A DNA stretch of 64,000 nt from Mesostigma viride (taxonomy: Eukaryota; Streptophyta; Mesostigmatophyceae; Mesostigmatales; Mesostigmataceae): NCBI GenBank assembly GCA_009746045.1, contig RPFO01000312.1:3035377-3099376 (forward strand), in the 5' to 3' direction. Made by a program: the position numbers and the translations under genes. The notes beneath the pieces are model-generated. The model ran no database searches and was not told the DNA's origin. It was given only the letters and a program-made list of their open reading frames with translations. This document shows, piece after piece, positions 1 through 64,000 of the stretch (the first letter of the stretch is position 1; each line of letters begins with the position of its first letter).

Positions 1-778
1 GACATGCCGCAAAAAGGATTCGACACGGCGACTGCCGGTCTCATCCAGGTATTGGAGTAGGGTGTAGATCCCCACCGGGGGTGTAGATCCCCCTGCTATT
101 CGCTCGAACAGTTCTGGATGTACCATCCTACATGCTATTGTACAATATATAGTGGTAAAGAAAAAAAAATGAAGAGACGACAAAAATGCCTTTGCACCAA
201 TAGGAGTCGACACTGCGTGTTCAGACTCCAAGTACTCGGGCACCCACACCTGCCGGGGGAGTACATTGTAATGCTATTCACTAGAACAGTTCCGGATGTA
301 GCGTTAGTGATGATGTTGTACAATATATTCCAATCACGTTTGTCAGAGTGTGCGTTTTTCCGACATGTAGGGCAGGTTGTACAACATTCTGTGCGCCAAC
401 CATGTGTACTACATGTATCGATTAGTATCACTACATGTATATTCCGTCATGATCGCAGGATTAGTAACTACTGGGCTACATGTTAGTGTACCCTTACTAG
501 GCTACTATGTAGAACCTTCAGAACCTGATTCTACCTTCCAAAATTCTAATTATGCGCCATGGATCAGTTCTGAAATGTAGAACGAGCCTACGTGGAGGGC
601 ATGACATCAGTCCAGCTGGCACCGCCGCGCACCATGACCGAGGGAACACGCCGTCACGTGCATGTAATGCAATGTTTGGAGACGACGGGCATGCATGCAT
701 GGTTAATTTTTGGCGGCGAATATTTTCCGCGCCAAAAAAATTCCGCGGTACCCTCCGTACCGTGAAAAGTGGGTGCAC
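1..778. other. Left flank, non-coding, with an imperfect tandem duplication
   Basis: No convincing gene is seen. A segment around 88-150 (a run like gctattcgctcgaacagttc, then ttgtacaatatat) recurs in diverged form around 271-331, so this looks like an old tandem duplication of about 180 bp. The short reading frames here have no recognisable protein features. Confidence 0.4.
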
Positions 779-3580
779 GGTGCGCGCACCCCTTGCGGAA
801 GTGGCCATGGCGACTGCTTTTAGACGAAACGTGACAAATCTGGCTCGCGGAAAGCAGAAAAAATGCTCGATTCTTGGAGAAAATTAGTTACTGATTCTAA
901 TTTATGGTGGGATAGTTGCGATCTATAATGTCGCGGGCTCTTTTTCTTTACCATCGGCAGGGGGGGTCCGGCCTGAATTTCTGTCGGGATGAATAAAGTA
1001 TAATTGATGCCTGCAGGTGTGATTGTCGATTGTTGCCAGTTTTGATGGTCCTAATGGAAGCTAGTTTAATGATGTTTCTAAAGCCGTAAAAATTCCCGCT
1101 GCTATCTTTACCTTTCCCGTCATTTTGCGGTAAGATAACATTAGGCCTGCGCCATGCGCGCCCGACCTCTCCATGAAAGGGTGGCCTTTCTTGTGCGCCT
1201 GGGCACGAATAAATGCCCGTTATGGTACGTTCTTGTATTAAACGTCCTAAGATAGCGCTTTCCTGCTTTCTTACCTCGTTGAGCGTAAGCTTTTTGCCTT
1301 CTTTCCGGCCAGATGCAGCCATGAAGTTGCGGGTCCTGGCGCTGCATCGCTGGATTCCTGGATGTTTTTAAGCAAGTTCGTCTGTGACGTGGCTGGCTTG
1401 CTGCAGCGCGTGGCCCACAACCTGTCGGGAAGGTGTAATGCTTTTATTTCCATGCTTCTCTGAAATTTCTTTTGCTTTATAGACAGTTGTGTTCGAGGAA
1501 ATTCACGCGGTCTTCCTAAGCAGCGGCATCATTTTCCCCAGACACTGACGAGCTGGCACCTGTCTCCTAAAGAGAGCGGCTCGTGCTTGTTAGAAAGGAG
1601 GCAGTGTGCATTTTGCGGGACACAATGCTTTGGTGGCACATGCGTCAGGTAGGCTGTTCCAATGGTCTCTTCACCTTTCCCACTGAGTAAATGTTAGCAT
1701 TTGTCATGCTAACCAGAGCAGCTAGCCACAGGTTGGCTGGATAAAAAGTCAGCTTATTTTCTCTTTATATACTGCGTGTGTGGTCCTCCACGTGTCCGGC
1801 TTGTTGGGCATTTTGGAAGAGGGTTTATAATGTGTTGTTGGGTGGAACAACTTGGTTGTTGGCACAAAATCACACATTATTAGCCTGAGATAGGCATGAC
1901 ATATGCTGCTCAGGCGTGTCGTCCTACCAGCCTTGTTGTTAAGGGTAGACTCACAAGGCTGGCTGTGCCGATGGAGGGGTGGGGCGTGCTAGCCCCCCCC
2001 CACACCCACGCATGCATGCTAGCCCACCCCCACACCCACGCATGCATGCTAGCCCCGGCCCCGGCCCCCCCACACCCACGCATGCATGCTAGCCCCCCCC
2101 CACACCCACGCATGCATGCTAGCCCACACTCACACCCACGCATGCATGCTAGCCCACCCCCACACCCACGCATGCATGCTAGCCCCCCCACACACCCACG
2201 CATGCATGCCAGCCCCCCCCACACCCACGCATGCATGACCGCCCCCCCCACACCCACGCATGCATGCTAGCCCACCCCCACACCCACGCATGCATGCTAG
2301 CCCCCCCACACACCCACGCATGCATGCCAGCCCCCCACACACCCACGCATGCATGACAGCCCCCCCACACACCCACGCATGCATGCTAGCCCCCCACACA
2401 CACCCACGCATGCATGCCAGCCCCCATACACACCCACGCATGCATGCCAGCCCCCCCCCACACTTACGCATGCATGCTAGCCCCCCACACACACCCACGC
2501 ATGCATGCCAGCCCCCCCCACACCCACGCATGCATGCCAGCCCCCCCCCACACTTACGCATGCATGCTAGCCCCCCACACACACCCACGCATGCATGCCA
2601 GCCCCCCCCACACCCACGCATGCAGGCTAGCCCAACCCCACACCCACGCATGCATGCCAGCCCACCCCCACACCCACGCGTGCATGCCAGCCCACCCCCA
2701 CACCCACGCATGCATGCCAGCCCACCCCCACACCCACGCGTGCATGCCAGCCCACCCCTAGCTTGAGCGTGCTTGTAAAGTTTTTGCATGGTTTATTAAA
2801 ATGAGTGGAATATGTATTTATTGCATTAAATGTTAATTTTATCATGAATGAAAATGGTCAACATTGCCGAAGTGCCCCTAAATTGCTCAATATTGTGTGC
2901 TCAAGAATTCAATGAGGATTGTCATCATGGAAACCCGCACAAATTCACGATTCCGGGCATGCATGTGAAAGTATCAAGAACAATTTTCAATTAAGAATGG
3001 TATCTCATTGTTCCATGAATCAATATGACTCCATGTACGTAGACAAGCCATGATGACCCCATGGGAGCCTAAATCCTCATCATTAAATACATAAATGCCA
3101 CCCATGTACGTAGACGGGCCATGATGACACCAATGGAGCCTGAATCCTCATCATTAATTACATAAATGCCAACCATGTACATACACGGGCATGATGACAC
3201 CATGGGAGCCTGAATCCTCATCATTAAATACATAAATGCCAACCATGTACGTAGGCCAGCCATGATGACACTATGGGAGCCTGAATCCTCATCATTAATT
3301 TCATACATGCCAACAACACGTAGACGGGCCATAATGACACCACGGGAGCCTGAATCCTCATCATTTATTTTATGAGACATCCATGTACGTAGGCCAGCCA
3401 TGATGACACCATGGGAGCCTGAATCCTCATCATTTTTTTTCTGAGACATCCATGTACGTAGGCCAGCCATGATGACACCATGGGAGCCTGAATCCTCATC
3501 ATTTATTACATTGCCATCCATGTACGTAGACGGGCCATGATGACACCATGGGAGCCTGAATCCTCATCATTAATTACATG
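779..3580. repeat. Left inverted arm of the foldback element
   Basis: About 2.8 kb pairing in inverted orientation with 11343-13871. It comprises an outer unique part (779-1988), a minisatellite (1989-2756), an inner unique part (2757-3030) and about eight satellite units in minus orientation (3031-3580). A TATA-like ctttatatactg sits at about 1761-1772 and its counterpart is in the right arm. Short frames around 948-1453 have mirror-image partners in the right arm but are not recognisable proteins. Confidence 0.8.
1989..2756. repeat. GCATGCATGC minisatellite, left arm
   Basis: Roughly 27 tandem copies of a 28-29 bp unit made of a C-rich part, cacacccac and the palindrome gcatgcatgc followed by tagc or cagc. 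The long Cys/Gly/Met-rich or His/Pro-rich reading frames across it on both strands are by-products of the repeat. Confidence 0.9.
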
Positions 3581-4699
3581 GATGGCATTTATGTATTTAA
3601 TGATGAGGATTCAGGCTCCCATGGTGTCATCATGGCTTGTCTACGTACATGGTTGGCATTTATGTAATTAATGAGGAGGATTCAGGCTCCCATGGTGTCA
3701 TCATGGCCCGTCTACGTACATGGATGTCAAAGAAAAAAAAATGATGAGGATTCAGGCTCCCATGGTGTCATCATCGCCCGTCTACGTACATGGATGGCAT
3801 TTATGTAATTAACGAGGAGGATTCAGGCTCCCATGGTGTCATCATGGCCCGTCTACGTACATGGATGTCAAGGAATAGTAAATGATGAGGATTCAGGCTC
3901 CCATGGTGTCTCCATGGCCCGTCTACGTACATGAATGGCAAGTATGTAATTAATGATGAGGATTCAGGCTCCCATGGTGTCATCATGGCTTGTCTACGTA
4001 CATGGTTGGCATTTATGTAATTAACGAGGAGGATTCAGGCTCCCATGGTGTCTCCATGGCTGGCCTACGTACATGGATGTCAAGGAATAGTAAATGATGA
4101 GGATTCAGGCTCCCATGGTGTCATCATGGCCCGTGTACGTACATGGATGTCAAAGAAAAAAAAATGATGAGGATTCAGGCTCCCATGGTGTCATCATGGC
4201 TGGCCTACGTACATGGACGTCTCATAAAAAAAATGATGAGGATTCACTCAGGCTCCCATGGTGTCATCATGGCCCGTCTACGTACATGGTTGGCATTTTT
4301 GTAATTAATGATGAGGATTCGATCAGGCTCCCATGGTGTCATCATGGCTGGCCTACGTACATGGATGTTTCATAAAAAAAATGATGAGGATTCAGGCTCC
4401 CATGGTGTCATCATGGCCCGTCTACGTACATGGTTGGCATTTATGTAATTAATGAAGAGGATTCAGGCTCCCATGGTGTCATCATGGCCCGTCTACGTAC
4501 ATGGATGTCAAGGAATAGAAAATGATGAGGATTCAGGCTCCCATGGGGTCATCATGGCTTGTCTACGTACATGGTTGGCATTTATGTAATTAACGAGGAG
4601 GATTCAGGCTCCATTGGTGTCATCATGGCTGGCCTACGTACATGGATGTCAAGGAATAGTAAATGATGAGGATTCAGGCTCCCATGGTGTCATCATGGC

Positions 4700-6780
4700 T
4701 TGTCTACGTACATGGTTGGCATTTATGTAATTAATGAGGAGGATTCAGGCTCCCATGGTGTCTCCATGGCTGGCCTACGTACATGGATGGCATTTATGTA
4801 TTTAATGATGAGGATTCAGGCTCCCATGGTGTCATCATGGCTTGTCTACCTACATGGTTGGCATTTATGTAACCTGAATCCTCTCATTAAGAAAATGAAG
4901 AGGATTCAGGCTCCCATGGTGTCATCATGGCCCGTCTACGTACATGGTTGGCATTTTTGTAATTAATGATGAGGATTCAGGCTCCCATGGTGTCATCATG
5001 GCTGGCCTACGTACATGGATGTTTCATAAAAAAAATGATGAGGATTCAGGCTCCCATGGTGTCATCATGGCCCGTCTACGTACATGGTTGGCATTTATGT
5101 AATTAATGAAGAGGATTCAGGCTCCCATGGTGTCATCATGGCCCGTCTACGTACATGGATGTCAAGGAATAGTAAATGATGAGGATTCAGGCTCCCATGG
5201 GGTCATCATGGCTTGTCTACGTACATGGTTGGCATTTATGTAATTAACGAGGAGGATTCAGGCTCCATTGGTGTCATCATGGCTGGCCTACGTACATGGA
5301 TGTCAAGGAATAGTAAATGATGAGGATTCAGGCTCCCATGGTGTCTCCATGGCCCGTCTACGTACATGAATGGCAAGTATGTAATTAATGATGAGGATTC
5401 AGGCTCCCATGGTGTCATCATGGCCTGTCTACGTACATGGATGGCATGTATGTATTTAATGATGAGGATTCAGGCTCCCATGGTGTCTCCATGGCTGGCC
5501 TACGTACATGGATGGCATTTATGTAATTAATGAGGAGGATTTAGGCTCCCATGGTGTCATCAATGCCCGTCTACGTACATGGTTGGCATATATGTAATTA
5601 ATGATGAGGATTCAGGCTCCAATGGTGTCATCATGGCCCGTCTACGTACATGGATGTCAAGGAATAGTAAATGATGAGGATTCAGGCTCCCATGGGGTCA
5701 TCATGGCTTGTCTACGTACATGGATGTCAAGGAATAGAAAATGATGAGGATTCAGGCTCCCATGGGGTCATCATGGCTTGTCTACGTACATGGTTGGCAT
5801 TTATGTAATTAACGAGGAGGATTCAGGCTCCATTGGTGTCATCATGGCTGGCCTACGTACATGGATGTCAAGGAATAGTAAATGATGAGGATTCAGGCTC
5901 CCATGGTGTCATCATGGCTTGTCTACGTACATGGTTGGCATTTATGTAATTAATGAGGAGGATTCAGGCTCCCATGGTGTCTCCATGGCTGGCCTACGTA
6001 CATGGATGGCATTTATGTATTTAATGATGAGGATTCAGGCTCCCATGGTGTCATCATGGCTTGTCTACCTACATGGTTGGCATTTATGTAACCTGAATCC
6101 TCTCATTAAGAAAATGAAGAGGATTCAGGCTCCCATGGTGTCATCATGGCCCGTCTACGTACATGGTTGGCATTTTTGTAATTAATGATGAGGATTCAGG
6201 CTCCCATGGTGTCATCATGGCTGGCCTACGTACATGGATGTTTCATAAAAAAAATGATGAGGATTCAGGCTCCCATGGTGTCATCATGGCCCGTCTACGT
6301 ACATGGTTGGCATTTATGTAATTAATGAAGAGGATTCAGGCTCCCATGGTGTCATCATGGCCCGTCTACGTACATGGATGTCAAGGAATAGTAAATGATG
6401 AGGATTCAGGCTCCCATGGGGTCATCATGGCTTGTCTACGTACATGGTTGGCATTTATGTAATTAACGAGGAGGATTCAGGCTCCATTGGTGTCATCATG
6501 GCTGGCCTACGTACATGGATGTCAAGGAATAGTAAATGATGAGGATTCAGGCTCCCATGGTGTCTCCATGGCCCGTCTACGTACATGAATGGCAAGTATG
6601 TAATTAATGATGAGGATTCAGGCTCCCATGGTGTCATCATGGCCTGTCTACGTACATGGATGGCATGTATGTATTTAATGATGAGGATTCAGGCTCCCAT
6701 GGTGTCTCCATGGCTGGCCTACGTACATGGTTGGCATTTATGTAATTAATGAGGAGGATTTAGGCTCCCATGGTGTCATC
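4700..6780 (+). repeat. Higher-order repeat in the satellite, 1219 bp period
   Basis: The block around 4700-5560 recurs almost base for base at about 5919-6780. The rare unit with an inverted fragment (cctgaatcctctcatt joined to aatgaagaggattcagg, able to form a hairpin) is at 4873 and again at 6092, which fixes the period at 1219 bp. Recent block duplication or unequal exchange is the simplest reading. Confidence 0.8.
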
Positions 6781-9700
6781 AATGCCCGTCTACGTACATG
6801 GTTGGCATATATGTAATTAATGATGAGGATTCAGGCTCCAATGGTGTCATCATGGCCCGTCTACGTACATGGATGTCAAGGAATAGTAAATGATGAGGAT
6901 TCAGGCTCCCATGGTGTCATCATGGCTTGTCTACGTACATGGTTGGCATTTATGTAATTAACGAGGAGGATTCAGGCTCCCATGGTGTCTCCATGGCTGG
7001 CCTACGTACATGGATGTCAAGGAATAGTAAATGATGAGGATTCAGGCTCCCATGGTGTCATCATGGCCCGTGTACGTACATGGATGGCATGTATGTAATT
7101 AATGATGAGGATTCAGGCTCCCATGGTGTCGTCATGGCCCGTCTACGTACATGGATGTCAAAGAAAAAAAAATGATGAGGATTCAGGCTCCCATGGTGTC
7201 ATCATGGCTGGCCTACGTGCATGGACGTCTCATAAAAAAAATGACGAGGATTCAGGCTCCCATGGTGTCATCATGGCCCGTCTACGTACATGGTTGGCAT
7301 TTTTGTAATTAATGATGAGGATTCAGGCTCCCATGGTGTCATCATGGCTGGCCTACGTACATGGATGTTTCATAAAAAAAATGATGAGGATTCAGGCTCC
7401 CATGGTGTCATCATGGCCCGTCTACGTACATGGTTGGCATTTATGTAATTAATGAAGAGGATTCAGGCTCCCATGGTGTCATCATGGCCCGTCTACGTAC
7501 ATGGATGTCAAGGAATAGAAAATGATGAGGATTCAGGCTCCCATGGGGTCATCATGGCTTGTCTACGTACATGGTTGGCATTTATGTAATTAACGAGGAG
7601 GATTCAGGCTCCATTGGTGTCATCATGGCTGGCCTACGTACATGGATGTCAAGGAATAGTAAATGATGAGGATTCAGGCTCCCATGGTGTCATCATGGCT
7701 TGTCTACGTACATGGTTGGCATTTATGTAATTAACGAGGAGGATTCAGGCTCCCATGGTGTCTCCATGGCTGGCCTACGTACATGGATGGCAAGGAATAG
7801 TAAATGATGAGGATTCAGGCTCCCATGGTGTCATCATGGCCCGTGTACGTACATGGATGGCATGTATGTAATTAATGATGAGGATTCAGGCTCCCATGGT
7901 GTCATCATGGCCCGTCTACGTACATGGTTGGCATTTTTGTAATTAATGATGAGGATTCAGGCTCCCATGGTGTCATCATGGCTGGCCTACGTACATGGAT
8001 GTTTCATAAAAAAAATGATGAGGATTCAGGCTCCCATGGTGTCATCATGGCCCGTCTACGTACATGGTTGGCATTTTTGTAATTAATGATGAGGATTCAG
8101 GCTCCCATGGGGTCATCATGGCTTGTCTACGTACATGGTTGGCATTTATGTAATTAATGAGGAGGATTCAGGCTCCCATGGTGTCTCCATGGCTGGCCTA
8201 CGTACATGGATGTCAAGGAATAGTAAATGATGAGGATTCAGGCTCCCATGGTGTCATCATGGCCTGTCTACGTACATGGATGGCATGTATGTAATTAATG
8301 ATGAGGATTCAGGCTCCCATGGTGTCATCATGGCTTGTCTACGTACATGGTTGGCATTTATGTAATTAATGATGAGGATTCAGGCTCCCATGGTGTCTCC
8401 ATGGCTGGCCTACGTACATGGATGTCAAGGAATAGTAAATGATGAGGATTCAGGCTCCCATGGTGTCATCATGGCCCGTGTACGTACATGGATGGCATGT
8501 ATGTAATTAATGAGGAGGATTCAGGCTCCCATGGTGTCATCATGGCTGGCCTACGTACATGGATGTCAAAGAAAAAGAAATGATGAGGATTCAGGCTCCC
8601 ATGGTGTCATCATGGCTGGCCTACGTACATGGATGTCTCATAAAATAAATGATGAGGATTCAGGCTCCCATGGTGTCATCATGGCTTGTCTACCTACATT
8701 GTTGGCATGTATGTAATTAATGATGAGGATTCAGGCTCCCATGGTGTCATCATGGCCCGTCTACGTACATGGATGTCAAAGAAAAAAAATGACGAGGATT
8801 CAGGCTCCCATGGTGTCATCATGGCCCGTGTACGTACATGGATGGCATTTATGTAATTAATGATGAGGATTCAGGCTCCCATGGTGTCATCATGGCTCGT
8901 CTACGTACATGAATGGCATTTATGTAATTAATGAGGAGGATTCAGGCTCCCATGGTGTCTCCATGGCTGGCCTACGTACATGGATGTCAAGGAATAGTAA
9001 ATGATGAGGATTCAGGCTCCCATGGTGTCATCATGGCCCGTGTACGTACATGGATGGCATGTATGTAATTAATGAGGAGGATTCAGGCTCCCATGGTGTC
9101 ATCATGGCTGGCCTACGTACATGGATGTCAAGGAATAGTAAATGATGAGGATTCAGGCTCCCATGGTGTCATCATGGCCTGTCTACGTACATGGATGGCA
9201 TGTATGTAATTAATGATGAGGATTCAGGCCCATGGTGTCATCATGGCTTGTCTACGTACATGGTTGGCATTTATGTAATTAATGAGGAGGATTCAGGCTC
9301 CCATGGTGTCATCATGGCTTGTCTACGTACATGGTTGGCATTTATGTAATTAATGATGAGGATTCAGGCTCCCATGGTGTCTCCATGGCTGGCCTACGTA
9401 CATGAATGGCATTTATGTAATTAATGATGAGGATTCAGGCTCCCATGGTGTCATCATGGCCCGTCTACGTACATGGATGGCATTTATGTAATTAATGATG
9501 AGGATTCAGGCTCCCATGGGGTCATCATGGCTTGTCTACGTACATGGTTGGCATTTATGTAATTAATGATGAGGATTCAGGCTCCCATGGTGTCATCATG
9601 TCATGTCTACGTACATGAATGGCATTTATGTAATTAATGATGAGGATTCAGGCTCCCATGGTGTCATCATTGCCCGTGTACGTACATGGATGGCATTTTT

Positions 9701-9959
9701 GTATATAATAATGAGGATTCAGGCTCCCATGGTGTCATCATGGCCCGTCTACGTACATGGATGGCATTTATGTAATTAATGATGAGGATTCAGGCTCCCA
9801 TGGGGTCATCATGGCTTGTCTACGTACATGGTTGGCATTTATGTAATTAATTAGGAGGATTCAGGCTCCCATGGTGTCTCCATGGCTGGCCTACGTACAT
9901 GGATGTCAAGGAATAGTAAATGATGAGAATTCAGGCTCCCATGGTGTCATCATTGCCCG

Positions 9960-11700
9960 TGTATGTACATGGTTGGCATTTATGTAATTAATGATGAGGA
10001 TTCAGGCTCCATTGGTGTCATCATTGCCCGTGTATGTACATGGTTGGCATTTATGTATGTAATTAATGATGAGGATTCAGGCTCCATTGGTGTCATCATG
10101 GCTGGCCTACGTATGTACATGGATGTCAAAGAAAAAAAAATGATGAGGATTCAGGCTCCCATGGTGTCATCATGGCCCGTCTACGTACATGGATGTCAAG
10201 GAATAGTAAATGATGAGGATTCAGGCTCCCATGGTGTCAGATGTCATGGCCTGTCTACGTACATGGATGGCATGTATGTAATTAATGATGAGGATTCAGG
10301 CTCCATTGGTGTCATCATGGCTGGCCTACGTATGTACATGGATGTCAAAGAAAAAAAAATGATGAGGATTCAGGCTCCCATGGTGTCATCATGGCCCGTC
10401 TACGTACATGGATGTCAAGGAATAGTAAATGATGAGGATTCAGGCTCCCATGGTGTCATCATGGCCTGTCTACGTACATGGATGGCATGTATGTATTTAA
10501 TGATGAGGATTCAGGCTCCCATGGTGTCATCATGGCTGGCCTACGTACATGGATGTCTCAGAAAAAAAATGATGAGGATTCAGGCTCCCATGGTGTCATC
10601 ATGGCTGGCCTACGTACATGGATGTCAAAGAAAAAAAAATGATGAGGATTCAGGCTCCCGTGGTGTCATTATGGCCCGTCTACGTGTTGTTGGCATGTAT
10701 GAAATTAATGATGAGGATTCAGGCTCCCATAGTGTCATCATGGCTGGCCTACGTACATGGTTGGCATTTATGTAATTAATGATGAGGATTCAGGCTCCCA
10801 TGGTGTCATCATTGCCCGTGTATGTACATGGTTGGCATTTATGTAATTAATGATGAGGATTCAGGCTCCATTGGTGTCATCATGGCCCGTCTACGTACAT
10901 GGACCGTGGCATTTATGTATTTAATGATGAGGATTCAGGCTCCCATGGGGTCATTGATGATCATGGCATTTATGTATGTAATTAATGATGAGGATTCAGG
11001 CTCCATTGGTGTCATCATGGCTGGCCTACGTATGTACATGGATGTCAAAGAAAAAAAAAATGATGAGGATTCAGGCTCCCATGGTGTCATCATGGCCCGT
11101 CTACGTACATGGATGTCAAGGAATAGTAAATGATGAGGATTCAGGCTCCCATGGTGTCAGATGTCATGGCCTGTCTACGTACATGGATGGCATGTATGTA
11201 ATTAATGATGAGGATTCAGGCTCCATTGGTGTCATCATGGCTGGCCTACGTATGTACATGGATGTCAAAGAAAAAAAAATGATGAGGATTCAGGCTCCCA
11301 TGGTGTCATCATGGCCCGTCTACGTACATGGATGTCAAGGAATAGTAAATGATGAGGATTCAGGCTCCCATGGTGTCATCATGGCCTGTCTACGTACATG
11401 GATGGCATGTATGTATTTAATGATGAGGATTCAGGCTCCCATGGTGTCATCATGGCTGGCCTACGTACATGGATGTCTCAGAAAAAAAATGATGAGGATT
11501 CAGGCTCCCATGGTGTCATCATGGCTGGCCTACGTACATGGATGTCAAAGAAAAAAAAATGATCAGGATTCAGGCTCCCGTGGTGTCATTATGGCCCGTC
11601 TACGTGTTGTTGGCATGTATGAAATTAATGATGAGGATTCAGGCTCCCACAGTGTCATCATGGCTGGCCTACGTACATGGTTGGCATTTATGTAATTAAT
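9960..11700 (+). repeat. Higher-order repeat in the satellite, 920 bp period
   Basis: Blocks near 10060-10780 and 10980-11700 match closely. The unusual junction ggtgtcagatgtcatgg occurs at about 10234 and 11154, and the unit with a cgtgttgttggc tail occurs in both. The period is 920 bp. Confidence 0.78.
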
Positions 11701-13871
11701 GATGAGGATTCAGGCTCCCATGGTGTCATCATTGCCCGTGTATGTACATGGTTGGCATTTATGTAATTAATGATGAGGATTCAGGCTCCATTGGTGTCAT
11801 CATGGCCCGTCTACGTACATGGGTGGCATTTATGTATTTAATGATGAGGATTCAGGCTCCCATGGGGTCATCATGGCTTGTCTACGTACATGGAGTCATA
11901 TTGATTCATGGAACAATGAGATACCATTCTTAATTGAAAATTGTTCTTGATACTTTCACATGCATGCCCGGAATCGTGAATTTGTGCGGGTTTCCATGAT
12001 GACAATCCTCATTGAATTCTTGAGCACACAATATTGAGCAATTTAGGGGCACTTCGGCAATGTTGACCATTTTCATTCATGATAAAATTAACATTTAATG
12101 CAATAAATACATATTCCACTCATTTTAATAAACCATGCAAAAACTTTACAAGCACGCTCAAGCTAGGGGTGGGCTGGCATGCACGCGTGGGTGTGGGGGT
12201 GGGCTGGCATGCATGCGTGGGTGTGGGGGGGGCTAGCCTGCATGCGTGGGTGTGTGGGGGGGCTGGCATGCATGCGTGGGTGTGTGTGGGGGGCTAGCAT
12301 GCATGCGTAAGTGTGGGGGGGGCTGGCATGCATGCGTGGGTGTGTGGGGGCTGGCATGCATGCGTGGGTGTGTGGGGGGGCTAGCATGCATGCGTGGGTG
12401 TGGGGGGGGCTGTCATGCATGCGTGGGTGTGGGGGGGGCTGGCATGAATGCGTGGGTGTGGGGGGGGCTAGCATGCATGCGTGGGTGTGGGGGTGGGCTA
12501 GCATGCATGCGTGGGTGTGAGTGTGGGCTAGCATGCATGCGTGGGTGTGGGGGGGGCTAGCATGCATGCGTGGGTGTGGGGGGCCGGGGCCGGGGCTAGC
12601 ATGCATGCGTGGGTGTGGGGGTGGGCTAGCATGCATGCGTGGGTGTGGGGGGGGCTAGCACGCCCCACCCCTCCATCGGCACAGCCAGCCTTGTGAGTCT
12701 ACCCTTAACAACAAGGCTGGTAGGACGACACGCCTGAGCAGCATATGTCATGCCTATCTCAGGCTAATAATGTGTGATTTTGTGCCAACAACCAAGTTGT
12801 TCCACCCAACAACACATTATAAACCCTCTTCCAAAATGCCCAACAAGCCGGACACGTGGAGGACCACACACGCAGTATATAAAGAGAAAATAAGCTGACT
12901 TTTTATCCAGCCAACCTGTGGCTAGCTGCTCTGGTTAGCATGACAAATGCTAACATTTACTCAGTGGGAAAGGTGAAGAGACCATTGGAACAGCCTACCT
13001 GACGCATGTGCCACCAAAGCATTGTGTCCCGCAAAATGCACACTGCCTCCTTTCTAACAAGCACGAGCCGCTCTCTTTAGGAGACAGGTGCCAGCTCGTC
13101 AGTGTCTGGGGAAAATGATGCCGCTGCTTAGGAAGACCGCGTGAATTTCCTCGAACACAACTGTCTATAAAGCAAAAGAAATTTCAGAGAAGCATGGAAA
13201 TAAAAGCATTACACCTTCCCGACAGGTTGCGGGCCACGCGCTGCAGAAAGCCAGCCACGTCACAGACGATTAACTAGCTAAAAGACACCCAGGAATCCAG
13301 CGATGCAGCGCCAGGACCCGCAACTTTCTGGCTGCATCTGGCCGGAAAGAAGGCAAAAAGCTTACGCTCAACGAGGTAAGAAAGCAGGAAAACGCAAGCT
13401 TAAGACGTTTAACACAAGAACGTACCATAACGGGCATTTATTCGTGCCCAGGCGCACAAGAAAGTCCACCCTTTCATGGAGTGGTTGGGCAGTACGCATC
13501 GCGCAGGGCTAATGTTATCTTACCGCAAAATGACGGGAAAGGTAAAGATAGCAGCGGGAATTTTTACGGCTTTAGAAACATCATTAAACTAGCTTTCCTT
13601 ACGACCATCAAAACTGGCAACAATCGACAATCAACCCGGCAGGCATCCAATATACTTTATTCATCCCGACAGAAATTCAGGCCGGACCCCCCCTGCCGAT
13701 GGCAAAGAAAAAAAGCCCGCGACATTATAGATCGCAACCATCCCGCCATAAATTAGAATCAGTAACTAATTTTCTCCAACAATCGAGCATTTCTGCTTTC
13801 CGCGTGCCAGATTTGTCACGTTTCGTCTAAAGGCAGTCGCCATGGCCCCTACCGCAAGGGGTGCGCGCACC
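11343..13871. repeat. Right inverted arm of the foldback element
   Basis: Reverse-complement partner of 779-3580. It is shorter mainly because the minisatellite has fewer copies. It contains a TATA-like sequence (agtatataaagag, about 12873-12885). The frame at 13303-13512 has a mirror counterpart at 1141-1347 in the left arm, but no known domain is seen. Confidence 0.8.
12168..12661. repeat. GCATGCATGC minisatellite, right arm
   Basis: About 17 copies of the same 28-29 bp unit as in the left arm, in inverted orientation. It is roughly 270 bp shorter than the left block. Unit order at the outer edge matches the left arm, including one GC-rich ggccggggcc insert, while the interior has lost copies. 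Confidence 0.9.
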
Positions 13872-14504
13872 ATGCCGACATAGCTTTTGGGCCTCAATTT
13901 GCACCGAAATTTGGTCCGTACCGTCCAGCTCAGTCGGATTATGTATGTGGATCGGCCGTGTTGGTTGCATACGCAGGTATATTAATTCTTGCATTCGCCC
14001 CGGACCTTCCCCAGGACAGGTCAGGATATAACAATAATTCTTGCATTCGCCCCCGCCCTTTCCTATGGCCTGGTCAGGTTTGGGCGCGACGCCACTAGCG
14101 CGGCGCCCGCGACAGAGTGGCCAGGCTCGAGCACGTTTTCTGGATCCCAAGCACCGGATTGGACACTGTCCGAGGACTGGACAGGAATTGGCTGACCAAT
14201 CGGATGCTTGCTCGTCGTCTCCAAAAACATATATAAAGAGCCAAATCGCGCGAACTACGCAATGATCCTTTAAGCAGCGTTACTCTGCCGAAATGTCAAC
14301 CTAGGCCGGTCAAGTGACGCCGAGGTGTTCACCGATAGTTCAGGTCAGCCACAGCGCGCCTTCGAATGTAGGCACGGTCGCATTTTTTTTTAGGAAATGT
14401 AGAATTGTTGTCGACCAGCTACCAACGCCCGACCGGACCCATACAACGGAAACATCAAGGCGATGTGATGTAGGTGTGTCTGATATTCATTAATACACAG
14501 AGCA
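13872..14504. other. Non-coding interval between the foldback element and an AT-rich tract
   Basis: No gene is recognised. A short imperfect tandem duplication (taattcttgcattcgcccc at about 13984 and 14035) is present. A CCAAT box (gaccaatcgg near 14195) and a TATA-like catatataaagag (about 14228-14240) form a plausible core promoter on the plus strand, but no convincing reading frame follows. Confidence 0.35.
14195..14243 (+). promoter_or_regulatory. Possible CCAAT plus TATA core promoter
   Basis: gaccaatcgg lies about 30 bp before catatataaagag, an acceptable CCAAT/TATA spacing. No transcript or frame downstream supports it, so this is motif-level evidence only. Confidence 0.25.
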
Positions 14505-14665
14505 TCGTGAATATAATATATAATATAAATTATATAATATACTATAATTAATATATAATTTTAATTTTATGTTAATTTTAATGTTATTTCATATAACATA
14601 ATATAGCATAATATAATATAATATAATATTATATAAAGTAGTATATAAAAAATTAAAATGTAAAA
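14505..14665. repeat. AT-rich low-complexity tract
   Basis: Runs of taatata and ttaatttt with almost no G or C. Probably a decayed microsatellite; nothing else is visible. Confidence 0.8.
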
Positions 14666-14966
14666 GAAAAATATCTACCTTATTGGGGTTTAATGTTCCT
14701 TTCCAGTTCAGCATAAGTACACTCTTGAGTGTGTGCAATGTTTGGTTATACGCCATTGTCTTAAAATAGCAACCAATGTAAACCTCCGTCCTAACCACAT
14801 TTGGATACAATAAAGACATTGATGCCTGACACATAGCATTCATTGCTTGAAATACCATGCATATTTTGTGTCAATGTTCTGCAGACCACAGCTTCAAGTG
14901 GGCATACTTCGCTTTCCTCAATATAATGGCGACATGGCATTTGGTGAAAGTGGTGAGTGCCATGAA

Positions 14967-15211
14967 GTTGCGCCGGCCGTCGTTATCCATGACGAACTGA
15001 ATGGGTTTCGTGCAAATCAAGTTTTTTGTTTTGGTGTTCCAGTTGCGCCGGCCGGCGTTTCCAATGGTATCTTGCGCGCACTTGCAAAAGCTTGCACGCT
15101 TATCAACATTTTGTGTTGGTAAACATTTTATCACCTCTGGGATTTCCGCCTTCACTACCTGAGTTGCTTCTTTGTGGTTTTCAAATGCAACCGAGTTACG
15201 CCGGCCGTCGT
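14967..15211 (+). repeat. GTTRCGCCGGCCGKCGTT motif array, left part
   Basis: An 18 bp motif occurs at 14967, 15042 and 15195 (the last interrupted by the LTR element). The core alternates between gccggccgtcg and the palindrome-forming gccggccggcg. Spacing alternates about 75 and 150 bp, giving a ~228 bp higher-order unit. Another shared word, gtgcaaatca, follows the motif. The array continues after the LTR element at 24511. Confidence 0.7.
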
Positions 15212-15590
15212 AGTTATGCAACACAAAGCTTGGAATGCTTGGGCACTGCCAAATGGCGTGTGTGTGCGTGAACGACGAGACACCTTGGCATTAGGATAAT
15301 GTGGCACATATACTGCTGGCCAGCCGTCAACGATGGCTGGCCAGACTTTGCGTAAGTTAAACTAACTTACTGATCCTGGACGGACTAACCTATCAGTTAC
15401 AACCTGATCTAGTCAGTCCTAACATGACAACTACAGTCCCGGTACTGAGGTACCGGCTCATCACATACTGAGTACAGCCACGTGTCCATGCCACGACTGT
15501 TCTAGTCCAGCACCGTCCCAGTACCCACTTGGGCGCCGGCGGTGCTGGCACGTGTCCACTTAGGCTACAGGCGGGAGACTTAGACTAACT
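15212..15590 (-). repeat. 3' LTR
   Basis: 379 bp, with one observed difference from the 5' LTR. Its left edge is set by the GTCGT duplication and by the point where similarity to 24132-24510 ends. It contains the inverted pair gctggccagccgtc / gatggctggccag (about 15315-15343), which could form a hairpin in the RNA. Confidence 0.9.
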
Positions 15591-15975
15591 CCCACTTAAA
15601 GTTTTCTTTGGGTTTCAACAGAAACACACATAGCCATCAAATGGACGCAGCCATTCCCCAATGCCTTAAAAAAAACTGTCAGATAACCTACTAGGACCCA
15701 AAGGTCACCTCACACATGTACAAGAGATGCATTAAAAAGGCCCCATGTCTCAAGCATGGTTTCTTAACTGAGTGAGATGGGTGCTCCAGGCCCCAGCATG
15801 TCATGGTCATCCAAACAAGTGTCTCACAAAAATTTATTCAATAAATAACACATTCATCATGTCCCAACTTTCTAGACCAGTGCTTCTCACTGTCAGAAAA
15901 CTACCCAGCTGCCACTGCAGCCTTTCAGCTGCAGTATTAGGCAGGGGTCATGGGCTAACATGTACAATGTGCCAG

Positions 15976-18900
15976 TCACTTCAGACTGTAACCAGGGTTC
16001 ATCAACCCATACAAGACCTGGTATTGTGGTCCTGCTGCTTGTGGCACCTTGGTCAGTGCATCTGCAGCATTGTCTTTGTCCCTGACGTGGGCTTTAGACT
16101 CCAGGTACTTGCATTCCTGTTTTAGCACAATCCAATCCAGGTCCGAGTGTACCGCCAAAGGATTGGCAAGGAAAGAGATGATAGATTGAGAGTCAGTCAG
16201 CAAATGTGCTTTCACTCCTGCAGAGCTACCAGCCTGGTGTTGAAGCCAGACCAGCAAGTGATTGAGATACCTTGCATGCAAGACAGAAGATACCACAGCC
16301 CTGCATTCAGCTACATTGCTACTCACAGCTTTCCTCTTGTGCAATCTACTGAACCAGGAGACTAGTGACTTCTTCCCACCTTGGTTATGCAGGAAAAACA
16401 ATCCAGCCTCTCTGGCTTGAACCTTGGTAACTACCCTGGACTCCATTGAACTATCCATCATGCACGTGATGTGAATGGGAGTAAACAGGTCCAGTGAGTG
16501 AAGCATCAAAGGTGGACCATCATGCAACAACTGCTTGATTGCCCGTGCTCCTACCTCCTGTAGTACCTCATCATCTACCCTGCTCACAAAAGCCAGGTGG
16601 GGTGCACATGTAGCACATAGCCAACCAAGCTTGCCTCTAATGGTAGGGCACATGTCAGGGGTGATGTGAACAGGCAGGACATCCAGACAAGACTTAATGT
16701 ATTCAGCAGAGGCCTGCATGGAACAAACCCAGCTGCCCTGCTGCTGCAGCAACTCAAGCATCATGCCACAGAACTTGACTGGCTCCTTGCCCAGCTCTAG
16801 CTGCTTGCCAATCTCAAAACTGGCAGACACCTGAGCTATGAAAGCATCCACTGCAGCTCTAGGACCTGAGATTAACTGATCATCCCCATGCCAGACAAAC
16901 ATCATCATTCCATCAGGGTGTGGGATGACAAACAAGCAAGGGTCAATGTCATCGTAGGTGGCCCCTAGCTTCATGAATACCTCCTGTGCAGACAGCCTAA
17001 AAATTTTTGGAGCTGACTGCAACCCTTCAACCCCCAGGTTTGGCCTCAACAAGGGTTGTACAATATCCCTGTGCCACACCTTAGGAGTATTCACCACGTA
17101 TACCTGACCTCTCCAGACCTGCTGTGCTATGGCAGGGTCCCCCTTTAGAAAGGCTCTTTTGATATCTGTGGCTTTACACACATAATCCTTCCCTGTATTA
17201 AGCTGATGCAAAAACAAGGAAAGCAACACCTTGAGAGACGTTTGCTGAATACCAGGAGTATAAAGCTCAGCCTCTGTCAGCTCTGTAGAGCCCCTGAACT
17301 CAGTAACACATGGCCTAGCATGGAAAATGGGTGGTCCCCCATCAGCCTGAGGTTTATGCTTGCACACAAACTTTAACCTTAGCTTCTTGGCCCCAGCTGG
17401 CATAGCATCAAGAGGAGTCACAGGTGGTGTGTGTGTGGGACTACGTGCATCTGGAACAACCCACTCCTCCCTGGCTTTGGTAAAAGCCTCAAGCCACTTA
17501 AGAAACCCAATCTGCGTCTGGCAGTCCCGTACAATATCATCATAGGACAGGGGAGACATGGATGCAACATCCCATCTACCAAGCCCAAACGCTGAAGGGT
17601 GTAGCTTTTGAGAGTGTATGAGGTCCTCCACACACGGTTCCTGACCTGGGAGGTACTTGGGCTTAACTGCATTGATGGCAGCATCCAACCCAGTGCTAAT
17701 CTGGCTCAAAGGGATTTTAAAATGATCTAGAGGCACCTGTCCTACCCCTGCCACACTCAACCTCCCAGCTGAGATGACAACACCAGGGTAAGATACAAAA
17801 GGTTCCCCTAACAGGGCATTCCCTGAGTAGCCCTCAACCACCTGAAATGGAGTGGGCATACCCAAGATTTGAATGCTCACCTGACCTTTGACCTGCATTT
17901 TGGTTTTGCCTGAAAAATCTGACACTCTAGCCCATGGTGAGGCCTTCATTTTCAGACCAGATACAGCTTCTGCACTGATGATACTCACCTGTGCTTGGGT
18001 GTCTACAGCCAAAATACTAGGATCTTGACCTGCATCCCCTACAGCATTGACCTGTGCTGTACCTGTTGCCACAACTGCTTTAGTGTTGTGTGCCTTGTGC
18101 AAGGCCTTAAGAATCTCAGCAAATGACTTCCTGGGAACGACAGGATCTGCTCTATTTTGTGACTCTTCCAGGTGTGAGGGAGGTGCTACCTGCTGCTCAC
18201 CCTGTGCACCGTCCTCCTGCCCAGGTGGACTATTGGGTTGTAGTGGGGCTGCACTACTGAGGAACACAGGAGCTTCTACTGTGGTACTAGTGCTTGCATC
18301 AATGACGTCCTTAGCCATTTCATTGGGTGAGATCAATCCACCAGACTCCTGCTCTGAATCCATGTCCAAGAATTCTACCCCTGACACGTCTGCCAGTGGT
18401 GGGTAATAAAGCTTGAGTCTATGCTTGCTGACCACACGCTCTCTGTCATGTTGTATAGTGACTGCAGTCCCTTCTTCATGAATTTTGGTGACTACAGCTG
18501 GACCGTGCCATCTGGCAGAGTGTGCTCTTCCTCTGTCACCCTCTCTGAAAAACAACACATGGTCCCCCACTTCAAACACAGGCCTGGCATTATTTTTGTC
18601 TTTCTTTGCCAGCAACTTGGCTAAGTGCTGCCTTTGTGTGTTGTAGTGAGTGTGTACCTCTGAAGCATAGCTGCCTGACTGAAGGCCAGTTGGGGTGATT
18701 TCCCCAAAAGGTGAGGACATTATTGGTTTGGCATTTAGCTGGGTAGTCACCCCTGCTGCCCAAGATGCCCTGTCAGCATAACTGCCAGAGTCAGCCAACC
18801 TGGATGGCATTTTTCTTATCACATCCCTGATGGCTCTCATGGTACGTTCTACCAACCCCTGACGTTCATGATCTTGAGCCCCAGACACTTCTATCTTGGG

Positions 18901-19200
18901 CAGGTCATTCCTGTCCTGGATGCAGAGAAACTGCTGATCCAGCATTACTTTTTCAATGGGGTGAAAACGTGCCAAGGCTATCTGTAAAGCTCTGTGCAGC
19001 TGCTCTTTATCCATCCCAGGCAGGGGCTCCACTACCACAAACCTTGACCAGGCATCCTTTATGACTAGGTAGTATACCGTGTCCTTCACCACGTGTATAA
19101 CATCCCCAACCAGTTTGCCTCTAGCCAGTGGTGGTGTGGCCACATGCCATTTTCTGGGCTTAGTGTCCATCTTCCCAGTAAAAGTCCTAAATTTAGGACC
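15976..19200 (-). CDS. pol: Pol: integrase core, protease-like, reverse transcriptase, RNase H
   Basis: About 1070 uninterrupted codons. In the 1083-residue open frame that begins at 19227 (its first ~9 residues come from the inserted element), residues 25-135 resemble an integrase core: Asp42, Asp97 and Glu127 in GLVER. Residues 218-275 resemble a GPY/F-type C-terminal domain (ARWHGP). Residues 406-490 look like a retropepsin (AVDTQA in place of DTGA, later ALLGEPF). Residues 665-855 are a copia-type reverse transcriptase with HGDD (780-783) where YVDD is usual. Residues 920-1060 are RNase H with Asp925, Glu974, Asp1012 and a C-terminal NAADALTK typical of copia. Known copia elements put protease before integrase, so this order is odd. 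The frame joins the upstream integrase zinc domain only across an insertion and a one-base phase change, so the product as sequenced is truncated. Confidence 0.85.
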   Translation of the reverse strand, partial: GPKFRTFTGKMDTKPRKWHVATPPLARGKLVGDVIHVVKDTVYYLVIKDAWSRFVVVEPLPGMDKEQLHRALQIALARFHPIEKVMLDQQFLCIQDRNDLPKIEVSGAQDHERQGLVERTMRAIRDVIRKMPSRLADSGSYADRASWAAGVTTQLNAKPIMSSPFGEITPTGLQSGSYASEVHTHYNTQRQHLAKLLAKKDKNNARPVFEVGDHVLFFREGDRGRAHSARWHGPAVVTKIHEEGTAVTIQHDRERVVSKHRLKLYYPPLADVSGVEFLDMDSEQESGGLISPNEMAKDVIDASTSTTVEAPVFLSSAAPLQPNSPPGQEDGAQGEQQVAPPSHLEESQNRADPVVPRKSFAEILKALHKAHNTKAVVATGTAQVNAVGDAGQDPSILAVDTQAQVSIISAEAVSGLKMKASPWARVSDFSGKTKMQVKGQVSIQILGMPTPFQVVEGYSGNALLGEPFVSYPGVVISAGRLSVAGVGQVPLDHFKIPLSQISTGLDAAINAVKPKYLPGQEPCVEDLIHSQKLHPSAFGLGRWDVASMSPLSYDDIVRDCQTQIGFLKWLEAFTKAREEWVVPDARSPTHTPPVTPLDAMPAGAKKLRLKFVCKHKPQADGGPPIFHARPCVTEFRGSTELTEAELYTPGIQQTSLKVLLSLFLHQLNTGKDYVCKATDIKRAFLKGDPAIAQQVWRGQVYVVNTPKVWHRDIVQPLLRPNLGVEGLQSAPKIFRLSAQEVFMKLGATYDDIDPCLFVIPHPDGMMMFVWHGDDQLISGPRAAVDAFIAQVSASFEIGKQLELGKEPVKFCGMMLELLQQQGSWVCSMQASAEYIKSCLDVLPVHITPDMCPTIRGKLGWLCATCAPHLAFVSRVDDEVLQEVGARAIKQLLHDGPPLMLHSLDLFTPIHITCMMDSSMESRVVTKVQAREAGLFFLHNQGGKKSLVSWFSRLHKRKAVSSNVAECRAVVSSVLHARYLNHLLVWLQHQAGSSAGVKAHLLTDSQSIISFLANPLAVHSDLDWIVLKQECKYLESKAHVRDKDNAADALTKVPQAAGPQYQVLYGLMNPGYSLK

Positions 19201-20919
19201 AAGTGGAATTAAAAAATAAATATGCAAACATTAAAATTTGACCCTGGCATTCGTGCCCATGACAGATAACACACTTTTTTAGTTTCTATCAAAAACCTGG
19301 GGTCAAATAATTACATTTAGTGCATGAATGGGCCCTGCCACCTGCCAGACCTCAAAGCGCGAATTTGGCCAAAATGTGGGTTTTAGGACCATTAGGACCA
19401 ATTATTGTCAACGCATGACCATGCTATCCACACGGTCCCTTGAGCATCTTACAAGCGCTAGGGGACCCTACGAGGCCTTGGGATGGCGGGGCAGCGTATA
19501 ACAAGGCCATACCCTGCTGTGGCTGCCTCTATATATACGCGTGATTAACGGTGTCACAGATGGTGCAGGTAATGCAATATAGGGTTGCATGGTTGCTGAG
19601 GTTGCCCGGCTTGAACATGGCCCACCCCTTGCGGTAAACTTTCTCTAAGCATATGCCAAACCTTCTTTGACATCACGGACATGCTGGCCACCACCCAGCG
19701 ATGAAAAAACATTGCATTTGCATTGCAACTAACACATGAATGCAGCCAAATCAAGTTACAAAACAACGTTGTGCTAACATGCAACGCTTTGTGAGCGAAT
19801 TCAGGGTGCATGTAACACGTAAACCATACTGTATATACTGTCTGAGAACACCCTGAACGACTGCAGGCCATAGGACCATGGTTTATAACTAACACATGAG
19901 TAAAACTGCTCTTACGCATGTGTGTTTTAGCTGCAGCGGACGACGAAGATAGAGACGTAAAAAAATGTATGACGTAAACCAACTATGTGTGACAGTTATG
20001 TGCACAGAGAGCGTCCCCTCTTTTTAGGCATAGCTGGCTGACTCAAAACACCACGACAGCGTTGCCAGTTACACTCATGATCTAGGACAACCCGGCACTT
20101 ACCTGCTACTTACGTCGCCTCATTCCAGATGGTCGCAAAAAAGTCGCTGAAATCCGCAGCGAGGTCAGCTTTCCGAGAGCTGAGCGCACCAAAGCTGGCC
20201 AACCGGTTCGACAATGATATAAACCACGCTTGTGCTGCGTTCTAGGTCCAAGAAATACCGAAAGTGAAGACCTATAAGGTGCGCTCGCTGCCCAGCCTGA
20301 ACGTCCCTAAAACATGGTCGACAATGGAAATCGGGCAAGAATATCACGGCCCAGGCGCTCCCATGTCAAATACTCCGTTTCTAAACTCCAGACTATAATA
20401 AAAATCGTCCACAAAAATTTCCTGGCTTGATTCGCACCACCATTGCTAATACACTAACATGTTTGTGCCAAAATCGACCCTCCGCGAGCAGGCGATCTGC
20501 GACCCATTTGTGTTGTGCCGCTGTGATACAGCGCTACACATAAAAACTTGCGCAGAAAATATTCACAGCCTTTAAGCATAACTAACAACCTTTCGTTTTT
20601 GCTACTGGGCGCCCGAAATGATAAACGCACGTGAAAACGCCGGCCACGATTGTCAGGTCGCCATATCCACCTCACTTCATTCCCGCACCCACTTTTTCGC
20701 TCCAAAATCGGTTATATTTTTGGTCGAGGTACCTACTTTCCCGCCATTATACCCGGTACCCGGGTACGGAATCCGGGTACCATGTGCCGGTACCACGGGT
20801 CGGGTACATCATGCCGGGTACGGTCCACATGGGGTACGGTCCATATAGTGAACCCCCCCCGGTACCTCGGTTATAGTGACCACTAGGACGATTTAGGACA
20901 AAGTCCTAAATTTAGGACC
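19201..20919. mobile_element. 1.7 kb non-coding insertion inside pol
   Basis: The 20 bp AAAGTCCTAAATTTAGGACC stands at 19181-19200 and again at 20900-20919, and the pol coding sequence stops at one and resumes at the other. The inserted DNA has no credible gene. It holds a TATA-like tctatatatacgcg (about 19529) and a cluster of GGTACC/GGGTAC words (20755-20870). The duplicated target contains the perfect 16 bp palindrome GTCCTAAATTTAGGAC, and the element end next to it (ctaggacgatttaggac) partly repeats it. Element class is unknown; a LINE/SINE-like or solo-LTR-like insertion with a long target duplication is possible. Confidence 0.7.
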
Positions 20920-21484
20920 GTGGGATGATTAACATTAGGAGCATATAGCTGACATTGCTCACAGTGTTTACGTACGTGCCTGCACATCTGTTCCAGATCA
21001 TGGCCTTGTATTTTATTGGCTAGCCTTTCAGCCACAGCCTCATGGCCCATAACCTTGTGCAGTTGCTCTGCTAGAGCACCATACGTGATTACCTTTTCTG
21101 CTGCTGCACTAAGGGAGGCTATGGTTGGGTCACGCATCATGTGTGACAGTGTCATGTCATATGCCACTTCCCAATCCACATCATCACACTCAGGCAACAC
21201 TTGGCAGACAGAAGGTAACAGGAAACCATTTGTGAAAAATGGTGAGGGTAGCTTACAGGTGTCACCCTGGTCTGCCGCCCCGCGCGGTTGTAGCGCCCTG
21301 GCGTTGTCTTGTTGTGCCGGGGTGCCGTGCAGCGCGCTCCTGCTGCAATGGGGTGACGTGTTTTCCAGCATCCAGGACAAACATCAACGTCAGAACCATA
21401 GTCGGGTTTGCCTTTCCAGCAGTCATCTTTTAGGTGCCCCTTACAAAGGCACCTGGTGCAATGCTTGGTGGGGTCATGAGGCAA
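20920..21484 (-). pseudogene. Gag-pol junction: zinc knuckles and integrase H2C2 domain, frame broken
   Basis: In one frame the segment starting at 21484 gives a perfect CX2CX4HX4C zinc knuckle (CTRCLCKGHLKDDC) followed by CX2CX4HX7C, as in retroviral-type nucleocapsids. In another frame, ending at the insertion, it gives LHKVMGH...HCEQC, the HHCC zinc-binding domain that starts retroelement integrases. The switch falls near 21310, where the two assembled versions of this locus differ by one base (gttgtc against gtgtc). The break may therefore be a sequencing error. The integrase core resumes beyond the 1.7 kb insertion. Confidence 0.75.
21474..21482 (-). promoter_or_regulatory. Candidate +1 frameshift site at the gag UGA stop
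   Basis: Reading minus, gag codons gcc tca tga end the gag frame. Skipping the single T of TGA gives gac ccc acc, the zinc-knuckle frame. TCA-TGA-C resembles the shifty-stop arrangement known from antizyme (UCC UGA). The same bases occur in the second version of the locus (27586-27594), so this is not just one read error. No pseudoknot was checked. Confidence 0.4.
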
Positions 21485-21556
21485 CCTCTTGTCCCCCCTG
21501 CTGGCTTAGCACCCCCTGGCTTGCTGGCTCCCCCTCTTTGTTTTCTGTTTTTATTG

Positions 21557-24028
21557 TTATTGTTCTTTCCCCCCCCTTGTTTCCACCTCCCCCACTTTTG
21601 TTGTTTTTGTTTTTATCCCCCCCATTACCGCCTTTACCTGGGCTACCAGCGACTGCATCTGCTTCTTGGAGAGCCCCGTACCTGAGGCTTCCTCCCCTTT
21701 TACCTGCTTCACCTTTCCTTCCTTGGCTGCAGCAGCAAACGGCTCTAGGCATTGCTGCACATAGGCCATTGCCTTCCTAAAGTCCTCCCACTTATCCTTT
21801 AGACCTGCCAGGATTACTGACAGGGTGGTGGGGTCCAGTTCTGCCTTTTGTAGCCATAGGTGTACTAGGTACTTGGCATTGAGCTTCTTCAGCTCCTCAT
21901 CTCCCTCTATGTACATGACATATTTTTTGTTGTCACTCACATAGTCACGCTTATTGACCTTATAGGCCTCTATCCACTGGAAGCCCTTAAGCACTTCTAA
22001 GTGCTCCCCCGTGGTAACAAGTGCCCTAAGATCAACCATGAACTGCGCCCACAACACATTTTCTGCCACGTCTACCCCGCTGCTGGCACGCTTTTGGTAC
22101 AATTGTACCAACTGCTGGATAGGCTTGGCAGATTGATGGATGGGTGTGGACGCACGTAGAGAGGCAAACCAATCACGGACATTGTCGCTAGCATATGCAT
22201 GTGACAACTTAAACAACCACTCCCTAGCTTCGTCCTGGGTGTGGCCCTCTGGCAAACCCGGAAACACTAGCTTGTCCTCTTTCTTTTTTGGATCAAACCT
22301 GGGCCTATTCAAGGCCATATTGGAGGTTGTGGTCGTTCCTGCTGGTTGTGGCTGCTGCTGCTGCTGCTGTTGTTGTTGCTGCTGCTGCTGCCGCTCCCCG
22401 CCCTCGTGCCGTGTTGGTGCAGACTCCTGGGTGCCGTGTCCACCCCCGCCCTGGTTGCCCCCCCTCTTCCCGTCATCCTCCCCCTCGTCCCTCTCGTCCC
22501 TCCTGCGTTTTTGCTGTGGCTGGCACGCCTCCCCCGGTGCCCTTCGTTTTGCTGGCTTCAGCGAGGCCACCAGCCTCGCCACCGTGTCTGCTAGGCGGCC
22601 ATGCTCGCCCGGGGTGAGCTCCCGCCCCTCGTCCAGCATCTGCTGGGCCAGTTGGAGTTGCCTCCGGATGTCTTCCCGGTGCGACAAGGTCGCTGGACCG
22701 GGTTCGCCCCGGTGCGTCACCCTGGTCCTGGCCGCTGTGCCATCTCGGTTTGAGATGGTATGCGTTGGCTGAGACAAAAAATGGTAAAGCTGCTCAGTAG
22801 AAATGCGTTCATCCGGCATCAAACCAAATTCAGCTCTTACCGCCTCCCCCATGCATCCCCTCACAGCAGCCTTCTTGATATTCTTCGACATACGGCGTCG
22901 CTGCTTCAACATACGCCTCTCCAGGCGTCCTACGCTTTCCTCCCAGGCTGCCAGCTTCCTGCGGTACCGATCCTCAGCCTCCCGGCGAGCCGGCCCCTGC
23001 AAAGGTGCTATCTCCGCGACCTTCCGGTACTTCCAGCTCTTCAGGTCGCGGTGAAGACGCTCACACCTCACCTTGGTGTGAGCCATCTTCACCCGAATTC
23101 TGGCCGCGAGCGCCTCCGCCCTGTCACGCTCCTGCTGCTCACGCAGCTTCCTCTGCGCGATCACGTTCCGCCTCCGCTGCTTCTTCTCCCGTTCAGCCTT
23201 GAAGGCCGCGAGCCTCCTCTGCGCCTCCTTCTCTCGCGCCTGCATAGCCGGCGTCATCTCCACCAGGTCGTCCGCTTCGGACGCCGACGGACCCGTCAAA
23301 GAAAACTCCGACTCCTGCAGTATCCCATCAATCTCCCTCGGGATCGTTGCCGACCGTCGAAGGCGCTGGAAACAGGCCAGGTCCGCCCTCCTCACCACGT
23401 CATAGGTCGGAGACTCTGACCTCGGCGACGCTGACCTCCTCATCAATGCCGCGCGGACCTGAGCAGCATCCTCCATTTGTTGTGCGCGCTCACGTGCACG
23501 CACAGCCAACCTCCGCTCTTCCGCGGACTCCTGCTCCTGCAGGCTCTGCGCCATTGCAGCATCCGCTGCCACCTGTGCACTGCGCGCCTCGTCAGCCGAC
23601 GATGGCTGCAGGCCGAATAAACCCAGCGAGCTGGTTTCCGACACGCTGTCGGACTCACCACTCTCCTGCTCATCTGACCCGGAAGGCCCCGCCCCCTCAC
23701 CGCGTGGTGCATATGGTGGTCCCCTCGGACGCACCACCGGGGTCGACCCTCGCACCCTACGCATCAGGGGCACGCGCACCACGACGTTCTCCACAACGTC
23801 ACGGTACGTTGGGTCCGCTGCCTCCATGGCCACATCATCAGGATGCATGGGATCCTGAGCATCCCGGTTCCGGTACTCCTGACGCATACTCTCCAGGATC
23901 GAGTCCGACGTTCCCGAGTCATCGGACATCGGGGACGACGAAGACTGGTACCTCGTCACCGACGGCGACTCCTCCTCCGAGGAAGTCGCGCCCATAAGGG
24001 CCTTTCCCTTGTTGTTCTTGGGAGCCAT
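21557..24028 (-). CDS. gag: Gag polyprotein of the LTR retrotransposon
   Basis: About 823 codons from the ATG at 24028 (MAPKNNKGKALMG). An in-frame upstream ATG at 24088 is possible, but it gives an aromatic leader unlike the rest. The N-terminal third is acidic and Ser/Pro-rich. The middle (around nt 23050-23270) is a long basic Arg/Lys/Glu/Gln helix, likely coiled coil. A glutamine run is encoded near 22349-22393. The C-terminal ~230 residues (from about nt 22320) look like a capsid-type gag domain (KLVFPGLPEGHTQDEAREWL, then WASLRAST-like helices). Nucleocapsid zinc knuckles follow in another frame. A 7-C run (8 C in the second version) at about 21617 makes this copy end early with a frameshifted tail. 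Confidence 0.8.
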   Translation of the reverse strand: MAPKNNKGKALMGATSSEEESPSVTRYQSSSSPMSDDSGTSDSILESMRQEYRNRDAQDPMHPDDVAMEAADPTYRDVVENVVVRVPLMRRVRGSTPVVRPRGPPYAPRGEGAGPSGSDEQESGESDSVSETSSLGLFGLQPSSADEARSAQVAADAAMAQSLQEQESAEERRLAVRARERAQQMEDAAQVRAALMRRSASPRSESPTYDVVRRADLACFQRLRRSATIPREIDGILQESEFSLTGPSASEADDLVEMTPAMQAREKEAQRRLAAFKAEREKKQRRRNVIAQRKLREQQERDRAEALAARIRVKMAHTKVRCERLHRDLKSWKYRKVAEIAPLQGPARREAEDRYRRKLAAWEESVGRLERRMLKQRRRMSKNIKKAAVRGCMGEAVRAEFGLMPDERISTEQLYHFLSQPTHTISNRDGTAARTRVTHRGEPGPATLSHREDIRRQLQLAQQMLDEGRELTPGEHGRLADTVARLVASLKPAKRRAPGEACQPQQKRRRDERDEGEDDGKRGGNQGGGGHGTQESAPTRHEGGERQQQQQQQQQQQQQPQPAGTTTTSNMALNRPRFDPKKKEDKLVFPGLPEGHTQDEAREWLFKLSHAYASDNVRDWFASLRASTPIHQSAKPIQQLVQLYQKRASSGVDVAENVLWAQFMVDLRALVTTGEHLEVLKGFQWIEAYKVNKRDYVSDNKKYVMYIEGDEELKKLNAKYLVHLWLQKAELDPTTLSVILAGLKDKWEDFRKAMAYVQQCLEPFAAAAKEGKVKQVKGEEASGTGLSKKQMQSLVAQVKAVMGGIKTKTTKVGEVETRGGKEQ
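22349..22393 (-). repeat. CAG/CAA repeat encoding polyglutamine in gag
   Basis: Plus strand reads ctgctgctgctgctgctg then ttgttgttg and more ctg, giving about 13-14 Gln in gag. It is identical in the second version of the locus. Confidence 0.85.
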
Positions 24029-24131
24029 TGGTTCAAAAGATGGGTAAAAAAATGGAAATGGGTGTTTTGCGAACTGAACGTTTCGCACGCTCGTCGTTTT
24101 GTCGTGTATGTTTTTTGGAGTTTTTAATGCA

Positions 24132-24510
24132 AGTTATGCAACACAAAGCTTGGAATGCTTGGGCACTGCCAAATGGCGTGTGTGTGCGTGAACGACGAGA
24201 CACCTTGGCATTAGGATAATGTGGCACATATACTGCTGGCCAGCCGTCAACGATGGCTGGCCAGACTTTGCGTAAGTTAAACTAACTTACTGATCCTGGA
24301 CGGACTAACCTATCAGTTACAACCTGATCTAGTCAGTCCTAACATGACAACTACAGTCCCGGTACTGAGGTACCGGCTCATCACATACTGAGTATAGCCA
24401 CGTGTCCATGCCACGACTGTTCTAGTCCAGCACCGTCCCAGTACCCACTTGGGCGCCGGCGGTGCTGGCACGTGTCCACTTAGGCTACAGGCGGGAGACT
24501 TAGACTAACT
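24132..24510 (-). repeat. 5' LTR
   Basis: 379 bp, near-identical to 15212-15590. The outer edge abuts GTCGT (24511-24515) and the flanking motif array. This is the promoter end for the minus-strand element. Confidence 0.9.
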
Positions 24511-24823
24511 GTCGTTACTCATGACAAATTGTAGGGGTTTTGTGCAAATCACTTTTGTATGGTTTATGTACATGCATCCAGTTGCGCCGGCCGGCGTTTC
24601 CAATGGTATCTTGCAGTTGCGCAATCAGGCCCCATTACCAAAAGTGTGTTTGTACATCTTTTTTACACCTGAAGGATTTCTGCCTGCATATCCTGAGTTG
24701 CTTCTTAATGGTTTTTAATTGCGCCCGAGTTACGCCGGCCGTCGTTATTAATGACAAACTGTATGTGTTTCATAAAATCACTTTTGTATGGTTTACATGT
24801 ATCCAGTTGCGCCGGCCGGCGTT
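24511..24823 (+). repeat. GTTRCGCCGGCCGKCGTT motif array, right part
   Basis: Motifs at 24581, 24729 and 24806 continue the alternation seen left of the LTR element, allowing for the insertion (75, 153, 82, 148, 77 bp). Words such as gtgcaaatcacttttgtatgg and ttaatgacaaactg repeat between motifs. The same array appears at 30623-30935 in the duplicated contig end. Confidence 0.7.
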
Positions 24824-24878
24824 ATTAATGACGCTTGTCGTTCTTGTTTGATGCCCATCGTTTTCGTCGTGTCTTTAA

Positions 24879-26078
24879 CCCCTAAATGGTCTGGCTGCCG
24901 ATTTTCCGCCTAAAACTGAGTTACAGCCGACACGTCGGCCCCTTCTCGGGGGACCAAATGCCGCGAAAACTATTGAGAATTAGGAAACGTTTAGCTGAGA
25001 AGATCGAAAGTTTATAATTTTCCTCACAGCATGGTACTAGGTTTGCATACTTCTGACAAAGTTATAGAGGTGTTCTGGCCGGTCAAAGTACAAGGGGTCA
25101 GGGTACTTTTTCACGTACAACGTGCATTCCGGAAAACGACGACCTGGCCATGGCGGCTTGCGCCCACGCATGGCATTTACGTTTTCGTTCGAATTTTCTG
25201 ACCAAACTCAGGAAATTGATTTTATACGTCCTAAAGATGATACAGGCCAATTTTTGGTTCGCGGGAATGCCATTTGATAGGTGTCGGCAGCGTTCTTGCT
25301 GGAAAAAACTGCGATCAGGCCGGACGATAGAAACGTTGACAGCAATACCTTTCCGGCGTATTTTAAAGGATATATTGGTTTCTTTGTACTTTTTATGATA
25401 CATAGTAGTCGTAAACGTGCAAGGGTGGCCAGAAATTGCCGAATCCAGCGACCATGCTGCACAACTTTGGTGTGCCGAAATGCGCCATTTTGCGGCCACC
25501 GCCTGGGCCAAGGTAACGCCATCCATGCCTGGTAAAGCTTAATCATCGTTTTCCTATCGATGTTTGACGTTTATATATACGTTCTAGCTTGTGTAGCACA
25601 TTCTTTTTGCATTATTCATGCTCTTTCTTGACCCTGGACTGGCCCCTTTCTAAAACACCCTTCTTAGATCCTTCCCTCAGTCAGTTGACCTGCCACAGGG
25701 TGATGGTGATAAGTTTTAGAGGCTGTATGGGTTTGAATACCTCCATATATGTTTGTTATACATTTCCCACACACATATTGCATGAGTGTGAGGCAGTTGG
25801 CTGGTCTCTGTGGCATCATCAAGCATGTAACCGGTGAGTAGAAGCTTCCCATTGTCAGCATGTGCCACCAGGTGTGCTGGCCATCACCTGGCAAGCTATA
25901 GCAGCTTAGGCCTAGTTTATCCTTGCTAGGGCAAGCTGAAATAGGCTTAAAATCACTAGTTTGTTGGTGGCTGCCTCCTAGAATGCATGCCTTGCGTAGG
26001 GTATCCGTACCACGTTACCTACGTGCATGGACAAGGTGGCACCTGCACATAGGTGCCATGTAAGGGCAGTGTGATGAT
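24879..26078. mobile_element. piggyBac-like element, version 1, cut by the gap
   Basis: Starts with TTAA (24875-24878) and CCCCTAAATGG, identical to the start of the complete copy at 30991-32688, and is lost into the N run. The same physical element is likely. Confidence 0.7.
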
Positions 26079-26202
26079 NNNNNNNNNNNNNNNNNNNNNN
26101 NNNNNNNNNNNNNNNNNNNNNNNNNNNNNNNNNNNNNNNNNNNNNNNNNNNNNNNNNNNNNNNNNNNNNNNNNNNNNNNNNNNNNNNNNNNNNNNNNNNN
26201 NN
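26079..26202. other. Assembly gap (124 N)
   Basis: Run of N. Sequence immediately right of it restarts in the middle of the pol insertion (equivalent to 20087), and sequence left of it ends at the equivalent of 32191. This is what two unmerged overlapping contigs would give. Confidence 0.98.
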
Positions 26203-27032
26203 ACAACCCGGCACTTACCTGCTACTTACGTCGCCTCATTCCAGATGGTCGCAAAAAAGTCGCTGAAATCCGCAGCGAGGTCAGCTTTCCGAGAGCTGAG
26301 CGCACCAAAGCTGGCCAACCGGTTCGACAATGATATAAACCACGCTTGTGCTGCGTTCTAGGTCCAAGAAATACCGAAAGTGAAGACCTATAAGGTGCGC
26401 TCGCTCCAGCCTGAACGTCCCTAAAACATGGTCGACAATGGAAATCGGGCAAGAATATCACGGCCCAGGCGCTCCCATGTCAAATACTCCGTTTCTAAAC
26501 TCCAGACTATAATAAAAATCGTCCACAAAAATTTCCTGGCTTGATTCGCACCACCATTGCTAATACACTAACATGTTTGTGCCAAAATCGACCCTCCGCG
26601 AGCAGGCGATCTGCGACCCATTTGTGTTGTGCCGCTGTGATACAGCGCTACACATAAAAACTTGCGCAGAAAATATTCACAGCCTTTAAGCATAACTAAC
26701 AACCTTTCGTTTTTGCTACTGGGCGCCCGAAATGATAAACGCACGTGAAAACGCCGGCCACGATTGTCAGGTCGCCATATCCACCTCACTTCATTCCCGC
26801 ACCCACTTTTTCGCTCCAAAATCGGTTATATTTTTGGTCGAGGTACCTACTTTCCCGCCATTATACCCGGTACCCGGGTACGGAATCCGGGTACCATGTG
26901 CCGGTACCACGGGTCGGGTACATCATGCCGGGTACGGTCCACATGGGGTACGGTCCATATAGTGAACCCCCCCGGTACCTCGGTTATAGTGACCACTAGG
27001 ACGATTTAGGACAAAGTCCTAAATTTAGGACC
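26203..27032. mobile_element. Right part of the pol insertion, version 2
   Basis: Matches 20087-20919 and starts abruptly at the gap. It ends at the 20 bp AAAGTCCTAAATTTAGGACC (27013-27032). Confidence 0.8.
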
Positions 27033-27596
27033 GTGGGATGATTAACATTAGGAGCATATAGCTGACATTGCTCACAGTGCTTACGTACGTGCCTGCACAT
27101 CTGTTCCAGATCATGGCCTTGTATTTTATTGGCTAGCCTTTCAGCCACAGCCTCATGGCCCATAACCTTGTGCAGTTGCTCTGCTAGAGCACCATACGTG
27201 ATTACCTTTTCTGCTGCTGCACTAAGGGAGGCTATGGTTGGGTCACGCATCATGTGTGACAGTGTCATGTCATATGCCACTTCCCAATCCACATCATCAC
27301 ACTCAGGCAACACTTGGCAGACAGAAGGTAACAGGAAACCATTTGTGAAAAATGGTGAGGGTAGCTTACAGGTGTCACCCTGGTCTGCCGCCCCGCGCGG
27401 TTGTAGCGCCCTGGCGTGTCTTGTTGTGCCGGGGTGCCGTGCAGCGCGCTCCTGCTGCAATGGGGTGACGTGTTTTCCAGCATCCAGGACAAACATCAAC
27501 GTCAGAACCATAGTCGGGTTTGCCTTTCCAGCAGTCATCTTTTAGGTGCCCCTTACAAAGGCACCTAGTGCAATGCTTGGTGGGGTCATGAGGCAA
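27033..27596 (-). pseudogene. Zinc knuckles and integrase H2C2 domain, version 2
   Basis: Same content as 20920-21484: CTRCLCKGHLKDDC knuckle at the 27596 end and LHKVMGH...CEQC near the insertion, again in two frames. One base is missing relative to version 1 near 27417, yet neither version joins the frames, so at least one further indel is involved. Confidence 0.7.
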
Positions 27597-30140
27597 CCTC
27601 TTGTCCCCCCTGCTGGCTTAGCACCCCCTGGCTTGCTAGCTCCCCCACTTTGTTTTCTGTTTTTATTGTTATTGTTCTTTCCCCCCCCTTGTTTCCACCT
27701 CCCCCACTTTTGTTGTTTTTGTTTTTATCCCCCCCCATTACCGCCTTTACCTGGGCTACCAGCGACTGCATCTGCTTCTTGGAGAGCCCCGTACCTGAGG
27801 CTTCCTCCCCCTTTACCTGCTTCACCTTTCCTTCCTTGGCTGCAGCAGCAAACGGCTCTAGGCATTGCTGCACATAGGCCATTGCCTTCCTAAAGTCCTC
27901 CCACTTATCCTTTAGACCTGCCAGGATTACTGACAGGGTGGTGGGGTCCAGTTCTGCCTTTTGTAGCCATAGGTGTACTAGGTACTTGGCATTGAGCTTC
28001 TTCAGCTCCTCATCTCCCTCTATGTACATGACATATTTTTTGTTGTCACTCACATAGTCACGCTTATTGACCTTATAGGCCTCTATCCACTGGAAGCCCT
28101 TAAGCACTTCTAAGTGCTCCCCCGTGGTAACAAGTGCCCTAAGATCAACCATGAACTGCGCCCACAACACATTTTCTGCCACGTCTACCCCGCTGCTGGC
28201 ACGCTTTTGGTACAATTGTACCAACTGCTGGATAGGCTTGGCAGATTGATGGATGGGTGTGGACGCACGTAGAGAGGCAAACCAATCACGGACATTGTCG
28301 CTAGCATATGCATGTGACAACTTAAACAACCACTCCCTAGCTTCGTCCTGGGTGTGGCCCTCTGGCAAACCCGGAAACACTAGCTTGTCCTCTTTCTTTT
28401 TTGGATCAAACCTGGGCCTATTCAAGGCCATATTGGAGGTTGTGGTCGTTCCTGCTGGTTGTGGCTGCTGCTGCTGCTGCTGTTGTTGTTGCTGCTGCTG
28501 CTGCCGCTCCCCGCCCTCGTGCCGTGTTGGTGCAGACTCCTGGGTGCCGTGTCCACCCCCGCCCTGGTTGCCCCCCCTCTTCCCGTCATCCTCCCCCTCG
28601 TCCCTCTCGTCCCTCCTGCGTTTTTGCTGTGGCTGGCACGCCTCCCCGGTGCCCTTCGTTTTGCTGGCTTCAGCGAGGCCACCAGCCTCGCCACCGTGTC
28701 TGCTAGGCGGCCATGCTCGCCCGGGGTGAGCTCCCGCCCCTCGTCCAGCATCTGCTGGGCCAGTTGGAGTTGCCTCCGGATGTCTTCCCGGTGCGACAAG
28801 GTCGCTGGACCGGGTTCGCCCCGGTGCGTCACCCTGGTCCTGGCCGCTGTGCCATCTCGGTTTGAGATGGTATGCGTTGGCTGAGACAAAAAATGGTAAA
28901 GCTGCTCAGTAGAAATGCGTTCATCCGGCATCAAACCAAATTCAGCTCTTACCGCCTCCCCCATGCATCCCCTCACAGCAGCCTTCTTGATATTCTTCGA
29001 CATACGGCGTCGCTGCTTCAACATACGCCTCTCCAGGCGTCCTACGCTTTCCTCCCAGGCTGCCAGCTTCCTGCGGTACCGATCCTCAGCCTCCCGGCGA
29101 GCCGGCCCCTGCAAAGGTGCTATCTCCGCGACCTTCCGGTACTTCCAGCTCTTCAGGTCGCGGTGAAGACGCTCACACCTCACCTTGGTGTGAGCCATCT
29201 TCACCCGAATTCTGGCCGCGAGCGCCTCCGCCCTGTCACGCTCCTGCTGCTCACGCAGCTTCCTCTGCGCGATCACGTTCCGCCTCCGCTGCTTCTTCTC
29301 CCGTTCAGCCTTGAAGGCCGCGAGCCTCCTCTGCGCCTCCTTCTCTCGCGCCTGCATAGCCGGCGTCATCTCCACCAGGTCGTCCGCTTCGGACGCCGAC
29401 GGACCCGTCAAAGAAAACTCCGACTCCTGCAGTATCCCATCAATCTCCCTCGGGATCGTTGCCGACCGTCGAAGGCGCTGGAAACAGGCCAGGTCCGCCC
29501 TCCTCACCACGTCATAGGTCGGAGACTCTGACCTCGGCGACGCTGACCTCCTCATCAATGCCGCGCGGACCTGAGCAGCATCCTCCATTTGTTGTGCGCG
29601 CTCACGTGCACGCACAGCCAACCTCCGCTCTTCCGCGGACTCCTGCTCCTGCAGGCTCTGCGCCATTGCAGCATCCGCTGCCACCTGTGCACTGCGCGCC
29701 TCGTCAGCCGACGATGGCTGCAGGCCGAATAAACCCAGCGAGCTGGTTTCCGACACGCTGTCGGACTCACCACTCTCCTGCTCATCTGACCCGGAAGGCC
29801 CCGCCCCCTCACCGCGTGGTGCATATGGTGGTCCCCTCGGACGCACCACCGGGGTCGACCCTCGCACCCTACGCATCAGGGGCACGCGCACCACGACGTT
29901 CTCCACAACGTCACGGTACGTTGGGTCCGCTGCCTCCATGGCCACATCATCAGGATGCATGGGATCCTGAGCATCCCGGTTCCGGTACTCCTGACGCATA
30001 CTCTCCAGGATCGAGTCCGACGTTCCCGAGTCATCGGACATCGGGGACGACGAAGACTGGTACCTCGTCACCGACGGCGACTCCTCCTCCGAGGAAGTCG
30101 CGCCCATAAGGGCCTTTCCCTTGTTGTTCTTGGGAGCCAT
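27586..30140 (-). pseudogene. gag: Gag polyprotein, version 2
   Basis: Starts at the ATG at 30140 and is interrupted by a one-C deletion (ccccgg instead of cccccgg, about 28646) that splits the frame near the polyglutamine region. Unlike version 1, the C-terminal region is intact through the G/N/K-rich linker to a stop at 27586-27588, directly before the zinc-knuckle frame. Combining the two versions indicates that each carries different indels. This fits read or consensus errors better than two decaying copies. Confidence 0.75.
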
Positions 30141-30243
30141 TGGTTCAAAAGATGGGTAAAAAAATGGAAATGGGTGTTTTGCGAACTGAACGTTTCGCAC
30201 GCTCGTCGTTTTGTCGTGTATGTTTTTTGGAGTTTTTAATGCA

Positions 30244-30622
30244 AGTTATGCAACACAAAGCTTGGAATGCTTGGGCACTGCCAAATGGCGTGTGTGTGCG
30301 TGAACGACGAGACACCTTGGCATTAGGATAATGTGGCACATATACTGCTGGCCAGCCGTCAACGATGGCTGGCCAGACTTTGCGTAAGTTAAACTAACTT
30401 ACTGATCCTGGACGGACTAACCTATCAGTTACAACCTGATCTAGTCAGTCCTAACATGACAACTACAGTCCCGGTACTGAGGTACCGGCTCATCACATAC
30501 TGAGTATAGCCACGTGTCCATGCCACGACTGTTCTAGTCCAGCACCGTCCCAGTACCCACTTGGGCGCCGGCGGTGCTGGCACGTGTCCACTTAGGCTAC
30601 AGGCGGGAGACTTAGACTAACT
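30244..30622 (-). repeat. 5' LTR, version 2
   Basis: Identical, as far as I can see, to 24132-24510, including agtatagcc. It is flanked by the same GTCGT and motif array, so it is the same locus. Confidence 0.85.
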
Positions 30623-30990
30623 GTCGTTACTCATGACAAATTGTAGGGGTTTTGTGCAAATCACTTTTGTATGGTTTATGTACATGCATCCAGTTGCGCC
30701 GGCCGGCGTTTCCAATGGTATCTTGCAGTTGCGCAATCAGGCCCCATTACCAAAAGTGTGTTTGTACATCTTTTTTACACCTGAAGGATTTCTGCCTGCA
30801 TATCCTGAGTTGCTTCTTAATGGTTTTTAATTGCGCCCGAGTTACGCCGGCCGTCGTTATTAATGACAAACTGTATGTGTTTCATAAAATCACTTTTGTA
30901 TGGTTTACATGTATCCAGTTGCGCCGGCCGGCGTTATTAATGACGCTTGTCGTTCTTGTTTGATGCCCATCGTTTTCGTCGTGTCTTTAA

Positions 30991-32688
30991 CCCCTAAATG
31001 GTCTGGCTGCCGATTTTCCGCCTAAAACTGAGTTACAGCCGACACGTCGGCCCCTTCTCGGGGGACCAAATGCCGCGAAAACTATTGAGAATTAGGAAAC
31101 GTTTAGCTGAGAAGATCGAAAGTTTATAATTTTCCTCACAGCATGGTACTAGGGTTTGCATACTTCTGACAAAGTTATAGAGGTGTTCTGGCCGGTCAAA
31201 GTACAAGGGGTCAGGGTACTTTTTCACGTACAACGTGCATTCCGGAAAACGACGACCTGGCCATGGCGGCTTGCGCCCACGCATGGCATTTACGTTTTCG
31301 TTCGAATTTTCTGACCAAACTCAGGAAATTGATTTTATACGTCCTAAAGATGATACAGGCCAATTTTTGGTTCGCGGGAATGCCATTTGATAGGTGTCGG
31401 CAGCGTTCTTGCTGGAAAAAACTGCGATCAGGCCGGACGATAGAAACGTTGACAGCAATACCTTTCCGGCGTATTTTAAAGGATATATTGGTTTCTTTGT
31501 ACTTTTTATGATACATAGTAGTCGTAAACGTGCAAGGGTGGCCAGAAATTGCCGAATCCAGCGACCATGCTGCACAACTTTGGTGTGCCGAAATGCGCCA
31601 TTTTGCGGCCACCGCCTGGGCCAAGGTAACGCCATCCATGCCTGGTAAAGCTTAATCATCGTTTTCCTATCGATGTTTGACGTTTATATATACGTTCTAG
31701 CTTGTGTAGCACATTCTTTTTGCATTATTCATGCTCTTTCTTGACCCTGGACTGGCCCCTTTCTAAAACACCCTTCTTAGATCCTTCCCTCAGTCAGTTG
31801 ACCTGCCACAGGGTGATGGTGATAAGTTTTAGAGGCTGTATGGGTTTGAATACCTCCATATATGTTTGTTATACATTTCCCACACACATATTGCATGAGT
31901 GTGAGGCAGTTGGCTGGTCTCTGTGGCATCATCAAGCATGTAACCGGTGAGTAGAAGCTTCCCATTGTCAGCATGTGCCACCAGGTGTGCTGGCCATCAC
32001 CTGGCAAGCTATAGCAGCTTAGGCCTAGTTTATCCTTGCTAGGGCAAGCTGAAATAGGCTTAAAATCACTAGTTTGTTGGTGGCTGCCTCCTAGAATGCA
32101 TGCCTTGCGTAGGGTATCCGTACCACGTTACCTACGTGCATGGACAAGGTGGCACCTGCACATAGGTGCCATGTAAGGGCAGTGTGATGATGCAGTTATG
32201 TTTCCCCATCATTGTGGAAGGGAAATGTATTATGTGGCATGGTTGGGGCCATATTAGTAGGTATTAGTAGGTAGTATGCCCACTCCTACCCCCTTGGTTG
32301 CTTTTTACCAACGGTACCCCTATGGGCTGAACTGGGTGTAACTGCTGGTATACCCACCCAAATGATGACCCCAATGGCTCAAACTGTTCAGCAACTAATT
32401 GTTTATCATCCCTGAAGTGGTAGGTGCCTAGCTCTTACAACATAATTCAAAATGCACATTCTACCAAAAATGAAAACGCTCGTCTTGACCCCCCTGACTT
32501 TGACGGCAGTTATACATGGCCTACCCTGCATATATGTAAGGTTGTGATATACCAACCCGAAGGGCAACTCATGGACATGCTTGGCCCCCAAGGACAGCCA
32601 TTGGATATGGGTGGGTTGGATGGCATCTGGTTTGCAAAATTGTGAAGTTACAGCCGATGCATCGGCAGTATTTCTGCCCATTTAGGGG
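30991..32688. mobile_element. Non-autonomous piggyBac-like element, 1.7 kb
   Basis: TTAA stands on both sides (30987-30990 and 32689-32692). The ends are CCCCTAAATGG and its reverse complement, and both ends carry a small hairpin GCCGA-NNNN-TCGGC preceded by gttacag (about 31032-31050 and 32647-32666). TTAA duplication with CCC/CCY termini is the hallmark of the piggyBac superfamily (established knowledge). The interior holds only short unconnected frames, none with a piggyBac DDD domain, so it would need an enzyme from elsewhere. Confidence 0.75.
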
Positions 32689-32926
32689 TTAATGGTGATT
32701 ATTTATCATTACTCATCCTCAGGGCTTTCGGTGCCGCGGGATTAAGAGGCGAAAAAAATCAGCTGCCGTCTGACCAAAGTCTGATGGCGCGATCGGGGCG
32801 GGGGGCCGTTTCCGACGGTTCGCGTCCCTTGTCCAATGACGACCGGGAGCCTGCACTTCGCGGTCCTGGAGCGACAAGTACATCGAGAACAAGGGGTACA
32901 AAATTGCCAATGACATCTTTCCTATC

Positions 32927-35900
32927 ATGGCGGAACGCGTGAAAGCAAACAACCACAGGACGCCAGAGATGAGCGCGGAGGTTCTGTCTTGCGCAGCTTC
33001 AAGACTAAATGCCATGGTGGCGGAGAGCAACGGCATTAAGAAGAGGAAGAACTGTGACGACGGGCTTCCTGAAAGTTGGGCGGAATCTCTTCGGGATACC
33101 ATCAAGAAGGCTTTTGGCGACTTGGGAACATCTGAGAAGGATCGTGGGCTTAGGTGGGCCTTGTGTGGACTTGTTACGAAGGCAATGGAGGGCGTCCCGG
33201 ACAGGATTGTGGAGCGCGCGTTCGGGATTGACAGGCGCTTTGTCGCAACTGTTCGGGGTCACAGGGATGGAATGGAAGAAGGGGAGGACGACCTTTTGAT
33301 GAGTGCGCCAGAGAGGAGGAGGAGGAAAGACGAGCTTCCGACGGAAGTCATTGCCCTGATACAAGCGTGCTGGAGGGATGATAACTTGACGCGGGCGTCT
33401 CCGAACATGAAGGATGTTCATTGTGAATGGACAGAAAGGATTACAAACATACACTAGCGTTTTCGGAGGGTGCGCGCTACTATACTGTCTCCAAGTCGAA
33501 GATTTACGAAGTGTTCATTTCCCGCCATCCGGAGTTGAAGCCACCGCGGCGGATGGACAGTAGGGAGGGGGGGGGGGAGGGAGAGGAGGGTGTGAGGGGG
33601 GGAAATCAGGTGATTTTGGAGACGGAGGCAGGGATGTCAATGCTACGCACGAATCAGAAGAGCACAGTTCATGTGGGATACACTACTTTTTGCAAGCATA
33701 TGCCCGCATGCGTCAAGGGGCGGTGGAAAATGCGGAACTTGTGCGCATGCCAGCACCACACTACCATGCAGTCCATGGTTGGGGGGTTGGCCAAATTTCG
33801 TGCAACTTTTCATGCCAGATGCGAGTGCGGACCTGAATGCCACGCGTGCGATCATGGTAGCCAGCTCGACGTGGGGTCGTCCGTGCCCACATGTTCCATT
33901 TTCAAAGCCACTCACACGACAGAGTGGGTGAACAAGTTTACTTGTGAGGTGGAGGGGATGAGGGAGGGGGGAGGTTCGAGGTCGTCTGTGGGGTCGTCGC
34001 GGCCGCAGGTTCAGCCTTTTCAGGGCGAACTTGAGGATCTGCCCATGCATGGGAGGGTGCTGGACGACGAGGAAGGGGTGCCCGATCATGACCTGGGCGA
34101 GGAGTTGGGGGTTTGCTCGATCCGGCGTAAGGCTTGTGTGTTGGGCACTTGCCTGGCTCCCAAGTGTGGAATTCGGAACTTCATGTTATGCGAACGGGAG
34201 GAGGCTTCCAACCACCTGATTTCATGGACCAGATACGAGATGCAGGATGTGCCGCCGGGTGCGGTTCTTGGGCCAGAGGTAATTTTTAGTGGAGTGGTTG
34301 CGCCCCAAGGCGTTTCTTTTGCAATGTTTCCTGAAGTTCTTGGGCCAGAGGTAATTTTTAGTGGAGTGGTTGCGCCCCAAGGCGTTTCTTTTTCAATTTT
34401 TCCTGAGGTCCTGTCTTTTTTCTTTCTACAGGTCATTGGTGGGTCGAAGTTGATGTCTTTTCTGTATGTGCACACTGCGCATATGCAGGACGACTGTGAC
34501 GAGATCGCAAAGGCTGGTGGGCAGCGATTGACGCAAGTCGACGTCAAGTCCACACCAACGGAGCTAAAGGAGGCAATTGTGGACAAGTGGCCGGACTTCA
34601 TCCAGCATTGCTTCAACGCGTGGTGGCAAGCGGACGCCTCCAAGGAATGTCTCTCAAGGATGCGGGTGGGGGACCTTGTATGCCACACAGATTACGCCGA
34701 GAACTACCAGTCTTACACCTATCACAATCTCCAAGCACAGTATTGGCATCCAGTCACATTCGTCCTTATGCCCTGGATCGTGCGCTACTTGGATCCAGCG
34801 TCGGGAAAGGTCGTGAGAAGGGAGTTTCACTTCATCGGACAGGGCGGAATGAAAAGGGACGGGCGGGCCCTCCGTTTTGCTATCCTCAAAATCCTGGCGA
34901 CACTACGGTCAGAAGGGGTAGAGGTGAAGCGCTTCATTGGGTGGTCGGACAATTGCTCCATGCAGTTCAAGTCAAGGAATGTGATCGCGGAAGTGGCCCG
35001 GCTGCTGACGGAGGATCCGCACCTGGAGTCATTTGAGTGGAATTACTTTGGGGAGCAGCACGGAAAGGGGGAGGTGGATGGAGCTGGTGGGACTGTGAAG
35101 TGCATGTTGAGGAGGTGGCACATCAGGGAAGAGAACCAGGACAAACAGACGGCCGCCCAGTTGGTGGAGAATCTGGCGTCGGGGGCGGTGGGCGGGACCA
35201 CAACGACCAGGCGTAACTTCTTCGAGTTCCCCGAGGTAATTAAGTGTACAGTCCTCGTTCAGGGAATAGTTACGCCGGCCGTCGTTTCTAGGGCGTTCTT
35301 GGAGTCCTGGCGATCAGGAGTGCTTAATAAAACACAACTAGCTCGATGGTCTCGTAACTTCAACTTTCCCTTGTGCAAATCTTGTCTTCGACGCGCAGGT
35401 GCTTCCTTACAGCCCAGGGCGCGGCGAAATCAAAGGAGTGAAGAAGGCGCACTGGTGGCGCATGGACAAGTCGAATGTGACGCGCTTAATGCTGCGCCAG
35501 TATTCCTGCTATTGTGGCGGTGCGTGCGCCGAGGAAAGGTGGTGGGATTGTCGAAAGGAGTGGACCGACATGGACGGCTGGAATGTGGGAGGTGCTCGGA
35601 TGAAGCTCCACAAACTGGGGGAGCCAGTGCAAAGGAACCCAAACGGACAAGGGGGGCACGCAGGGACGCGACTGAACAGACTACAGGCAGAGAGGACGAT
35701 GATGGGAAGGAGACTGAAGCTGCGAGACATTTTTGCCGTCGAGTCCTACTCTGGTGATGAGTCCCACGATCCAGATCATCCATATTGGCTAGCGGAAGTC
35801 TTGCAGGAGCCTTATCAGGTGGCCGCTACTTTCGTGAGGCGAGTGGCCGACAGAAACGGCAAGGTCGATAGGGAGTTGTTCCGTAAGGGACAATGGGTGG

Positions 35901-36130
35901 TGGGGGTGCGCTACTGGGACAGATTTCCGGGTATGGCGACGATGTTCAAAATGGACGCCGATGCGCAAGCTGAACAGCCAAACTTGGTCAATTGCTACCT
36001 GTGCATGGACGCGGGGTTCGAACACACCATTGTTGTCAACCCAGCTAACAATCGCCAGGCCATCTTGACCATTCCGACAGACGTCGAGAAACGGCTCACG
36101 AACTTGGCCAAGAAGAGACCTGTTCAGTAG
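32927..36130 (+). CDS. DDE/RNase-H-fold transposase-like protein, three exons
   Basis: Likely coding parts are 32927-34278, 34432-35235 and 35399-36130, about 960 residues. A one-base phase change near 33430 is needed between CEWTER and RKDYKHTL. It resembles an unnamed protein family widespread in invertebrate and protist genomes that I know only from its pattern: D/SR..P..KD, Y....I...F...HP, a G.TTFCK..P segment and a Cys/His cluster (NLCACQHH). Candidate acidic catalytic residues are Asp at 34690 (DYAENY), Asp at 34948 (SDNCSMQFKS) and Glu 35071 or Asp 35077 (HGKGEVDGAGG). The last exon has a Cys cluster (CYCGGAC) and a tail rich in aromatic residues like a BAH/chromo-type region. The frame is open upstream to a stop at 32837, so the first exon could begin earlier. 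It may be an active transposase, domesticated, or a remnant; no terminal repeats were found. Confidence 0.65.
34264..34407 (+). repeat. 72 bp tandem duplication spanning a splice donor
   Basis: The segment beginning gttcttgggccagag|gtaatttt is present twice (34264-34335 and 34336-34407) with few differences. Each copy includes the exon end (LGPE) and a GT donor. Confidence 0.85.
34279..34431 (+). other. Intron 1 of the DDE-like gene
   Basis: Donor gag|gtaatt at 34279, pyrimidine-rich acceptor tctttctacag at 34421-34431, 153 bp, no in-frame stop. A second donor at 34351 inside the duplication would retain 72 bp, 24 codons in frame. Protein continuity (…LGPE then VIGGSKLMSFLYVH) supports removal. 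Confidence 0.65.
35236..35398 (+). other. Intron 2 of the DDE-like gene
   Basis: Donor gag|gtaatt at 35236 and acceptor acgcgcag at 35398, 163 bp. The reading frame changes across it as expected. It contains the 18 bp motif GTTACGCCGGCCGTCGTT (35269-35286) and ttgtgcaaatctt, both also found in the arrays at 14967-15211 and 24511-24823. Confidence 0.75.
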
Positions 36131-37205
36131 GCCAGCTCGCCCGGGCTTGGTTGGACGAGGTGGACAGCCTTGAGAGCACGTGCTTCGTTGTGAGCACTTG
36201 CCTTTCAGCCGTGATTTGCAAACGAGTTCCTTGTCCTGAATTGTAAAGCTCGATTCATGCTCTTTTAAGGAAGTGTATAATATTATCCAGATCATGTATA
36301 TATTTAGATCTAGACCTGAGTTCAAATAACATTTCTTAGAGGGCTGAGATGCGCGAGGTCCAGCATACATGTATATATCCATGGAGACATGTTACAAACT
36401 CAAATGTTTCATTGTACGTACCACTAGCTCGTCGACGGGGGTATCCCATGTAATGTATGATTTATGAATTAATTAATCGCTTAATTGTACAATTTAAATG
36501 GATCATGAACTTGTCAAGTGGCCTAATTTGGTTTATTTGGTTCATCATTTATTGATGTCAATCATTCTTAATTGAATCTCGAGCAATAGCAATCATGAAG
36601 CAGATCCTAATCATGTGATTCGCATAATGAGAATAGGCAACAAGTGCTACTTTGAGGAATGCGGGGTTGGTCAGGTTATTATAGAGCTAGAGCTACAAAC
36701 GGCACATATATTGCAAACTTTGCGCTCCAGGCATGGAATTTCAAAAGTACCAAAATTGGAGCAGTAGATGTTGGGGACGCCCAACAAAAGGTTTTAATTA
36801 AATAATAAAAACCCGGGACTCTAACTGGCTCCCCAACAAACAATCCAGGGTTATTCGTAATGCAAATACGGCAAAAATTGACCCATAATAACAAACTTCC
36901 AATGCGGAGGGTGTAAGTGAGAGCAAGTAGCCGGTCAGTGGTAACGGCCGTCAGTGCCCTGCTGCCATGACGTCAGCCCTTGTCCGTACGCTGGCGGGAT
37001 TGACCGGCCACCGTTGACCAGGCCCCACTTCTTTTTTTAACTTTTTACTGTACTGTAATTGTTTTGGCCTAAGCCCCACGCGAGTGACGCGACAGGCGTC
37101 AGGCAACCGCCGGTGGGATGGCAAAATAGAGATGTCTAGTGTCACCCGCTGAAGCTGACGCCATGCGCCAGGGCCTCGCCCTCCTGGCTCACCCTCTGTC
37201 CCCGG
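36131..37205. other. Intergenic, no gene seen
   Basis: AT-rich 3' flank of the DDE-like gene, with ttaattaattaatcgcttaa near 36469. Short frames only. Confidence 0.5.
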
Positions 37206-37207
37206 TA

Positions 37208-37282
37208 CAGTCATTCCCACGTTAAGTTGCGATCGCCCCCTAAAACTTGGCGCCGCAACTTAACGCGGGAACGCAACTTAAC
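37208..37282. mobile_element. CAGTCATTC-ended MITE or element end
   Basis: Begins TA|CAGTCATTCCCACGTTAAGT and contains the inverted partner cgcaacttaacgcggga. It lacks a closing gaatgactg of its own. Either a truncated MITE or the left end of a ~3 kb element closing at 40189. TA target sites suit the IS630/Tc1/mariner/pogo group. Confidence 0.5.
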
Positions 37283-39060
37283 GGTAGAATTAGGCTAGCA
37301 GCCCACCACCTCCTCCTAGTCTGACAGACTTCTATACGGCATTCGACAGCTCTCGTCAAGCCCGATCCAGCTGCAGCGTCAAAGCCGGCCTAAGTCCATT
37401 TTCTAGGCCAGAAATTGTGGACGGCAAACTGAAAGGCGGGGTGGAAAACACGCCGTGGGCAGCCATGCAGTGCCTGAGCCGGTGCGTTTTATAACACAAA
37501 TGTGTGTTTAACCCTCTGACTTCGGCTCTTTTTTTGGCGGGTTACTTAATTGCCAGCCGGCTTCACGTTTGACTGTGACAAGACATGGGAACCGACAGTC
37601 GTGAGGGAAGCTTCATTTACTGTCAATGGCCTGCATGTAAACAATAATAACAGCCGCATGGAGGCCACAGGCAGCGAGACTGCCTGTGGCCTCAACAACC
37701 TTGTCTTTGCCCTTCTGCGGTGCATTCGGCATGACTATGGTGAAGTTCGGCATGACCGCTATGGTGGTAATTCCAGGTTGGATGGGTGGTGTGGAGGAAG
37801 CCTGTCGCGTGCCGGTCCATTACATTCTTATTTACGCGCGGGTAAACTATTGTGACGTGACTTTTACGTCCGTGGAACCTTTGCGGTTTACTTTATCGCT
37901 TTGTCTTGGCGCCGCGCCGCGGAATCACGCGTCCACTGAATCGTCGGCGGATCTTCTGAATTTGTCCAAGTGCGAGTGCGTTCGCATTTGCGGCAGTGGG
38001 CTGGGGGGGGATTTGGGCTACCGGTCGTCACCGGGGCAGTCTAGGCGCTGGCGCGCGCCACTAAGGCAGGCCAGGCATGTTGGGCTGGCTGCCGGCCCAG
38101 TGATCACGTGCTCTGCCAGGACTACAGCGAGGGACACCAGACTTTGTGGAGAACGACCAGGGCTACACGTGAAACGTCGCGAACGGTCAGCACGCTTTGA
38201 GCAGCGGTGCCTGAGATGGCCGGCAATATTATTAATTTAGCCTGGTTAATTTCTGATTGCGGCAGCGCTTTTTAGTGTTGCAAAATATCTACAAGTTGTT
38301 TAGCTTGTGCTTGGACAGATTTGTTCATGAGATATGGTTTGTGTCAGGCAAGCACCTGATCTAACGTTAAAAAGCGCATGCTAGATTTGCGGCACCTTGT
38401 TCAGCGTATTTTGGTCGTCACTGGCTGATGTCATGTTGGAAAGGTTAGCTTGCGCAGGTTAAAAGGATGAACAGTCGGCCATTGTGGTCGTTGTTCGTTC
38501 AGTTTTCACTTCACAACGACGCAGTTGTCTTCATGTGATTAACTAGTAGAACAACCCGGCCGCAACCTCCGTGATGGTTGCGAGATTGTTTTCATGGGTC
38601 GAGGCGAGATAGGCATACAAGTTAAGCCTTTTTGGATTTGTCTCGAGGACAGTTGTCGCAGGGACTACCAGTATGGTAGATTCGCCTGGGCGCTGTCGGT
38701 AGCTTAGGGTGAGAGCGGTTGGCTGGGTGTTGGCATACATCCGGACAAGGCCAACTTCCGTAAGGAAAGCGGGTAGCGGATGTTCATGGTATTGGACATG
38801 CCGGACGTGCTTGCTCGAAGCTAGGCAGGCCAGGGGCTTGAAAAAGGGAGGCCTACTGAGCTTGGCTGACCTTGTTTGACTATGCTAGGGAGGCATAGAG
38901 CCATGTTATTTGGTTCCCTGAATTTATTATTGGTCTTTGCCCGCATGGTAATTGCAGTGGATATGCGCTTAGACCGCGCATGGGGCCAAGGGGGGAGGCT
39001 TCTGCACGGTAGGCGACAAGCCGTGTAATCGAACTAACCTAACTCTAAGCTATATCTAGT
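37283..39060. other. Non-coding or unrecognised interval
   Basis: The longest frame (37686-38240, +, 184 codons) has no domain I recognise and no good coding character. A short inverted pair ggccacaggcagcgag / ctgcctgtggcc lies at about 37662-37692. A sequence similar to 46345-46410 (gatcgaactaacctaactctaagctat, in part) appears near 39027. Confidence 0.35.
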
Positions 39061-39074
39061 CTAGAAATGCCTGG

Positions 39075-39141
39075 AATATGTGCTACATGATCTCCCAACG
39101 GAGACATGTTATAATTTAATTTAATTTAATTTTTAATGGTG
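39075..39141 (+). repeat. LINE-type 3' end with hairpin and (ATTTA)n-like tail
   Basis: tatgtgctacatg precedes the stem-loop TCTCC-CAAC-GGAGA (39091-39104), itself flanked by pairing CATG/CATG, then repeats of taattta. This is the same 3' end as at 46307, 48723, 50291 and 60062. Confidence 0.7.
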
Positions 39142-39160
39142 GTAATTTCTGGCAACTGAG

Positions 39161-39664
39161 ATGTCTAGTCAATTACAGATGACCATGTATGGCGCCGAGA
39201 CGTGGACCCTCACCGCCGACCTGGCCCGCAAGCTGGACGGCGCGGTCACCAGCATGCTGCGTTCCATTTTCAGAGTAGGATATGCTGCTCATGTCCGCAA
39301 TGAGGACCTGTACCAGGGCATGCCCTATATCACCAGCACAATTAAGCAACGCCGCCTGCAGCTAGTAGGGCACCTAGCTCGCACCAACCAGGTAGACACC
39401 TCACGTGGCCCCCCCGCAGGACTGCGACCAGCCCAGCCTGGCCGTCACCTCCTGACGTGGGCTGGGCCCAGTGACGTTAGACGCCGCAAGGCCCGCACCT
39501 TCAAAGAACAGCTAGTAGAGGACATGGGGGGCCTAGGCCTCTCCGTGATTTGGAAGAAGATGATGGACAAGGCCAAGTGGGCCCAGGTCATAGAGGACAA
39601 CGAGCCCCCCCCAGTGGGGAAGCGCCCGCGCGCGTGTGCAATCCGGCCGCGGGAGGCACGCTAG
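39161..39664 (+). pseudogene. LINE ORF2 C-terminal fragment
   Basis: 167 codons. The stretch MYGAETWTLTADLARKLDG, then LRSIFRVGYAAHVRNEDLY and RRLQLVGHLAR matches the region after the reverse-transcriptase domain of many non-LTR retrotransposons (YGCETWTL...RRL.W.GH). The catalytic domain is absent, so this is a 5'-truncated copy. About 200 bp of 3' UTR follows, ending in a hairpin (gctcc...gggagc) and (TTAA)n at about 39836-39856. Confidence 0.75.
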
Positions 39665-40064
39665 ATAACTCCCCCTAGGGCAGCGTGCGGCTGCCTAGAT
39701 AGATGATGTAGTTAGAATGTTGTTAGATAGATGTAGTATGTAGCCAATGTAGATAGATTAGACCGGTAGGAATGTGTGCGCCCATCCATCCATATCGGGG
39801 TTAATGCTCCGTGACCCCCCAACGGGAGCACGAGTCTAATTAATTAATTAATTAATGGTCGTGGATTCTTATGTACCGCAGCCCGCAGGCTGCAAAACTG
39901 GATTTGTAAGGTTGCATTCGCGCTTTTCACCTAAGCCAGCAGGCGGGGAAATTTGCGCGCCAGTGGGGCTTGCGTATTTTGCCCCCTAAAATCACGTAGC
40001 GGGTCCGGACTTGGCAAAAAATGGCCTCCTGCGCGGCCAAAAATGGCCTGACACCTACAAATTG

Positions 40065-40189
40065 AGTCATTACCGCGTTAAGTTGCGATGGCCTCCATGC
40101 TTAAGTTGCGGTCGCCCCCCAAACTTCGGCGCCGCAACTTAACGCGGGAACGCAACCTTAAGAAACGCAACTTAACGCGGGAATGACTG
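40065..40189. mobile_element. CAGTCATTC-ended MITE, ~125 bp
   Basis: Starts gagtcattaccgcgttaagttgcg and ends cttaacgcgggaatgactg, followed by TA. Internally it holds nested inverted copies of the same end (cgcaacttaacgcggga). Strong foldback potential. Left terminus has one or two changes from the consensus. Confidence 0.65.
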
Positions 40190-40550
40190 TATATTTCTGA
40201 GCATCGTCGCGGCCGCGCGGGCTGGGGCTGCATGCGCCTTGAAATCCATTTATTTATTTGCAAACGTAAATACGTTGCATGCATACAGTAGGGTGTCAGG
40301 CGACACCGCGACAGGCAGTGAGCCAGGCACTTGGCTGACCAGTTATTCTACGGACTGTTTGCGATAGTCACGTGCCACGGTCGCGGTCTGCGCTGTGCTC
40401 GCTAACGTAGACGCCCATTAACTCATGCTGCGCATGGCATGGCGATTTCTTGGGCAAGATTTTCTGCCTATTTTCATCGCGTATGTTAATTTGATTGAGA
40501 TGCTGTACCTTCTTAGCAGATACCAAGCTACCACTTAAGATTCTTAAAGG

Positions 40551-42569
40551 ATGTCGCGGAATGTTAGAGTGTCAAGCACGTTCGATGAAGAAGATTTTGC
40601 CAATAACCCAGCTACTAGCGCCAGCTTGCAGCGCCAGACCAGCACTATCACAGCGGCGCTGCGGCCACAGGGACGCGGGGTCCTCCTTCAATTAAATGCT
40701 AGTGGCAAACCGGAAATAGGTGATCCGTCGCGAACAGCTCCAAGCGCTGGGAGGGATCGAGCTGGCTTCACTCGTATAAGAAATGGTTGGGCGTTGGGAA
40801 GATGGTGGGACAGGATGGGTAGGTGCAGGAAGTACGGAGACATCACGGTAGACGGCCTCGAGAAGGAATTGTCGGACATGATCACCATCTCGGGTTTGAT
40901 CTTCGCTCTTGCTTTCGGCGCCCCGAGTTGGACGGAAGGCATTCGTCAGAAAGAGCTGGAGGGGGCTGCTCTGTGCTGTAATCTCGCAATGGAGAAAGCC
41001 TTTGAACCCATCAGTTGGGGTGATTTGGATTGGTGGATCAAGTCCGGTTTCTGCGTCTGCAGCTTTGGTACGCTCGGGCTAAGCGGCATCGCCTTGGCAA
41101 TGGCGGCTTCCCTCTACGTTTATTTGGGCAAATTTCATCCGGAGCCGGAAGTGGACGACGAATGGCTGCCCAGGCTGTTTTTCATCCGCTTCCAGCGAGC
41201 GTTTGCTGGCCTGTATTACCTCCTGTTCATCATCGTCTTCATCACGTCTCCTGCCGCGTGCATTCTTCTGTACATGGACAAAGTCCCAGGCCAGAGGTTT
41301 TTCTACTTTGGCTTTGCATGCGTGTTCTGGGCCATCGCGCTGGTCGTGCTCACCCCGGTCCGTTACGCATTCCAGGTGTTCAAGAGAGAGGTGGGCGCCA
41401 TGGATGAGGACTCGGAAGATGAGGATGTCATGATGGCATCCCATGTGCCGATGAGTCCGGATGCTGCAGCGGGTGACAGAGGCCCGTTTGGCCATGCACC
41501 AAGAGGGACGGCACACCAATTAGCGTCTCTCCCAGGTGTGATGGATGCCACCGCGGACGTCGAGTACCTTGATGGCCGGCCATCAGAGCCAGCCCCGGGG
41601 GCAGCCGGGCAGCCGCGTGCTGAAAATAAGGATGTATGCCCCCTGCCAGGCACCCGGTCTGACAGCCGGCAGGCGGTCGTTGAAGAAATCGCGCAACTTG
41701 TCTTCACGGGTGCGGAACGCAAGCGGCTCAACGAGGTCCTGCCCAAGCTGGCCTTTGCATGGCACGAGGCGGACATGTATGCACGCAACGAAGCCCTCCT
41801 CGGCAGCGCACTGCTGGCCAAGCTACGGACGTTTGTCGGGTCGCTCTTCCTGTGGGACGCACTCGAGAGCCTGATGGCCGACCTGCAGGCCCAGTGGGCC
41901 GCGTGCCTGCGCTCGCGCGACTACAACGGCTCTCGCAGGAAGATGGTCAAGCTGACCAGCACGCTGCGCGGCTTCGTCGCGGTCAAGCACCCGTTGAGGG
42001 AAGGGACCGTCGCCCATGAGGCCAACAGCCGCGTGTACACGTTGAAGATCCCCATCTACGCGCACATGGGCATGAAGGCCTTGGAGACCTTCCCCGCCGC
42101 CAGGCTGCCGGGGTCGTTTGGGAAGAGGGACCGGTTGTTGATCCGGGTTCCATACGCGGGGCCGAAATCATCCTGGCGCACGGACCGCGTGCGTGTGTTT
42201 GGCTTGGAGAAGGACAACGTGGTGCATGGTGGCGGCACGCTAGAGGGCAACGGGGAGGGGTATCCCTCGGATGATGTTGTTCCGCGTCGGCTGATGATGC
42301 AGCTTCTCTCGGACGAAATCGACCCAAGCTTCTTGTCCAGAGCGCACCGGGCGCAGCTCATCAAGCTCGGCTTGGACGAAATGGGTGACAAGATGGAGGA
42401 CCCCGTTCGAATAGGGAGCAGCCGGGGACCGTTCAAGAACATTATCAAGGGGTGCATTCGGCGTGAGGTCAAGGCGTGCAACACGGCGTGCACGGCGATG
42501 CTGGATGAGATATCGGCGTTCTGGCAAAAGGAGTGCGTGCCGTATGAGAGCATCTTGTCCTATCAATAA
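40551..42569 (+). CDS. Four-helix membrane protein with large hydrophilic C-terminus, unknown function
   Basis: 672 codons in one exon, ATG at 40551 preceded by aaagg. I do not recognise the family. An N-terminal ~105-residue basic/Ser-Thr-rich region lacks a signal peptide. Hydrophobic segments lie at about 110-124 (weak), 165-193, 216-241 and 249-273. An acidic cluster (DEDSEDED) follows at 284-292, then a Pro/Ala-rich linker (300-380), then a ~290-residue mostly helical soluble domain rich in charged residues (AERKRLNEVLPKLAF, RRKMVKLTSTLRGF). It ends in YESILSYQ. Lengthy, ordered composition, compartmented hydrophobicity and absence of stops argue for a real host gene. Upstream ~350 bp carries no obvious TATA. 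Nearby DNA is transposon-derived. Confidence 0.75.
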   Translation: MSRNVRVSSTFDEEDFANNPATSASLQRQTSTITAALRPQGRGVLLQLNASGKPEIGDPSRTAPSAGRDRAGFTRIRNGWALGRWWDRMGRCRKYGDITVDGLEKELSDMITISGLIFALAFGAPSWTEGIRQKELEGAALCCNLAMEKAFEPISWGDLDWWIKSGFCVCSFGTLGLSGIALAMAASLYVYLGKFHPEPEVDDEWLPRLFFIRFQRAFAGLYYLLFIIVFITSPAACILLYMDKVPGQRFFYFGFACVFWAIALVVLTPVRYAFQVFKREVGAMDEDSEDEDVMMASHVPMSPDAAAGDRGPFGHAPRGTAHQLASLPGVMDATADVEYLDGRPSEPAPGAAGQPRAENKDVCPLPGTRSDSRQAVVEEIAQLVFTGAERKRLNEVLPKLAFAWHEADMYARNEALLGSALLAKLRTFVGSLFLWDALESLMADLQAQWAACLRSRDYNGSRRKMVKLTSTLRGFVAVKHPLREGTVAHEANSRVYTLKIPIYAHMGMKALETFPAARLPGSFGKRDRLLIRVPYAGPKSSWRTDRVRVFGLEKDNVVHGGGTLEGNGEGYPSDDVVPRRLMMQLLSDEIDPSFLSRAHRAQLIKLGLDEMGDKMEDPVRIGSSRGPFKNIIKGCIRREVKACNTACTAMLDEISAFWQKECVPYESILSYQ

Positions 42570-43430
42570 GCTGGGATGGTCGATCTGAGAGCCACCTTGC
42601 CCAAGGATATTCATTGACAGTGATGGCCTCCAACCAAGGCATGGATATGTCTCATGACTTGTGGTGCATGGAATGTCCCTTGCGGGCTGTGGCTAGGGCC
42701 ATGATCAGTCAACTGGTGTCAAGAATTATTCGGGTTGATTTGCACTCTAATTACATAATAGCCTGAGGTTGCTGCAGACTGATTGAGCCGGAGCATCTAC
42801 AGTAATTTTCGTAAGGACATTTGCTGCAGCATTTCTGGGCTTACAATATGGATACCTTTATATATACTACTATGTAAATTAGGCGCAGTTCGTCCATTAT
42901 GTACTATGCATGATGACCATGACGGATGCATGCATATCTGTGTGGCTATGGCCTGCTGGCAATAGCATAATAGTGTGATGTATGCGGATCCCAGCGGCCG
43001 GCCTTCAGACTTCATCCGGAACTTGCCGGGCGGGTCGATCATGATCGAGCCAGGTACGGCGACTTTTGCATATTTTTGCTCGTCTTTTTCGCTTTTTTTC
43101 TTTTGTGCACACTTTGTTTTGCATTTGTTAGCAAGGAAAATAGATAGTTCTATCTCTTGTAATATTATATACCCTAAATCTTTGATGGGATTATATTCGA
43201 TCAATCAAACTGCGCCACGTGGGTACCACTAAAGGATCGAACCATTCATTGATTAATTAATTGAGTAATTAATTTACACGTAACTGCATCACGTGAGCAT
43301 TTAAGTCCTGTCCGGATTCTCACAATTTCTGGCCTGTGCCCGTTATCTCCTTGATAAGTCCTCAGGGAAATCAATATATGGGATGCCGGGTCGATGGATG
43401 TAGCTATCTAGTTCCTCTAGGTACCACGAG
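42570..43430. other. 3' flank and intergenic, no gene seen
   Basis: AT-rich with tattaatt words (about 43250-43275). No feature recognised except the approach to the CT tract. Confidence 0.45.
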
Positions 43431-45053
<1,623 letters not shown>

Positions 45054-45117
45054 CAGGTTAATACTCCATGACTCCCCAATGCGAGCACAATTATAATTTA
45101 TGTATTAATAGGGGCAA

Positions 45118-45530
45118 TTAATTAAAATCATAGCTCCGTGGGGAGAATATGTAACACATAGCCCTGAGAAAGGGGCATCTATGGGTTTGTAATACAATCA
45201 GGGCGACAACCTGCAGGTGTAGGATGTACAACTATTACCTGCTCTGGGTGCACAAGGTGCACCTGCACCGCCATGATGGTTTATGCCTCCTAAACAAGCA
45301 CAAGCACACAAGGCGGCTTGAGGCCGGAGAGGGCGCCTAGAAGGCCTGCATGACATATGGGGTGGAAGGTACGTGGCTAGGCTATAGCTGGTGTACACAT
45401 GGCATCTCAGCATGGCAGAGAGTAACTCCCTGCATGGGCAAAGCATGACTCGAAATTGCTACGGCTATTGCAAGGGCTGGTGTGGGCCCATCACGTAGGC
45501 ATACTTACATGGCCGCATAGGGGCAACGCC
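45118..45530 (-). mobile_element. 3' part of an ORF1-only LINE derivative (copy D)
   Basis: Begins on the plus strand with the hairpin GCTCC-GTGG-GGAGA (45133-45146; outer pair lost) and acacatagccctgagaaaggggcat, as in copies A, B and C. It is the inverted near-copy of 45865-46282. Confidence 0.65.
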
Positions 45531-45534
45531 CACC

Positions 45535-46306
45535 CTTTGCCCATGTGACCCGCCTTAATTCCCCGCTCGCGGGGTAAGGCTGGCCCCTCTCCATTGCTCC
45601 TCACCTTTGACACCATGGCGGATAAGATGGAGTTCCCGTCAAGCGTCGCAAGCGGCTTGGGGGGACCTCCTACACGCTGGACGACGACTTGACCTTGACG
45701 TAGCAACAACGGCGACGGGAGCTATGGCCGACCTACCTCCAGCTCCGGCAGACGGCAGGGAAGAAGCCAGTCTACTGGAGGGGGGCGGACATCTACGCCG
45801 CCCACGAGCCCTGGCAGGCGACCCCTGCCGCCTCAGCCACTCGGGCCCCAGCCTAGGGATTATCTAGCAGTAGTGTAGACTAGAAAAGCTTCAGTTAGCG
45901 ACGTGGCCATGTATGCCTACGTGATGGGCCCACACCCGCCCATGCAATATATAGCTGTAGAGATTTTGAGTCATGCTTTGCCCATGCAGCATTGAAGTTA
46001 CTCTCTGCTGATGATGCCGTGCACCAGTTATAGCCTAGCCATATACATCTTCCACCCCATATGTCATGCAGGCCTTCTATATAGGCCATCTCGATCCCCA
46101 TGTCGCCCCGTGCGAGCATGATCGGGATGCATGATCCATCATGGTGGTGCAGGTGCACATTGTGCACCCCGAGCAGGTGACAGTTTACATCCTCCACGTC
46201 TGCAGGTTGTAGCCCAGATTGTACTAAAAACCCATAGATGCCCCTTCTCAGGCCTATTTGTTGCATATGCTCCCAACGGAGCTATTAAAATTAAATTAAA
46301 TTATAA
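45535..46306 (+). mobile_element. 5'-truncated ORF1-only LINE derivative (copy E)
   Basis: Carries the last part of the ORF1-like frame on the plus strand (LWPTYLQLRQT, PVYWRGADIY, HEPWQATPA, stop about 45857) with upstream stops and frameshifts. Then comes ~420 bp of 3' region, the hairpin GCTCC-CAAC-GGAGC (46269-46282) and an (AATTA)n tail. The tail is shared with a minus-strand LINE end that starts at 46307, so the two lie tail to tail. Confidence 0.7.
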
Positions 46307-46440
46307 CATGCCTCCGTGGGGAGGTCATGTAGCACATATTCCATGATGGATGGGGTGGAGGAAGCCGCGTGATCGAACTATCCTAACTCTAAGCTATCTA
46401 GCTAGAAAACGGAGCTATGTTCTTAACTACCCATGGTCGG
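46307..46440 (-). repeat. LINE-type 3' end, minus strand
   Basis: On the minus strand it reads tgctacatga, hairpin CCTCC-CCAC-GGAGG within CATG/CATG, then the AT tail at 46283-46306. Sequence to about 46410 (gatcgaactatcctaactct) matches 39027-39060. Confidence 0.6.
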
Positions 46441-47781
46441 CCGATGCCATCCAAATGGATGATGGTACCCGACGTAACGTAACTGTAACGCGTAAATCCG
46501 TGACCTCCGACGTAAGTGACGTAACGTAAATGTTGCCGATGGACGGGGGCAGACCCGACACGAATGAAAATGCCAAGGTTGGCCAGGTAATTGCACCATA
46601 GCCCAGTAAATACCTCGTGCATTTTATTGGTGGTCACGTGACATTTGCTAACATTTCTTACCGTTGAGCGCGCGCATAGCGAGATATGGCTGTCAACGCG
46701 CCATTTTGGTGGAAATTTCGGGTTCCGCTGCTTGAAATGGGTCAGATGATGACCCCTGAACGACGATGCATTATTTTGGTACGTCAAGAATGATCAGATT
46801 CAAGGAATTGGGAAAATACGCAGTGGTTATTACCTGTGTCTTGGTCGTCACCATCAGACGAGACGTCCCCTTTGGTATCGCCGGTTTCTTTTTGGTTTCT
46901 TGGTAGCTTCCGTCTGCCTGGGCCTTCCAATGTTTTGCGAAAGCCCGCGGCACCATTTGCTGGGAATGTGGACGCGTTAGACGTCATCTTTGCATAGATG
47001 AACAACATGGTAACGATGACGGAAGGATGGATAGAGCAGCTGTGGCCGCCTCTGCCACTAGCACTAGTATCCGTGACGTATGAGCATGTCGGCCAGCGGA
47101 ACCCGGCCAGGTCATAATCAAGGCAGGTACGGCAATGCGTTTTCGTGTTGTTTGTATGGAAACTCGTACGTTCATCATGCATGTCTTATGGTGGATGCAT
47201 TAGTGGTAATTGCAACAGCCTTCCATGCCTGCTCAAGGAGGGGTGTTAGCCATTATGTTGTACCATTTGTGGCATTTCTTTGGGGGATACCGTTCAGTGA
47301 GTGCAAGGTGGCGTCATATTTGTATTCCAGCATGTTTGGCAGTCTATTGTGGTCAATTATATTGCTTCATTGTATGGCATGGCATAGTTGGCTGTTTGCG
47401 CGCGCGTAAGCCACACGTGTACACGCGTGCATTATACATGTCAAATGGGGTATCCGGGTGGTTTGACCAAAGGAAAGGACCATTGGACTATCCAACTAAA
47501 TTGTCCAATGTTGGTATTGAGGTTTCTGACCCCCCCCTGAGAAAAATGGGGGGGTATACTTTTTCTTGCACGGAAACGATCGTATTTTGGCCAACTTTGG
47601 CTAAAGCTATCATCCAAATGCCTTGATAAACCAGTGATATTATTGCATATTCTGAAAGCCCTTGAAGTGTAGATGTTCCTAGCACCTGGGTTGAGGGTAT
47701 TCGGAGTTGTGGTCTAGGAGTTATGATTTTTTTCATTTTTGGGGGTCAAAAAAGCAAAAAAAGTTGTGGCCGACTATTTAA
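46441..47781. other. No supported gene
   Basis: Several 60-138 codon frames on both strands overlap without any domain, splice or composition support. A CGTAAC/GTAACG-rich patch lies at about 46470-46525. Confidence 0.4.
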
Positions 47782-48687
47782 TGAACCCGTGTTTTTTTTA
47801 TTAGAACGCGATATATCGCGTTGTAAGCTTTTTTTAGAACGCGTATAGCACCTAAGGAATTTTTTTCATGGTCATGTGTATACTTTCCTGAAAGCCCATA
47901 TATCAAAGTTTTTTTAACTACTCAGACCTACAATCTGCTAATTCATTAGAGAGATACACTGGTTTGAATACAGCCCCCCTGGGGGTCTGACCATGACCGC
48001 GATTTGTTGACCCTAGGTCACAAGTCATGTGCTTATTCACAAATGGTTCATGAAAAAAATCTGGCTTCTTGCACGAGCTATGGGCAACATATGCAGGCTT
48101 TGTGGAACAAAACTCAGGCCCATTGGGCCACTGGAGCTAATTTTCATTATCATCACAAACACAACGCAGTACAACGCAGTGGGAAAAATGAGAGCCCTTC
48201 ACAATGATGGCGCAACGACACGAGCCCCATACACGGGGCCATATTAGTGAGCTTGGAGGGTCAAAACGTTGAAAATAGGTGTTGTATAAGTTATACCGCA
48301 TCAAACATGCATCAAACATCATGACTGGATGACCTAATAATATGATCGACTGAATCAGGCAGCCATAGCCAAAGCATCATCCACTCTCACAACGTGTTGA
48401 GCACATGGCTCGTGGGAAGGGAGGTGCTGGGTTTTCATTCCATAACGCGTGCAATACTGAAAGAAAGAGGCACGTGTAATGAAAGGCTTGGCTAGGTTGA
48501 GTGATCCATGAGCTTACATGCAGGCAAAGATGACGCTGGAATGCATGCTAGCGAATGGTGGCAAGATGCTAACAACACATGATTATACACCATGATTATG
48601 GGCACCTAGCTGATCTTCTTGCACAATCAACGCAGTATAAACCATCAACATCCAATCCTCACGATATATGCACGGCTTGACGACGTA

Positions 48688-50266
48688 TTAATTAATTAAT
48701 TAATTAATTAATTAGGAACATAACTCCGTTGGGAGTATATGTAGCACATAATAGCCCTTGAGAAGGGGCGTATGGCCTATGATACATTCTAGGCTACTTC
48801 ATGCAAGGGTGGGAATGTAAGCTACCCTTGCTCTAGTAGGTGCACCAGGGCACCCGGCACCCTCATGATCTATCACGCTATGCCCAGCTAAGGGGGGAGC
48901 ATGTCATGTGGGGGAAGATCATCATGGCTATACAAGAGCTAGCTAGGGCATGGCATCTCAGCAGAGAGCAGCTCTCTGCATGGGCACAGCATAACTAAAT
49001 AAAGCTAGGCATCTGGGGTGTGGAACATCATAGGCACGCATGTACATGATTAAATAAAGCGCGTGGCTTAGCTGCTATAGGGCCTGTAGGAGGCGTACAG
49101 GTACATGGCCACGGTCTATCTATTCTACACTACTACTGCTGGAATCCCCTAAGCTGGGGCGTCTGGAGTCGCTGGGGTCGCGGGGGTCACCTGCCAGGGC
49201 TTGTGGCCGACGTAGATGGCCGCCCCCTTCCAGTATGTACACCGGCTGCCCCGCCTTGGTCTGCCGGAGCTGGAGGTAGGTCGGCCATAGCTCCCGTCGC
49301 CGTTGTTGCTGCATGCGCCAGGGTCAAGTCGTCGTCAAGGGTGAAGAGAGTCTTCTCGAGCCGCTTGCGGCGTCTGAGAAAAGAAATATTGTCCGCCGGG
49401 TTCTTTAAAGGTGAGAAGGAGCGGGGGCGCCCCGGCCTTACCCCGCGTGCGGGGAAGGCGGTGGGCGACCAGGTCGATCTCACCAGTAAGGCCCATGCGA
49501 CCAAGCTAGGATTTCTCTCTCAAACGCACGCGCAAGCTTCTCGGAATTCTCACCTTCCTCCATGTCGAAGTTCTTGACAATGACGTTGAGGCTGCGCTTG
49601 GCGAGCTCGCCGGCCTCCTCGCGGAGGTCAAGCGTCTGCCGCTGGAGCTGGGCTGCGACGGCGGAGGTGGTGGAGGTGGTGTGCTGCTTAAGCATGTCCG
49701 CCCAGGTCGTAATGGGGGGAGCATCGCCGGCCAGGCCAGCAGAGGCTGGCTTGGCGGCAATGTCCTTCACCGCCTGGCCGGGCGGTGAGGCCCGCGGTGT
49801 TCTGCAGGACCTCGATAGCGATGGCATTATCCTTAAGACGCTGGTCAATGTCGCGGAGCTGGGCGGTGATGGAGTCGGTGGAGGCGGAGGGGGGGGGGGT
49901 GGAGGCGAGGAGGGTGGCGGTGGCGGTGGGGATGGTGGGGAGCTCAGCAGCCAGCGTGCGACTCACAGCTGCCACATCTGCAGCTAGGGGCGTCACGTGC
50001 TGTGAGAGGGCTGCGTTGAGGTGGAGGAGGAAGGTAGATTCGGTCAAGGGGGAGGGGGTCCAGAGGTCCGTGACAGAGCGCTGAAGGATGGAAAAGAGGG
50101 CGGCGAGCTGAAGACGGGGGCGAGACCAGCGGGCCAGGTTCTCAGGTCGGTAAGTAAACCGGCCGTCAGGTCCAGTGCGGAGGCGGCAAAGGCTTGAAAG
50201 GCGTTGGCACAGGTCGAGAATGGAGGCGTATGACCCATAAAACACGAGCTCCAGTATCTTGAGGGG
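48688..50266 (-). mobile_element. ORF1-only LINE derivative, copy A
   Basis: On the minus strand it begins within ORF1 (about residue 70 of copy C) at 50266 and ends in hairpin ACTCC-CAAC-GGAGT (48723-48736) and (TTAA)n (about 48688-48713). ORF1 is broken by short insertions (for example 4 bp near 49310) and frameshifts. The truncated start abuts the tail of copy B, giving a head-to-tail pair. Confidence 0.7.
49139..50266 (-). pseudogene. ORF1-like protein, copy A, degenerate
   Basis: Pieces in several frames correspond to the copy C product: ITAQLRDIDQRLKDNAIAIE, ITTWADMLKQHTTSTTSAVA, RSLNVIVKNFDMEEGENSEK and FTLDDDLTLA. The N-terminal third is missing. Not functional as sequenced. Confidence 0.7.
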
Positions 50267-51848
50267 TGAATTGAATTGAATTGTAACATAACTCCGTTGG
50301 GAGTATATGTAGCACATAGCCCAGAGAAGGGGCATATGGCCTATCATACATTCTAAGCTACTTCCTGCAAGGGTGGGAATGTAAACAACACTTGCTCTAG
50401 GTGCACTAGGGCACCTGCACCACCCAGAGTTTCAGGCAACACCCAGCGAAGGGGAGCCTGTCATAGGTGGGGAAGATCATCATGGCTATACAAGAGCTAG
50501 GACATGGCTTCTCTACAGAGAGCATCTCTCTGCATGGCCTAGCATAACTAAATAAAGCTAGGCATCATCTGGAGTGTGGCTCATCATAGGCACACATGTA
50601 CATGATTAAATAAAGCGCGTGGCTTAGCTGGGATAGTGCCTCTAGGAGGCGTACATGTACATGGCCACGGTCTATCTATTCTACACTACTACTGCTGTAT
50701 TCCCCTAAGCTGGGGCGTCTGGAGTCGCTGGGGCCGCGGGGGTCGCCTGCCAGGGCTTGTGGCCGACGTAGATGGCCGCCCCCTTCCAGTACACCGGCTG
50801 GCCCGCCTTGGTCTGCCGGAGCTGGAGGTAGGTCGGCCATAGCTCCCGTCGCCGTTGTTGCTGCGCCAGGGTCAGGTCGTCATCAAGGGTGAAGAGAGTC
50901 TTCTCGAGCCACTTGCGGCGTCTGAGAAACGAAATCTTGTCCGCCGGGGTCTTAAAGGTGAGAAGGAGCGGGGGCGGCCCTGCCTTACCCCGCGCGCGGG
51001 GAAGGCGGTGGGCGGCCAGCTCGATCTCACCAGTAAGGCCCATGCGATCAAGGATTTCTCTCTCAAAAGCACGTGCAAGCTTCTCGGAATTCTCACCTTC
51101 CTCCATCTTGAGATTCTTGACAATGACGTTAAGGCTGCGCTTGGCGAGCTCGGCCTCCTCGCGGAGGTCAAGCGTCTGCCGCTGGAGCTGTGCTGCGACG
51201 GCGGAGGTGGTGGAGGTGGTGTGCTGCTTAAGCATGTCCGCCCAGGTCGTGATGGGAGGAGCATCGCCGGCCAGGCCAGCCGGGGCTGGCTTGGCGGCAA
51301 TGTCCTTCACCGCCTGGGCGGTGAGGCCTGCGGTGTTCTGCAGAACCTCGATAGCGATGGCGTTGTCGCGGGTCGATGAGACGCTGGTCGATGTCGCGCT
51401 TGAGGGGTGGCATGTTGAAAAAGCTGGGTCTGGCATCGTCGAAGGTGGAAAATAACCCGTCGACGTCAAAGTCGCGCTCAGACCAGCTCGGTTCGGCAGG
51501 GCGGCTGCGTTTTGGCTCGGGCGAGGCTGAGGGCGAGGCAGGAAGCCCGGGAGGGTGCTGGGCGACCACCAGTGCGCGACTAGCTAGTGTCACCACTGCC
51601 TTCCGGCCCTGATGGCGAAGCTGCAGCCGGAGCTGCAGACGTATTTTCATTGCCGAGCGCAGCCGTCAGGCTGCGTTGCGTCGATGGGCGTTTGCTCATC
51701 GTATATTGCGTAATAGCTTCGGAAAATTATATCAGCATAGTGCGTCGTAGAAAGACGCGTCGATTGTGATATTCACGGCTATAAATTCGGTGCTCAAACG
51801 TGAAAGTTATGAGCTCCGCCGTCAGCCATGGCTACCTCGTGGCTCGTG
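50267..51848 (-). mobile_element. ORF1-only LINE derivative, copy B
   Basis: Full 5' end shared with copy C (both stop at ggctcgtg, 51848 and 62002). 3' hairpin is at 50291-50304 and the tail is (TTGAA)n at 50267-50285. It is about 400 bp shorter than copy C because of an internal deletion in ORF1. Nested in the 47786-52907 element. Confidence 0.75.
50705..51711 (-). pseudogene. ORF1-like protein, copy B, with internal deletion and stop
   Basis: Starts MSKRPSTQRSL at about 51699. An early TAG replaces the ATSQAL of copy C. After a further frame change the region between the N-terminal segment and DNAIAIEVLQN (about 120 residues in copy C) is missing. The C-terminal 230 codons (50705-51360) are open and hold the RRM-like part: NVIVKNLKMEEGENSEKLA, HRLPRARGKAG, PADKISFLRRRKWLEKTLF, RRRELWPTYLQLRQ. 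Confidence 0.7.
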
Positions 51849-52180
51849 ACGACGTATACAGCACCTAAATACTGCACAACTGCAACCTGCTATGGCTGAC
51901 ATGCAAGCAACGTCGAGTAGGATGGCGGTCTTAGAGAGGCTGGCCAGAGCTCGGTAGAAATAAGTGGAAAACTGGCAGAAACTAGGTAGAGACACGATAT
52001 ACTTACGCCTGCAAGCACTATTGAGCCGGTGGCAGAGGCCATTTCCAGGAAAATACAGCATACCGTAGCAATAGCCACGGTCACGCCTTACGCTATTTGC
52101 AGGCACCATCATGCCCGGAGCTACCCAATAAAAGTCTGCCCAAATCTCGGTTTAGCCAAGAGTCCAGGCGTTCGGAATGC

Positions 52181-52381
52181 TGTTTCCGGCCCCACCGTCT
52201 AGGTCATCTAGTCGCTCCACACGTAAGCCAGCCATAATTTCAATGCACAAGGATACACATTTCCATCACCATTCATCTTCATCATCCTGAACGACTCGAA
52301 AACGCGGAAAAGATAACGGCAGGCTCGAGCTACCATGGTCCGGATCATCCCGATTTCTGGCCTGCGCTGGTTGTCTCTTTG
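52181..52381 (-). repeat. ~200 bp dispersed inverted repeat, arm 1
   Basis: Reverse complement of 55489-55691 with about 10 differences (from ctgtttccggcccc to the gcgctggttgtctc region). Both edges coincide. Lies inside the putative piggyBac element. Confidence 0.8.
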
Positions 52382-52907
52382 AATAAACATGTGTTAAGAA
52401 GTCGAAACACCATGGAAATACCAAGCATGGTGCCGCAGCAGACCCGAGTCCTGCCGTAATAATATATATGCCGGTTTCCAGGGTTTCCGCATGAAAGTTG
52501 GGTGAGAAACTGGAAAAAACTACGTTTCCTTTGCCCCAGTGCCTCGACAAACTCATAGAAACCTAATTATCAACCTTTGAACGCATCATCATGGTCGTGC
52601 CACCCAACAGCCACTAAAATTCGCGCGCGAAAACTGGCGAGATCTACCTGCCGCCATCGCCGTCGTCTTCACCTTCGTCCCGCGAAAATGCCTGATTTCA
52701 GTGGTACATATTTGTTTGCAGCTGTCACAAAAAAAATACCAAAAATACCAGGATTTTTCTTGAATTCTATGATATGTTTCTGACCTGTGTTGAAAGTTTC
52801 AGACCAAAAATCGCATGATTAATAGGCTTGCCACGTGTCAGATTACAACGCGATACATCGCGTTCTAACCCAACAACGCGATGTATCGCATTGTAAAAAA
52901 ACACGGG

Positions 52908-54436
52908 TTAATTAATTCATTAATTAATTTGCCCATGATTTCCATGGTGGCCCCCCACTCCCAGTCGCACCGCCGCCATCGTCCCAGCCATCTAAATGTA
53001 GCCCTGCGAAACGCTGTGAGCCCCCTGCATGCATCATTTTCAGGCTATTAGTCTTGAGGTCGAATTTGGACTGTACCTTGGAATTGGATTGGCATTTGAG
53101 TGAATATAGGAGTAATCTCCCCTTGGCTGACGGGCCTGCAAGCCAGTTTCAGGCTTGATCTGCGGTCATGTGGATTCCACACAGGATGACGAGCTGTGCA
53201 GCATGCGTGGCACTAGAGGGCGCCAAGTGTCACAGGCCAGGATAAAAGCCACCCCCGCCCAAACGCACGATGAAGGCCGCCAAGTCCCTAAGTTGGAACA
53301 CAACTGCTGCACGGATATCTTTCATTCAGGAGGGGTGCACTGGCCAGTAGGCTCTTGGGGAGGGAGATGGGGGAAGGAATCCATCGGTGATAGATGCCAA
53401 TGCTCGGCGAGGCATGGTTGTAACCATGAGACAACGTACCAGCGCAGGCTTAAAGCCTGAACGCAGTATTAGGTCCGTTCCCATGATCATGTATGGCATT
53501 TGGGTGGGCTTCCTCCTGTGCTCTCATCCTCCAAGGCCTCCTCCCTGGGCCATGAGCCGTCACGATGGCGCGACCAGAATCAGCCATCGGCAATATGTGG
53601 CACTGTGAGAGGAGGCACAGTGGGATGCGAGCAGAGAAAAGAGCGATGCCATGCAGCCGGAGACGAGGGCGATCGATAGAAAAGGGAGCCCTCCATGCTG
53701 ACAGGCTTCGTCACCCGTGCACCCCCGTTGGCCAGCAGGACGTGCGCGTTTCCAATGGGCGCTTTCGCGCTTTGAGGTGCCAGAAGAATAAGAGGGGTGA
53801 CCGATGCCAGCAGAAACCGTCAAGCAGTTGGCTTCATCACCCGCGCGCACTTCCTCCCACAGGAGGACGAAGCGATGTGCAGTGTGCACAGCAGCACCTC
53901 GGGTGCTGCCATGAGCCTTCGCCTGAACACCTCCCATGCACCTGTAATAGTCCATAGGAGGACGTGGCACTGTGCACAGCAGAGCCTTCAGACACCAGCA
54001 GGAAAGCGCGCGGGCCGTTGATAGCTATCGATGGTGCAACGCCATCAGGGGAAAGGGCACGCCGCCCGCTTGGCAGTGTCAACGCCCCGGTAACCAACTC
54101 CAGGATTTGGGGTGATGGAGACATACAGGTGGATGTCCGCCATGCTGGCGCATGCCGATGTGATGCCGACGTGATGCCAAAAGTGTCTATTGGATGAAAG
54201 GTGAGCAGGTTAACGGGAGGCTGTGTCCGAGCAGGTGAACGGGACGCTGTGCCCGAAGGCCATGAACAGCCGTGCAAGTAGGCAGAGCGCATCTCGACAG
54301 CTAGAAGTCATTTGTTGGGCGATGCAGAGTGCCATTGGCAGGCTACCGTTTGCAGCGACGAAAGCCGTTGACGAGCATACTGGCACGGGGGCCCTTCGGG
54401 AGTTTGCATAAATCCCCGTTTGATCCCAGGGGCGCC
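52908..54436. other. No supported gene
   Basis: Frames of 60-150 codons occur on both strands without recognisable domains. Composition turns GC-richer than the flanks. A captured or decayed gene cannot be excluded. Confidence 0.4.
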
Positions 54437-54826
54437 TCACCTCCTTGCCCGGGAAACAGCCCGAGCCACAAGGGGTGTCAGAATTACCGTGGCTGGGACC
54501 CTGATAGGCAACAGCGCCTTGTGCACTACGTACGCCAGTGCGACGACGCTCCCTCCAGCGAGGGCAGATACACCCGCCGAGACGGGTGGGTCTTTCGCCG
54601 GGACAACAGGCCCTGCTTCCTGGATTTCTCGCGTCTCGGTCAGGATGCCGGACACGCCTGCAAGCCCTATCCGGTCCAGCGTGGATGCGATGTAATCCAA
54701 GTCCGCCTTTGACCTAACCAGCATGTAGCAAGACCCGAAGGACAAAGCAGACAGGGTCATGTGCACAGCAATGGCCGTTTTCCCGTACTTGGATATCAGG
54801 TCTTTCAGCCGTTGTCCCTGACTCAT
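54437..54826 (-). CDS. DUF1279 / FAM210-like small membrane protein
   Basis: 129 codons, ATG at 54826, one exon. It matches the DUF1279 pattern: LKDLISKYGKTAIAVH (7-22), a hydrophobic helix to about residue 37 ending SCYMLVRS, a charged middle, then GGSVVALAYVVHKALLP (91-107) and PATVILTPLVAR (111-122). Family members (for example FAM210A/B in animals) are organelle membrane proteins linked to mitochondrial function. The biochemical role is not settled, and location here is inferred from the family. The length is short for full FAM210 proteins but normal for the isolated domain. No clear targeting peptide is seen before residue 7. Confidence 0.85.
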   Translation of the reverse strand: MSQGQRLKDLISKYGKTAIAVHMTLSALSFGSCYMLVRSKADLDYIASTLDRIGLAGVSGILTETREIQEAGPVVPAKDPPVSAGVSALAGGSVVALAYVVHKALLPIRVPATVILTPLVARAVSRARR

Positions 54827-55488
54827 TTATAACTCAATTTTTATAACAGTCTTCCCTACGACAGTCTTCCCGACAGGCGTCTCAGTATGACAAACTACTC
54901 GATAACACCTCCGCACATGCCGAGCCCAGATTGGAAGGCAGCCACCCAACGTCCAAGCTTCCCCACAGCCATATGCATGTTTAACATTCTTCCATGGCGA
55001 TGGGTTCTAGGTCAAATGAACGCCGCGTAAAGACCCCACAACTGAGCACGAGCCGAACGCTGCGGGGAAGACAGGAATCAAGGACAAGTTAAACGTAATC
55101 ACCTGGTGATCACCATGGTTATCTTCCGCAATAATTTGCCCAGGGCCTTCCGAGTTAGGATGCCTCATGATTGTGTACTCAACTCGCGGGTTGGGTTCGC
55201 GTGCGGTGTGACGAGAGCTGGTAATTGGTATGCCCCAGCTTTATGGGGTAAATCCTGGGTAAATCCTGGGTAAATACATGTATACCTGAGCCAGTGAGCC
55301 TGACATACGCGTGTACGGCATTGGGGACAGTGCCTTACGCCGTCGTTCATGCCAGATCGACCCAATACACAGCAAAAAAGAAAGTAATCACACCAGATCC
55401 ATGGTGTGCCAGATCACACATGAATCACAGCAAAAAAAAAAATCACAGCCACGCGTGCTTATGGTGGGATCTCTCCGGCACACCACGG
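54827..55488. other. Intergenic upstream of the DUF1279 gene
   Basis: Contains ttataactc...ttttataacag just upstream of the ATG (TATA-like, minus strand), a cagtcttcc(c) duplication (about 54848-54870) and three copies of taaatcctgggt (55252-55275). Otherwise nothing. Confidence 0.4.
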
Positions 55489-55691
55489 TATCAAGGAGAC
55501 AACCAGCGCAGGCCAGAAATCGGGAGAATCCGGACCATGGTAGCTCGAGCCTGCCGTTATCTTTTCCGCGTTTTCGAGTCGTTCAGGATGATGAATATGA
55601 ATGGAGATAGAAATGTGTAGCCTTGTGAAATTATGGCTGACTTACATGTAGAGCGACTAGATGACCTAGACGGTGGGGCCGGAAACAGCTT
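55489..55691 (+). repeat. ~200 bp dispersed inverted repeat, arm 2
   Basis: Plus-strand partner of 52181-52381 (caaccagcgcaggccagaaa through gtggggccggaaacag). Confidence 0.8.
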
Positions 55692-56200
55692 GCTTGATCA
55701 GGGCGTGTGTTTCGAGCCTAACTGGCCGGGAGTGTCTAGTGGTGAGCACCATTGCTGCGATCGCTCTCCCACCATTTACGATGAATACCCGCAAATGGAA
55801 AACCACTGAAAAGGTCTAGCTAGTCAGTCATTACGTTAGCCGACGGTATGTAAAATACCACGGTAGTTATACCTACATGGTGTACCTACGGTGTACTAGT
55901 TTACTACTGAGTACTGGCGGCCGGCAAGAAACAGGCGGAATCAATAAGCGAAATCTATTGGCGTTTTCAGCTTTCAACGGCGTGTTCCCTTCATCTTATT
56001 ACCGACTGCCGACTGCCGACTGCCAAGGAATGGCGGCCACGACCAGGCGGTGTTGTGCGCTATAACAATGGAGGTCCGCGAAGGCACAAAAAAGCCCAGG
56101 GTGGACTTAAAGCAGAGATGATACGCCCAATTCCAGTTTTGTCCATGCCTCCTGTGTCCTCATAAATGCCATCTGCTCTGCCCGCCCCGCCGGTGCGGTC
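55692..56200. other. Intergenic, no gene seen
   Basis: Includes a short triple repeat (cgactgc, about 56003-56025). Nothing recognised. Confidence 0.4.
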
Positions 56201-56214
56201 TGTATTGACGCCTG

Positions 56215-56759
56215 CAAGTTCCTTTCGGCCAACTCAAGATCTTTCTCCCGGTGCCAAAAGGCTTGGCGGCAGACCTCTCAAAAGCAGCAGCAAGCGGCAC
56301 ATCCCATTTCGGGGATTTGTCACGAACAAACCTGCCATGGTCGCGACTTGAAAAGAACCATTCGTCACGAGACGACCAGAAAGCATTCCGGGAGGAGGGC
56401 GGCCTGAGAGCCACCCCAGAGTTCAGGAAAGGTTTTGAACAGCTAGAAAGTGGCAAGGCCAAGGACGACAGAATGAGGTATTACATGAGCGACCTGGGGA
56501 AGGAGAGGGCAGAGGGCCATTGTAGCTCGGATCTTAACCGACCATCAGCATCGTGGATAGTCCCGTGTCGAGCGGCTTCCTTGCAGACCGCAACGGAAAG
56601 ACCGAGCTGGCAGAGTTGGGCAAGAAAGGCTGCACTTCTGCTGAGAATAGCAGCATGATTTCCGACACGCTGGAGCTGGGCGCCAAACGATACGAAAGCT
56701 CGTACCTGTTCTTTCCGCTGCTGATATCGCCTTCAGCAGTGGTGGCTGATAAGAAATAA
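56215..56759 (+). pseudogene. Possible degenerate coding sequence, unknown
   Basis: Two consecutive frames have protein-like composition: residues such as RLEKNHSSRDDQKAF, ATPEFRKGFEQLESGKAKDD and MRYYMSDLGKE up to about 56520. A second frame holds RNGKTELAELGKKG, MISDTLELGAKRYESSYL up to a stop at 56759. A frameshift or intron near 56530-56560 would join them. No family is recognised, and this could be chance. Confidence 0.3.
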
Positions 56760-57019
56760 CACGCTCCAGAAGCCGTGATGTCCATCAAGCTATGACATAC
56801 GTTTAGGGAAGGTCATTTTTGGAAGGCTGGGTGGGCCAAGATCAACTGGGGTAAAGTCGGCAACCATGTACATTATATATTGCATTATCTGCACCATCTG
56901 TGACACCGTTAGCCCCCTAGATATGAATGCCGGGGTTTAAAACATATAACGATGAGAAGCAACAACGCAACAGGGTCTTGCTGTAGCCTGCCCCACCATC
57001 TGATGGCCCTTTGGAGTTT

Positions 57020-57526
57020 AGATCTCATATTTATGGCCTAAGCAAGAAAGTACTTGCGTGTCATGCGCATGAACATGCCACGGAGAACTATGCTTATCTC
57101 ATTAGAAAAATAATTACACGAAAGTTACAAATATCGTCTGCATCATGCCCCGACCGTATAGAGTTACTAGATTGGGATATAATCCTCATCTGAGCTGTCC
57201 TCTACTGTAATGGGAGACGACGTGGTAGTGTAGCAACTATCCTCAGGGGCAGTAACCTCCACCTGCGGACTTCTAGCCTGGCTAGCAATGGGCCGCGGGG
57301 CCCGTGGGGACAAAAAAGGAGGATGCCCCTTAGGAAGTCGCAGACGGCAGCCCATTTCTCCTTGCTTGTCTATCATGCGGGCGCGGAGTACAGACAACAG
57401 TCCCAGACTGAGCCCTGCATCCTCAAGCAGTTGTGTCATGTAGGACCGGGTCGCGCCGCGTCGGTGCGGGGCACGCGCAAGTTTGCCAGTGGGTTGCGAC
57501 GGGGCAAGGGGACCCGGCCCTGCCAT
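57020..57526 (-). pseudogene. LINE ORF2 C-terminus plus 3' UTR
   Basis: The minus-strand frame 57526-57167 (119 codons) ends DSSDEDYIPI. It matches piecewise the frameshifted plus-strand sequence at 62862-63235 (LARAPHRRGA, TQLLEDAGL, LRARMIDK, PIASQ, VDSSDADYIP). The 3' UTR at 57020-57160 matches 63236-63360 (ggggcatgatgcagacgat and tgcgtgtcatgc... words). It is a 5'-truncated non-LTR retrotransposon end. Confidence 0.7.
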
Positions 57527-58850
57527 AGGAGGAGGTGTCTACCTGGTTGGCCCGAGTCCTAAGCCCGCCGGCAGGGAACTTCGTAGAATCTGCGGTGGCA
57601 AACGCCCTGTCCCGAGGAAACGCTCAAGCTCAGGCATCTTATAACCACCTCCGGTGAAATATTGTCCACTAGCTCCCATGGCAGAATCGATCGTTGCGGA
57701 GGGTGCGCCGGAGATGGCAGCTGGCAGTCCCGAGGGGTCCACTCGTCAAGGGGGCCGTCCACCAGGGGGCCCGAGAGCTAGCGGTGGGACGTAAGGCGTG
57801 GCCAAGTATTTAGTCCGTTTCGCGGGTGGGCGCCTGCGGGGGCTCAATATTATAGGTCCGCCGCGGCTAGCCGCACAGGGCGTGCAGCGGCATGCACCGG
57901 CCAGCGGGGTCAAGCGGGGGGGGCGGTCCAGGAGCCCCCGATAGTTTGGCCTGGGAGCTGAACCAAAGCTCAAGGCGTTCACTGGTGGTGCCTGGGATGT
58001 CAGCCCTTTGCGTTTCGGCCCGTCGTCAACCGGTGAGACGGTCGAGAGACCGCCATGCCGCCTTGTGCTGGTTGCATGGCGGCCGTATTTTTGGCGATTG
58101 ATCACTGCGGCAAGTGTCTCCATGGCACCTCCTCCGTGTGTGGCGGCGCAGTATATATGGACTTGAGTAAGCCGCTCATCATGGTATACGTACGGGTACA
58201 GGTCCTTCCCGTGGCGGCGGGCCTGTGCTAGCGCCAGCCGGGCGGCGACCATGCACCCGGGCATCGCGCACTGGTGGTATAGCGGGCTGGGCGAGCGCGG
58301 GGTTGCTCAGGGAGCAACTGCCAGAGCCAAGATCGATCCACTGATCGCATGAACATGCACTGAGTTCGTATATAGGGTGGAGTGAGAATCATCCAGGCCA
58401 CGCTTGGCATCCAAGTTTGACATCAAAGGTTGCAGTGCAGCCGCGATCAAGGCGCCGGGACCTGATTGCGTCGCGGCGAGCTTCTCCTCTGAGTCCTCGA
58501 TCTGACCGGCCACTTCTCCTGGCGCCCGCGGTCGGCGGAGCCCGGGGCGTAGGCACTGGGTCCAATCAGGGCGTGGGCGTGGGCGGCGGGGCTCGGGGGC
58601 CTGAAGACGCACTAGACGCATGGTTGCGGTGTCAGCAGTGACCATATGCGGTAATCCTATGCGACACTTGGGGTGGTGACTCTGCGGACGGGCATGCATC
58701 GATGACGGAAGAAAGCCAGCACAAGTATGTAGTCCAAGCAAACACACCGCCGGCCGGGCGGAGTACCGAGCCAGCCACCCTGCGCGCGGGGCCCACCATT
58801 TAAGGTCTGACTAGCTAGCGCATCAGGCCGGCGGCTTAGCAAACACTAGC
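57527..58850 (-). other. GC-rich region with unrecognised minus-strand frames
   Basis: Frames at 57746-58264 (172 codons, Pro/Arg-rich) and 58307-58747 (146 codons) show no known domain. They lie directly upstream of the LINE ORF2 end on the same strand, so they could be degraded LINE sequence. The Pro/Arg/Gly bias may be only composition. Confidence 0.3.
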
Positions 58851-58913
58851 GTAATAATTGGCAGCTGTCAAGTCGATCACCGGCCCTCAGTGTCAGAGTA
58901 GTCACGCTTGAGC

Positions 58914-58960
58914 AAGGAGGGGGGGGGGGGGGGGAGGGGGGGGGCGGGGGGGGGGCGGAA
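58914..58960. repeat. Poly-G tract
   Basis: About 45 bp of almost pure G with single A or C interruptions; G-quadruplex potential. A 10-C run lies at about 59061-59070. Confidence 0.85.
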
Positions 58961-60032
58961 TTAAAGTGCACGTACGTACTGAAGGAACCGATTAGAGCAA
59001 AGTTTGTGGTCCACGTCTCCACGAGCGAGTTGGGTGGCAGAGGTGGGGGAGCACAACAAGCCCCCCCCCCCTTGAACCGGCGCATGCGCCGGGCCATGCA
59101 CAGCAGTTGCCACTGTAGTGCAAGGGTGACACGCTGAGGGCGGGGCCCTCAAAGGAGCGCCGGTGCTCTTGAACCCCGAGCACGTCAATGCCATATAGCT
59201 ACTAGGCGGCAGAAGTGGACAAGCTCGTTGCATGGCCCGAGGGGGGCCATGATTCCCCGGGCAGGGTGCGGACGTACATTGTAGGTAGCGATGCGCAGCG
59301 AGCACTTGGTGCCGGCGCTCATGACGTACCCAGCAATCATAGGGGCGCCGCCGGGGACCCGGCCGCGGTAAATTGGCAGGGGGTTGGGGAGAGGCTGGCG
59401 AGCCGGTGTGTGCGTGTATGGCCTATAAGATATGAGTTTCTTTTCTTTTCTTTTTGGTGGCAAGAAGCTCACCCCTCGAGTTCCCCCACGATGTGGCAGC
59501 AGATCTGCGGCTCTTCTCTACAAAATGATGGCGTTTACCCAACAAATGGGCGGCCCATGCACGTTGCTGATTCCAGGTTCGCCAGCCATGAGGTTTACCC
59601 TACTGTGCATAGTCTCTAGACCTTCTTCGCCACGTGTAATTCTTCAGGCAGACGTCAGATCACTCTGAACTAACGCTCCGCCGCCTGATGCAGCCGACCT
59701 GCCGCCTATCATGGTTCGTCTGGGCGCTGTTTATTGGGGACTGGCGGACGGCAGGGTGGCAAGCCCGGCCGCGCCGGCTAGGCTATAAGCACTGATGAGT
59801 TAGGTTCCGGACGGGGCCATCCCCATGACCCCTCGTGAATTGCAGCTAGTAACACGTACAATAATTTACAATCATGGCTCAGGCGCACTCTTTCAGTCTG
59901 GGAAATGCTAGGGCTTCTTTCTAATTATGCATGGTGGGCAATTGGATTGCATGTAGCTCCTCGATCCTCTTCACGCAGATTTCTAATGAGATATCCTTGA
60001 GCGTTGTGAACACAGACAAAAGCTGATATATA
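58961..60032. other. No supported gene
   Basis: Frames of 60-134 codons without domain support. Nothing else seen. Confidence 0.4.
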
Positions 60033-62002
60033 CATTAATTAATTAATTAATTAGGAACATAACTCCGTTGGGAGTATATGTAGCACATAGCCCTGAGAAG
60101 GGGCATATGAGCCTATAATACATTCTAAGCTACTTCCTGCAAGGGTGGGAATGTAAACAACACTTGCTCTAGGTGCACGGCAGGGCACCCGCACCCTCAT
60201 GGTCTATCACGCTATGCCCGGGTAAGGGGGGAGCATGCCTGTGAGGGGGAAGATCATCATGGCTATACAAGAGCTATGGCATGGCTTCTCAGCAGGGAGT
60301 GACTCCCTGCATGGGCACAACATTACTAAATAAGGCTAGGCATCGTCTGGAGGGTGGCTCATCATAGGCACACATGTACATGACTAAAAAGGCTAGGCCT
60401 AAGCTGGTATAGTGCCTGTAGTAGGCGGGCATGTACAAGGCCACTGTCTAACTATTCTACACTACTGCTGTATTCCCCTAGGCTGGGGCTGGAGTTGCTG
60501 GGGCCGCGGTGGTCGAGGGGGTCGCTTGCCAGGGCTTGTGGCCGACGTAGATGGCCGCCCCCTTCCAGTACACCGGCTGGCCCGCCTTGGTCTGCCGGAG
60601 CTGGATGTAGGTCGGCCATAGCTCCCGTCGCCGTTGTTGCTGTGCCAGGGTCAAGTCGTCGTCCACGGTGAAGGGAGTATTCGCGAGCCGCTTGCGGCGT
60701 CTGAGAAACGAAATCTTGTCCGCTGGGCTATCAAAGATGAGAAGAAGCGGAGGCGCCCCTGCCTTACCCCGCGCGCGGGGGAGGCGGTGGGCGGTCAGCT
60801 TGATCTCACCAAGAAGGCCCATGCGTGCAAGGATTTTGCTCTCAAACGCACGTGCAAGCTTCTCGGAATTCTCACCTTCTTCCATGTCCAAGTTCTTGAG
60901 TATGGCGTTGAGGCTGCGCTTGGCGAGCTCGGCCTCCTCGCGGAGGTCAAGCGTCTGCCGCTGGAGCTGGGCTGCGACGGCGGAGGTGGTGGAGGTGGTA
61001 TGTTGCTTAAGCATGTCCGCCCAGGTCGTGATGGGAGGGCATCGCCGGCCGGGCCAGCCGAGGCTGGCTTGGCGGCAATGTCCTTCACTGCCTGGGCGGT
61101 GAGGCCTGCTGTGTTCTGCAAGACCTCGATAGCGATTGCATTATCCTTGAGGCGCTGGTCGATGTCGCGGAGCTGGGCGGTGATGGAGTCGGAGGAGGGG
61201 ATGGCGGCGGTGGAGGAGGCGAGGAGGGCGGAGGTGGCGGTGGAAATGGTGGAGAGGAGGGGGAGCTCGGCAGCCAACGTGCTGCCCATGGCCGCCACAT
61301 CTGCAGCGATGGGGGCCACGTGCTGCTCGAGGGCCTCCTTGAGGAGTGAGCGGATGGAGGCTTCGGTTAGGGTGGTGGTGAGGGGCTTTGGGGGCCAAAG
61401 CTCCTCGATGGAGCGTCCAAGGAGGGAAAAGAGGGCGAATTGCTGAATGTGGGGGCGGCGGGCGTTGGGGACGGCCCTGTCGAAATCGCGCCTGTGGAGG
61501 GAGGCATCGACAAGGCGACCTTGGTGGGAAAGCTGCCTGCATAGTTCTATAAGAGAGGCACGCGTCCCGAAAAACACGTAGCCCAGGATGCGTTCGGGTG
61601 TGAGCTTGTCAAAAAAGCCGGGCTGGCTGGCGTCAAAGTCGTACTCGTCCAGCAGCCCATCAGGGCGACTGCGCTTGGGTTCGGGCGACGCTGCTGGCGA
61701 AGCGGGCGCAGCAGGGGGCTGGACGATCACTAGAGCTTGGCTAGTGGCGCCGCTGCCTTCTGGGCCGGTGGGCAAAGCGGCAGCCGGAGCTGCAGGCGTA
61801 TTTTCATTGCCGAGCGCAGCCGCCAGGCTGCGTTGCGTCGATGGGCGTTTGCTCATCGTATATTGCGTAATAGCTTTGGGAAATTATATCAGCATGTGCG
61901 TCGTAGAAAGACGCATCGATTGTGATATTCACGGCTAAATTTGGTGCTCAAACGTGAAAGTTATGAGCGCCGCCGTCAGCCATGGCTATCTCGTGGCTCG
62001 TG
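60033..62002 (-). mobile_element. Full-length ORF1-only LINE derivative, copy C
   Basis: Best-preserved member, ~1.97 kb. The 5' end at 62002 matches that of copy B. A ~145 bp leader precedes the ORF1 ATG at 61856. ORF1 stops at 60478. The ~420 bp 3' region ends with tatgtgctacat, hairpin ACTCC-CAAC-GGAGT (60062-60075) and (TTAA)n (about 60033-60053). No reverse transcriptase or endonuclease is present, so mobility must rely on a partner LINE. Confidence 0.8.
60478..61856 (-). pseudogene. LINE ORF1-like RNA-binding protein, one-base frameshift
   Basis: About 459 codons if read across a missing A at about 61038 (gggagggcatcg here, gggaggagcatcg in copy B). The N-terminus is MSKRPSTQRSLAAALGNEN, then an Ala/Pro-rich linker, a helical middle with heptad-like spacing (TAQLRDIDQRLKDNAIAIEV; AQLQRQTLDLREEAELAKR) that is likely coiled coil, then an RRM-like segment (RSLNAILKNLDMEEGEN, HRLPRARGKAG, PPLLLIFDSPADKISFLRRR) and a basic C-terminal domain (RRRELWPTYIQLRQTKAGQ, VYWKGAAIYVG). 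This order mirrors L1-type ORF1p (coiled coil, RRM, C-terminal domain), which trimerises and binds RNA. Homology is inferred from motif order. Three copies support the reading. Confidence 0.75.
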
Positions 62003-62059
62003 GCTGTTCCTGCTCAAGACAAAAGATATATACATGTAGGTACAACATTATTACATAAA

Positions 62060-63400
62060 TAATTCATCAGCCCGCTTTGCCCGGGCCGTGGAGGGGCGCC
62101 CGCCGGGGATCGAGATCACGGAGTATTCTACCCCAGCTATATGGCGGGGTTGACTTACCCAGTCACCCTACCGACTCAGCGATCTGATGTATGCTGATGA
62201 CACGACGCTCGTGGAGACCCGGGACCCCGGAGTCCGCCTAACTCTGGCTAGATAGCTTGTCACTGGAAGCGTGGGCGGTGCCAGGGGCTTATGATCAGCA
62301 AGAAAACGGAGGTAATCGGGCCATCGGCTTCCCCGCTAAGACCACCCCACCCACCCAGGCTCCTCCTGCTGGACGGCAGCCCGGCCGTACCCCCTGCGAC
62401 TCGCTTCAAGCTCCTTGGCAGCTGGCTCGGACCCTCCAGGGCCGACGACATCAAGCCCCGGCGCATTGGCCAGGCCTGGGCGGCCCTCCGCCGCCTGGAC
62501 GGGTTCTGGACATGTCGCTGCCTGAGCGAGCGGCACAAGCGCATTCTGTTCAAGGCCCTTGTCCTCAGCATCCTCCTCTACGGCTGCGAGGGGTGGACCC
62601 TGGACCAGGCGCTGAGCAAGCAGCTTGACGGCAATGTCACTCAAGTGCTCCGTCACATCCTCGGCGACCGCTACCATGAGCGCCGCACCCGAGCCAAGCT
62701 CTACTGCGAAGTGCGATCGAGCTCCCTCTTGCCACCCATACTATCCAACACCGCCGCCTCCTCTTTGCCGGCCATCTTGCCCGCACAGAGCAGGTGAGTA
62801 CCGATGTGGGCCCTGCCGGCGGGCTTAATTAGGACTGGCCAACCAGGTAGACACCTCCTCTTATGGCAGGGTCCCCATGTCCCGTCACAACCCACTGGCA
62901 AACTTGCGCACGCGCCCCGCACCGACGCGGCGCGCGACCCGGACCTATGCGACACAACTGCTTGAGGATGCAGGGCTTCTGGGATTATCGATCTGCACTC
63001 TGCGCCCGCATGATAGACAAGGAGAAATGGGCTGCCGTCTGCGATAAGCACCTTCCTGCGGGGCATCATCCTGTTTTCTCCCCACGGGCCGGCTCGGCCC
63101 GCGGCGCCCATTGCTAGCCAGGGTAGATCTGCAGGTGGATGTTATTGTGCTGGAGGATAGCCGCTACACTACCGCCTTGTCTGCCATTACACTGTAGTGG
63201 ACAGCTCAGATGCGGATTATATCCCCCTCAAATGACTAAATGGTTGGGGCATGATGCAGACGATATTTGTAACTTTATGTGTGTGATTATTTTCTAATGA
63301 GATTAACTAGCGCAGTACTCCGTGGCATGCCCATGGGCATGACACGCAAGTACTTACTAAATGATTCATCAAATAACAGGCCGACTGCATCATGTGAACA
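62060..63400 (+). pseudogene. Degenerate LINE ORF2 (reverse-transcriptase palm to C-terminus) and 3' UTR
   Basis: Frames in pieces give RFARAVEGRPPG, then the catalytic YADD motif of reverse transcriptase (62190-62201; LMYADDTTLVETRD), a stop, then GLMISKKTEVIG, FKLLGSWLG, KRILFKALVLSILLYGCEGW, LDGNVTQVLRHILGDR. After a break the C-terminal segment shared with 57167-57526 follows (TQ/TYATQLLEDAGL, RARMIDKEKW, DSSDADYIP). Stops, frameshifts and deletions make it inactive. Upstream reverse-transcriptase blocks and the endonuclease are missing. The 3' UTR is 63236 to about 63360. Confidence 0.75.
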
Positions 63401-63522
63401 AAGTCCTCAACGAAATGGGTAAGGAACGGAGTCGAATGGGAGACTATCTAGCTTCTAGTCGCAGCTTTGCAGGTTCCACGGCCCAAGTCGCTATGTTTAA
63501 AGCCACATGTACCACATATGTA

Positions 63523-63749
63523 CAGTCATTCACGCCTTAAGTTGGGTTCGGGGTTCTTGAGGGGTCAACCCAACTTAAGGCGTGAACCCAACTTAAGGCG
63601 TGTGTGACTCTACTAGATTGTACTCATTTGCACTAAAGACACTAAAACATACTATTCGGAACTACTTTGAACTTAGAATGCCAAAATCCTATGCGACCTA
63701 ACTTAGGGCGTGAGGCACAACTTAAGCCAACCCAAAGTGTGAATGACTG
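63523..63749. mobile_element. CAGTCATTC-ended MITE, 227 bp
   Basis: TA flanks both ends (63521-63522, 63750-63751). Ends are CAGTCATTCACGCCTTAAGT and its diverged complement (gtgtgaatgactg). Inside, gccttaagttgggtt and its complement recur several times, so the left 80 bp can itself fold. Same end class as 37208 and 40189 but a different subfamily. Confidence 0.75.
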
Positions 63750-63751
63750 TA

Positions 63752-64000
63752 CATGTATTGCCTCATCATCCCCAGAGGTTAGAAAAACTAGTTTAGGGAA
63801 CTATGTAGTAGAACATGAATGGGGATGAACGACAGTCCCCTCTAAACAGAAGCAGAAAGTGGAACAGGTGAAGGAGCAACGGAAGTCCTGAAGGAACCTA
63901 GAGCAGTATCACACCTGACCACAGCCGTCTGTCTGCGCTCTGTTATTATGTACCTATGAGCTTCCCAGAGCGTGGAGCGCGCTAGCCCAAGCAGCGGAAG
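63752..64000. other. Right edge, nothing recognised
   Basis: No frame or repeat of note before the window ends. Confidence 0.4.

What the first reader, a model, noticed from the sequence alone, without database searches (positions are those of the whole stretch)
39075..60075. LINE 3'-end hairpin with covarying closing pair
Seven 3' ends share tatgtgctacat, a CTCC-loop-GGAG stem and an A/T-repeat tail. The outer pair is A-T (48723, 50291, 60062), T-A (39091), G-C (46269) and C-G (46311), each pairing. One decayed copy (45133) has lost it. Two copies extend the stem with CATG/CATG. Compensatory change argues that the RNA hairpin is selected, probably as the recognition site for a LINE reverse transcriptase, as in UnaL2-type LINE/SINE pairs.
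Basis: partly seen in the sequence, partly recalled or inferred. Interest (0 to 1): 0.75.

Follow-up and report, generated by a model that had tools for sequence, protein, structure and literature searches.

The report
Shared RNA hairpin ends algal LINEs
In a single-celled green alga near the root of the land-plant lineage, thousands of jumping-gene copies end in the same small RNA hairpin whose paired letters change together; it is probably the handle by which one element's copying enzyme recognises its own RNA and the RNA of half-elements that lack the enzyme.

Summary
Seven hairpin 3' ends lie in the window. The full structure is 5 bp, one bulged 5' base, 5 bp, a CAAC/CCAC loop, then an A/T-repeat tail. 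The genome (Mesostigma viride, by matching annotated proteins) holds at least 10,549 exact-motif copies; reversed control 0. Two stem pairs vary: one as G-C, A-U, C-G, G.U, U.G, the other in all four Watson-Crick forms. With a tree-aware, pairing-aware null the first ranks 1 of 903 column pairs (E up to 0.027); the second ranks 2 and is not significant; a generic G-test is not significant.

The autonomous LINE was found: F1, with endonuclease and reverse transcriptase, ORF2 ending 76-97 nt before the hairpin. Its partner is not a SINE but an ORF1-only half-LINE with an L1-type ORF1p. In a 40-locus sample, 18 of 20 G-C hairpins are F1 (2 unassignable) and 20 others all half-LINE. A second LINE, F2, and a second half-LINE share a related hairpin. 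Recognition by the enzyme is inferred.

The parts
39085..39109 (+). Hairpin of a 5'-truncated F1 LINE copy (X G-C, Y T-A), followed by a TTTAA-repeat tail
   Evidence: sequence; fold -11.6, z -3.7; match to F1 39072-39114
46306..46330 (-). Hairpin of a 5'-truncated F1 LINE copy (X G-C, Y C-G, loop CCAC), TTTAA-repeat tail
   Evidence: fold -13.7, z -3.4; 97% match to F1 over 46301-46401
48718..48742 (-). Hairpin ending an ORF1-only half-LINE (X A-T, Y A-T), TTAA-repeat tail
   Evidence: ORF1 upstream
50286..50310 (-). Hairpin ending an ORF1-only half-LINE (X A-T, Y A-T), TTCAA-repeat tail
   Evidence: fold -10.3, z -2.9
60057..60081 (-). Hairpin ending an ORF1-only half-LINE (X A-T, Y A-T), TTAA-repeat tail
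   Evidence: fold -10.3, z -2.9
46263..46287 (+). Diverged half-LINE hairpin, Y G-C, outer stem partly lost
   Evidence: ORF1 match upstream, 71%; fold -7.9, inner stem only
45128..45152 (-). Decayed hairpin, Y T.C; a sister copy in L067 has G-C at Y
   Evidence: fold -5.9, z -1.2
50286..51583 (-). Half-LINE: ORF1 frame (stop near 50705) plus about 420-nt 3'UTR
60057..61883 (-). Half-LINE: ORF1 in two frames (61883-60795, 61140-60478) plus 3'UTR
48718..50020 (-). Half-LINE copy, ORF1 remnant plus 3'UTR
   Evidence: 86% alignment to the 60057-61883 element over about 1350 nt
39176..39661 (+). C-terminal part of the ORF2 of a second LINE, F2 (93% to F2 in L057)
   Evidence: sequence
39809..39833 (+). 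Z-type hairpin ending the F2 LINE, then TTAA-repeat tail; this copy has a C.A mismatch in the inner stem
   Evidence: window fold -12.1, z -2.7, in a slightly different form
45066..45090 (+). Decayed Z-type hairpin, tail to tail with the 45128-45152 copy

Best explanation
The hairpin is the 3'-terminal recognition structure of a stringent-type LINE (F1) of Mesostigma viride. Shown: it ends the 3'UTR of F1, which encodes an endonuclease and a reverse transcriptase, and it also ends ORF1-only half-LINEs whose 3'UTRs are otherwise unrelated to F1's; its stem keeps pairing while letters change. Inferred: the F1 ORF2 protein binds the hairpin, starts target-primed reverse transcription on the A/U-repeat tail just downstream, and so copies F1 RNA in cis and half-LINE RNA in trans. 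A second LINE (F2) and a second half-LINE appear to use the same arrangement with a related hairpin (Z).
For: Position: in 11 of 12 RT loci a G-C-type hairpin lies downstream of ORF2; in the 14 copies whose match reaches the ORF2 C-terminus the distance is 76-97 nt. Sharing: F1 and half-LINE 3' ends are alike only over the last 45-60 nt, from the motif to the tail. Structure: X 97 of 100 paired against 58.8 permuted; Y 84 against 51.1; ten family types, 96% paired, five pairs changed on both sides, slid controls 30-53%; X first of 903 pairs, E 0 to 0.027 pairing-aware. Intermediates: a U.G copy (L021) beside the C-G clade in a tree made without the hairpin. Geometry: a bulge 5 bp from the loop, as reported for RT-bound LINE tails (PMC5135761 passages). 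Enzyme: RVT_1 E 2.5e-23, Exo_endo_phos E 9.8e-5.
Against: No binding or retrotransposition data. Generic G-test not significant (X E 2.7, 0.94, 0.16, 0.18); Y not significant in any tree-aware test. Ten of 100 listed X = C/T copies are TTA..TT with U.U at X, so pairing at X is not absolute. Half-LINE hairpins differ from F1's at X and Y, so one enzyme would have to accept both. Z copies are few (13).
Confidence: 0.62

Rival explanations
1. The 3' ends are alike by recent common descent or 3'-end capture among a few master elements; the hairpin is not itself selected, and the covariation counts a handful of inherited changes many times.
Against: Pairing-aware score puts X and Y first and second of 903; all replacements that founded large classes pair at X (8 of 8 classes with 3 or more copies, though the TTA..TT class does not); the distant Z hairpin keeps loop, bulge and pairing.
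Confidence: 0.17
2. The hairpin serves RNA 3'-end formation, stability or export, not RT recognition.
For: It ends both coding element types; no test here separates these roles.
Against: It sits directly before the tandem tail where LINE reverse transcription starts, is shared between enzyme-bearing and enzyme-less elements, and has the bulged geometry reported for RT-bound tails.
Confidence: 0.2
3. The half-LINEs have their own autonomous parent with the same 420-nt 3'UTR, so they are deletion derivatives of an unseen LINE rather than users of F1's enzyme.
For: Half-LINE hairpins differ from F1 at X, and their ORF1 is only 28% identical to F1's ORF1.
Against: The sample is small and no genome-wide search for that UTR was made.
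Confidence: 0.28

Closest known systems
UnaL2/UnaSINE1 and ZfL2 stringent-type LINE tails (eel, zebrafish; L2 clade)
   Same: 3'-terminal stem-loop with a small internal loop or bulge, then short tandem repeats; tail shared by an autonomous LINE and a non-autonomous element. The minor TTA..TT class even has a U.U mismatch plus one unpaired base, as reported for UnaL2.
   Different: Loop CAAC/CCAC, not GGAUA; A/T repeats of 3-5 bases, not TGTAA; partner encodes ORF1 and is not a SINE; RT binding not tested.
Plant L1-clade 3' hairpins (maize/sorghum LINE1-1_ZM with ZmSINE2; Ohshima)
   Same: 3' hairpin with compensatory changes shared with non-autonomous elements, in the green lineage (passages read).
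   Different: Conserved letters (CGAG flank, UCU loop) and T tails of those SINEs differ; clade of F1 is not established here.
HAL1 (half-L1) of mammals
   Same: ORF1-only, no ORF2, L1-type ORF1p (passages on HAL1 read).
   Different: HAL1 is a derivative of L1; here the half-LINE ORF1 is only 28% identical to that of the LINE sharing its hairpin, and no poly(A)-ended tail was seen in the copies read.
HeT-A of Drosophila telomeres
   Same: Gag-only LINE thought to borrow a reverse transcriptase (recalled; only a listing was seen).
   Different: Telomere-specific; a shared covarying hairpin is not known to me for it (recall, no search).

Membership tests
Stringent-type LINE tail | Stem-loop at the very end of the 3'UTR, directly before tandem repeats | tested here: met
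Stringent-type LINE tail | 3' tail shared between an autonomous LINE and a non-autonomous element | tested here: met
Stringent-type LINE tail | Bulge or asymmetric loop 4-6 bp from the terminal loop | tested here: met
   One 5' bulge 5 bp from the loop; criterion from PMC5135761
Stringent-type LINE tail | Stem maintained by compensatory change | tested here: inconclusive
Stringent-type LINE tail | ORF2 protein binds the hairpin and needs it for retrotransposition | not testable with these tools
   Needs binding and retrotransposition assays
UnaL2-type (L2 clade) | GGAUA loop and TGTAA repeats | tested here: not met
   CAAC/CCAC loop; TTAA, TTTAA, TTCAA or TAA repeats
LINE/SINE pair | Partner is a non-coding SINE with a pol III promoter | tested here: not met
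   Partner carries ORF1; no pol III promoter search was made, and SINEs elsewhere in the genome are not excluded
HAL1-like half-LINE | Encodes ORF1p only, of L1 type | tested here: met
HAL1-like half-LINE | Deletion derivative of the LINE that mobilises it | tested here: inconclusive
   28% ORF1 identity to F1; the ORF1 of F2 was not found
L1 clade | RT groups with L1 in a phylogeny with named clades | not tested
   No named reference set; solved R2 and L1 RTs match about equally. The C-terminal WTL..LDG..RMLR stretch recalls RTE-type LINEs (memory only)

The most novel reading that the evidence does not exclude
Mesostigma runs a divided LINE economy: enzyme-bearing LINEs and separately evolving ORF1p-bearing half-LINEs, in at least two parallel pairs (F1 with the ACAT-stem hairpin, F2 with the Z hairpin), each pair joined by its own version of one bulged 3' hairpin. 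With the half-LINE ORF1p itself apparently under purifying selection, the half-LINEs would act as protein-coding satellites, or like a second genome segment, rather than like SINEs.
Probability: 0.4. Interest if true: 0.72.

Novelty: new variant of a known kind. Interest (0 to 1): 0.57.

Why it matters
Stringent recognition of a 3' hairpin has been proposed as the ancestral state of green-plant L1-clade LINEs, later relaxed in flowering plants (Ohshima, passages read). An early-diverging streptophyte with more than ten thousand hairpin-ended copies, long open ORF2 copies and natural variants at two stem pairs makes the recognition question directly testable: the variants predict which stems, bulges and loops an ORF2 protein should accept. 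Coding half-LINEs that share an enzyme's hairpin would extend the LINE/SINE parasitism idea to protein-coding satellites. The clade of F1 must be settled before the case counts for or against the L1 model.

Tried and rejected
Rejected: the other near matches to the 12-mer in the window that I read (15299, 16608, 24219, 63507) are not such 3' ends. Rejected: L057 as an autonomous LINE bearing the half-LINE 3'UTR; it is a half-LINE inserted in the F2 3'UTR. Nested insertions gave misleading contexts (L006_1424, L006_1520, L066_1415; L013, L062_1501, L067_2163, L068_1532); I did not use them in reading the trees or the associations, but their hairpins are in the set.

Led nowhere: Rfam, 0 matches at gathering score; Pfam on ORF1, none or chance; ORF1 against phage records, none; solved structures by sequence for ORF1, only weak unrelated hits, best E 0.008. 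Paper searches on Mesostigma LINEs and on ORF1-only LINEs listed no paper whose title or abstract start describes these elements; subscription papers are largely not held, and Ohshima 2012 is not held.

Rows dropped: 12 of 65 copies and 14 of 101 for 4-nt spacers, broken inner stems or N; 24 of 65 copies unassigned; 19 of 65 A/B and 4 of 11 Z copies without a coding match upstream. In one search, 2 of 41 rows were unassignable and one is a broken second motif in L077; the seven places of that stretch of the list that were left out had been fetched before (L040, L060-L065): L040 is F1, L060, L064 and L065 follow half-LINE ORF1, L061, L062 and L063 are unclear or nested.

Never answered: the genome-wide Y = G pattern, the Z pattern and the F2 protein search. 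So Z copy number, whether F2 has its own ORF1, and the genome-wide frequency of G-C at Y are unknown.
Full report
What is there. The window lies in a 440-Mb eukaryotic assembly of 2243 contigs. The RT found here matches annotated 'Mesvir1' proteins at 63-94% identity and the half-LINE ORF1 at up to 99%, 67 of 68 hits being Mesvir1, so the organism is Mesostigma viride, a streptophyte green alga. Which published assembly this is was not established. Seven hairpin 3' ends are confirmed. The structure is ACAT-X, one bulged base, Y-CTCC, a four-base loop, GGAG-Y', X'-ATGT, a short spacer and an A/T-repeat tail. Four of those were folded and give it as the minimum-energy structure; the fifth has an identical 25-nt hairpin.

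How common. The 5' motif with ATG at the fixed distance, 17 positions free between, occurs 10,549 times; the reversed pattern 0 times. A looser pattern gives 5821 forward matches with control 1, and 14,465 reverse matches (several per copy) with control 2. Thirty-two copies have a 4-nt spacer, control 0.

Covariation. In the 100 places listed, X is G-C 45, A-T 32, C-G 8, G.T 6, T.G 6, unpaired 3; Y is A-T 53, T.G 19, C-G 9, T-A 3 and 16 unpaired in this register, 15 of which can pair by moving the bulge one base. Permuting partners gives 58.8 instead of 97 for X and 51.1 instead of 84 for Y, reached 0 times in 10,000; among 31 unique types, 28 against 18.6 (0 of 10,000) and 23 against 15.0 (32 of 10,000). 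The genome has 1697 copies with X = C or T; of the 100 listed, 85 have X' = G. The 15 others include 10 TTA..TT copies with U.U at X, a small class that shows pairing at X is not absolute (counted by hand). With ten family types, including the Z form, 96% of cells pair against 82.3% shuffled, five pairs change on both sides, the covariation score is 0.420 against 0.129 (0 of 500), and slid versions pair at 30-53%. These controls ignore relatedness.

The autonomous LINE. A reverse-transcriptase frame upstream of one hairpin (L039) was used to search the genome: 88 matches scored of 19,012 candidates, many with long open frames. In 11 of 12 loci fetched a G-C-type hairpin lies downstream of the RT. 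In the 14 copies whose match reaches the ORF2 C-terminus the hairpin is 76-97 nt further on. L055 holds an open ORF2 of 1064 codons, stop to stop, with Exo_endo_phos (E 9.8e-5, just under the curated cut-off) and RVT_1 (E 2.5e-23). One copy, L056, has an ORF1 just upstream of an ORF2 whose frame is broken near its end. I call this LINE F1. dN/dS in its RT is 0.16 (14 copies, 83 of 91 pairs).

The partner. Copies with A-U, C-G or G.U at X end a 3'UTR of roughly 420 nt preceded by an ORF1 and no ORF2. F1 and half-LINE ends are alike only over the terminal 45-60 nt. In 40 places of the list, fetched in order and leaving out seven already in hand, 18 G-C hairpins are F1, 2 G-C hairpins are unassignable, and 20 others (15 A-T, 4 G-T, 1 C-G) are half-LINE; one further row is a broken motif. 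The half-LINE ORF1 protein is predicted as coiled coil, RRM and a C-terminal domain (mean pLDDT 54; 64-84 per ten-residue block over residues 311-450). Its three best fold matches are human LINE-1 ORF1p (E 2e-4 to 1e-3). Its dN/dS is 0.27 over 6 pairs from 4 intact copies, a small and biased sample. It is 28% identical to the ORF1 in L056 and 43% to the ORF1 of a second half-LINE.

A second pair. F2, another LINE whose ORF2 C-terminal part is 46% identical to F1's, ends at window 39809-39833 with a related hairpin: CGTG, bulged A, CTCCC, CAAC, GGGAG, CACG in most copies. Of 11 Z copies, 4 follow F2 ORF2, 2 the second half-LINE's ORF1, one was assigned across a nested insertion and 4 had no match. 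A further Z end lies about 400 nt after the second half-LINE's ORF1 in L002.

Mechanism. Hayashi et al. report that ORF2 proteins of zebrafish LINEs bind the 3' stem-loop through a region between endonuclease and RT (PMC4176376, first of five parts read). Grechishnikova and Poptsova (authors' names recalled) describe a bulge 4-6 bp from the loop as characteristic of such tails (PMC5135761, passages). Geometry, position and sharing are the same here, so recognition of the hairpin by F1's ORF2 protein, with priming on the tail repeats, is the most likely role. Binding, requirement and copying in trans are inferred, not shown.

Novelty. LINE 3' hairpins with compensatory changes and half-LINEs are each known (passages). 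What I have not seen described, within the searches, is hairpin-ended LINEs paired with protein-coding half-LINEs, twice, in an early streptophyte. The two Mesostigma genome papers were seen only as passages; one names LINE as a repeat class, and in the other the whole words LINE and LINEs do not occur.

Noticed in passing
window 39018-39053: Upstream of the 39077 F1 copy an F1 3' segment lies inverted (36 nt, 83%), like the 5' inversions left by twin priming in L1.
   Followed up: partly
window 46263-46330 and 45066-45152; L004, L006, L057: Elements are often inserted in or next to each other's A/T tails, tail to tail or in tandem, which suggests a target preference for TTAA-like repeats.
   Followed up: no
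L056 about 820-840: A fourth LINE ORF2 family (F4, 48% to F1) seems to end with a different, perfect hairpin (CACGTGAC GCA GTCACGTG) before a TTAA tail.
   Followed up: no
window 62252-62797: Fragment of a third LINE ORF2 family (F3, 44% to F1 over 153 residues).
   Followed up: no
genome-wide, listing: TTA..TT hairpins (10 of 100 listed X = C/T copies) have U.U plus one unpaired base, like the internal loop reported for UnaL2.
   Followed up: no
window 21557-24133 and 28422-30245: Two frames with the same N-terminal protein sequence about 6.1 kb apart, with matching flanks at 24219 and 30331: duplicated element copies.
   Followed up: no
window 15976-19230: A 1084-codon frame that looks like a Ty1/copia-type polyprotein (judged by eye from recalled motifs; no search made).
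   Followed up: no
window 43297-45104: A long CT-rich tandem tract open in several frames on both strands.
   Followed up: no
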